From assembly GCA_022788105.1 (NCBI GenBank), contig JALEVZ010000024.1:1-36710 (forward strand): a stretch of DNA of 36,710 nucleotides, given 5' to 3'. Shown here piece after piece: positions 1 to 36,710 of the stretch (within the stretch, counting starts at the first letter, position 1; each line of letters starts with the position of its first letter). The notes beneath the pieces are model-generated. The model had not been told where the DNA came from. It saw only the letters and a program-made list of their open reading frames with translations, and did no database searches. Both the position numbers and the translations under genes were made by a program. The DNA comes from Prevotella sp. Lineage in GTDB: Bacteria > Bacteroidota > Bacteroidia > Bacteroidales > Bacteroidaceae.

Positions 1-1
1 T

Positions 2-109
2 GTCATGAACCTCATCTCAGCATTGGGAGCATATTGTTTCTTTGACAACAAGCCAATGGCATTGCAAGGATACTGCATCGAAGACACGAAGCAACTTTCA
101 TTGTTCTAA
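2..109 (+). CDS. 3' end of an unidentified protein (partial)
   Basis: An open frame enters from the left edge and ends at TAA 107-109, giving 35 residues that finish in IEDTKQLSLF. Reading the same strand in the other two frames gives early stops. The fragment is too short to assign a family. The QLSLF ending is common among Bacteroidales proteins and is not diagnostic. It faces the Fic gene tail-to-tail, and a short inverted repeat (CCCATG 145-150 with CATGGG 159-164) lies between them but lacks a clear T-run. It is real only if the frame continues to the left of the window. Confidence 0.5.
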   Translation, partial: VMNLISALGAYCFFDNKPMALQGYCIEDTKQLSLF

Positions 110-267
110 AGACAGAATAATCTCTTTCGATTCTTTATATACAGCCCATGTCTGATGGCATGGGAAGAGAACTCGCGTATATGTCTTCACATGCAACTAA
201 TCGCTATTTTATCCCGAATTGGGGTAGTCATTACACTTAATATGATTTTTTATTAACAGAGTATTGC

Positions 268-1557
268 CTAATCGTTGACCATCAAATACGAGCAGTACTT
301 ATTGAGCAGATTAGTCAGTGGTAAATCTCCCTTTTGGTAACGCTCTGCATCGAGTGGCAATATTCTTTCACAAACCTTTCTATGACCTTTGAATAGGACA
401 CTGAGATATGGTATGCCATTCTCCTGGGTAATACGCATATCGGTAAAGAATTGTGTGAGGTCCTCTGCATCAAAGACAATGGAATAGCTTGGTCGTTTGG
501 CTCCTGGAATGTCTTCTACCAATATGTTCTTGCTGACGAGGTCTTGTATGTCACGTATGGCTGTGTCTTTGGAACACTTAGCCAAGGATGCCCAAGTCTT
601 AGACGTTATCTTTGCCTCATAGCCATCAAGGAAGAGATTGAGCATTTGTGTCTGTCGCTCCGTCATAGGTATGGATGCAGCCTTCTGCCAAAAGAAACTT
701 TTGTTCAAGATGGTGGTAACAATGGTTTCTGCTTCATCGAGCGCATCAATCAGTTTCTTCATATACCATACCAACCATTCTGTGATGTCGCCATCGCCAC
801 GTTGCATACGTTCCAGAATGTCGTAATAGTGGTTCTTGTCTTTATTGATTTGAGACGAAATATTGTAGAAACGCAACTCGCTCTTCTCACCGCGAGCCAA
901 AAGCATGTCGGAGATAATGCGAGCCAGTCGGCCGTTGCCATCTTCGAAAGGATGTATGCTGACAAACCAGAAGTGGGCTATGGCTGAACGGACAACGCTA
1001 CCCGCTGTGTCTTCGCCATCAAACCATGCTATAAACTTTTGCATCTCGCTTTCTACAAGATTAGGAGAAGGGGCTACATAATGCACCTTCTCACGGCCGA
1101 ACATACCGCTGACAATATGTTCCTCGTTTGTACGGTATTGTCCAGTCTCTATATGGCTACCTTCGCTAAAACCAGTCGGAAAAAAAGCCGCTTGCCATGC
1201 ACAGAGTTTCTCTTTACAGAGAGGTTGGTCATAGTTCTGCACGGCTTCGAGCATAACACTAACAACAGAGTCAACATAATGAGAAGGAGCTGTATATTTC
1301 ACGTTTTCAATTCCCAGTTTTCTAGCGATTGAAGAACGCACCTGTTCCTCATTCAGACGTATGCCTTCAATTTCTGAAGAATATACTACATCATGTGTCA
1401 AGTTCTCTGTCATGGCTCGGAGTTTGCTGTCAAAACCGAGCGAGCTCAATCTGCCGTAAAGCAAACCTTGCTTACGACATACTATTTCCTGAAGTATTGA
1501 TACCTCAGAAGCATCCCAACGGAAGTTTGTCCAATTATCTCTTTCGTGTATATACAT
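268..1557 (-). CDS. Fic family protein (probable AMP transferase, class II self-inhibited)
   Basis: The 429-residue protein carries the Fic catalytic motif HPFEDGNGRLAR at residues 202-213, with the general-base His202 and the phosphate-binding GNGR. Fic enzymes usually transfer AMP from ATP to a hydroxyl side chain of a target protein. An (S/T)xxxE(G/N)-type inhibitory helix, SSEIEG, is present at residues 60-65, N-terminal to the core, so the protein is probably auto-inhibited (class II) and would not need a separate antitoxin. The N-terminal part resembles the DUF4172-type extension found in many bacterial Fic proteins, and the C-terminal third looks like a winged helix (MTERQTQMLNLFLDGYEAK onward). 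The target is unknown. The gene is visibly more AT-rich than the housekeeping genes to the right, which suggests an accessory gene. A promoter lies at 1580-1612. Confidence 0.93.
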   Translation of the reverse strand: MYIHERDNWTNFRWDASEVSILQEIVCRKQGLLYGRLSSLGFDSKLRAMTENLTHDVVYSSEIEGIRLNEEQVRSSIARKLGIENVKYTAPSHYVDSVVSVMLEAVQNYDQPLCKEKLCAWQAAFFPTGFSEGSHIETGQYRTNEEHIVSGMFGREKVHYVAPSPNLVESEMQKFIAWFDGEDTAGSVVRSAIAHFWFVSIHPFEDGNGRLARIISDMLLARGEKSELRFYNISSQINKDKNHYYDILERMQRGDGDITEWLVWYMKKLIDALDEAETIVTTILNKSFFWQKAASIPMTERQTQMLNLFLDGYEAKITSKTWASLAKCSKDTAIRDIQDLVSKNILVEDIPGAKRPSYSIVFDAEDLTQFFTDMRITQENGIPYLSVLFKGHRKVCERILPLDAERYQKGDLPLTNLLNKYCSYLMVND

Positions 1558-1579
1558 AATATATTTGTTCTATGTGCGA

Positions 1580-1612
1580 CAAAGAAAGTGCAAAGGAGTG
1601 GAAAACATCAAA
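1580..1612 (-). promoter_or_regulatory. Probable promoter of the Fic gene
   Basis: On the minus strand TTTG (1612-1609), a 21-base spacer and TTTCTTTG (1587-1580) approximate the Bacteroidota pattern TTTG-N19-21-TAnnTTTG, with one mismatch in the -7 box. The spacer contains TTTTCCAC, also found in the promoters near 12354 and 13135. The start codon follows about 20 bases downstream. Confidence 0.5.
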
Positions 1613-1771
1613 TTTACTTGATTGTTTTCCCGAGTGCAGCCTATTTTATTTAAAGAACGGCATTCAACGCCGCATATTCTGCGACAAAAATAATAAAATA
1701 ATGTCGAATCGCCAAATAAACCAGAAAAATACCGCAAATTTTGCGACGTTTCCAAGAGGGTAACGGCAAGT

Positions 1772-1972
1772 ATGGATAATTCATATTCCAAAGCACTTGT
1801 CTCGTCGTCCTGTACTTGCCCACAAGAAGGCATGGCAACGGATAAATTATTGCAGCGTCAAGTAGCTGCATACTTAGAAATAGACACTCCAATGTTCAGT
1901 AAAATAGAATGTGGGGATAGGCGAGCAAAGAGAAGCCAAGTAATTCATGATGCACAAGTACGAAAATTATAG
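1772..1972 (+). pseudogene. Remnant of an XRE-type helix-turn-helix regulator
   Basis: A 66-residue frame contains LQRQVAAYLEIDTPMFSKIE followed by CGDRRAKRSQVI. This matches the helix-turn-helix core common in Bacteroidota regulators next to restriction-modification genes (typically QRQVAxxLEIDTPMYSRIERGERxAKREQV). The usual first helix upstream (RxxKGLTQ) is missing, Gly of the ERG turn is preceded by Cys, and the frame ends right after the recognition region, whereas intact proteins continue with a further helix. It therefore looks like a decayed fragment, not a working regulator. No methyltransferase or restriction gene is visible beside it. The match is by eye only. Confidence 0.5.
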
Positions 1973-1975
1973 ATA

Positions 1976-1998
1976 CGAAACAAGTTCATAATGGTTCA
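1976..1998. repeat. 23-bp intergenic repeat, copy 1
   Basis: The segment reads CGAAACAAGTTCATAAT, then one variable base and GTTCA. It recurs at 3332-3354 with a single G/A difference. In copy 2 it contains the TTG of a probable minus-strand promoter. In copy 1 the same TTG is followed after 20 bases by TACTTGTG, a one-mismatch -7 box, so the repeat may be a conserved upstream promoter segment. Confidence 0.6.
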
Positions 1999-2063
1999 CT
2001 TCGTGAATTCGTTTTTATGAGAACGCTCCAGGATAGTCGCGATGTATCGGTGGCGATGAAGCG

Positions 2064-2873
2064 TTACTCCACTGTTCCAAGTTGTTCGCACCGCTGGTCA
2101 AAGGCGGCGTTTACGCGCTGCATCCAGTCGGGGAGCGACTTCAGTGCTTGATAGACCAAGGGGGCAGGCATCTCGCGGTAAAGAGCATAGGCCATGGGAC
2201 CGGCGATGGCAGCCAGCGTGTCGGAGTCGCCGCCGAGGGAGATGGCAAGACGCAGGCAGTCGATGTAATCGGTAGAGGCGATGAGGCATAGGATGGCAGG
2301 ACCAACGGTGCCTGGGCTATTGGAGAAGAAAGAGTAGGAGTCGTGAATGTCGTCGTAGGTCTTTCCGCTCCAGAACGGGCAGTATTTGTCGAGCACATGC
2401 TGGCGCACAAACTCCTTGTCTTTGCCGTTTTTAAGGTAGAAGATGGCGAGGGCTGTTGCCACAGCACCGTTTATTCCTTCAGGGTGGTTGTGTGTGGGAG
2501 CCGCTGTTTGTGTGGCGAGGTCTATGCACTCCTCTTCTGTGCGTGCCAACCATCCTGCCGAACTGCAGCGCATAGCCGAGCCGTTGCCCATGCTCCCGTA
2601 TGGTTCATGGTCGTGGTCTTTTATCCACTGTTTGAATCGGTGGCCGTAGCCAGCGTGAGGGTGCTGGTTGGCGCACATCCATAGGTTGTCTGCCATGTTC
2701 TTGCCTTTTAAGAATGCTTCGGCACAGGCAAAGGTGAGCACTGTGTCGTCGGTGAAATGGGCTCGTGATGAAAACATCTTCACGGCGTTATAGTCTTTTG
2801 TGCGATGCGCACGTCCCTCGTATGCGCTGCCTGCAATGTCGCCCACGGCAGCGGCCATTAATAGGTTTTTCAT
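2064..2873 (-). CDS. ADP-ribosylglycohydrolase family protein
   Basis: The 269-residue protein has the features of the DraG/ADPRH fold: GDIAGSAYEG at residues 11-20, the metal-binding TDDT at 41-44, GNGSAMR at 96-102, THNHPEG around 127-133 and the second metal site GGDSDT at 214-219. Enzymes of this family use two magnesium ions to remove ADP-ribose from modified proteins or small molecules; the substrate here cannot be told from sequence. The family core begins almost at once after the ATG at 2873, so I prefer that start over the in-frame GTG at 2915. The GTG overlaps the stop of the upstream gene by four bases and could still matter for coupling. The gene is cytosolic, with no signal peptide. 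Confidence 0.92.
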   Translation of the reverse strand: MKNLLMAAAVGDIAGSAYEGRAHRTKDYNAVKMFSSRAHFTDDTVLTFACAEAFLKGKNMADNLWMCANQHPHAGYGHRFKQWIKDHDHEPYGSMGNGSAMRCSSAGWLARTEEECIDLATQTAAPTHNHPEGINGAVATALAIFYLKNGKDKEFVRQHVLDKYCPFWSGKTYDDIHDSYSFFSNSPGTVGPAILCLIASTDYIDCLRLAISLGGDSDTLAAIAGPMAYALYREMPAPLVYQALKSLPDWMQRVNAAFDQRCEQLGTVE

Positions 2874-2911
2874 AATGATGGTTGTGTGTTGTTTAGAAAA
2901 GATATTTACTC

Positions 2912-3223
2912 TCACTTGTCTTTGTTTGGGTGTTTTTTGCTAAAGCACTCTTTGCTCCACAGTATGAGAAGAAAGACCGCTACTGCTACGTCTATGATAT
3001 TCCACAAACTGCGACCTAACGCTATTTTTATGAATGGTTGAAACAGTAAGGCGAAAGCTCCGAATGTCACCGTAAGCGCGCCATTCTTCTCCTTATTATA
3101 CTGGTATGCCAGTACGGTAAACACAACCATTGCGACAAACCGTAGCAATGAATAATAGCCATAAGGCAAATGAAGCAGACATGCGAGGAGCATTACTGCC
3201 ATGATGGGTTTGATAGTTTTCAT
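2912..3223 (-). CDS. Small integral membrane protein (DUF6804-like)
   Basis: The protein has 103 residues and about four hydrophobic segments: IMAVMLLACLLHLPYGYY, LLRFVAMVVFTVLAYQY, ALTVTFGAFALLFQPF and IIDVAVAVFLLILWS. It ends in a lysine-rich tail. The FALLFQPFIKIALGRSLWN stretch resembles small Bacteroidota membrane proteins I remember as DUF6804; that name is from memory and uncertain. No catalytic motif is visible. It is the promoter-proximal gene of a two-gene unit with the ADP-ribosylglycohydrolase, whose alternative GTG start overlaps its stop codon. No function is proposed. Confidence 0.75.
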   Translation of the reverse strand: MKTIKPIMAVMLLACLLHLPYGYYSLLRFVAMVVFTVLAYQYNKEKNGALTVTFGAFALLFQPFIKIALGRSLWNIIDVAVAVFLLILWSKECFSKKHPNKDK

Positions 3224-3308
3224 AACTGTTTTTTGCTACACTTATGTAAGTGGCGGAACTTTGGTTAAACGATTTATGTTTTTGTGCAGTAATGCTGCAA
3301 TCTTTTTG

Positions 3309-3339
3309 CAAAAATACGAAAAGAATGTGAGCGAAACAA
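3309..3339 (-). promoter_or_regulatory. Promoter of the small membrane protein / ADP-ribosylglycohydrolase unit
   Basis: On the minus strand TTG (3339-3337), a 20-base spacer and TATTTTTG (3316-3309) fit the Bacteroidota promoter consensus exactly in the -7 box. The TTG lies inside the 23-bp repeat copy at 3332-3354. Confidence 0.6.
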
Positions 3340-3354
3340 GTTCATAATAGTTCA
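3332..3354. repeat. 23-bp intergenic repeat, copy 2
   Basis: Same sequence as 1976-1998 apart from one G/A difference. It lies just upstream of, and overlapping, the -33 region of the promoter at 3309-3339. Confidence 0.6.
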
Positions 3355-3373
3355 TAATTTTAAGTTTATAGGT

Positions 3374-3421
3374 AATAAAAAAGCAGAAACCACACGTAAA
3401 ACAAACGTGTGGTTCCTGCTT
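3374..3421 (-). terminator. Rho-independent terminator of rpoD
   Basis: AGCAGAAACCACACGT (3382-3397) pairs with ACGTGTGGTTCCTGCT (3405-3420) across a 7-base loop, with one wobble pair. Read on the minus strand the stem is followed by TTTTTATT. It lies about 40 bases past the rpoD stop codon. Confidence 0.88.
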
Positions 3422-3458
3422 ATGTCGTTTATCGATTTGTAGGTCTTGACAGCCTGAT

Positions 3459-4331
3459 TTATCCGAGATATTTCATCAGAATCTTGGCATTGCCGCTGTC
3501 GCGCAGTTTGGCGATGCTCTTCTCTCTAATCTGGCGCACACGCTCACGGGTCAGTCCCAGCTGGTCACCAATCTCTTCGAGTCCCTTCTCGTGGCAGCCG
3601 ATGCCAAAGCACTCGCGAATGATGGTTATCTCACGGTCTTTCAGCACCTTGTTGAGCACAGAGTTGAGCTCTTGAGCCATTGACTCGTGGTCTACATGCT
3701 TGTCGGTTCGTGTGTCGTCGCCGCTGGGCATTACGTCGAGCATACAGTTGTCTTCGCCGTCCTGGAACGGGGCGTCGATGCTCACGTGGTGGCCGTCAGC
3801 CATGAGGCTCTGTCCAATCTTCTCCTCGTCAATCTTTGTCGCGTCAGCAAGCTCCGACACTGACGGGTGGCGCTGGTTCTCCTGCTCAAACTTGTTAATC
3901 TCGTGATTAATCTTGTTGAGCGAGCCAACCTGGTTTAGGGGCAGACGCACGATGCGGCTCTGCTCGGCGATAGCCTGCAGAATGCTCTGACGAATCCACC
4001 ATACGGCGTATGAAATGAATTTGAAGCCACGTGTCTCATCAAACTTCTGTGCGGCTTTTATAAGGCCAATGTTGCCTTCGTCGATAAGGTCAGTCAAGGT
4101 GAGACCCTGGTGCTGGTACTGTTTTGCAACAGACACAACAAATCGAAGGTTGGCAGTGACGAGCTTGTCCTTGGCACGTTCGCCTTCAGGACCACCCTTC
4201 TTTATTTTCTGCGCCAACTCGATTTCTTCGTCAATAGAGATAAGTGGAGCGCGTCCGATCTCGACAAGATATTTGTCTAATGCCTCACTCGAACGGTTTG
4301 TAATACTTTTCTGAATCTTTAATTGTCTCAT
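3459..4331 (-). CDS. rpoD: Primary RNA polymerase sigma factor RpoD/SigA (Bacteroidota short form)
   Basis: The 290-residue sigma-70 protein contains region 1.2 (DKYLVEIGRAPLISIDEE), region 2 (LRFVVSVAKQYQHQGLTLTD, then FISYAVWWIRQSILQAI), region 3 and region 4 with the DNA-binding helix LTRERVRQIREKSIAKLR. It lacks the long N-terminal region 1.1 of proteobacterial RpoD, as known for the Bacteroidota housekeeping factor, which recognises TTTG and TAnnTTTG. That fits the many such boxes in this window. It is monocistronic, with a promoter at 4424 and a strong terminator at 3374. The start gives the usual MRQLKIQKSITNR N-terminus. Confidence 0.97.
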   Translation of the reverse strand: MRQLKIQKSITNRSSEALDKYLVEIGRAPLISIDEEIELAQKIKKGGPEGERAKDKLVTANLRFVVSVAKQYQHQGLTLTDLIDEGNIGLIKAAQKFDETRGFKFISYAVWWIRQSILQAIAEQSRIVRLPLNQVGSLNKINHEINKFEQENQRHPSVSELADATKIDEEKIGQSLMADGHHVSIDAPFQDGEDNCMLDVMPSGDDTRTDKHVDHESMAQELNSVLNKVLKDREITIIRECFGIGCHEKGLEEIGDQLGLTRERVRQIREKSIAKLRDSGNAKILMKYLG

Positions 4332-4423
4332 CTTTATACCTAAATTCTATCTGCTTGTATCTTGTATATGGTTATAACGCTTTGATTTTCAAAATATTGT
4401 CAAAATCATGCCCTAAAACCTTG

Positions 4424-4431
4424 CAAAGGTA
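4424..4431 (-). promoter_or_regulatory. -7 box of the rpoD promoter
   Basis: The minus strand reads TACCTTTG, an exact TAnnTTTG match, about 95 bases upstream of the rpoD start codon. No clear TTTG is seen at the usual upstream distance. Confidence 0.5.
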
Positions 4432-4486
4432 ATGAAAAAAACTGTAACTGCCTAATAATGTGGCGTTTGTTTCGTGTTAAATAAAA

Positions 4487-5332
4487 TTAATGTGGTTGTG
4501 ACGTTTCCAATACGGTAGCGGAGATGTTGTGCAAAATGGTCTCGCGTTGTTGTTCAGAGGCTATGAAAAGCGCTGTTGATAGCACTTCGCCGTCTATGGC
4601 GTTGTCGGTTATCACAGATAGAGTGCGCATCCCGTCTATGGTGTTGCCCGTGAGTGGGTTTATGATGTGTCGTCGGGTCGGGGCGTCGTTTCCCGATGTG
4701 GTTAGGCAGTTGTCGTGTAGAGTGACCGATTGACACTTAGAGGTATTTGTGCAGACCGACCATCCTGCTGTTTGTGTGTCAATGCTGCCCATTGCCACTA
4801 TCGAACTGTTGCCAAAATTGATGAGCGCGTGGCTTATGCCGTGTGAGGATAGCAGTGTGCGAGTCTGTTCTGCGGCGTAGCCTTTAACAAAGCCTGAGAG
4901 GTCGAGGCTTAGCCTGTCGTCAAGGCGCGTAGCTGATTGGTTGTTTATATATAATGTGTCGATGGAGCGCGGACTGTGACCGACACTCCCAATGGTGATG
5001 TCAAACAGTCCTAAGGTCTGCCTGTGGTAGTCGCGACACATCTCCAGCATGTGGCACAGTCTCTCGGGTAGGGACACGGCTGTGTTTGCCGGTGCGCTGT
5101 TAAGTACCGACAATGCCGATGTGGGGTCGAAACGGTTTGCTTCCCGTTCTATTGCCCACGCGTTCGCTGCCACCTCGTCCATGATGGCGTTGAGTTGCAG
5201 CTCGCTGTGCGTAGTGCTCACCACGGCGATGTCTATGCGTGTGTGCATGGCAGCAAACCACGCGTAATAAAGCGACGCCCCCGCCGGGCTTTGGGCTGAC
5301 GGAGGCGTTATGATGTGATGGACTGTTGTCAC
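4487..5332 (-). CDS. ApbE-type FAD:protein FMN transferase without signal peptide
   Basis: From the GTG at 5332 the protein has 281 residues. It shows the ApbE order of motifs: [10 protein letters not shown] (28-37, family AMGTR), [11 protein letters not shown] (68-78), [13 protein letters not shown] (143-155), LINFGNSS (170-177), [10 protein letters not shown] (220-229) and the metal-binding region D247...T253. ApbE enzymes attach FMN from FAD to a threonine of target flavoproteins. The GTG overlaps the stop of the DUF1080 gene as GTGA (5329-5332), and the family core starts soon after it, which decides the start. Most bacterial ApbE proteins are exported lipoproteins. This one has no hydrophobic leader or lipobox and would act in the cytosol. 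No obvious flavinylation target (NqrC/RnfG or FMN-binding domain) lies in the window. Confidence 0.87.
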
Positions 5333-6204
5333 GGCAGTTCTTTTATCTTCACGTTTTTGAACCATACTTCGTCGCCATGGTCCTGTAGCAGGATGTTGCC
5401 TTCTGTGTGGTTGCCGAAGTTGTTCCAGTTCTTGTATTTGCTGTAAGCCACAAGTGCGTTCCACATCTGGTTGTTACGCTCATATTCCAACATCTTGGTG
5501 CCGTTGAGCCAGTGCTCAACGTGGTTACCCTTCACCACGATGATGGCGTTGTTCCACTGCTTTATGTCGAAAGGTTTATTTTCTGGAGCAGGTATGAGGT
5601 CGTAGAGAGAAGCAAGCTTGCGATTGCCTTTCACGCCGAGCTTGGCGTCGGGATGGCGCAGGTCGTCGAGTATTTGGAACTCACAGCCTATGGCAGAGCC
5701 TGCACCTTTGTTTTCTGCAGGGTCTACAAAATACTTTATTCCGCTGTTAGCACCCTCCGTTATCTTGAAGTCGACACTCAGTATGAAGCATTTGTATGTG
5801 CGTGTTGTCACGATGTCGCCGCCGTTGGCAGCCTCGCCACCGTTGCCTGCCATCACTTTCAATACGCCGTTTTCTATTGTCCAGCCTTTTTGTGGAAACT
5901 TGTCAAGCTTGGCGCCGCGCCATCCGTCGGTGGTCTTGCCGTCCCACAGCAGACGCCATCCGTCAGCGGCTTCAGCCTTTGATATGTAGTTGTCTTTGCC
6001 AGATGCGTGCAGCATGGTCATGATTTTCGCTCCGTCGGTCTTGCAACATGGTGTAGCGTTGTTTGTGCAAGTCTTTGCTGCGGCAGTTTTACAGCATGTC
6101 GTAGTGGTCTTGTTGCCGCATTTTGCAGCCTGCTTTGTCTGTGCTATTGTGGGTGTGGCAGCCTGCATTATGACGGCAGCCAACAGTAAAATGGTCTTTT
6201 TCAT
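5329..6204 (-). CDS. Secreted DUF1080 protein, probable 3-keto-glycoside (3-keto-disaccharide) hydrolase
   Basis: The 291-residue protein starts with a signal peptide ([22 protein letters not shown]). Residues 23-58 then form a Thr/Lys/Ala-rich linker with six cysteines (29, 37, 38, 46, 53, 54), including two CC pairs. From about residue 78 ([18 protein letters not shown]) to the end it is a DUF1080 domain, a concanavalin-like beta-sandwich, with typical motifs [28 protein letters not shown] and [20 protein letters not shown]. Characterised DUF1080 enzymes cleave glycosides after the sugar has been oxidised at C3. It sits directly after two Gfo/Idh/MocA oxidoreductases, the enzymes that would make and later reduce the keto group. 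Its stop overlaps the ApbE start. The cysteine-rich linker is not a usual part of the family. Confidence 0.88.
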
Positions 6205-6255
6205 AAGTCTTGTCTTTATTGTTTGTGTGGTGAATGATGTGTGCGTGTTATACCT

Positions 6256-7671
6256 TTATACCTTGTAAAACTCCAGCCACTCGCTTCTGGGCGGCATGCC
6301 TCCAGCGAGGAGCGCGTTTGCAAACTCGTTGTTGGTAAACCGCTTGGTGCGTGGGTCGAAATAGAGTTGAGTGCCGAGCCGCTGTGCGATCACTCCGAGG
6401 CAGAACACCTGGCTCAACACGCCATTTATCTCGAACGGCGAGCGCGCCTTCTCCTTGCCCTGACAGGCGAGCAAGAAGTTTTTGTAGTGGTTGCTGGGAC
6501 TCTCCTGCCATCCTGGGAGCTTCACTTCCTTGCCGTCGCGGAATATCGGTGTGAGCGTAGAACCGTGGCTTCCGCCCTTGAATATGATGTCGGGAGTGTA
6601 TATCTCCTTGCCGGGGTTGAGGCTTTGTACAGGCGTGTCGCCCTGGTTGGTAGACGGTACGTCGGGGTTGTATTCAGACTTGCCGTAGCCTTTGGGCAGC
6701 GGAGGATAGTTTCCTATGCCGTCATACCATGTCACGTCACATGGCGGCATGCTGCCGCGCGCGCCGAAGCGGAACAGTATGGTTGACGAGAATGGGAAGA
6801 AGAAGTCGTTGTGTCCTTTCTGGTCGATGAGCGAAATCTCATATGGCAGCCCGAGGTCAAGGAACTCGTGTGCCGTGTCGAGCAAGTGGGCGCCCCAGTC
6901 GCCGAGCGCACCCATGCCGAAGTCGTACCAGCAGCGCCAGTTGCCCTGGTGATATTTGTCGGAGAAGTCGTGCCACGGACATGCGCCGAGCCATGTGTCC
7001 CAGTCCATGTTGGCAGGTATGGGCTGTCCGTCCGGCATCTTGTGCATGCCTGCGTTGTAGCCGTGCCAGCGGCGTGGGTTGTTCATGTGTGCGTTGATGG
7101 CTGTCACATCTTTTATTATCCCCCTCTCTTTCCACTCCTTAAACTGGAAGTAGTTACCCTCGGAGTGTCCCTGGTTGCCCACCTGTGTCACCACCTCTGG
7201 GTGTTTGCGTGCTGCTTCCATCATGAGTTCTGCCTCTATGAATGTGCGCGACATGGGTTTCTCGAGATAGATGTGTTTGCCGTGGCGCAGCGCGTCCATG
7301 GCTATGGGGAAGTGAATGTGGTCGGGCACTGCTGCCACGACGGCGTCGAAGTGGTCGCTGTAGGTTTCGAACATCTCGCGGAAGTTACGAAACCGCTTTG
7401 CCTTCGGATATTTGTTGAGCACCTTCTGACACTGCTTGCCGTCGAGGTCGACGTCGCATAGTGCCACCACGTCGATTAGTCCGGTGCGTTCAAACTCTTC
7501 GATGTCCTGTTCACCGCGGTTGCCGATGCCTATAAATGCTACTTTTACCTTGTCTGTCTTGGCGGCAGTCCATTCTTTAGACGACATGGCGTTTGCCATG
7601 CTTCTGCCGCTGTCAAGTCCGAAGGCAGCCGCCGTCAGGCCAAGACTTTTGATGAAATCTCTTCGTTGCAT
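6256..7671 (-). CDS. Tat-exported Gfo/Idh/MocA family oxidoreductase (2nd of operon)
   Basis: The 471-residue protein begins MQRRDFIKSLGLTAAAFGL, a twin-arginine signal (RR at 3-4), so it should be exported folded with its cofactor bound. A Rossmann NAD(P)-binding start follows (VKVAFIGIGNRG, residues 42-53), then the canonical LEKPMSRTF with the catalytic-type EKP, and DWGAHLLDTAHEF in the C-terminal domain, matching the D-x-G-x-H catalytic motif. The family oxidises or reduces sugar hydroxyls and ketones. Together with the other oxidoreductase and the DUF1080 protein it fits 3-keto-glycoside metabolism: one enzyme oxidises the glycoside at C3, the other returns the released 3-keto-sugar. 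Which enzyme does which cannot be read from sequence. Confidence 0.92.
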   Translation of the reverse strand: MQRRDFIKSLGLTAAAFGLDSGRSMANAMSSKEWTAAKTDKVKVAFIGIGNRGEQDIEEFERTGLIDVVALCDVDLDGKQCQKVLNKYPKAKRFRNFREMFETYSDHFDAVVAAVPDHIHFPIAMDALRHGKHIYLEKPMSRTFIEAELMMEAARKHPEVVTQVGNQGHSEGNYFQFKEWKERGIIKDVTAINAHMNNPRRWHGYNAGMHKMPDGQPIPANMDWDTWLGACPWHDFSDKYHQGNWRCWYDFGMGALGDWGAHLLDTAHEFLDLGLPYEISLIDQKGHNDFFFPFSSTILFRFGARGSMPPCDVTWYDGIGNYPPLPKGYGKSEYNPDVPSTNQGDTPVQSLNPGKEIYTPDIIFKGGSHGSTLTPIFRDGKEVKLPGWQESPSNHYKNFLLACQGKEKARSPFEINGVLSQVFCLGVIAQRLGTQLYFDPRTKRFTNNEFANALLAGGMPPRSEWLEFYKV

Positions 7672-7698
7672 AATTGTATGGTTTGTTTATGTTAGTGT

Positions 7699-7947
7699 CT
7701 ATGATTTGCTGTTCTTTCTCCGTCTGAACAAGAGATGCACGACGAGTCTTACAACAGCAGTCGTCGCGTAGAGGGCGAGGGCAAATGCCAACACGTAGAA
7801 CATGCTGGTCAGCAGTTCTGACCACGGCGCGTTATACTCTGTTATGGCGTAGATGTTCAGTCCCATGCCTATCGCCACGCAGGCAGCAAACAGCCACAAC
7901 TCTATGCGCAGGCGTCTTGCCGTGATGTGAATGTCGATGTCTTTCAT
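7699..7947 (-). CDS. Small two-helix membrane protein within the oxidoreductase operon
   Basis: The 82-residue protein has two predicted membrane spans, LWLFAACVAIGMGLNIYAI and SMFYVLAFALALYATTAVV, between a basic N-terminus and an RRRKNSK tail. Its ATG overlaps the stop of the upstream oxidoreductase (ATGA, 7944-7947), and it ends 27 bases before the next oxidoreductase, so it is embedded in the operon. I do not recognise a named family. Placed between two exported enzymes it may be a membrane anchor or accessory factor, but that is inference from position only. Confidence 0.75.
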   Translation of the reverse strand: MKDIDIHITARRLRIELWLFAACVAIGMGLNIYAITEYNAPWSELLTSMFYVLAFALALYATTAVVRLVVHLLFRRRKNSKS

Positions 7948-9233
7948 GCTTTTGTGAGTTTGGTGTTGTACACGTTGTAGTCAATCTGATATTCTGTCGG
8001 GAACGGCAATATCTCGCCGCGCTCTATGGCGTTGTGTCCCCACAGGGTGAGCAGAGAGGCGTAGTAGCCCTCCTCGGCGATGCGTGGCGGCTGCTTACCG
8101 CGTATTACCGCCTCAACAAACGCCTCGGTGAGCAGCGATGTGCCGTCGCTGTCGGGGCGCCGTCCGAGTATGTACTCGCCGTGGTTTTCGTTCGCCGTCT
8201 CCGGGGCCCAGCTCGTTCCTGCAAACGGAATGTTGCCGAACAGGTTGTTTTCCCAGTCGTTTATCATCTGCATGAAAGCCGGGGCGGGGTCTATGTCTTC
8301 AAAGAAATATTTGCCGCGCTCTGGTTCAACGGTGCCGAGGTCGCCCATAATCTGCTCTTCCAGACCATAGAACTTGTTGGCGATGTCGCTGGCAAACGTC
8401 ATCATGCGCCCGTCGGCAAAGGTGTAGATGCAGTTTATGTTGTCGTACACCTCACGTCCGTCTTTCCAGTAGGTTATGGCGCCGGAGCCCATCACCTTCA
8501 CCGGCAGACAGCCCATTGCCCATGTGCCGACCTGTAGCTGGTGGCAGGCAAGCTCTGTCATCAGGCCGTGTGATGTGTCTTTGTATAGGCGCCAGTTGAT
8601 GAAGCGCTCGAGGTTGGGGCTTGGGACAGGTCGTCGCCAGTCGCCGTTGCGGTTCCAGAATGTGTGTACGCACGTTATCTTGCCGAAGGTGCCACGGTGG
8701 ATGAGGTCCATCGCTTTGATGTAGCGTGGGTCGAAGAGCCGTTGCTGGCCAGTGAAGAATATGCGTCCTGTGTCGATGTGCTTGCAGTACATGTCAAAAC
8801 ACTGCTGTAGGTCGTAGCCGATGGTCTTTTCGCAGTAGACGTGCTTGCCTGCCTCGAAGGCGTCGAGCACTATCTGGCAGTGTGTGTGGAGCGGTGTGGC
8901 AACCACCACTGCGTCTATGGTCTTGTCTTCGAGCAGCCGTCGGTAGTCCTTGTATGCCTTTGCCGTGGGTACAATCTTGAGCGCCTCGTCGAGTGATGGC
9001 TGGTACACATCGGCAAGCGCCACAATCTCGGCTTTGGGATTTTGTGCGATGAATGACATGAGAAATCGTCCGCGTGAGCCCGGACCGATGATGCCAAGTC
9101 GTGCGCGCTCGTGTGTCGTCTCTTTCACTTCGGAAAAGGCTGATAGCCACGGACTTGACGCTGCAAGGGTTCCAAGTCCTAACACTCCGAGCCCTTTCAG
9201 AAATTCTCTTCTGTTTATTCTGTTTTCAGACAT
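7944..9233 (-). CDS. Tat-exported Gfo/Idh/MocA family oxidoreductase (1st of operon)
   Basis: The 429-residue protein starts with a twin-arginine signal, RINRREFLKGLGVLGLGTLA (RR at 8-9), followed by a Rossmann motif LGIIGPGSRG (46-55). The usual EKP is replaced by YCEKTIGYDLQQC, and the C-terminal histidine region reads LMTELACHQLQVG in place of DxGxHxxD. It is thus a divergent member, unlike the canonical second oxidoreductase. It is the first gene of the operon, with a -7 box at 9289-9296 and operator-like repeats upstream. Likely role: periplasmic C3 oxidation or reduction of a glycoside or sugar, linked to the DUF1080 hydrolase. Its divergence suggests a different direction or substrate from its paralogue. 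Confidence 0.92.
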   Translation of the reverse strand: MSENRINRREFLKGLGVLGLGTLAASSPWLSAFSEVKETTHERARLGIIGPGSRGRFLMSFIAQNPKAEIVALADVYQPSLDEALKIVPTAKAYKDYRRLLEDKTIDAVVVATPLHTHCQIVLDAFEAGKHVYCEKTIGYDLQQCFDMYCKHIDTGRIFFTGQQRLFDPRYIKAMDLIHRGTFGKITCVHTFWNRNGDWRRPVPSPNLERFINWRLYKDTSHGLMTELACHQLQVGTWAMGCLPVKVMGSGAITYWKDGREVYDNINCIYTFADGRMMTFASDIANKFYGLEEQIMGDLGTVEPERGKYFFEDIDPAPAFMQMINDWENNLFGNIPFAGTSWAPETANENHGEYILGRRPDSDGTSLLTEAFVEAVIRGKQPPRIAEEGYYASLLTLWGHNAIERGEILPFPTEYQIDYNVYNTKLTKA

Positions 9234-9288
9234 CTTAGGTTTTCAATATAATGTGAGTATTTTTAATAATAGTTATTTGTAGGTTTTG

Positions 9289-9296
9289 CAAAGATA
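9289..9296 (-). promoter_or_regulatory. -7 box of the oxidoreductase operon
   Basis: The minus strand reads TATCTTTG, an exact TAnnTTTG match, about 55 bases upstream of the first oxidoreductase. No clear -33 TTTG is visible, which would suit a regulated promoter. Confidence 0.6.
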
Positions 9297-9309
9297 GTGC
9301 TTTTGTTCG

Positions 9310-9366
9310 TTATAAAAGATAAAAGTGGCATTTTTATGGGAAATTTCTTTTATAAAAGATAAAAGT
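9310..9366. repeat. Pair of 17-bp direct repeats upstream of the oxidoreductase operon
   Basis: TTATAAAAGATAAAAGT occurs at 9310-9326 and again, identical, at 9350-9366, 40 bases apart. The second copy overlaps the perfect palindrome CTTTTATAAAAG (9347-9358). They lie just upstream of the operon's -7 box, on the side where an activator or repressor would bind. No regulator gene is adjacent. Confidence 0.6.
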
Positions 9367-9399
9367 TGTATTTTGTGCGACACGATAGCGGTGTCATGG

Positions 9400-9452
9400 A
9401 AAAGCAGCGAGGGCGTGCCAAACTCATGTTATTGAGTCGGCACACCCTCGCT
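9400..9452 (-). terminator. Probable terminator downstream of valS
   Basis: AGCGAGGGCGTGCC...ACTCA (from 9406) pairs with TGAGT...GCACACCCTCGCT (to 9452) across TGTTAT, with a few internal mismatches. On the minus strand it is followed by GCTTTTCC. It lies about 100 bases past the valS stop. Confidence 0.7.
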
Positions 9453-9547
9453 TTATTGTGTTCAGTCTGGTATAGTCAGAAAGAGTGTAATCGTGTCTGC
9501 ATGGTGGCAAACTGTGCGTTTGCGGCATGCAGACAGGATGGTTGTTG

Positions 9548-12262
9548 TTATGCGTTCTGCTTGAGAGCGGCGATGCTCTCCTTCAGTGCAGCAATCTTCT
9601 CCTCAGAGTCGCTCTGCTTCTTGCGCTCCATAGCTACGACAGCCTCGGGAGCGTGTGCCACGAACTTCTCGTTGGCGAGTTTCTTCTTTACACCAGCAAG
9701 GAAGCCCTCAAGATGTTTGAGCTGTGCCTCCTGCTTCTCTATCTCTGCAGCCACGTCGATGAGGTTGCCGAGTGGTACGGCGAACTCGTCGGTGCCCACC
9801 ATGAAAGCAGATGCGGTAGCGTCTTTCTCTGCCACGACGTCGATGGCAGACAGGTTTGCCATCTTGGTGATGACCGAAGAGTAAGCCTCGAAGTTGTTCT
9901 GACCTACCACCTGCAGCACAAGGGCGTCCTTGTTGGGTATATTCTTCTGGTTGCGCACGGTGCGTACGCCGCCCACAATCTGCTTCACGCTTTCGATGGC
10001 GTTGGCAATGGTGTTGTCTTCGTCAGTGGGGGCGTCGAGCTTCAGCTCTGCACGCATGATAGACTCGCCGTCCTTGCGGTCGAAGATGTGCTGCCACAGC
10101 TCCTCAGTGATGAACGGCATGAACGGGTGCAGCATCTTGAGCAGCGTCTCGAAGAAGCCGAGTGTCTGCTCGTAGGTCTTGCTGTCGATAGGTGAGCCAT
10201 ATGCCGGCTTCACCATCTCGAGGTACCAGCTTGAGAACTCGTCCCAGAACAGCTTGTAGACAGCCATCAGAGCCTCAGATAGACGGTATTTTGTGAACAG
10301 GTCGTTGACTTCGGCATTGGTCTGCTTCAGCTTGGCCTCAAACCAGCGGGCTGCAATGGTGCATGCCTCTGGCTGCTTGCCGTCAGCCACCTGCCAGCCC
10401 TTGATAAGACGGAAGGCATTCCATATCTTGTTGTTGAAGTTACGTCCCTGCTCGCACAGACTCTCGTCAAACAAGATGTCGTTGCCTGCCGGGGCAGAGA
10501 GCATCATGCCCATACGCACACCGTCGGCGCCGTACTTCTCAATCAGACCAATCGGGTCGGGTGAGTTGCCGAGACTCTTCGACATCTTACGTCCGAGCTT
10601 GTCGCGCACGATGCCGGTGAAGTAGACGTTGCGGAAAGGCACATCCTTCATATACTCTTCGCCTGCCATAATCATACGTGCCACCCAGAAGAAGATGATG
10701 TCTGGACCTGTCACGAGGTCGGAGGTGGGGTAGTAGTACTTTATCTCTTCGTTGCCAGGGTTGTTGATGCCGTCAAACAGAGAGATAGGCCACAGCCAAG
10801 AAGAGAACCATGTGTCAAGGGCGTCTTCGTCGTGGGTGAGCTGGTCGGCGGTGATGTCGGCGTAGCCTTCAATCTTGCGAGCCTCCTCGACTGCTTCGTC
10901 GAGTGTCAGCGCCACAACAAACTTCTCCTCTTCGCCCTCTGCGGTGGGCAGGAAGTAGGCGGGTATGCGGTGTCCCCACCAGAGCTGACGCGAGATGCAC
11001 CAGTCCTGTATGTTCTCCAACCAGTTGCGGTATGTGGTTACATATTTTGTCGGGTGGAATTTTATCTTACCTTCGAGCACGGGTGGCAGCGCGATGTCGG
11101 CGAAGTGCTTCATCGAGAGGAACCACTGCTTGCAGAGACGCGGCTCCACAGCGGTGTCCTGGTTACGCTCAGAGTAGCCCACCTTGTTGTCGTAGTCCTC
11201 GATTTTCTCCATCAGTCCAGCAGCTTTCAAGTCTTCTACAATCTGCTTGCGCACGTCCATGCGGTCCATGCCTACATACATGCCGGCAGCCTCAGAGATG
11301 GTGCCGTCGGGGTTGAAGATGTCGATGGTCTCGAGGTTGTGGGTCTTTCCGAGGGCGTAGTCGTTCACGTCGTGTGCGGGTGTCACCTTCAGACAGCCTG
11401 TACCAAACTCTATGTCTACGTAGCGGTCTTCGATGACGGGTATGACGCGGTTTACCAGAGGAACTATTACCTTGTGTCCGCGCAGCCACTGGTTCTTCGG
11501 GTCTTTGGGGTTGATGCACATGGCGGTGTCGCCCATGATGGTTTCGGGACGGGTGGTGGCAACCACGGCGTAGTAACGGCCGTTCTCGTCCTGGTGCAGC
11601 ACCTCACCCTCGCAGCCTGTCGGCACAACGGGGTTGGTGTCGGCGTCAGCCACATAGTAGCGCAGGTTGAACAGGTGGCTCTTCTCGTCGCGGTAGATAA
11701 CCTCCTCTGTAGAGAGCACAGTCTGTGCTTTCGGGTCCCAGTTCACCATACGCAGACCGCGGTAGATGAGGCCCTTCTTGTAGAGGTCAACGAATACCTT
11801 GAGCACGCTCTCCGAGCGCTTCTCGTCCATTGTGAACGCGGTGCGGTCCCAGTCGCAGCTCGCACCGAGTCGGCGCAGTTGCTTGAGGATGATGCCTCCG
11901 TGCTCGTTGGTCCAGTCCCAGGCGTGCTCGAGGAACTGCTCACGTGTGAGGTCACGCTTCTTGATGCCCTGTTCGGCAAGGCGGTTCACAACCTTTGCCT
12001 CGGTTGCGATGGAGGCGTGGTCGGTGCCAGGCACCCAACAGGCGTTCTTGCCTTCCATGCGTGCGCGGCGCACGAGAATGTCTTGTATGGTGTTGTTGAG
12101 CATGTGGCCCATGTGCAGCACACCAGTTACGTTTGGTGGCGGTATGACGATGGTGTAAGGTTTACGTCCGTCGGGCTTGCTGCTGAACAGCTTGTTGTCA
12201 AGCCAGTATTTATACCATTTCGACTCCACTGCTTGTGGATCGTATTTGCTTGCTAATTCCAT
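9548..12262 (-). CDS. valS: Valyl-tRNA synthetase
   Basis: The 904-residue class I aminoacyl-tRNA synthetase charges tRNA-Val with valine in the cytosol. Visible are the HIGH-type motif HMGH (50-53) in [29 protein letters not shown], the editing (CP1) region with [28 protein letters not shown], and the KMSKS loop at 559-563 ([14 protein letters not shown]). The anticodon-binding domain and a C-terminal coiled-coil arm ([20 protein letters not shown]) follow. Length and motif order are normal for the family. The gene is monocistronic, with a -7 box at 12354-12361. Confidence 0.98.
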
Positions 12263-12351
12263 ACTGTTTGTGTGTATTTTATTTATTTAATTTATTGTCG
12301 TGTTGTTGTTGTCTTTATCGCCTGTCACATTGTGAGTTGGGCGTAAATCGC

Positions 12352-12379
12352 TGCAAAATTAGTAAAAAAGTGTGGAAAA
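12352..12379. repeat. 28-bp promoter-region repeat, copy 1 (valS)
   Basis: This 28-base segment (TGCAAAATTAGTAAAAAAG, then TGTGGAAAA) is identical to 13133-13160. It contains the minus-strand -7 box and the sequence where the spacer would lie. Sequence on either side of the two copies is unrelated. Confidence 0.7.
12354..12361 (-). promoter_or_regulatory. -7 box of the valS promoter
   Basis: The minus strand reads TAATTTTG, an exact TAnnTTTG match, about 90 bases before the valS start. No -33 TTG is seen at the expected place. Confidence 0.55.
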
Positions 12380-12406
12380 TCGTGAGGCATACATCATTTA
12401 TTTGCT

Positions 12407-13084
12407 TTATGGCCGACCTGAATAGCGTGGAGATTGGTTTTGGAAAATGCAGACATTATCTGCTGACGTCTTGTATATGATAGTATCTATAAAATACAGA
12501 TTGCCGTCAATGCCGACCAAAACGTTGTTGGGTGACGCATCAAATATGTCGTGTGTACCGTTCGTGAAATATTCTCCGTCAGTTTGTGACATAAATCCTA
12601 ACTTTACCAACTCGTCTGTTATCTCTCGGTCCGTCGCTTCGCGGCTTGACAAAATGTATGGTTGGCGTAGAACGGCACATACATTTCCCTCTTTGTTTTC
12701 TGAAAAACCGACAAGTGTGTATGCACAGTCGGGAAAGTAGAAGTTATGGGCTTCGATGCGTTCAAAAAATGGTGTGAGATTGTCATCTGAATAACGGAAG
12801 TCATTCAGCTTATAAACGAGATTCTCGCTTCTTGACAAATAAACCTCGTTCTCAGAACCACGATCCTCAAATGTGCCGAGGTCGTCTGATAAAATCCAAT
12901 ATCCATTGGCTTTCGCCCACTTCGTTAATTGAGCGATTTGGACTCCCTTGCAAGTCGTTGTGCCCGCAAGCGCTTGAATTGATTCGAGCACTCTTCGCGC
13001 GATAAGTTCAGCTTGCTCCAGGACTCCACCGACTCTTTCTTTATTGCATTTATCTTCTTGTGATAATCGTTCAGTTTCATCCAT
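12407..13084 (-). CDS. Protein-kinase-like protein of the polyvalent-protein (PVKD) type
   Basis: The 225-residue protein has a kinase-like layout. NLVYKLND supplies a candidate ATP-binding lysine (K92), and HDIFDASPNNVLVGIDGNLY resembles a catalytic loop (H178, D179, N186/N187). FIDT (D200) stands in the DFG position. This pattern matches what I remember as the serine/threonine/tyrosine kinase domain found in polyvalent proteins of mobile elements and phages, where it is normally one module of a very large protein. Here it is free-standing, preceded by about 75 residues of helical sequence. It has its own promoter (13135-13166). No other mobile-element genes are adjacent. Substrate and activity are unknown; the family name rests on motif memory. 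Confidence 0.65.
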   Translation of the reverse strand: MDETERLSQEDKCNKERVGGVLEQAELIARRVLESIQALAGTTTCKGVQIAQLTKWAKANGYWILSDDLGTFEDRGSENEVYLSRSENLVYKLNDFRYSDDNLTPFFERIEAHNFYFPDCAYTLVGFSENKEGNVCAVLRQPYILSSREATDREITDELVKLGFMSQTDGEYFTNGTHDIFDASPNNVLVGIDGNLYFIDTIIYKTSADNVCIFQNQSPRYSGRP

Positions 13085-13132
13085 TATTCCTTTCTTCTAT
13101 ATTGCTTTTGGCGATAAAGTTTTATATTACCA

Positions 13133-13160
13133 TGCAAAATTAGTAAAAAAGTGTGGAAAA
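13133..13160. repeat. 28-bp promoter-region repeat, copy 2 (kinase-like gene)
   Basis: Identical over 28 bases to 12352-12379. It covers the -7 box and most of the promoter spacer. The TTTTCCAC segment on the minus strand also recurs in the Fic promoter near 1600. Confidence 0.7.
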
Positions 13161-13166
13161 CACCAA
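13135..13166 (-). promoter_or_regulatory. Promoter of the kinase-like gene
   Basis: On the minus strand TTG (13166-13164), a 21-base spacer and TAATTTTG (13142-13135) fit the Bacteroidota consensus. The start codon follows about 50 bases downstream. Confidence 0.6.
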
Positions 13167-13292
13167 CTTTACATTAATAAATAGCAGTTTTATATTAATT
13201 ATTGATGAATGTTTGTTGTCTGTGCGGTTGGGCGTGATGGAGTGGAGGAGTGGGGATCTGGCTCAAAACGGTTGCGTTTGCTGTCTCGTATC

Positions 13293-13380
13293 GGTCGGTA
13301 TGAGCATGCGTTACGGTCGGTATGAGCATGCGTTACGGTCGATACGAGCATGCGTTACGGTCGATACGAGCATATCTGTT
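13293..13380. repeat. 22-bp tandem array 1 (four units)
   Basis: Four head-to-tail 22-base units start at 13293, 13315, 13337 and 13359. The core is GGTCGGTATGAGCATGCG in units 1-2 and GGTCGATACGAGCATGCG in unit 3; unit 4 diverges at its end. Differences between units 1-3 are transitions. Twenty-two is not a multiple of three, which argues against coding. The array lies in a gap of about 600 bases between the kinase-like gene and mazG. The rest of that gap (13381-13590) is G-rich on the plus strand and I see no gene or recognisable RNA in it. Confidence 0.93.
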
Positions 13381-13593
13381 GGGCTATGTGAGACTATTTG
13401 TAGTGCCTTGTTACAGAGCCTAAAGGCGGAGTGGGGATGTCGTGTGGATGGGTGTAGCAAGGCGAGGTTGCGTCCGTCGGGAGGTGCTGGCGACATGATT
13501 GTGGTCGGCAGACACAGGGGTGGCGCTGTGAAAATAAGTGAAAGACTTTGATATAAACATGAAAAGAGCGTCCTCATTGTCAAAAATAATGAC

Positions 13594-13601
13594 TACCTTT
13601 G
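13594..13601 (+). promoter_or_regulatory. -7 box of the mazG promoter
   Basis: TACCTTTG is an exact TAnnTTTG match, about 85 bases upstream of the mazG ATG. A TTG lies upstream at 13577-13579, but the spacing (14 bases) is short. Confidence 0.5.
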
Positions 13602-13686
13602 CCCATAATTATGTTCGCGTACGGTGATGGGCGGCTACAGATGTGGCTGCCATGCCGTGACGATTTTCGTTAAACAGACAGATTAT

Positions 13687-14538
13687 ATGCATACAAGAGA
13701 AGAAAAGCTGAAGGCTTTCGGACGTCTCCTCGACGTGTTGGACACACTGCGTGAGAAGTGTCCGTGGGACCGAAAACAGACCAATGAGAGCCTGCGCCCC
13801 AACACTATAGAGGAAACATACGAGCTGTGCGACGCGCTTATCAACAACGACGATGCCAACATCTGCAAGGAGTTGGGCGACGTGTTGCTGCACGTCTGCT
13901 TCTATGCGCGTATCGGTCAGGAGAAAGACCAGTTTGATGTTGCCGACGTGTGCAACATGTTGGTGGACAAACTCATCTTCCGTCATCCCCACGTCTACCA
14001 CCCCTCGCAGGTGGGTGCGCCCGACCCGAAGCCGCTACCCTATGGCGAACAGCCAGGAGAGGCAGAAGAAGACGTGAAGACCGCACAGCAGGTGATAGAA
14101 AACTGGGAACAGATCAAACTCAAGGAGAAGGACGGTAACAAAAGCGTGCTGTCTGGTGTGCCAGCGGCTTTGCCTGCTCTCATCAAGGCGTATCGCATAC
14201 AGGACAAGGCGCGCAACGTGGGCTTTGACTGGGAAGACAAGGGCGACGTGTGGGCGAAGGTGCGCGAAGAGCTTGCCGAACTGGAGGTGGAGTTGCGCAA
14301 GGAGGACAAAGAGCACTCTGAAGAGGAGTTTGGCGACTTCCTGTTCAGCCTTATCAACGCTGGTCGTCTCTACAAACTCAATCCCGACACGTGTCTTGAG
14401 AAGACCAACAAAAAGTTTATCAGCCGCTTCAACTATATTGAGGCGCACAGCATAAAGCTTGGCAAGCCGCTCAAAGACATGACACTCGGCGAGATGGACG
14501 CACTGTGGAACGAGGCTAAGGCGCAGGAGAAGAAATAG
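13687..14538 (+). CDS. mazG: MazG nucleoside triphosphate pyrophosphohydrolase
   Basis: The 283-residue protein has two tandem MazG domains. The first holds CPWDRKQTNESLRPNTIEET with EExYE (EETYELCD) and KELGDVLLHVCFYA. The second holds VREELAELEVELRKE and SEEEFGDFLFSLINAGR. These acidic clusters bind magnesium and hydrolyse NTPs to NMP and pyrophosphate, cleaning the nucleotide pool. I start at the ATG at 13687 (MHTREEKLKAFGRLLDVLDTL), where the family alignment begins; the frame extends to 13624 but encodes unrelated sequence there. A lipoprotein gene and rnz follow on the same strand. Confidence 0.95.
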   Translation: MHTREEKLKAFGRLLDVLDTLREKCPWDRKQTNESLRPNTIEETYELCDALINNDDANICKELGDVLLHVCFYARIGQEKDQFDVADVCNMLVDKLIFRHPHVYHPSQVGAPDPKPLPYGEQPGEAEEDVKTAQQVIENWEQIKLKEKDGNKSVLSGVPAALPALIKAYRIQDKARNVGFDWEDKGDVWAKVREELAELEVELRKEDKEHSEEEFGDFLFSLINAGRLYKLNPDTCLEKTNKKFISRFNYIEAHSIKLGKPLKDMTLGEMDALWNEAKAQEKK

Positions 14539-14629
14539 TGGCTCCGCTGCCTCTGTGTAGAAACAACTATCTGTTGGCTGTCAGATTCCTTCGGAGTTTG
14601 GCAGCTATGTGGACAAAAGAATAAGAACT

Positions 14630-15181
14630 ATGAGAAAGACAATTGTTTTCGTACTGGCGTCGGCGATGGTGCTGTGTGCCGCCTGCAACGGCAAAAAGCC
14701 CAACAACACGATGGTCGGCGCACCAGTAGAAGAATGTGGTGCCGACACTACTGCCTATGGCGTGTGTGGCGACGGCACGGCTATGCACACCCTGCAACTT
14801 ATCACCGACTTGGGTGACACGCTGGAATATGCGCTTATCAAGGCCGACGACAGCGAGAGTAGTGTGGCTGGCGGACTGATGGCTGGCGACAGAGTGGCAG
14901 TGACAGGCCACGACACTGCTGACGGGCGTGTGGCAGACAAGGTGATAAACCTCACGTCACTGCTCGGCCGCTGGACCAGTATAGACAAGAACTTCGTGAT
15001 CGAAGAGGGTGGCACGGTGTCGTCGAGCGTGAAAGCAGAGACGGAGTCGTGGACCAACTGGAAGATTTTCAACGGTCATCTGCTCCTCAACAAAGACACG
15101 TTTGACGTGGTGATGATAGGTGCAGACTCGCTGTCATTGGAGAATAATAAGGGCATATTCGTGTACAAACGCCGGCAGTAA
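14630..15181 (+). CDS. Lipocalin-like lipoprotein (Lipocalin_3 type)
   Basis: The 183-residue protein starts MRKTIVFVLASAMVLCAAC, a lipoprotein signal with the modified cysteine most likely at residue 19. The second half (LLGRWTSIDKNFVIEEGGTV, then SSSVKAETESWTNWKIFNGH and VMIGADSLSLENNKGIFVYK) resembles the Bacteroidota lipocalin-like domain, which typically opens LxGxW and ends with a threshold-like strand. The ligand is unknown. The first half, with HTLQLITDLGDTLEYALIKA and AGDRVAVTGHDTADGRV, resembles a small beta-rich module. I choose the ATG at 14630 because it gives a clean signal peptide; a further in-frame start lies at 14609. Confidence 0.75.
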   Translation: MRKTIVFVLASAMVLCAACNGKKPNNTMVGAPVEECGADTTAYGVCGDGTAMHTLQLITDLGDTLEYALIKADDSESSVAGGLMAGDRVAVTGHDTADGRVADKVINLTSLLGRWTSIDKNFVIEEGGTVSSSVKAETESWTNWKIFNGHLLLNKDTFDVVMIGADSLSLENNKGIFVYKRRQ

Positions 15182-15210
15182 GCAGGGCTGGAATTAAATA
15201 AAAGACTGAT

Positions 15211-16125
15211 TTGGAACCATTTAAAGTGCATATCCTGGGATGTGGCAGTGCCCTTCCCACGCTTCGCCATAACCCCTCGTCGCAGGTCGTGGAGGTGCGG
15301 GGTAAGATGTTTATGGTAGATTGCGGCGAAGGCACGCAGTTGCAGTTGCGCCGCGTGAAGGTGCGATTTACGAAGGTGAGCGCCGTGTTTATCTCACATC
15401 TTCATGGCGACCATTGCTTCGGACTGATAGGCATGATTTCGACTTTCGGCATGCTCGGTCGCACCGCCGCCCTGCATATCTATGCCCATAAGGACTTGGA
15501 GACCATGCTGAAGCCGCAGATTGACTATTTCTGCAACGGACTGGAGTATGACATCGTGTTCCATTCCATCGACCCTACGCAGCAGAAGGTGATATATGAA
15601 GACCGTAGCATAGAGGTGGAGACGGTGCCGTTGCGCCATCGCATGCCGTGTTGCGGATTCATATTTCGCGAGAAACCCACGCTGCCGCATATCCGTCGCG
15701 ACATGATAGACTGCTACGAGATTCCGCTCTCACAGGTCAACAACATCAAGAATGGGGCTGACTGGACGACGGAAGACGGCGTGGTGGTGCCGAACAGCAA
15801 ACTCACAGTGCCAGCAGACGCACCGCGTAGCTACGCCTATTGCAGTGACACGAAATATTTTGAGGAGCTTGCCGATGAGGTGCGTGGCGTAGATACCATC
15901 TATCATGAGGCTACATACGACTCCAAAAACATAGCCCGTGCCAAGCTCTACAACCACAGCACGGCGCAGCAAGCGGCAACGGTGGCGCGCGACGCAGGGG
16001 CGAAACGCTTGATAATAGGCCATTTCAGTGCGCGCTACGAGGAGGAAGACGGACTGCTTCGCGAGGCGAAAGAGGTATTCCCCGACACGGTGCTGGCGGC
16101 AGAGGGCGTGGCGTTTGACGTGTAG
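15211..16125 (+). CDS. rnz: Ribonuclease Z (tRNA 3'-processing endonuclease)
   Basis: The 304-residue metallo-beta-lactamase-fold protein has the zinc-binding HLHGDH motif at residues 63-68. It also has the ILGCGSALPTLRHNPSSQ start typical of RNase Z, the DCGEGTQLQLRR segment, YCSDTKY and HEATYDS with further metal ligands, and IIGHFSARYEE near the end. It trims the 3' trailer of precursor tRNAs in the cytosol. The only start compatible with the conserved N-terminus is TTG at 15211, because no ATG or GTG precedes the ILGCGS strand in frame. A TTG start may lower expression. Confidence 0.95.
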   Translation: MEPFKVHILGCGSALPTLRHNPSSQVVEVRGKMFMVDCGEGTQLQLRRVKVRFTKVSAVFISHLHGDHCFGLIGMISTFGMLGRTAALHIYAHKDLETMLKPQIDYFCNGLEYDIVFHSIDPTQQKVIYEDRSIEVETVPLRHRMPCCGFIFREKPTLPHIRRDMIDCYEIPLSQVNNIKNGADWTTEDGVVVPNSKLTVPADAPRSYAYCSDTKYFEELADEVRGVDTIYHEATYDSKNIARAKLYNHSTAQQAATVARDAGAKRLIIGHFSARYEEEDGLLREAKEVFPDTVLAAEGVAFDV

Positions 16126-16241
16126 TGTCGGCGCTCGTGGTGTGTGGGTGTGATGGCATGTTATTGTCCTTTCATAGTTAAATTGTTTTAAAAAACAGGA
16201 GATTTTTTATTCGCATTATAATAGGTGTGGGCAAAATATCA

Positions 16242-16249
16242 TATATTTG
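16242..16249 (+). promoter_or_regulatory. -7 box upstream of the envelope operon
   Basis: TATATTTG is an exact TAnnTTTG match about 45 bases upstream of the ATG at 16293. No -33 TTTG is visible. The operon encodes its own ECF sigma factor, so other promoters may exist. Confidence 0.5.
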
Positions 16250-16292
16250 CATATTGATAGGACTAAAAAGATAACGTAAAGGAATTTTTTAT

Positions 16293-16613
16293 ATGGCGAA
16301 ATATATACTTGCAATTTCATTGGCAGCACTCTTCTCTTTCAGCATGCCTGCCAAGACGATGGCCAGTACGGCCATTGAGATTATTGAAAACGACATACAG
16401 CCTAACGGCGACAACGTGTCTATCTCTATCGAGGGGACAGCGGTGCGCGTGACAGGTGCCAATGGCCAGGTGCTGTATGTGTACAATGTTGCAGGCGTTC
16501 GCATACAGAGCGTCAAGGTGGAAGGTTCGGACAAGCATCTGGATCTTAACTTGAAAAAAGGCTGCTACATACTGAAGGTAGGCAAGACGGTACGTAAGGT
16601 GTCGTTGAAGTGA
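16293..16613 (+). CDS. Small secreted protein consisting of a T9SS sorting-domain-like module
   Basis: The 106-residue protein has a signal peptide (MAKYILAISLAALFSFSMP) and about 25 residues of linker, then one beta-rich module. VRVTGANGQVLYVYNVAGVR, SVKVEGSDKHLDL and GCYILKVGKTVRKVSLK match the layout of the C-terminal sorting domains of type IX secretion cargo (G-x-V-x-V-Y-D-x-x-G, then L-x-x-G-x-Y-x-V-K-V). No cargo domain is present. Its stop overlaps the GTG start of the L,D-transpeptidase (GTGA, 16610-16613). The function is unknown: a stand-alone decoy, a surface patch or a regulator are all possible. Confidence 0.7.
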   Translation: MAKYILAISLAALFSFSMPAKTMASTAIEIIENDIQPNGDNVSISIEGTAVRVTGANGQVLYVYNVAGVRIQSVKVEGSDKHLDLNLKKGCYILKVGKTVRKVSLK

Positions 16614-18160
16614 CTCTGAAACAATCTTTTTTATGCCTCCTATTGGGGGCATTGCTTGTTGTCTCTTGTCGAGAGCGCAGCCATAAGGTGCCTCTGACAA
16701 GAGATTCTTTTGCTGATATGTGTGACAGCAGGTTGCATCTCAGTGAAAAGAAAATACGTAAACATGTCGCTGACCTGATGTTCGAAGATAAGGACATGCA
16801 GGCTGCCGACATTCAACTGAAACGTTATTATCAAGCCCATGGCGACTTCCTCTGGATAGGTAGAGGAGGGGTTAGAGCCGATGCCGACAGCGTGGTGAAA
16901 TATGTTGCGCGGGTAACGGAGATGGGCTTTTCTGCCGACCGCTTCCGTGTGGACGACATAAGGGACGACATACAACGTGTGAGGAGGCTTGAGTTTGGCG
17001 ACGACGGCATAGACCTCGTGTTCGCAAGGCTTGAATATAACCTCACGAAAGCCTTTCTGCGCTATTGCGTGGGGCAGCGTTATGGCTTCGTAAACCCACG
17101 TAAACTCTTCAACAGACTTGACGTTCATGACAGCGACTCGGTGCATGTGACCTACCAGACGCTGTTCGACATACCGGTGAAGAACCCAGACAAGAACTTC
17201 TGTAAGATGGCGTTCGGGAAGATTAGGCACGACAGTGTTGGTGTGTTCCTGCGCGAGTCAGAGCCTGCCGACCCCTTCTACAGAGAACTGCTGGCACGGC
17301 TGCACAGCGAGACCACAGAGGCGGGGCGCATGCGTGTGATGTGTAACATGGAGCGTTGCCGCTGGGCTGCCGGCCGCTATCCTGTCAAAGAAGACAAATA
17401 TGTGCTTCTGAACGTGGCGTCGCAGGAGCTTGACGCCGTCGACGGCGACAAGCGGTTGTCTATGCGTGTGGTGTGTGGGGCGACGAAAACGAAGACGCCG
17501 CTCCTGTATAGCCGCATCGAACGCATCGACATCAATCCGCAATGGATCATCCCGAAGAGCATTGTGAAGAAGAGTGTAGTGCCTCATGCTGGCAGCACGG
17601 CTTACTTTGACAGTCGTCGCTACTTTGTGCTTGAGCGTAAAACTGGTAAGACGGTAGATGCGGCGCTGACTACCCCACAGATGCTGATGAGCCACGACTA
17701 CCTCGTCATACAGAAGGGTGGAAAGGGCAATTCGCTCGGACGAATGATATTTAGGTTCGACAACAAGTTTTCGGTCTATCTGCATGACACCTCCAACCCT
17801 AAACTTTTCACATCTACAGACCGCATGGCGTCGCACGGATGTGTTAGAGTTCAGCGTCCGCTCGACCTCGCCATGTTCTTGCTTGGCGACGCAGACGAAC
17901 GGCTGAAGGAGAAGGTGCGCTACTCGTTTACTGTAGACCTTGAAGCCGAAAGTGCCGCTGACGGCGCCGAGGGAGGGCGCAACGGCGCTGCCTCTGTGGA
18001 CAAATCGAAACTTGTAAGGTCGGTGCCAGTGAAGGCAAAGGTGCCGCTTTTCATAACCTATTTTACTTTGTTTAAAACCGCCGACGGCAGCATGCGGTCA
18101 TATCCAGACATTTACGGATATGACAAAGTGCTGGCACAGGCATTAAAAAGATATATGTGA
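16610..18160 (+). CDS. L,D-transpeptidase lipoprotein (YkuD domain, YcbB-like)
   Basis: The 516-residue protein begins with a lipoprotein signal (MTLKQSFLCLLLGALLVVSC, cysteine 20). Its middle part (LTKAFLRYCVGQRYGFVNPR) resembles the helical scaffold domain of YcbB/LdtD-type enzymes. The YkuD domain follows, with VLLNVASQELDAVDG, RIDINPQWIIPKSI and the catalytic motif SHGCVR at 408-413 (Cys411). Such enzymes make 3-3 cross-links in peptidoglycan or attach proteins to it in the periplasm. The GTG start at 16610 overlaps the previous stop and gives the full signal peptide. The end overlaps the ECF sigma start (GTGA, 18157-18160), so cell-wall remodelling and sigma production are translationally linked. 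Confidence 0.92.
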   Translation: MTLKQSFLCLLLGALLVVSCRERSHKVPLTRDSFADMCDSRLHLSEKKIRKHVADLMFEDKDMQAADIQLKRYYQAHGDFLWIGRGGVRADADSVVKYVARVTEMGFSADRFRVDDIRDDIQRVRRLEFGDDGIDLVFARLEYNLTKAFLRYCVGQRYGFVNPRKLFNRLDVHDSDSVHVTYQTLFDIPVKNPDKNFCKMAFGKIRHDSVGVFLRESEPADPFYRELLARLHSETTEAGRMRVMCNMERCRWAAGRYPVKEDKYVLLNVASQELDAVDGDKRLSMRVVCGATKTKTPLLYSRIERIDINPQWIIPKSIVKKSVVPHAGSTAYFDSRRYFVLERKTGKTVDAALTTPQMLMSHDYLVIQKGGKGNSLGRMIFRFDNKFSVYLHDTSNPKLFTSTDRMASHGCVRVQRPLDLAMFLLGDADERLKEKVRYSFTVDLEAESAADGAEGGRNGAASVDKSKLVRSVPVKAKVPLFITYFTLFKTADGSMRSYPDIYGYDKVLAQALKRYM

Positions 18161-18705
18161 CGACACACAACGACAATGACTTACAGCGACGTCTGGCAGA
18201 CCCGAGGGAATGTAGGACGGCATTTGCCGAAGTCGTGGCCCAGTATAGTGAACCGCTATATTGGAAGGTGCGTCGTATAGTGCTCAATCATGACGATGCC
18301 AACGACATCATGCAGAATGTCTTTTTGAAGGCATGGAACAGCCTGGGCGACTTCCAAAGCCGGTCGAAGGTGTCGACATGGCTCTATCGCATAGCCATAA
18401 ACGAGGCGCTTGACTTCGTGCGTCATCAGAAGAAACGGCAGGGAGTAAGTGCCGACGAAGACCTGACGGTGGCGAATAAACTGCTTGCAGACGAATACTT
18501 CGATGGCGACCAGACGGAAGCAATGCTTCAGGAGGCAATCTCACAACTACCTGAAGTCCAGCGCGCGGTGTTCAATTTGAGGTATTACGACGAGATGAAG
18601 TACTCGGAGATGAGTGCCATTCTCAACACCTCGGAAGGGGCTTTGAAGGCAAGTTACCATATAGCGGTGAAAAAAATAACCGAATTTTTTAATGCCAGGG
18701 ATTAA
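18157..18705 (+). CDS. ECF-type RNA polymerase sigma factor
   Basis: The 182-residue protein has sigma region 2 (AEVVAQYSEPLYWKVRRIVL, then DDANDIMQNVFLKAWNSLGD and STWLYRIAINEALDFVRHQK) and region 4 (LPEVQRAVFNLRYYDEMKYS and GALKASYHIAVKKI). This is the compact RpoE-like layout. The GTG start overlaps the stop of the L,D-transpeptidase. The next gene encodes a one-pass membrane protein in the usual place of an anti-sigma factor, and a CpxP/Spy-like periplasmic protein follows, so the group probably senses envelope stress and controls its own operon. The promoter sequence it recognises is not identifiable from one locus. Confidence 0.93.
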   Translation: MTTHNDNDLQRRLADPRECRTAFAEVVAQYSEPLYWKVRRIVLNHDDANDIMQNVFLKAWNSLGDFQSRSKVSTWLYRIAINEALDFVRHQKKRQGVSADEDLTVANKLLADEYFDGDQTEAMLQEAISQLPEVQRAVFNLRYYDEMKYSEMSAILNTSEGALKASYHIAVKKITEFFNARD

Positions 18706-18775
18706 ACCTTATGAAACAATATGCGTCAAATAGTCAGGCGAACAATATATTAATAAGGTGAAAGGGGATTTTATT

Positions 18776-19147
18776 ATGAACAACGAACAATTGGAAATAG
18801 AGCGCAGATTTGACAAGAATCAGCCGTTCAAGGTGCCAGAAGGCTACTTTGATAGGCTTGCTGCCGATGTGATGGCCAATATTCCAGAGCAGAAGCCAGT
18901 GGCTACTGTGCCTCTGTCGTGGTGGCGTAGATTGCGTCCGGTGGCAGTGGCGGCGGCATGTGTGTGTGCTGCAGTGTTCAGCATACAGCTATTCCTTCAT
19001 GCACCGTCAGACAAGCATCATGCCGTGCCTCATGTCTCAAGTGCGTCTCAAACAAATGGCGACAGTTACGGAACGCTTGACATGGCAGCCGACTATACTA
19101 TGATAGACAACGACTACATCTATGCGATGGTGTCGGAAAATCAGTGA
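18776..19147 (+). CDS. One-pass membrane protein, putative anti-sigma factor
   Basis: The 123-residue protein starts at ATG 18776, preceded by a purine-rich stretch (AAGGTGAAAGGGG). Its cytosolic part contains FKVPEGYFDRLAADVMANIP, a motif common in Bacteroidota proteins encoded after ECF sigma factors. One membrane span (VAVAAACVCAAVFSIQLFL) lies around residues 60-80, with a Ser/His-rich outer tail. It has no recognisable zinc-binding HxxxCxxC site. The anti-sigma role is inferred from position and topology. Confidence 0.75.
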   Translation: MNNEQLEIERRFDKNQPFKVPEGYFDRLAADVMANIPEQKPVATVPLSWWRRLRPVAVAAACVCAAVFSIQLFLHAPSDKHHAVPHVSSASQTNGDSYGTLDMAADYTMIDNDYIYAMVSENQ

Positions 19148-19157
19148 TTTTTTTATT

Positions 19158-19625
19158 ATGAACAAGATGAAACGCTTACTGTTATTTATAGCAATGGTGA
19201 TGTGTATTGGCGCCGTCGGAGCGCAGCAGCACCAGCGTGGACCGCGTGGGCACATGCCGCCGTCGTTTGACCCGGCACGCTTTGAGGCCGAGCTTGAGCA
19301 GTTTATCGTTGAAGAGGCGTGCCTGACGCCGAAAGAGGCCAGCGTGTTTTTCCCGCTCTATCGTGAGATGCGCAAGAAGCAGATGGTGTATTTCAACAAG
19401 ATGCGGCGTGACCGTTTCGCCGACTATGCTGACGACAAGGCTTGTGAACGCATAATACGTGAGGCAGACCAACGCGACCTTGACTTGAAGAAGTTGCAGC
19501 AGCAGTACCACAATAAGTTTATGAAGGTGTTGTCACCATCAAAGACTTTCCGTGTGATAAGGGCGGAAGAGAAGTTCCACAGGAAGATATTCAAACGTGC
19601 CGCAAAGCGTGACGGGGAGGTATGA
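19158..19625 (+). CDS. Periplasmic Spy/CpxP-like protein
   Basis: The 155-residue protein begins with a signal peptide ([20 protein letters not shown], cleavage near GAQQ). The mature part is almost all charged helix, for example [20 protein letters not shown] and [19 protein letters not shown]. It has the LTPxE and arginine/lysine-rich pattern of the LTxxQ (Spy/CpxP) group of periplasmic chaperones and stress sensors. Its place in the ECF sigma operon supports a stress role. The ATG at 19158 is chosen because it gives the signal peptide; the frame opens further upstream at 19122. The last bases overlap truA (ATGA). Confidence 0.75.
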
Positions 19626-20356
19626 TGCAGCGATATTTCATTACATTTGCCTATGACGGCACGCACTACCACGGCTGGCAGATACAGCCCAACGGCATCT
19701 CTGTGCAGGAAGTGTTGCAGAAGGCGTTGTCAACGCTGCTCCGTGGCGAGACAGGAGTGGTCGGCGCAGGACGTACCGACGCCGGAGTGCATGCGCGACG
19801 CATGGTTGCTCATTTCGAGACCGAGCGCGAGGTGGACTGCCAGCAGTTAGCTTACAAGCTCAACCGCCTACTTCCTCGCGACATCTCCGTGTATGATGTG
19901 AAGCCTGTCGACAGCGATATGCACGCACGATTCAGTGCTACCAAGCGCACATACCACTATTATATACACACTCGCAAGAACCCGTTTGCACGCGCTTACT
20001 CGTGTGAGATGCACTACGAGCTGGACTTTGACAAGATGAATGAGGCTGCAGCGTGGCTTCTTCAAGTCGACGATTTCGGCGCATTCTGCAAGGCTAACAC
20101 CGACGTCAAGACCACATTGTGCGACGTTATGGAAGCCCGGTGGATAGCATGTGGCGACCATGAGTGGTATTTCCGCATCTCCGCAAACCGCTTCCTGCGC
20201 AATATGGTGCGCGCGGTGGTAGGCACGCTGATAGAAGTTGGGCGCGGCCGCATGACGCTTGAGCAGTTTCGTGCCGTCGTGGCAGGCAAGAGTCGCTCCG
20301 ATGCTGGCGAGAGCATGCCTGGCAATGCGCTGTTTCTTGAAAACGTGGAGTATTGA
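19622..20356 (+). CDS. truA: tRNA pseudouridine synthase A
   Basis: The 244-residue protein has the catalytic motif GRTDAGVHA (Asp nucleophile), the N-terminal [24 protein letters not shown] and the C-terminal [20 protein letters not shown]. TruA converts uridines 38-40 of the anticodon arm to pseudouridine. The start ATG overlaps the stop of the preceding gene; a second ATG follows at 19625 and could be used instead. A housekeeping gene at the end of an envelope-stress operon would be co-expressed with it unless it has its own promoter. Confidence 0.97.
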
Positions 20357-20380
20357 GCAATGGCTCATTACTCCTCGTTG
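20348..20380 (+). terminator. Probable terminator of truA overlapping its stop codon
   Basis: GAGTATTGAGC (20348-20358) pairs with GCTCATTACTC (20363-20373) across AATG with one mismatch. ATTTTT follows about ten bases later. The truA stop codon lies inside the stem. Confidence 0.5.
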
Positions 20381-20438
20381 ATTTTTCCACACCCCTCATT
20401 TAAATTATTCGTTTTTAACTCTTCGTTCCCCATTTGAC

Positions 20439-21356
20439 ATGTGGTTGATATTAGCATTTCTCTCAGCGGCGCTGCTGGGATTCTATGATGTGTTCAAGAA
20501 AATGGCGTTAAAAGACAACGCCGTGATTCCCGTGCTGTTTTTGAACACACTGTTTTGTTCGCTCATCTTCTTGCCTTTCATCGCGTTTTCCGCACAAGGC
20601 ACACTCTCGCAAGATTCGCTTTTCTATGTCCCCTCGTGCGGATGGGACGTCCATAAATACATATTGCTGAAGAGCTGCATAGTGCTTTCGTCATGGACGT
20701 TTGGCTACTTTGCCATGAAACACCTGCCTATAACCATTGTCGGACCAGTCAATGCGACACGTCCCGTAATGGTGTTGGTGGGCGCAATGCTTGTGTTTGG
20801 CGAGCAACTCAACGTCTGGCAGTGGACCGGTGTGGTGCTTGCCATCGTGTCGCTGTTCCTGCTCAGCAAGAGCGGCAAGAAGGAAGGCATTGACTTCAAG
20901 CACGACAAGTGGATCTATTTCCTCGTGTTAGCTGCCGTGTGCGGTGCTGTGAGCGGTTTGTATGACAAGTTTCTCATGGCGTCGGAGCAGGACGGTGGCG
21001 TCGGCCTTAGCCGCATGGTGGTGCAAAGTTGGTACAACATCTACCAGTGTGTGATGATGGGTGTGGTCTTGCTGATGGCGTGGTGGCCGAAGCGTAAGAC
21101 CACAACACCCATGCACTGGCACTGGGCCATCGTGTTTATAAGCCTGTTTTTGAGTGCTGCCGACTTCGTATATTTCTACGCGCTGAGTCTGCCCGACGCC
21201 ATGATATCCATCGTGTCGATGGTGAGAAGAGGCAGCGTGATAGTCAGTTTCATGTTCGGAGCTATGGTGTTTCGCGAGAAAAATCTTCGTGGCAAGGTGG
21301 TGGATCTGCTGCTTGTGCTGCTTGGCATGGTGTTCCTCTACATCGGCAGCCGCTGA
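20439..21356 (+). CDS. EamA/DMT-superfamily transporter
   Basis: The 305-residue protein is almost wholly membrane-embedded, with about ten spans arranged as two EamA repeats. The first begins MWLILAFLSAALLGFYDVFK and ends with ALAIVSLFLLS-like sequence around residue 145. The second runs from IYFLVLAAVCGAVSGLYDKF to GMVFLYIGSR. The conserved EamA stretch GPVNATRPVMVLVGAMLVFGE is present. Members move small metabolites across the inner membrane; the substrate here is unknown. It has its own start after the truA terminator. Confidence 0.85.
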   Translation: MWLILAFLSAALLGFYDVFKKMALKDNAVIPVLFLNTLFCSLIFLPFIAFSAQGTLSQDSLFYVPSCGWDVHKYILLKSCIVLSSWTFGYFAMKHLPITIVGPVNATRPVMVLVGAMLVFGEQLNVWQWTGVVLAIVSLFLLSKSGKKEGIDFKHDKWIYFLVLAAVCGAVSGLYDKFLMASEQDGGVGLSRMVVQSWYNIYQCVMMGVVLLMAWWPKRKTTTPMHWHWAIVFISLFLSAADFVYFYALSLPDAMISIVSMVRRGSVIVSFMFGAMVFREKNLRGKVVDLLLVLLGMVFLYIGSR

Positions 21357-21366
21357 TGACGCCCGT

Positions 21367-21398
21367 GTCTGCGGCAGCCGTTTGTGTGTGCCACAGAC
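21367..21398 (+). terminator. Weak hairpin after the EamA transporter gene
   Basis: GTCTGCGGCA (21367-21376) pairs with TGCCACAGAC (21389-21398) with one mismatch. The T-run (21422-21428) is about 25 bases further on, so this may not be a true intrinsic terminator. Confidence 0.35.
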
Positions 21399-21472
21399 AT
21401 GATAAGACGTAGTAAATGACATTTTTTTAGTTTTTTTGCAATAACATCTGCTTTCTGTTGATTAAAAAGTAT

Positions 21473-21480
21473 TATCTTTG
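21473..21480 (+). promoter_or_regulatory. -7 box of the dapA promoter, with a leader of about 185 bases
   Basis: TATCTTTG is an exact TAnnTTTG match. The dapA ATG lies 192 bases downstream, leaving a long leader (about 21487-21671). The leader begins with a possible 13-codon frame (MEIVFCENRDAVK, 21486-21527) and contains short inverted repeats: ACCG/CGGT at 21508-21520, TTCAC/GTGAA, and GCCA/TGGC. Confidence 0.6.
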
Positions 21481-21671
21481 CACAAATGGAAATAGTTTTC
21501 TGCGAAAACCGTGATGCGGTAAAGTAGGAGACGTGGCAACGATTTCACATGTTATAATTAATATAAAGGTGAAGAGGCCAGACCTATTGGCGTGTGACTG
21601 CGAATTTGTGTCCGCCAGTATGTCTCGTCTTACGGATGTTTAAAACAGTAGAAAAGAAAAATAGTCTAATT

Positions 21672-22559
21672 ATGGCTCATAATATCTTTAAAGGATTAGG
21701 CATAGCCCTTATCACTCCGTTCACGTCAGATGGCGACGTGGATTGGAAATCCCTGAAGCGTCTTGTAGAATATCAAATATCCAATGGGGCAGACTTCTTG
21801 TGTATTCTTGCCACGACAGGTGAGACCCCATGTCTTTCGGCAGAAGAGAAAATCAAGATAAAACAACTCGTCGTAGAGGTCAACAATGGGCGCGTACCAG
21901 TGCTCATGGGCTGCGGTGGCAACAACACACGTGCTGTCGTGGAAGAGCTGAAGAGCGCCGACTGGTCGGGCGTAGACGGCGTGCTGAGCGTGTGTCCCTA
22001 CTATAACAAACCGTCGCAGGAGGGCCTGTATCGCCACTTCAAGGCCATAGCCGAGGCCAGTCCGCTGCCCGTGGTGCTGTATAATGTGCCGGGTCGCACG
22101 GGAGTGAACCTCAAGGCAGAGACCACTGTGCGTCTTGCGCGCGACTGCGAGAACATTGTTGCAGTGAAGGAGGCAAGCGGCAGTCTGGAGCAAGTCGACG
22201 AGATAATAAAGAACAAGCCCCACCGTTTCGACGTGATAAGCGGCGACGATGCCCTTACTTTCCAGATGATGGCAAGCGGTGCAGCAGGTGTCATTTCGGT
22301 CATTGGCAACGCCTTGCCGAAGGAGTTCTCGCGCATGATTCGCCTGGAGTTCAACGGCGAGTATGAGCCGGCGCGCAAGATACACCATCGTTTCAACGAA
22401 CTCTATTCGCTGCTCTTTGTAGACGGCAACCCCGCTGGAGTGAAGGCGCTGTTGCACGAGATGGGATTCATCGACAATGTGTTGCGTCTGCCACTTGTGC
22501 CTACACGTCTGAAGACAATGCAGCGCATTTCGGAGATTCTCAAAGAACTGAAGATTTGA
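21672..22559 (+). CDS. dapA: 4-hydroxy-tetrahydrodipicolinate synthase
   Basis: The 295-residue TIM-barrel lyase condenses pyruvate with aspartate semialdehyde in lysine and diaminopimelate synthesis. Lys166 in VAVKEASG is the Schiff-base lysine. Tyr137 in YNVPGRTG and the ATTGETP segment (47-53) complete the active site. The ATG at 21672 (MAHNIFKGLGIALITPF) gives the standard N-terminus; the frame runs upstream to 21594 but that part is leader. It is monocistronic between its promoter and the strong terminator at 22622. Diaminopimelate also feeds the cross-links made by the L,D-transpeptidase upstream. Confidence 0.96.
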   Translation: MAHNIFKGLGIALITPFTSDGDVDWKSLKRLVEYQISNGADFLCILATTGETPCLSAEEKIKIKQLVVEVNNGRVPVLMGCGGNNTRAVVEELKSADWSGVDGVLSVCPYYNKPSQEGLYRHFKAIAEASPLPVVLYNVPGRTGVNLKAETTVRLARDCENIVAVKEASGSLEQVDEIIKNKPHRFDVISGDDALTFQMMASGAAGVISVIGNALPKEFSRMIRLEFNGEYEPARKIHHRFNELYSLLFVDGNPAGVKALLHEMGFIDNVLRLPLVPTRLKTMQRISEILKELKI

Positions 22560-22621
22560 TGCCGCACCATAGCGTTGCCAGAGTGTGACGCGATAGGACT
22601 GCGAATAAAAAAGATATATCG

Positions 22622-22681
22622 AAATCGGCCATTAGACGGTCAACAGCACTGCCTGTTCATGTCTAATGGCCGATTTTTGTT
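22622..22681 (+). terminator. Rho-independent terminator of dapA
   Basis: AAATCGGCCATTAGAC (22622-22637) pairs perfectly with GTCTAATGGCCGATTT (22661-22676) around a 23-base loop and runs into TTTTTG. Confidence 0.88.
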
Positions 22682-22721
22682 TATGTGTTATTTCTCCTCT
22701 AAGCTTAGTTGACAAAAGTGA

Positions 22722-22764
22722 AAAGCAATCCGCCCGACAACGAGATTTAACGTTGCCGGGCGGA
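22722..22764 (-). terminator. Rho-independent terminator of pepD
   Basis: TCCGCCCGACAACG (22729-22742) pairs with CGTTGCCGGGCGGA (22751-22764) with one mismatch. On the minus strand it is followed by TTGCTTTTC. It lies about 50 bases past the pepD stop, facing the dapA terminator. Confidence 0.8.
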
Positions 22765-22817
22765 CCTTTACGCTTTATGTTTTTTGTGTTACATGTCGTC
22801 AGCGTGAACTGACGTTT

Positions 22818-24272
22818 TTATTTCTCTACATTCTTCAAGATGTCGAGCAGATGATCCCACACCATCTGTACGGTGGGGATGAGCAGACGCTCGTCGGGGG
22901 TGTGTACGCCGCGGAGCGTAGGACCAAACGACACCATGTCGAGGTTGGGGTAGCGCTCTGAGAAGAGGCCACACTCCAGTCCGGCGTGTATGCCTTTGAC
23001 GATGGGCGCTTTGCCGAACAGCTTCTTATACGACGCAACAGCCACTTCAACGAGCTTGCTGTTGGGGTTCATCTTCCATGCTGGGTAGCCGTCGCTCTCC
23101 TCTACCTTTGCGCCAGCCAGCAGGAACACAGCCTTAACGGTGTTGGCCTGATTCTCGAGGTTGCTCATTACGCTTGAGCGGTGCGATGCCACTACTGTGA
23201 TTTCGTTGTCGCTTGTTGCCACGCTTGCTACGTTGCTCGATGTCTCTACGAGCCATGCCAGCGCCTCGTCCTGACACATTGCGAACACGCCGTTGTCCAC
23301 TCCCTGTATGGCAAGGATGAAGTTGCGGCTCACGGTTTTGGGCAGTACGGGTGCCTCGTCAGCGCTCTCGAGATGGAACTCCATGGCGGTGTCAGAAACA
23401 TGGAACTCGTCTTCCACGTCAGCGGTGAACACGTTCCAGTCTGCGCGTACCGTCTCCTTCTCTGCTGTGGGAACGGCAAACACTACCTTTCCGTCGCGCG
23501 GAATGGCGTTGTGCATCTTGCCTGAGTTGAAAGAGACAAGGCGGAGGTCCATCTTCTCCTGCTCCTTGTAGAGGAAACGGTCAAGAATCTTGATGGCGTT
23601 GGCTCGCTTCTTCTCGATGTCGTCGCCAGAGTGACCGCCGTAGAGACCCTTGATTGAAATCTCCATGAAGAACATGCCCTCGGGCGCTGCTTCGCGTGTG
23701 AAGTTGAAGCGGGCGGTAGAGGTCTTGCCGCCAGCACATGACACGAATATCTGACCCTCGTCCTCAGAGTCGAGGTTGATAAGCATGTCGCCCTTCATGA
23801 AGCCAGACTTCATGCCCATGGCGCCAGTGAGGCTGGTCTCTTCGTCGCGTGTGAACACACATTCGATAGGTCCGTGCTCTATGTCGTCGCTGTCGAGGAT
23901 TGCCAGCTCGATGGCGCAGCCGATGCCGTCGTCGGCGCCTAATGTTGTGCCTTTAGCTGTGAGCCATTCGCCGTCGACGTAGGTCTGGATGGCATCGTTC
24001 ATAAAGTCGATGTCTACGTCTACGAGTTTGTCGCACACCATGTCCATGTGGCTCTGCAATATGACGGTGGGCTTGTTTTCCATGCCTTTTGTTGCGGGCT
24101 TGCGTATTATGACGTTGCCTGTCTCGTCAATCTCGGTTTCCAGTCCGTGGGTCTTGCCGAACTGCTTTAGATAGTCAATCATTTTCTCCTCGTGCTTCGA
24201 TGGACGGGGAATGGCGTTAATCTTTGCGAACTGCTCGAACACGCGAGCAGGTTTCAATTCGTTTATATTCAT
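22818..24272 (-). CDS. pepD: Aminoacyl-histidine dipeptidase (beta-Ala-His dipeptidase), M20 family
   Basis: The 484-residue M20 metallopeptidase cleaves Xaa-His and related dipeptides in the cytosol. Metal ligands and catalytic residues are visible: QSHMDMVCD (His75, Asp77), LGADDGIG (Asp114/115), TRDEETSLTGA (Glu144/145), the dimerisation-domain GLYGGHSGDDI, and IHAGLECGLFS near the end. The ATG at 24272 (MNINELKPARVFEQF) matches the family N-terminus; the open frame continues to 24353 without family similarity. It is divergent from the next plus-strand operon and ends at a clear terminator. Confidence 0.95.
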   Translation of the reverse strand: MNINELKPARVFEQFAKINAIPRPSKHEEKMIDYLKQFGKTHGLETEIDETGNVIIRKPATKGMENKPTVILQSHMDMVCDKLVDVDIDFMNDAIQTYVDGEWLTAKGTTLGADDGIGCAIELAILDSDDIEHGPIECVFTRDEETSLTGAMGMKSGFMKGDMLINLDSEDEGQIFVSCAGGKTSTARFNFTREAAPEGMFFMEISIKGLYGGHSGDDIEKKRANAIKILDRFLYKEQEKMDLRLVSFNSGKMHNAIPRDGKVVFAVPTAEKETVRADWNVFTADVEDEFHVSDTAMEFHLESADEAPVLPKTVSRNFILAIQGVDNGVFAMCQDEALAWLVETSSNVASVATSDNEITVVASHRSSVMSNLENQANTVKAVFLLAGAKVEESDGYPAWKMNPNSKLVEVAVASYKKLFGKAPIVKGIHAGLECGLFSERYPNLDMVSFGPTLRGVHTPDERLLIPTVQMVWDHLLDILKNVEK

Positions 24273-24381
24273 CTTTGTAGTTATTATATGTGTTTTCTTG
24301 TTTGATGCTATAAAATAATCGTTAAGTTTGCAAAAGAAATGCCAACAACGCACAAACGTGAGATAAATTTGACCGATTTAT

Positions 24382-24412
24382 TTTGCGCTCTGCTTGATTT
24401 GCATTACCTTTG
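24382..24412 (+). promoter_or_regulatory. Promoter of the small membrane protein / OmpH unit
   Basis: TTTG (24382-24385), a 19-base spacer and TACCTTTG (24405-24412) form a textbook Bacteroidota promoter, 20 bases before the ATG at 24433. Confidence 0.75.
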
Positions 24413-24432
24413 TAGCCACAAAATTAATAAAA

Positions 24433-24627
24433 ATGATAGAAACTTTAATTCTTAGCGTGTTAATAATTGCTATCTCGATGGCTTTATTCTGCGTGAAACT
24501 CATTTTCAAGAAAAACGGACGCTTCTCCTCACAGCATGTCCACGATAACCCAGGGCTGCGCAAGCAGGGCATACACTGCGTGATGGACCAAGACCGTGAG
24601 GCACGTGAGAGGAACGGCGCATACTAA
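24433..24627 (+). CDS. Small conserved membrane protein
   Basis: The 64-residue protein has one N-terminal membrane span (LILSVLIIAISMALFCVKL) and a short cytosolic tail, KKNGRFSSQHVHDNPGLRKQ then GIHCVMDQDREA. The tail pattern (KKNGxF...H...NxxLRxxGIHCVxxQD) is one I recall as conserved among Bacteroidota, but I know no function for it. The ATG at 24433 is preferred over the upstream in-frame start at 24394, which overlaps the promoter. It is the first gene before the OmpH lipoprotein, 26 bases upstream. Confidence 0.75.
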   Translation: MIETLILSVLIIAISMALFCVKLIFKKNGRFSSQHVHDNPGLRKQGIHCVMDQDREARERNGAY

Positions 24628-24653
24628 CAGACAATAATCAAAAACAACATAAA

Positions 24654-25274
24654 ATGAACAAAAAAAACGTTTACGCTTCTCTTGCTGTGGCAGCTATGAC
24701 TGTTGTGGCAATGACCTCTTGCGACAAGTCAAAGTCGCAGGTAGACGAGCAGGCTGCCGGTAGCAAGGTGGTTCCCACAGAGACAAAGATTGCTTTTGTC
24801 GAGGTGGATAGCATTATGACACAGTACAAGTTCTGCAAAGAGTATTCGCTCATACTTCAGAAGAAGGGTCAGAACATACAGAACACACTGGCACAGAAGC
24901 AGCAGCAGCTCGAGGCAGCAGCAGCAAACTTCCAGCAGAAGGTGCAGCAGAACGCTTACACACGTGAGCAGGCTCAGGGCATACAGGCTCAGCTCCAGCG
25001 CCAGAGCGCAGACTTGCAGGCGCTCAACCAGCGTCTGAGCGGTGAGTTCCAGAACGAGACAGAGAAGTACAACAATGCTCTTCGCGACAGCATCAAGCAC
25101 TTCCTTACAAGCTATAACAAAGACAAGAAGTACAGCCTCATACTCAGCAAAGCTGGCGACAACATTCTCTATGCCGACAAGGCTCACGACATCACCAACG
25201 AAGTGATTGCTGGACTGAACAAGGCTTACAAGTCGTCGCCCGCCCTCAAGGATGCAGGCAAGGAGAAAAAGTAA
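24654..25274 (+). CDS. OmpH/Skp-family lipoprotein chaperone
   Basis: The 206-residue protein starts with a lipoprotein signal (MNKKNVYASLAVAAMTVVAM, then TSC; cysteine 23). After a short linker comes IAFVEVDSIMTQYKFCKEYS, the conserved OmpH start. A long glutamine- and alanine-rich coiled coil follows (QKQQQLEAAAANFQQKVQQN and neighbours), then the C-terminal strand YSLILSKAGDNILYADKAHD. Skp/OmpH proteins hold unfolded outer-membrane proteins in the periplasm with helical tentacles. Lipid anchoring differs from soluble E. coli Skp but is common in Bacteroidota. A hairpin terminator follows at 25313. Confidence 0.9.
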   Translation: MNKKNVYASLAVAAMTVVAMTSCDKSKSQVDEQAAGSKVVPTETKIAFVEVDSIMTQYKFCKEYSLILQKKGQNIQNTLAQKQQQLEAAAANFQQKVQQNAYTREQAQGIQAQLQRQSADLQALNQRLSGEFQNETEKYNNALRDSIKHFLTSYNKDKKYSLILSKAGDNILYADKAHDITNEVIAGLNKAYKSSPALKDAGKEKK

Positions 25275-25312
25275 GCTCCATATAACGTAAATACATGATA
25301 TTACGGGGGAAT

Positions 25313-25346
25313 GGGTAACGCAATGCGAATGGCTTGCGTTGCCCAT
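25313..25346 (+). terminator. Hairpin terminator after the OmpH gene
   Basis: GGGTAACGCAA (25313-25323) pairs with TTGCGTTGCCC (25334-25344) with one wobble pair around a 10-base loop. Only a short T stretch follows, and it belongs to the first unit of the 22-bp array. Confidence 0.6.
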
Positions 25347-25449
25347 TTCGTGTTATATAAATCCTCATTTCGTGTTATATAAATCCCCGTTTCGTGTTAT
25401 ATAAATCCCTGTTTCGTGTTTTATAAATCCTCGTTTCGTGTTTATAAAG
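25346..25449. repeat. 22-bp tandem array 2 (four units plus a partial fifth) abutting the nth start
   Basis: Units start at 25346, 25368, 25390 and 25412. Each opens TTTCGTGTTATATAAATCC (unit 4 has TTTTA in place of TTATA) and ends in three variable bases (TCA, CCG, CTG, TCG). A partial unit at 25434 with a one-base deletion runs into the nth ATG at 25450. The array fills the whole gap between the OmpH terminator and nth, so the nth promoter or ribosome-loading region must lie in it. Confidence 0.95.
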
Positions 25450-26097
25450 ATGAGAAGAAGTGAACGTTACGTCTTTATGCTCGACTATTTCCGTGAACAT
25501 GTCGGCAATGTAGGGACAGAACTTGAGTTTGGCAGCGTCTATCAGCTGCTGGTGGCGGTGGTGCTTAGCGCACAATGTACGGACAAACGTGTGAACATGG
25601 TCACTCCGGAGCTATTTCGTCGCTATCCAGACGCGCGGTCGATGGCGAGTGCCGATGTAGACGATGTGTACGAATATGTGCGCAGTGTGTCCTATCCCAA
25701 CGCTAAGGCGCGCCATCTCGTAGAGTTGTCAAAGGCTCTGATGGAGCGCTTCGACGGTGAGGTGCCATCCTCTGCGTCAGACCTTGTGTCGCTTCCTGGG
25801 GTGGGGCGTAAGACCGCGAACGTGGTACAGGCGGTGGCTTTCGGCAAAGCCACTATGGCGGTAGACACGCATGTCTATCGTGTGAGCCATCGGTTGGGGC
25901 TTGTAGCCAAAACCGATAACACGCCACTGAAGGTGGAACAGACGCTCATGCGCCACATTCCAGAAGCCGATGTGCCTAATGCGCACCACTGGCTGCTGCT
26001 GCATGGACGCTATGTGTGTACCAGTCGCGCGCCTCATTGTGCAGAGTGTGGATTGGCAGCGGTGTGTCCCAAGATCATGGATGGCAGCAAATTGTAG
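25450..26097 (+). CDS. nth: Endonuclease III (DNA glycosylase/AP lyase)
   Basis: The 215-residue base-excision repair enzyme removes oxidised pyrimidines and nicks at abasic sites. Its helix-hairpin-helix LVSLPGVGRKTANVV contains the catalytic lysine, and the catalytic aspartate is in AVDTHVYRVSHRLGL. The [4Fe-4S] cluster ligands follow the C-x6-C-x2-C-x5-C pattern in CTSRAPHCAECGLAAVC. The ATG at 25450 (MRRSERYVFMLDYF) fits the family; a GTG at 25438 in the last repeat unit is in frame. Expression may depend on the 22-bp array directly upstream. Confidence 0.96.
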   Translation: MRRSERYVFMLDYFREHVGNVGTELEFGSVYQLLVAVVLSAQCTDKRVNMVTPELFRRYPDARSMASADVDDVYEYVRSVSYPNAKARHLVELSKALMERFDGEVPSSASDLVSLPGVGRKTANVVQAVAFGKATMAVDTHVYRVSHRLGLVAKTDNTPLKVEQTLMRHIPEADVPNAHHWLLLHGRYVCTSRAPHCAECGLAAVCPKIMDGSKL

Positions 26098-26107
26098 AAG
26101 CATAAGG

Positions 26108-26173
26108 CCTGTCTTGAAACAACAGATAGCATGCTTCGGATAAACAAAAAGTCTGTCTTGAAACATCAAACTA
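26108..26173. repeat. 22-bp tandem array 5 (three diverged units) upstream of comEC
   Basis: CTGTCTTGAAACA at 26109 recurs at 26153, exactly 44 bases on. The 22 bases between (26130-26151) align with the first unit at 13 of 22 positions, with most differences being transitions. Units are therefore 26108-26129, 26130-26151 and 26152-26173. It is weaker than the other arrays. Confidence 0.6.
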
Positions 26174-26194
26174 TAATATAACTCCCAGACCTAA

Positions 26195-27748
26195 ATGATA
26201 ACTAACGGCCGTGTACAGCTATATCCCTTCTTGCGTGTGGCGCTGATGCTTGTCGTCGGCGTCGTGGTGGGCGAGGCATATAGCAGCAGCGTGGCGCAGA
26301 TCGTGTATGCCTCGGTGGCTGTTGCGCTTGTCGTGGCGAGTCTGTTCTGTTGGCGTAAGCCCGTGTTGCAGACTTGTCTCGTTTTTGTCGCGGTGACTGT
26401 GGTAGGGGCGTGGTACACTGCTCATTATGTCAAAGTGCACGAAACGGTGCTGCCGAAGCATGATGTGGAGACCCGTGTGGCTGTGATGTCGCGGCCAGTA
26501 GTGAAGGGTCGCGTCGTAAGATTTGACGCTTTAGGAGTTGGTGGGGCTTGCAACGGGCGCATGTTGAAGGTCACGCTGTTGCGCGACGATGGCGTTCCAT
26601 GTGCCGACAGTGTGAGATTGGGCGACGGACTGGTGCTGTGGTCGGTACTGAAGTCCCCTGCTGACGTGACGCGAAGCCAGCGCGGGCGGTTTAACTACAG
26701 CTTGTGGCTGCGCACCCACGACTTCGTGGCGCAGACATTCGTGCTGCCTGGCAACTGGAAGACAGAGGTCTTGCGTCTCACCTCCGTCTCAAAGGTGCAA
26801 CGTCTGAGGCTTGCGGCGCTGCGATTGCGCGACCGTTTGCTCAAGAATATTGGTTCGACACTTGACGACGAGACCCTCGCCGTGGCGTCGGCGATGGCGC
26901 TTGGCGACAAGTCTTCGCTCGATAAAGAACTCAAGGAGCGTTATTCTGTCTCTGGCGCATCCCATCTGCTCGCCTTGTCAGGACTGCATCTCAGTGTCAT
27001 ATATGTGGTGTTGTCGCTTATTGTGGTGCGTAGGAGGTGGAATGTGTGGGGACAAGTCGCTGCCGTGGCGGCGATATGGGGTTATGTACTGCTTGTCGGC
27101 ATGCCTGCAAGTGTGGTGCGTGCCGCACTGATGATTACTCTTTATGCCTCTGCCGCAGCGGCTGGCAACGACGGCATGGTGGGCAATAATATAGGTATTG
27201 CCGCCACGCTGATGCTGCTGTTCAATCCTTATTGTCTGTGGGATGTGGGCTTTCAGATGTCGTTTGCGGCAGTGTTGGCGATATTTGTGTTCTTCCTTCC
27301 CATCTACCGTGTGGTGCCGAAGGAGTGGACTTTCACCCATCGCTTCGGCAGATGGGTATGGACTGTCGTCGCCGTGTCTGTGGCGGCACAGGTTGGGGTG
27401 GCGCCATTGGTGCTCTATTACTTCGGTCGTTTCTCTTGCTACTTCCTGTTAACAAACATTGTCGCCATACCTCTTGCCACGGTGGTAATATATCTTGCGC
27501 TGGCTTTCTTGTGCACTTCGTTCGTGCCTTACGTCTCTACGGCGGTGGCGCTGGTGTTGGGATGGGCGGTGAAGTTGCTCGATTGGTCGGTTGGCGCGGT
27601 GGCATCGCTGCCTGGAGCAAGCATTGACGGGTTGTATGTGGGGCGTCTGCAACTGTTTCTAATCTATGTTTTCATCGGTTGCATGTATATGGTTTCGCGC
27701 TATTGCTGGAAGGTATATTGCTTTCTGCACTATAGAGTGAATAGATGA
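26195..27748 (+). CDS. comEC: ComEC/Rec2-family DNA-uptake channel protein, without the metallo-beta-lactamase domain
   Basis: The 517-residue integral membrane protein has N-terminal spans (FLRVALMLVVGVVVGEAYSS) and a soluble OB-like region (about residues 85-190). The competence domain follows, with the hallmark HLLALSGLHLSVIYVVLSLI, many further spans (VGMPASVVRAALMITLYASA; LTNIVAIPLATVVIYLALAF), and it ends just after the last one. ComEC carries single-stranded DNA across the inner membrane. Many homologues continue with a C-terminal metallo-beta-lactamase domain that is absent here; short forms occur in Bacteroidota. No other competence gene is nearby. Confidence 0.9.
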   Translation: MITNGRVQLYPFLRVALMLVVGVVVGEAYSSSVAQIVYASVAVALVVASLFCWRKPVLQTCLVFVAVTVVGAWYTAHYVKVHETVLPKHDVETRVAVMSRPVVKGRVVRFDALGVGGACNGRMLKVTLLRDDGVPCADSVRLGDGLVLWSVLKSPADVTRSQRGRFNYSLWLRTHDFVAQTFVLPGNWKTEVLRLTSVSKVQRLRLAALRLRDRLLKNIGSTLDDETLAVASAMALGDKSSLDKELKERYSVSGASHLLALSGLHLSVIYVVLSLIVVRRRWNVWGQVAAVAAIWGYVLLVGMPASVVRAALMITLYASAAAAGNDGMVGNNIGIAATLMLLFNPYCLWDVGFQMSFAAVLAIFVFFLPIYRVVPKEWTFTHRFGRWVWTVVAVSVAAQVGVAPLVLYYFGRFSCYFLLTNIVAIPLATVVIYLALAFLCTSFVPYVSTAVALVLGWAVKLLDWSVGAVASLPGASIDGLYVGRLQLFLIYVFIGCMYMVSRYCWKVYCFLHYRVNR

Positions 27749-27778
27749 AGACGCTCGCTTCGCTGCCCCATATTACAT

Positions 27779-28516
27779 CTATACGCTAAAGTAATCTTCC
27801 AGTTCAGCGTCGGCGCTGCCCTCCGTGTTGGGCAAATCCTTTATTATTTTGCCGTGCTCAAGCAGCACAATGCGCGACGAAACCTCTACCGTGTGTTGCA
27901 GATTGTGGCTTGACAGCAGTATGGTGGCGCCGTGACGGCTGTTGTAGTTGGTGAGTAGCTGCTTCAGAATGTTCTGACTGCTCGGGTCGAGGAAGTTGAA
28001 CGGCTCGTCCAAGATGAGCAGTTGCGGCTGGTTTATCAGCGCTGCCACGATGCCAATCTTCTGCTTGTTGCCTGCCGAGAAGTCTCGAATCAGCTTTTTT
28101 TGTCCCATTATCTCGCCGCCCATAAACTGCGCATACTTGTCGAGTCTGGTGTCAAGCTGCTCTTTGCTTATGTTACTTACTTTAGCAATGAAGTCGAAAT
28201 ACTCTTCCGGTGTGAGAAATTCGATGAGAAAACCGCTGTCTATGTAGGCACCAGTATATTGTTTCCAGTCCTCCAGCATTGCCGGATTGACGGTCAAAGT
28301 GTCGTTGGGATTGGCGTTGTCGGTCGCGAATGTCAGCTCCACGTAGCCGTTGTCCGCCTTCAGCAGGTCGAGCATGAGGCGGAATAGAGTGGTCTTGCCA
28401 GCGCCGTTATTACCTACGAGGCCGACCATCTCGCCGTCTGCAATGTGCAGACTGTCTATGTCTACAGCCGTTTTGTCCTTAAACGACTTGACGAGTCCTT
28501 TTAGTTCTATTTGCAT
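27779..28516 (-). CDS. ABC transporter ATP-binding protein (orphan)
   Basis: The 245-residue ATPase has Walker A GNNGAGKT (35-42), the variant signature FSAGNKQKIGI, Walker B LLILDEPFNFLDP and the switch histidine in LLSSHNLQH. It closely recalls the Bacteroidota ATPase that is usually paired with a DUF5687 membrane protein. No such permease is next to it here: comEC lies convergent on one side and a GNAT gene on the other. Its partner must be elsewhere, or it has a non-transport role. The 22-bp array at 28523 ends seven bases before its start codon. Confidence 0.93.
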   Translation of the reverse strand: MQIELKGLVKSFKDKTAVDIDSLHIADGEMVGLVGNNGAGKTTLFRLMLDLLKADNGYVELTFATDNANPNDTLTVNPAMLEDWKQYTGAYIDSGFLIEFLTPEEYFDFIAKVSNISKEQLDTRLDKYAQFMGGEIMGQKKLIRDFSAGNKQKIGIVAALINQPQLLILDEPFNFLDPSSQNILKQLLTNYNSRHGATILLSSHNLQHTVEVSSRIVLLEHGKIIKDLPNTEGSADAELEDYFSV

Positions 28517-28522
28517 AGTGTA

Positions 28523-28588
28523 TGTGTTGTGTCGTTTTCAATTATGTGTTGCGCCTTCTTCAGCTGTGTGTTGCGCTTTCTTTAATAT
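28523..28588. repeat. 22-bp tandem array 3 (three units) at the GNAT/ABC junction
   Basis: Units start at 28523, 28545 and 28567. All begin TGTGTTG; units 2 and 3 share TGTGTTGCGC and TTCTT. Units 1 and 2 match at 15 of 22 positions, with six of seven differences being transitions. The array spans the 3' end and stop codon of the GNAT gene and the leader of the ABC ATPase. Confidence 0.75.
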
Positions 28589-29039
28589 TCATTTTGTACA
28601 CATTGGTTTCCTTTGTCAGAAAACCAGAGCTGCGGTAAAGAGCGTTGGCGGCGATGCGTGAGGGGCGCGACGTGAGTGCTATGGAGCACGGACCGTAGTT
28701 TTTAGCACATCTAATGGCGTAGTCAACGAGCTGCTTCCCAATCTTCATGCCGCGGAATCGGCTGTCCACCACCACGTCTTCTATCCATGCCTTGCGACCT
28801 GTAGGCGACGTGTAGAAAGCGACGGTTGCCATCCCTGCCGTCTGGTTGTCTACTGTAGCGACGTACAGATGGGTGTGCTCCTCGCCTACGATAGACCTCA
28901 GCGTGTCGATGGTGAACTTGTGCGGCGTAGACGACAGCTGCCCTATGAGCGCGTCGATGTCTGCCGTCAGCGCTGCGGTGGCTTCTGTTACCTCTTCTAT
29001 TTCGGCGCTACGCACCGTCGTAGTGTCTTTGTCTTGCAT
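28560..29039 (-). CDS. GNAT-family N-acetyltransferase
   Basis: From the ATG at 29039 the protein has 159 residues. It shows the GNAT core: THLYVATVDNQTAGMATVAF (strands 2-4), AWIEDVVVDSRFRG (motif A start), MKIGKQLVDYAIRCAKNYG with the acetyl-CoA-binding R-x-x-G-x-G/A-like turn (RGMKIG), and ALYRSSGFLTKET near the end. It should move an acetyl group from acetyl-CoA to an amine; the substrate is unknown. An in-frame start at 29096 exists but would overlap the promoter region of the divergent gene. Its last codons lie inside a 22-bp array. Confidence 0.9.
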   Translation of the reverse strand: MQDKDTTTVRSAEIEEVTEATAALTADIDALIGQLSSTPHKFTIDTLRSIVGEEHTHLYVATVDNQTAGMATVAFYTSPTGRKAWIEDVVVDSRFRGMKIGKQLVDYAIRCAKNYGPCSIALTSRPSRIAANALYRSSGFLTKETNVYKMNIKESATHS

Positions 29040-29059
29040 GCGTCTTGTGTCTTGTTTGT

Positions 29060-29091
29060 TTTGTTGTCGGGTGCGAATATAGTTATTTTTG
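29060..29091 (+). promoter_or_regulatory. Probable promoter of the PurF-like gene
   Basis: TTTG (29060-29063), a 20-base spacer and TATTTTTG (29084-29091) match the Bacteroidota consensus. The ATG is about 155 bases downstream, after a T-rich stretch at 29182-29190. Confidence 0.55.
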
Positions 29092-29246
29092 CCCATTCAA
29101 GCAAATCTGAAGAAAGGAATATGTCAAGAAATGCGTTACGTAATGACAGAAAAGACGTGCAACGTTTTGCCCATTGTATATTTTTTTTTAATTTCGCAGA
29201 CAAAAATATACAGTAACTCAAATAGAAAGAATCATCGCGTAAAATT

Positions 29247-30683
29247 ATGGGAGGCATATTCGGAACAATATCCAAGAAAAGCTGTGTAGCTGACTTGTTC
29301 TACGGCACTGACTACAACTCGCATCTCGGAACCCGTCGTGGCGGTATGGCCACATATAGCAAAGAAAAAGGTTTCGTGCGCTCCATCCACAATCTGGAGA
29401 GCTCTTATTTCCGCACCAAGTTTGAGCCGACCCTCGGCCGTTTTGAGGGAAGCACAGCAGGCATCGGCGTGATAAGCGACACAGATGCGCAGCCGCTCAT
29501 AATCAATTCACACCTCGGGCGCTTCGCTATATGCACCGTTGCCAAGATAGCGAACATGGATGAGCTGACGGACGAGATGCTTTCGCGCAACATGCACTTC
29601 GCCGAACTGTCGCAGAGCTCTACCAACCAGACCGAGCTTGTGGCGCTACTGTTGATTCAAGGAAAAACCTTTGTCGATGGCATAGAGAACGTGTATCGCC
29701 ACATTAAGGGCTCGTGCACGATGATGATTTTGACTGACAACTCTATAATATGTGCCCGCGACTCGTGGGGACGCACCCCTATAGTGATTGGCAAGAAGGA
29801 TGGCGCCTATGCCGCTTCAAGCGAATCGACCTCCTTTCCTAACCTCGATTTCGAAGAATGCTACAATGTGGGACCGGGAGAGATTGTCCGTCTCACAGCA
29901 GACAGCATTACACAGCTCCGCAAACCCAATGAGAAGATGCAGGTGTGCTCATTCCTTTGGGTCTACTATGGCTTCCCGACGTCAACCTACGAGGGTAAGA
30001 ACGTGGAGGAAGCGCGTTTCGCAAACGGCTACAACCTTGCCAAGAGCGACGATGTGGAGGTAGACTGTTGTAGTGGAATTCCCGACTCTGGCACGGGCAT
30101 GGCGATGGGTTATGCTGCCGGAAAGGGTGTGCCTTACCAGCGTTGCATAGCCAAATATACTCCCACGTGGCCGCGTTCGTTCACCCCTTCCAACCAGTCC
30201 ATGCGCTCGCTTGTCGCTAAGATGAAGCTAATACCCAACAAAGCCATGCTCAAGGACAAGAGAGTGCTGTTCTGCGACGACTCTATCGTGCGCGGAACAC
30301 AGCTTCGCGACAACGTGAAGGTGCTGTTTGACAAGGCGGGCCTGAAGGAGTGTCACATGCGAATAGCCTGTCCGCCACTGGTATATGGCTGTCCGTTCAT
30401 CAACTTCACGTCGTCGAAGAGCGACATGGAGCTTATCACGCGCCGCATAATAGAGCGTTTCGAGGGTGACGCCAACAAGAACTTGGAGAAATATGCCACC
30501 ACCGACACGCCAGAATATAAGCGCATGGTGGAGGCCATACGCCAGGAGATGGGACTCACAACGTTGAAGTTCAACACCATAGAACAACTCATCGAGGCCA
30601 TCGGACTGCCCAAGTGTAAGGTATGTACCCACTGCTTCGACGGTAGCAGCAAGTACACACTTGAGGAGCATGCCGACGAGTAG
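29247..30683 (+). CDS. PurF-like amidophosphoribosyltransferase homologue lacking the nucleophile cysteine
   Basis: The 478-residue protein has an Ntn-type glutaminase domain followed by a phosphoribosyltransferase domain. The PRPP loop reads CDDSIVRGT (D344-T351), and SGIPDSGTGMAMGYAAGKG and RCIAKYTPTWPRSF are as in PurF. However, PurF normally starts MCGI, with Cys exposed as the N-terminal nucleophile. Here the sequence is MGGIFGTISKKS, so the residue is Gly, and the usual RGQ(D/E) is RGGMATY. The protein can probably not hydrolyse glutamine by the standard mechanism. I recall similar MGG-starting paralogues in other Bacteroidota, so this is likely a conserved subfamily and not a local mutation. 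It may use free ammonia or have another role. The gene ends at a strong two-way terminator. Confidence 0.9.
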   Translation: MGGIFGTISKKSCVADLFYGTDYNSHLGTRRGGMATYSKEKGFVRSIHNLESSYFRTKFEPTLGRFEGSTAGIGVISDTDAQPLIINSHLGRFAICTVAKIANMDELTDEMLSRNMHFAELSQSSTNQTELVALLLIQGKTFVDGIENVYRHIKGSCTMMILTDNSIICARDSWGRTPIVIGKKDGAYAASSESTSFPNLDFEECYNVGPGEIVRLTADSITQLRKPNEKMQVCSFLWVYYGFPTSTYEGKNVEEARFANGYNLAKSDDVEVDCCSGIPDSGTGMAMGYAAGKGVPYQRCIAKYTPTWPRSFTPSNQSMRSLVAKMKLIPNKAMLKDKRVLFCDDSIVRGTQLRDNVKVLFDKAGLKECHMRIACPPLVYGCPFINFTSSKSDMELITRRIIERFEGDANKNLEKYATTDTPEYKRMVEAIRQEMGLTTLKFNTIEQLIEAIGLPKCKVCTHCFDGSSKYTLEEHADE

Positions 30684-30728
30684 ACTTCGTGATGAGGTTT
30701 TGTTGACTATACAATAAAGGCTTAAAAG

Positions 30729-30779
30729 AAAAGAGCTGTGCCACGTTGCCATTATGGCAACAGGGCACAGCTCTTTTTC
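30729..30779. terminator. Bidirectional terminator between the PurF-like gene and the zinc-ribbon gene
   Basis: AAAAGAGCTGTGCC (30729-30742) pairs with GGCACAGCTCTTTT (30764-30777), and an inner stem GTTGCC/GGCAAC closes on ATTAT. A-runs and T-runs on the two sides suit termination on both strands, as expected between convergent genes. Confidence 0.88.
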
Positions 30780-30819
30780 GTGACTGTCGTTTATGTCTTG
30801 CGCTTGGGCGCTTAGAGGT

Positions 30820-31647
30820 TTATTCCTCCTCGGCAGCCTTAGTCTTGCGCACGGTGCGCTTACGCTTGGGCTTGTCCTCTGTCTCTGCGACAGCGGGCTT
30901 TACACCGGCAAGCTCAGGGTCTATCATGATGCGTCCGCAGTATTCGCAGACAATCACCTTCTTGTGCATCTTGATGTCGAGTTGGCGCTGTGGCGGAATC
31001 TTGTTGAAGCAACCGCCGCATGCGTCGCGCTGCACGTAAACGATGCCCAGACCGTTGCGGGCGTTCTTACGTATGCGCTTGAAGCTTGAAAGCAGGCGCG
31101 GCTCAATCTTGGTCTCCAGATCCTTAGCGATGAGTTTGAGCTTTTCTTCCTCTTCGCGTGTCTCCTGCATGATTTCGTCGAGCTCGTTCTTCTTCTCCTC
31201 GAGTGCCGATTGGCGGTCGTCCATCATGTCGTGGGTGTGGGCAAGCTCACGCTTCTTGTCGTCAACCTTAGCCAGTGCCTCGCGTATCTTCTTGTTACAC
31301 AGCTCGATTTCAAGGCTCTGGAACTCGATCTCCTTTGTCAGGGTGTCGTATTCGCGGTTGTTCTTCACGTCGTCGAGCTGACGCTTGTAGCGCTCTACGC
31401 TCTCCTGGGCCTGCTCAATCTCGCCCTTCTTCTGTGCCACGGCGTTCTGAAACTCCTCTATCTCATTCTCGATTTTAGCAATGCGGATGTTCAGACCTTC
31501 AATCTCGTCTTCCAGGTCCTGAACTTCAAGGGGCAGCTCGCCACGGAGCGCACGTTTCTCGTCGATGGCCGACAATGTGGTCTGAAGCTGATAAAGGGTC
31601 TGCAGCTTCTCTTCTACTGATAAATCTGTAGGATCTTTCTTTGCCAT
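30820..31647 (-). CDS. Coiled-coil C4 zinc-ribbon protein (zf-RING_7 / CT398-like)
   Basis: The 275-residue protein is a long coiled coil for roughly its first 190 residues (for example EEFQNAVAQKKGEIEQAQES, EKKNELDEIMQETREEEEKL). A zinc ribbon follows with CGGCFNKIPPQ and VIVCEYCGR, four cysteines in two knuckles, then a basic tail (KPKRKRTVRKTK) that may bind nucleic acid. Proteins of this type are encoded next to Nif3 in many Bacteroidota, as here, with 12 bases between the genes. Their exact role is not established. Related chlamydial proteins have been linked to sigma-54 and flagellar-type partners, which does not transfer directly to this setting. Confidence 0.88.
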   Translation of the reverse strand: MAKKDPTDLSVEEKLQTLYQLQTTLSAIDEKRALRGELPLEVQDLEDEIEGLNIRIAKIENEIEEFQNAVAQKKGEIEQAQESVERYKRQLDDVKNNREYDTLTKEIEFQSLEIELCNKKIREALAKVDDKKRELAHTHDMMDDRQSALEEKKNELDEIMQETREEEEKLKLIAKDLETKIEPRLLSSFKRIRKNARNGLGIVYVQRDACGGCFNKIPPQRQLDIKMHKKVIVCEYCGRIMIDPELAGVKPAVAETEDKPKRKRTVRKTKAAEEE

Positions 31648-31659
31648 AATTTATGCTTG

Positions 31660-32457
31660 TTAAAAATAGATTATGGGATTGGTGTTAGTGGCAGCCAGCA
31701 CACAGCGCACGCCACCGCACTTCTCCTCAATTATAGACTTGAATATTTCGTTTGTAAACTGTTCGCTCTGATAGTGCCCGATGACAGCAATCTGTAGCTG
31801 CTGTTCGTGACCGAAGAACTCGTGGTAGTGCATCTCGCCAGTCACAAAAGCGTCGGCACCGGCCTTCACGGCGTCGGGCAGAAGAAACGACCCAGAGCCG
31901 CCGCACATCGCCACACGACGTATGGGGCGTCGCAACAGTTGGTTGGCCTGCACACATTCCACGTCGAACACGCGCTTGAGCATCACTATGAAGTCGTCGG
32001 CAGCCATCGGTTCGGCAAACTCTCCCACAACGCCAGAGCCACACTCTATGCCGTCTACCACCTTGGTGGCAATCAGCCGCGCGTCTTGCAGCCCCATCTT
32101 CTCTGCCATCTTGAAGTTCACTCCGCCCACAGCGTTGTCCATATTGGTGTGCATCGACACGATGACTATGCCGTGTTGTATGGCTTTCATCACCACACGC
32201 TGCACATCGTCGCCGTCTGACACGCAAGAGAGCTTGTGGAAGATGAGCGGATGGTGTGACACAATGAGGTTGCACTGCGAGGCAATTGCCTCGTCAAGAA
32301 TCTGTGGCGTAACGTCCAGACACAATAATGCCCCTGATAGATCCGCCTCTGTCAATCCAACCTGCAGGCCGGCATTATCCCATCCTTCCTGCAAGGGCAG
32401 AGGCGCGAACTGTTCAAGGGCAGCAATCACTTCCTTTATTTTCACGCTTTTCAGCAT
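31660..32457 (-). CDS. Nif3-like dinuclear metal-centre protein (GTP cyclohydrolase I type 2 family)
   Basis: The 265-residue protein is the short form of the family, without the central PII-like insertion of longer members. Metal ligands are visible in NLIVSHHPLIFH (His68, His69), SMHTNMDNA (Asp107) and the C-terminal GHYQSEQF. The family forms toroidal hexamers with a two-metal site facing the cavity; its physiological substrate is uncertain and annotations as GTP cyclohydrolase are debated. It is co-transcribed with the zinc-ribbon gene, with its own -7 box at 32477. Confidence 0.93.
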   Translation of the reverse strand: MLKSVKIKEVIAALEQFAPLPLQEGWDNAGLQVGLTEADLSGALLCLDVTPQILDEAIASQCNLIVSHHPLIFHKLSCVSDGDDVQRVVMKAIQHGIVIVSMHTNMDNAVGGVNFKMAEKMGLQDARLIATKVVDGIECGSGVVGEFAEPMAADDFIVMLKRVFDVECVQANQLLRRPIRRVAMCGGSGSFLLPDAVKAGADAFVTGEMHYHEFFGHEQQLQIAVIGHYQSEQFTNEIFKSIIEEKCGGVRCVLAATNTNPIIYF

Positions 32458-32476
32458 TTTATATGTTATCAGACTG

Positions 32477-32484
32477 CAAAGGTA
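32477..32484 (-). promoter_or_regulatory. -7 box upstream of the Nif3 / zinc-ribbon unit
   Basis: The minus strand reads TACCTTTG, an exact TAnnTTTG match 20 bases upstream of the Nif3 start codon. No convincing -33 element. Confidence 0.55.
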
Positions 32485-32530
32485 ACAAATAAATTTTGTT
32501 TTCTTACTATCGCAGCAGAGCTTTTTACTC

Positions 32531-33673
32531 TTATTTAACGTTTTGCACTTTTATGACGTCTCGCAGCAGGCGCGTTGCCGCCACGATGTTGGCTTTTGCC
32601 GTCTTTGGCAGCATGGCTTCATGTATAGGTATGGTTGTCGGGCTGACCGCCACTATGCGGTCAAATCCTGCGTCACACAGGGCTTGGCGGTCGCTGACGC
32701 CTCCACTCACGAGCCATGTCTGCGGTCGGCTTGCCGTCCGCTTGCCCATGACGTGTTGCAAGACTCTGTATGGCAGCTTGCCCATGAGGGTTTGAGCGTC
32801 GCTGTGGCCCTCTCCCGTCACCACAATGTCGGCATCTGACAGCAGAGCGTCAAAGTCTGTCGCCTCAAACAGCAGTTCGGCGCCAGGGCGAAACTGTGCG
32901 TTGAAAAACTGTAGAAAGGCGTAGCCCAGTCCGCCAGCTGCTCCAGCTCCAGGACAGTCGCTCCTGTCGTAGGAGAAATGTCGGCTGCACGCCTCGGCAA
33001 AGCGTATGGCTCTCGCCTCCAATGTGTCTACCATAGCGCTGTCAGCACCCTTTTGCGGTGCGAAGACGCGTGCCGCACCATGCTGCCCACAGAGAGGATT
33101 GGTGACGTCTGACGCCAGCACAAAGGTGCTGTCGCGGCGCACTTTCTGCCAGTCGTCGCCCATAGCTTTGAGCATGCCGATGCCGCAGTCGGACGTGGCG
33201 CTGCCTCCAAGCCCCACGATGAAGTGTCTTATGCCGCGGTGGTAGGCGTCCATCACCATTTCGCCCACGCCCCACGACGTGGTGCGCAGAGGGTTGCGCT
33301 GCTCGGGTTCTATCAGAGCCAGGCCAGCGGTCTGCGCTATCTCTATTATAGCGGTCTTGCCTTCGTTCGTACCAGTGGAGCTGTCGGCAGCGGCACCCGC
33401 GCGGTTTGTGTCTACCACTCCGTAGCAGGCGTCTATCCACCGCATCAGACTGTCGTGGGTGCGTAGCGTGACGCGCTCGCCACCTGTCGCTGCGAGGAAG
33501 GCGTCGAGCATGCCTTCTCCGCCGTCACTCATCTCTATGGCGACGGTGTCGAGGTCTGACGGACAACCGTTGTCAGCGTCGTCGTCTCTCAGTCCCGAGG
33601 CTATCGCCTCGTTAACCTCTCTACTTGTGAGACATCCCTTGTAGGAGTCACACGCTATGATAATCTTGTGCAA
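32531..33673 (-). CDS. Glycerate kinase (GarK/GlxK family)
   Basis: The 380-residue protein has the family N-terminus KIIIACDSYKGCLTSREVNE, then AIEMSDGGEGMLDAFLAATG, the glycine-rich GLGGSATSDCGIGM, and SDVTNPLCGQHGAARVFAPQ. It also has CPGAGAAGGLGYAFLQFF and the C-terminal VTGEGHSDAQTLMGKLPYRV. It phosphorylates D-glycerate with ATP, feeding it into lower glycolysis. It follows the exported nuclease gene with 15 bases between them and precedes Nif3. No other glycerate or glyoxylate genes are in the window. Confidence 0.95.
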   Translation of the reverse strand: MHKIIIACDSYKGCLTSREVNEAIASGLRDDDADNGCPSDLDTVAIEMSDGGEGMLDAFLAATGGERVTLRTHDSLMRWIDACYGVVDTNRAGAAADSSTGTNEGKTAIIEIAQTAGLALIEPEQRNPLRTTSWGVGEMVMDAYHRGIRHFIVGLGGSATSDCGIGMLKAMGDDWQKVRRDSTFVLASDVTNPLCGQHGAARVFAPQKGADSAMVDTLEARAIRFAEACSRHFSYDRSDCPGAGAAGGLGYAFLQFFNAQFRPGAELLFEATDFDALLSDADIVVTGEGHSDAQTLMGKLPYRVLQHVMGKRTASRPQTWLVSGGVSDRQALCDAGFDRIVAVSPTTIPIHEAMLPKTAKANIVAATRLLRDVIKVQNVK

Positions 33674-33688
33674 AGCAAAATCGGGGTT

Positions 33689-34576
33689 TTAGTTCCACTC
33701 GTTCAAGTCGCATTTCGCTTCCACCTTCTTCTCTACTTCGTCGGGAAGAGAAGGGAAGAAGTCGAAGCCTGTGATGCGTTCCACCTCGTCGACAGTGTTT
33801 ACATAGTCGCCCATCGGGCGGTTGCCGTCAGTGTTTTTGTATATGAAGCCGATGGCTTTGGGTGTGCCGTCGTTGCATAGCACCACCTTAAAGAAAGCGT
33901 CGGGCACTGCCACCTTGTTGCTACCGATAGTCTTGCGGCGCGACTTTTTATAGAATACTGGACCGCAGACAACGTATAGGCTGCCATGCTGTTTCGCCCA
34001 GCGGCGGCAGGCAAGCTCCATCTCGTTCCAGTCGCCGCGGTTGAGGGTCGGCGCCTGCGGACAGATGTTGGTGAAAAGAAACGACTGGCGCATGGCCTCG
34101 GCGTCAAACTTGTTGTCGCCAGCTGGACACATGTGGCCACGGTCGTAGCCCGACGAGCGGTAGTCGCTGTCTTCGGCGCGTGGCGTAGCCACCTCTTCGT
34201 CGGCAGTGAACTTATAGTCTTTGCGGTTTGCGTCGCCCGTCGTGCGGCTGTCGGTGAGTCGCCATGCCACCCAGTTGGGCTGTCTGGTCTGCGCGTTGTA
34301 TGACACGGTGTAGCCCACACGCTTTAGTATCTGTTCCGTACCATTGACGATAGGGGCAGGCAATTCGAGCCCGTCGCTGACAACAGAATGGGTCGCCTTT
34401 TCCGTCTTGACGGTTTTGGACGTCTTGTTGTCGGTGCTGTTCGAAGAGGCAATGCGCTCTATCTCTTGCGCCGTTTTTACGACTGCGTGTATGCGCTTTT
34501 GTGTGGTGCTGTCACAAGAGAGTGAGGCACATGACATGACCAATATGGCCAGTCCGTAGAGAAAGGTGTTTCCCAT
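33689..34576 (-). CDS. Exported DNA/RNA non-specific endonuclease (NUC1/EndoG family), probable lipoprotein
   Basis: From the ATG at 34576 the protein has 295 residues. It begins MGNTFLYGLAILVMSCASLS followed by Cys, a lipoprotein-type signal with the lipidated cysteine at 16 or 21. The beta-beta-alpha-metal nuclease core follows: GYDRGHMCPAGDN with the catalytic histidine at about 148, FTNICPQAPTLNRGDWNEME with the metal-binding asparagine at about 179, and VVCGPVF. These enzymes cut DNA and RNA of any sequence. An outer-surface nuclease may serve nutrient scavenging or biofilm DNA breakdown. The frame extends to 34609 but without a signal-like N-terminus. Confidence 0.92.
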   Translation of the reverse strand: MGNTFLYGLAILVMSCASLSCDSTTQKRIHAVVKTAQEIERIASSNSTDNKTSKTVKTEKATHSVVSDGLELPAPIVNGTEQILKRVGYTVSYNAQTRQPNWVAWRLTDSRTTGDANRKDYKFTADEEVATPRAEDSDYRSSGYDRGHMCPAGDNKFDAEAMRQSFLFTNICPQAPTLNRGDWNEMELACRRWAKQHGSLYVVCGPVFYKKSRRKTIGSNKVAVPDAFFKVVLCNDGTPKAIGFIYKNTDGNRPMGDYVNTVDEVERITGFDFFPSLPDEVEKKVEAKCDLNEWN

Positions 34577-34645
34577 GGTTTGCTTGTGTGGCTGTTGGGG
34601 TCGGTTCAACGTCTGTATATGTCTATTTCGTGTCTCGACGGAGGT

Positions 34646-35494
34646 CTATTCTGCGTCTTGGTTTTCCTGTTCTGCGTATGGAGAGGCAGCGGTGTCGGGT
34701 TGTGTGCTGACGCTGGTCTTGGCTGCTGCGTCTTGTATAAGCCGTCCGTAGCCGTCCATGGAGTAGCGCGATGCCACGGCAAGGGCTACTGCCACAGAGC
34801 ACATGGAGGCGCAAAACGCTGCTCCGACAAGCACTATCTGCATGGTGACGGCGGTCAGCACACTTGCGCCGGCAAGCAGCATGGCCCACAGTATAAACGG
34901 TGTGGAGGACAGGACAGATGCCGACATGAACGCCAACCAGTGTGTGGCGACGCGCTCAAGAGCACGCTTGCGGAAATAGAACAGTGCCTCGTAGCTTGTC
35001 GCTCCGTTGGCAAGGAAGTAGCTGTACATCTCGTTGTGGTTGCGCAAGCCCATGTAGTAGAACGACAGGGCTTTGGACTCTATTTCGAGTATGGCGCCGC
35101 AGATGAGTCCTGCGACGGGTACAAGCTGTGCCACCGACACTTCTGTGCCGAGCTGCATTACGGCAAACAATAGCCATGAGCCTACTATCACAACAGCCAC
35201 CGCCGCACCTGCCAACACCGGCATGAGTCCGCTACGCAGCGATATATGGGCTTTCGCCACCGTGACGATGGCTGTTGTCGCTATCATGGCAATGCAGAAC
35301 ACGACGCTCAGGATGAGGCTGTCGCAGAGAAACAGTGCGTAGAGCATGCCGCCTAAGACGCCATATTTGACCAGCATCGTAACGACGGCTTTCACCATCT
35401 TGCCTGAGAAGCGCAGGGCGTAGGCTTGAAATAGATAGAGTGGGGCGATAAAGAGCAGTAAGCCAAGCATTACGCCCAAAACTGTTGTTTCCAT
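34646..35494 (-). CDS. ABC transporter permease of the FetB/UPF0014 type
   Basis: The 282-residue membrane protein has about seven spans (for example GVMLGLLLFIAPLYLFQAYA, GLMPVLAGAAVAVVIVGSWL). It carries the FetB-like coupling segment NGATSYEALFYFRKRALERV followed by HWLAFMSASVLSSTPFILWA and LLAGASVLTAVTMQIVLVG. In E. coli FetAB is linked to metal homeostasis; the substrate here is unknown. A hydrophilic tail of about 30 residues ends the protein. The matching ATPase is the gene just upstream, 70 bases away. Confidence 0.75.
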   Translation of the reverse strand: METTVLGVMLGLLLFIAPLYLFQAYALRFSGKMVKAVVTMLVKYGVLGGMLYALFLCDSLILSVVFCIAMIATTAIVTVAKAHISLRSGLMPVLAGAAVAVVIVGSWLLFAVMQLGTEVSVAQLVPVAGLICGAILEIESKALSFYYMGLRNHNEMYSYFLANGATSYEALFYFRKRALERVATHWLAFMSASVLSSTPFILWAMLLAGASVLTAVTMQIVLVGAAFCASMCSVAVALAVASRYSMDGYGRLIQDAAAKTSVSTQPDTAASPYAEQENQDAE

Positions 35495-35564
35495 TTGTGT
35501 TATATTTTTCTATGGTGTGTTTATATCATGTGCTGTGATTTCAAAACTCGATAGACGGTAGTGA

Positions 35565-36188
35565 CTAAAGCATGTACTTTGCGTCGGCTTGCGACTCCAG
35601 CGCCGCGTCTTTGGTGGCGACAAGCACCGCGCTGCCGTTTGTGGCGCTGTCACGAAGCAAGGTGCGCACCGTCTCTGCCTCGTCGGGTGTCAAACCCTCT
35701 GTCGGCTCGTCTGCAATGACGATGTGGCATGGCGCAGTCAGGACAAAAGACAGCATGATGCGTCGTTTCTCGCTGATGGTCAGAGAGGCGAAAGTCTTTG
35801 TCCACAACTGGTCGTCAAGCTGTAGTTTCGCCCACAGGTCGGCAGCTTGCTGTTTTTGTTGCTTTGCGGTCTTAGGCGCACGGGTTACGGACAGTAGCTT
35901 GAAGAGTTCGTCCACGCTCATCCGTTCCGGCACGTCGATGTGTTGGGGGATATACGCCATCTGCGAGCGGAAGTAGTTGGCGGTGGCGGGTTCGAGCAGT
36001 TCGGTGTCTATTGTGACGTATCCGCTGTCAAGCGGCAGCAACCCTGCCATTGCCTTCAGCAGTGTGGTCTTGCCGCTGCCGTTGCCTCCACAGACCGCCG
36101 TCAGCTGTCCGTCACGTGCTGTGAGCGACACCTTGTTAAGAACATCGTGTCCGCATATTGAGAGTATGGCATCTTTTATTTCTATCAT
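35565..36188 (-). CDS. ABC transporter ATPase with degenerate signature and H-loop (FetA-like)
   Basis: The 207-residue protein has Walker A GGNGSGKT (34-41), the Q-loop in YIPQHIDVP, and Walker B HIVIADEPTEGL (155-166) with its catalytic Glu161. The signature that should read LSGGQ is SLTISEKRR (135-143), and the switch histidine expected after strand 6 (VLVATHD) is a lysine (VLVATKD, 188-194). It pairs with the FetB-like permease downstream. Either the pair works with altered chemistry, or the transporter is slow or regulatory. The gene has a long leader containing the 22-bp array at 36341. Confidence 0.88.
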   Translation of the reverse strand: MIEIKDAILSICGHDVLNKVSLTARDGQLTAVCGGNGSGKTTLLKAMAGLLPLDSGYVTIDTELLEPATANYFRSQMAYIPQHIDVPERMSVDELFKLLSVTRAPKTAKQQKQQAADLWAKLQLDDQLWTKTFASLTISEKRRIMLSFVLTAPCHIVIADEPTEGLTPDEAETVRTLLRDSATNGSAVLVATKDAALESQADAKYML

Positions 36189-36340
36189 CTTTTCTAAACT
36201 GTAAATTGACTGTTATAGACTTCTCTGACTCGTTTTGCACGATGACACTTCTTTCGTTGTTTTGCTGACATTTTGCTATGTTTTGTCCAGAATTTCTTAC
36301 ATCAATTCTTAACGTGTGTTAAAAGTTCCGCGATGTTCCC

Positions 36341-36412
36341 ATTAGGCCGTAGTGACGATGTCATTAGGCCGTAGTGGCGACGTCATTAGGCCGTAGTGGC
36401 AAGCCCAAATGG
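36341..36412. repeat. 22-bp tandem array 4 (three units plus edges)
   Basis: Units start at 36341, 36363 and 36385, each opening ATTAGGCCGTAGTG. Units 1 and 2 differ by two transitions (GACGATGTC versus GGCGACGTC); unit 3 diverges at its end. Partial matches flank both sides. It lies about 150-220 bases upstream of the FetA-like ATPase, downstream of a minus-strand -7 box (36525), so it would be transcribed in the leader. The rest of 36189-36340 and 36413-36520 shows no gene. Confidence 0.92.
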
Positions 36413-36524
36413 GTACTATCATTTTGTCAATCGGGCGCAACGGCACAGTCGGGACTACCGGGCGTGTTTTGAAATGTCATGAGTCGGTTCTCCATGTTGC
36501 ATCTGCAGGGCAGCCTATCTTATG

Positions 36525-36532
36525 CAAAGATA
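36525..36532 (-). promoter_or_regulatory. -7 box upstream of the ABC ATPase/permease unit
   Basis: The minus strand reads TATCTTTG, an exact TAnnTTTG match. If used, it gives a leader of about 330 bases that contains the 22-bp array. No clear -33 element. Confidence 0.45.
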
Positions 36533-36564
36533 CAACAATTTATAATAAGCTGTTGTGTTATAAA

Positions 36565-36622
36565 GAAAAAAAGAGGGTGTGTCATAATTGACTATGGTCA
36601 TTTATGGTGCACCCTCCTTTTG
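36565..36622. terminator. Strong two-way hairpin near the right edge
   Basis: GAGGGTG (36573-36579) pairs with CACCCTC (36610-36616). Pairing continues inward through wobble pairs, CATAA/TTATG and TGAC/GTCA to a short loop, an imperfect stem of about 20 base pairs. An A-run precedes it (minus-strand T-run) and CTTTTG follows. It probably terminates a minus-strand gene beyond the right edge. In that direction 36669-36710 could encode the last residues of a protein (...WMAILRQWGTI then stop), but this is too short to trust. Confidence 0.6.
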
Positions 36623-36710
36623 TATATCGTTTAGCGAGAGCAAAACCAAAGTTTTTTATTTATTTTTGTTATATGGTGCCCCATTGTCTTAAAATTGCCA
36701 TCCAGACACT

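Follow-up and report, generated by a model that had tools for sequence, protein, structure and literature searches.

Tandem arrays of unrelated sequence share a 22-bp period in a Prevotella genome

In a sampled fifth of a Prevotella sp. genome (GCA_022788105.1), more than half of the tandem arrays have one exact period, 22 bp, most of them without sharing a unit sequence, and therefore something likely measures two turns of the DNA helix as such arrays arise or expand. Our tentative reading, held at somewhat less than even confidence, is that a lineage-wide process builds and resizes unrelated arrays in exact 22-bp steps, with the step set by a protein that spans two helical turns. The period of a minisatellite is usually taken as an accident of its first duplication; if one period truly accompanies dozens of unrelated units, the cell can set the length of a duplication, and in that case the responsible machinery would be searchable by genetics and by strain comparison. 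Among the papers listed in searches of the open-licence literature, no description of one-period arrays with unrelated units was found.

The 22-bp period and the diversity of its units

We surveyed 41 stretches of a 130-contig draft, 533 kb of 2.49 Mb (21%), among them the window, positions 1 to 36,710 of contig JALEVZ010000024.1; genes were placed by a longest-open-frame rule (at least 80 or 100 aa), not by a gene finder. The single period is directly visible in this sample, where period 22 accounts for 75 of 132 arrays, followed by periods 21 (9 arrays) and 8 (8 arrays), with period 23 in 4, although runs of N in some stretches inflate the coding counts of this survey. The sharp peak at 22 predicted by the first-pass annotation is also present in an intergenic lag spectrum computed without a repeat finder (121 places at lag 22, versus 4 at lag 21 and 12 at lag 23). 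Five runs of Markov-simulated intergenic DNA yielded 1, 4, 3, 1 and 1 arrays, one run containing two of period 22, against 101 observed arrays of which 63 had that period. Arrays of 22 bp occur on most of the sampled stretches, and their units abut without spacers, unlike those of a CRISPR array.

Unit diversity is observed just as directly. Clustering of the 75 period-22 units at a threshold of at least 16/22 matches left 52 singletons and placed the others in three pairs and a 17-member family, bearing in mind that in a 21% sample small families may pass for singletons. Half of the intergenic arrays (39/78; periods 21-23 and 44) had no relative in the sample even when flanks were included. 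With 17 of 75 arrays in one family and 52 alone, divergence from a single element does not account for all of them, which together with the sharp peak supports the length-setting process that had been proposed. Outside the 17-member family a common motif is weak at most (log-likelihood 105, versus 86 ± 4 and 81 ± 6.5 for shuffles), and across the sample unit G+C does not follow that of the flanks (r 0.10).

Adjacent copies are on average 87% identical (12 arrays with at least 4 full copies). Their differences are mostly transitions, as first noted, with 20 transitions versus 5 transversions in the four good arrays of the window and a weaker excess, 273 versus 129, across the sample; this excess is ordinary mutational bias. 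The accompanying suggestion that the arrays act as RNA was not borne out for single-locus arrays, whose predicted folds show no structure (z -0.19 ± 0.13, n = 58). Nor do these arrays show a palindrome excess (self-complementarity 10.10 versus 9.93 shuffled, n = 58), polarity, strand bias, purine bias or any detectable positional constraint, and they appear neutral. No 11-bp harmonic inside units was found among this genome's arrays, and in 28 single-locus arrays mismatches did not cluster within the unit (z 1.4).

The arrays of the window

Four of the five 22-bp arrays originally claimed for the window were recovered by Tandem Repeats Finder (score at least 30). The unstranded array at 13292..13373 comprises 3.7 copies of the consensus CGGTCGATACGAGCATGCGTTA, and a whole-genome search found five more partial matches spread over three other contigs, marking a low-copy family. 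The array at 25342..25448 (unstranded; 4.9 copies, consensus CCCGTTTCGTGTTATATAAATC) is matched nowhere else in the genome, and its end at 25448 abuts an endonuclease III-like gene (HhH-GPD in Pfam) whose ATG lies at 25450; the orthologous gap in the nearest relative compared, G236, holds no array. Likewise unmatched elsewhere in the genome is the array at 28521..28586 (unstranded; 3.0 copies at 75%), which sits between two minus-strand genes (Pfam), 4 bp from the start, at 28516, of an ABC transporter ATPase-like gene (27779-28516), and overlaps the end, at 28560, of a GNAT-like open frame. Proximity to gene starts, claimed for all arrays, holds for these two and fails as a general rule, since arrays in codirectional gaps of the sample lie at a median of 59 bp from the upstream stop and 137 bp from the downstream start.

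The fourth array, at 36340..36400 on the minus strand, has 2.8 copies whose units belong to the 17-member dispersed family (Tandem Repeats Finder, clustering and pattern count). The fifth place, 26108, was not reported by Tandem Repeats Finder at this score and is only a 44-bp-spaced pair of CTGTCTTGAAACA at 26094..26175 (unstranded; lag-44 match); agreement between successive members of its three 22-mers is 13 and 10 of 22 positions, so that the place represents a decayed 22-bp array at best. The assertion of unrelated units stands among the four real arrays, with the qualification that 36340 belongs to a dispersed family and 13292 has partial matches elsewhere. An Rfam search of the window returned no match.

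The 36340 array lies within the 132-bp (6 x 22) core of a dispersed element, at 36299..36430 on the minus strand, around which family conservation extends to about 36233-36452. The element has a near-fixed length on a 22-bp grid, and 22 aligned copies share a leader and a tail. Its tested core pattern was absent from 298 other genomes of the genus, and target-site duplications of length 2 to 10 at its edges did not rise above mismatched partners. In the fold of the consensus, a TTGAC close to one end pairs with a GTCA close to the opposite one, the ends being not exactly defined, and conserved pairing across the family is weak (-6.1, versus -0.1 ± 0.2 for shuffled columns). Inverted half-sites were suggested by eye in this family, and the palindrome measure gives them no support (11.06 versus 10.79 shuffled).

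An analogy drawn earlier to the MITEs of Porphyromonas gingivalis is a good fit to the 36340 array and a poor one to the unique arrays. BrickBuilt, a minisatellite-bearing MITE of that species, repeats a 23-nt unit that has one sequence across its 19 loci (PMC4596501). The likeness lies in tandem units that are intergenic, nearly equal in length and variable in copy number, in a host of the same order, and in the leader and tail of the dispersed family; the differences are that units here measure 22 bp and are unrelated for 52 of 75 in the sample, and that the unique arrays lack shared ends (39/78 without a shared flank) (PMC4596501). For the tandem repeats of archaeal Borgs, units of 18, 20 and 21 nt are reported, without one common period (PMC9879509). 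They resemble the present arrays in being genome-wide, unrelated in unit, independent in origin and fast in turnover, but their repeats are near-perfect and also occur in genes, whereas those described here have one period, are mostly diverged and are mostly intergenic (PMC9879509).

Turnover in related genomes

Species were compared with one genome each. In G236, 23 of 50 arrays have period 22, and related genomes show the peak again, built from other unit sequences; among 20 other Bacteroidales families, 0/16 arrays have this period. It is also found in isolate records of Porphyromonas levii, Phocaeicola coprophilus and Bacteroides acidifaciens, and in one array of a one-contig genome (L170).

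Array presence and array size both differ between relatives, and both differences were observed directly. Six gaps occupied in this genome, four by arrays of period 22 and two by arrays of period 44, were located in G236, where five lack an array and the sixth holds a 22-bp array of unrelated sequence. One array occupies the same site in the sister species G026, with 5 units, and G003, with 3, between flanks that are 95-96% identical, so that copy number differs between close relatives at one locus, as in a VNTR or minisatellite. The 93%-identical pair G253/G329 offered no overlapping stretches for comparison, and with one genome per species no array birth was observed.

Explanations for a fixed step

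Under a 22-bp ruler, non-coding DNA would probably give rise to arrays locally, which would then gain and lose length by exactly 22 bp at a time irrespective of sequence, the step being set by a protein spanning two helical turns, perhaps a dimer bound to DNA or an assembly engaged in replication or repair. Such a ruler may act at array birth or at expansion. Period 22 accounts for few two-copy, high-identity arrays (6/29 here, 0/12 in G236, 0/15 in other genomes of the genus) and for most arrays of at least 3.5 copies (18/24, 9/11 and 8/11, respectively); the low two-copy share fits either point of action. Fresh 22-bp duplications are not in excess outside the source genome, and the low two-copy share counts against the ruler reading. 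In a second layer, some 22-bp arrays have turned into dispersed families that are each confined to a species, with 36340 a member of one. No ruler gene was found, PF01797 being the only gene family compared across genomes. A fuller version, possible but doubtful as a whole, holds that a ruler of the Prevotella/Bacteroides lineage, an enzyme or a DNA-bound assembly, duplicates and again duplicates non-coding DNA in exact 22-bp steps irrespective of sequence, with arrays made independently per species, some captured as species-specific dispersed elements and, in some species, bearing one inverted half-site per helical turn.

Less probable is descent of all arrays from BrickBuilt-like dispersed elements (leader, tandem units, tail), in which homogenisation keeps the period of each family while its sequence drifts until it is unrecognisable, and singletons represent families of great age or low copy number. 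The 17 of 75 arrays that form one family with shared ends fit this account, as do the few relatives of 13292, the separate array families of G236, G253 and G026/G003, two further arrays with many matches, and one array that, together with 34 bp of flank, is common to this genome (L007) and G329 (L322) at 93.6%. Against it stand the lack of any second genome match for 25342 and 28521, the 39 of 78 arrays without relatives in unit and flank, and the orthologous gaps in G236, which mostly have no array.

We also consider it unlikely that the arrays are selected protein-binding sites, held two helical turns apart on one face of the DNA. Bound-protein sites every ~22 bp, or two helical turns, are familiar from the iterons of replication origins and from MuA/TnsB site arrays, and 22-bp tandem repeats are reported from chlamydial plasmids; iterons and MuA/TnsB sites, however, are confined to one origin or to transposon ends with one sequence per protein, whereas the arrays here are distributed across the chromosome and have unrelated units. 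The strongest case comes from a G026/G003 family with inverted half-sites every 11 bp (TGTATAA-N4-TTATACA), whose neighbours differ by 0.09 in the arms versus 0.45 each in centre and spacer and lie 22 bp apart in 59 cases and 20 bp apart in one; because the half-site arms are conserved, their sequence suggests a bound protein. Palindromicity exceeds that of shuffles in G236 (12.35 versus 10.71), in 20 genomes of the genus (12.59 versus 11.28) and at loci L027-L056 (14.00 versus 11.10), and in relatives mismatches cluster along the unit (z 4.0, 32 arrays). Such species-specific half-site arrays may point to unknown DNA-binding proteins. The units of G253/G329, however, show no palindrome excess (11.25 versus 11.16 shuffled), and neither do the single-locus arrays or the 17-member family of this genome, where the 11-bp harmonic and mismatch clustering are also missing. 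In-phase protein sites, as first envisaged, are upheld only in the palindromic families of relatives. Arrays are moreover less dense in divergent, promoter-bearing gaps than in codirectional ones (0.46 versus 0.85 per kb), and their place is poorly conserved, as the G236 gaps attest.

The ruler reading has to contend with three weaker accounts. Ordinary replication slippage that favours no particular period, with the peak due to a few lucky arrays or to the repeat finder, would account for whole-unit resizing and for the transition bias but is very improbable, as the peak is visible without a repeat finder and absent from simulations and from 20 other families (0/16). It is harder still to credit an origin in the 22-bp target duplication left by some element, or in the activity of a RAYT-type transposase, either of which would yield a fixed length or palindromic families. 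No target duplication was found at the element edges, nor any excess of 22-bp repeats 0.1-4 kb apart. REPIN/RAYT families are likewise short, palindromic, intergenic and private to a species, and are not known to have a 22-bp tandem grid; the RAYT-type gene family (PF01797, Y1 transposase) does not follow the arrays, being absent from G236, G253, G026, G003 and G047, all of which have 22-bp arrays, and present in 6/13 genomes of the genus versus 16/19 genomes of other families. Least plausible of all is an artefact of assembling short reads on graphs with k = 21, for which k + 1 = 22 and the 130-contig draft could be cited, because period 22 occurs in isolate records and a one-contig genome and not in other draft Bacteroidales, and because array copies differ from one another (the 87% mean adjacent identity in 12 arrays), as a graph loop would not make them do.

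Period 22 in the window, the genome and its relatives

Of the five places for which the first-pass annotation had claimed arrays of period 22, Tandem Repeats Finder recovered four (13292-13373, 25342-25448, 28521-28586 and 36340-36400); at the fifth, 26108, a 13-base sequence occurs twice, 44 bp apart, and the 22-mer in between matches poorly. The genome comprises 2.49 Mb in 130 contigs, the window lying at contig C22, and the window is not special for array number, since the density of the remaining sample predicts 5.3 arrays in 36.7 kb. A 28-bp direct repeat, TGCAAAATTAGTAAAAAAGTGTGGAAAA, at window positions 12352-12379 and 13133-13160, lies upstream of two minus-strand genes and may contain a shared promoter.

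The sharp peak that the annotation proposed to seek by genome-wide repeat search was present: in a sample of 41 stretches, the window among them, that amounts to 533 kb or 21% of the genome, period 22 accounted for 75 of 132 non-redundant arrays scoring at least 50, followed by periods 21 (9 arrays), 8 (8) and 44 (5). A repeat-finder-free lag spectrum of intergenic DNA (22-base windows, at least 18 matches at a fixed lag) revealed 121 places at lag 22 versus 4 at 21 and 12 at 23, with additional peaks at lags 44 (84 places) and 66 (36), and exact matches 11-14 bases and 15-21 bases long likewise had maxima at 22 and 44. Five runs of Markov-simulated intergenic DNA yielded 1, 4, 3, 1 and 1 arrays versus 101 observed, with period 22 in 2 of the 4 arrays of one run. 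Period-21 arrays, the second commonest class, lie entirely within open frames in six of nine cases, as expected for ordinary in-frame repeats (stretches L011, L017, L146, L152 and L153 carry arrays of period 21 inside open frames). Short arrays whose 8-bp unit belongs to one family (TTTTTACC and its complement) recur in the genome, at L012:9902-9936, L022:5082-5115, L026:16889-16922 and 17151-17185.

The peak was also found in related genomes, where the annotation had suggested looking: period 22 made up 23 of 50 arrays in the nearest relative, G236 (281 kb), and 17 of 56 in twenty genus genomes sampled at 20 kb apiece; G253 had 7 of 15 and G329 had 1 of 12. At 65 named-relative loci, mostly with Bacteroidales titles, the count was 22 of 130. 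Fifteen loci titled Cytophagales, Chitinophagales or Prolixibacteraceae had none among 19 arrays after overlapping rows were merged (one, L075, carried a period-22 row before merging), and twenty other Bacteroidales families (396 kb) had none among 16 (Fisher p = 0.016 versus the twenty genus genomes, 5e-6 versus this genome). The lineage limit is not absolute, because Porphyromonas levii and a Paludibacteraceae genome carry 22-bp arrays. The 20 genus stretches contain eight arrays of period 7, seven of which sit in L158 (G059:C17:100001-120000), another preferred period in another species.

Mostly unrelated units and one structured family

The annotation had held the units to be unrelated, and the arrays are indeed not all diverged copies of one element: 75 units, compared in every rotation on both strands at a cut-off of at least 16 of 22 matches, resolved into a 17-member cluster, three pairs and 52 singletons, while shuffled units gave 0.3 pairs at 16 matches and none higher. 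When intergenic arrays with a period of 21-23 or 44 were compared together with their 120-bp flanks, 39 of the 78 had no relative elsewhere in the sample. Genome-wide, no second match at E ≤ 0.001 was found for arrays 25342 and 28521, and array 13292 had five more partial matches, spread over three contigs. Outside the dispersed 36340 family, the 55 units resemble each other slightly more than shuffles do, and unit G+C is not coupled to flank G+C (r = 0.10), both of which count against full independence. A set of related tandem units, 65-66 bp long (3 x 22) and built around TTGCATTATC(T/A)TTGCATA, occurs here (L009:9652-9814, L022:17707-17865) and in G236 (L297:1-136 and 11394-11537); they include TATCTTTGCA, which resembles a Bacteroidetes -7 promoter box.

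A 16-base pattern from the 36340 family gave 44 hits in this genome and no hit in any of 298 further genomes of the genus. Element ends searched 60 to 400 bp apart gave 23 pairs, which represent 22 distinct elements, and conserved end sequences lie 132 bp (6 x 22) apart in all 22, one of which has an extra leader unit 22 bp farther out (154 bp). Among these 22 aligned copies, picked for the 132-bp distance, conservation spans about -22 to +198, with conserved columns every 22 bp (TG at phase 1-2, GTCA at 8-11, GGC near 16-18). With looser ends, ten left ends were unmatched: three re-listings or a 1-bp-shorter element, one cut by a stretch end, and six without a right end, one of which looks like chance; truncated copies therefore exist. 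No target duplication was found at the element. Its layout resembles that of BrickBuilt in Porphyromonas gingivalis, described in PMC4596501 as having 23-nt units of a single sequence at 19 loci.

In the sister species G026 and G003, a family has the unit TGTATAA-N4-TTATACA-N4, in which a 7-bp half-site recurs every 11 bp with alternating orientation. From 34 anchors picked by their arms, neighbouring sites are spaced by 22 bp in 59 cases and 20 in one, with no other spacing from 16 to 29; in 59 neighbouring pairs accepted on overall identity, the arms differ at 0.09 and both centre and spacer at 0.45. Unit palindromy exceeded shuffles in G236, the twenty genus genomes and loci L027-L056, and did not in G253 and G329, nor in the 17-member family of this genome (11.06 versus 10.79); mismatches in relatives were clustered along the unit (z 4.0, 32 arrays). 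Single-locus arrays of this genome, in contrast, look neutral: they had no palindrome excess (10.10 versus 9.93 shuffled), mismatch clustering (z 1.4, 28 arrays), 11-bp harmonic, fold or polarity (19 arrays, p = 0.29). They are also scarcer per kb in divergent gaps of this genome (6 of 39 gaps versus 31 of 162 codirectional), and over all arrays here transitions outnumber transversions 273 to 129; in G236, none of 21 divergent gaps holds one.

Turnover between genomes

Of six gaps with an array here, whose period is 22 in four and 44 in two, five lack an array in G236, and the sixth holds a 22-bp array of unrelated unit; automatic comparison of 10 orthologous gaps found arrays in 4 here and 0 there. 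Because intergenic sequence is largely saturated at this distance, an array missing from G236 may have been gained here or lost there. Among 29 further loci around the 25342 array, two had a 22-bp array, neither placed in that gap. G236 has a family of its own, TGCGAAATGGGCCGTTTCGCA.

In G026 and G003, whose common blocks are 96% identical, one same-place array has 5 versus 3 units, a length difference of 44 bp. A 22-bp array lies within or next to each of the two synteny breaks in a 20-kb stretch (L168:3323-3894 and 13910-14292 of G026, against G003), as if these arrays behaved as rearrangement points. At the contig change in a second stretch, L169 (12968/12995), no 22-bp array was reported; a repeat with several matches lies nearby, at about 12829-12926. 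A 22-bp array (ACGGAATCTGATCGGACGGCGG) with a 34-bp flank is common to L007:136-260 of this genome and L322:11508-11632 of the distant G329 (93.6%), as expected of a transferred element.

Precedent and a proposed 22-bp step

Borg tandem repeats of archaea, as portrayed in PMC9879509, form independently with unrelated units, as here, but vary in unit length, whereas here one period prevails. Among the papers listed in searches of mainly open-licence literature, none describes a one-period lineage with unrelated units, and we file the arrays as a new form of the minisatellite kind.

The best explanation for one exact period in neutral-looking, sequence-indifferent arrays is a process that advances by a constant 22 bp; this step may correspond to two helical turns in the grip of a protein. 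Iterons and MuA/TnsB sites have similar lengths. A cellular ruler behind the arrays is a bolder and less probable reading. The ruler may act at array expansion or, alternatively, several copies may be made at one time. Period 22 makes up 18 of 24 arrays of at least 3.5 copies here, 9 of 11 in G236 and 8 of 11 in other genus genomes, and 6 of 29, 0 of 12 and 0 of 15, respectively, of high-identity two-copy arrays, a low share that cautions against simple birth by duplication. Chance matching may account for many of the two-copy arrays, namely short ones with periods of 9-14. Nine of 137 arrays are near-perfect, with 2.1 to 7.0 copies.
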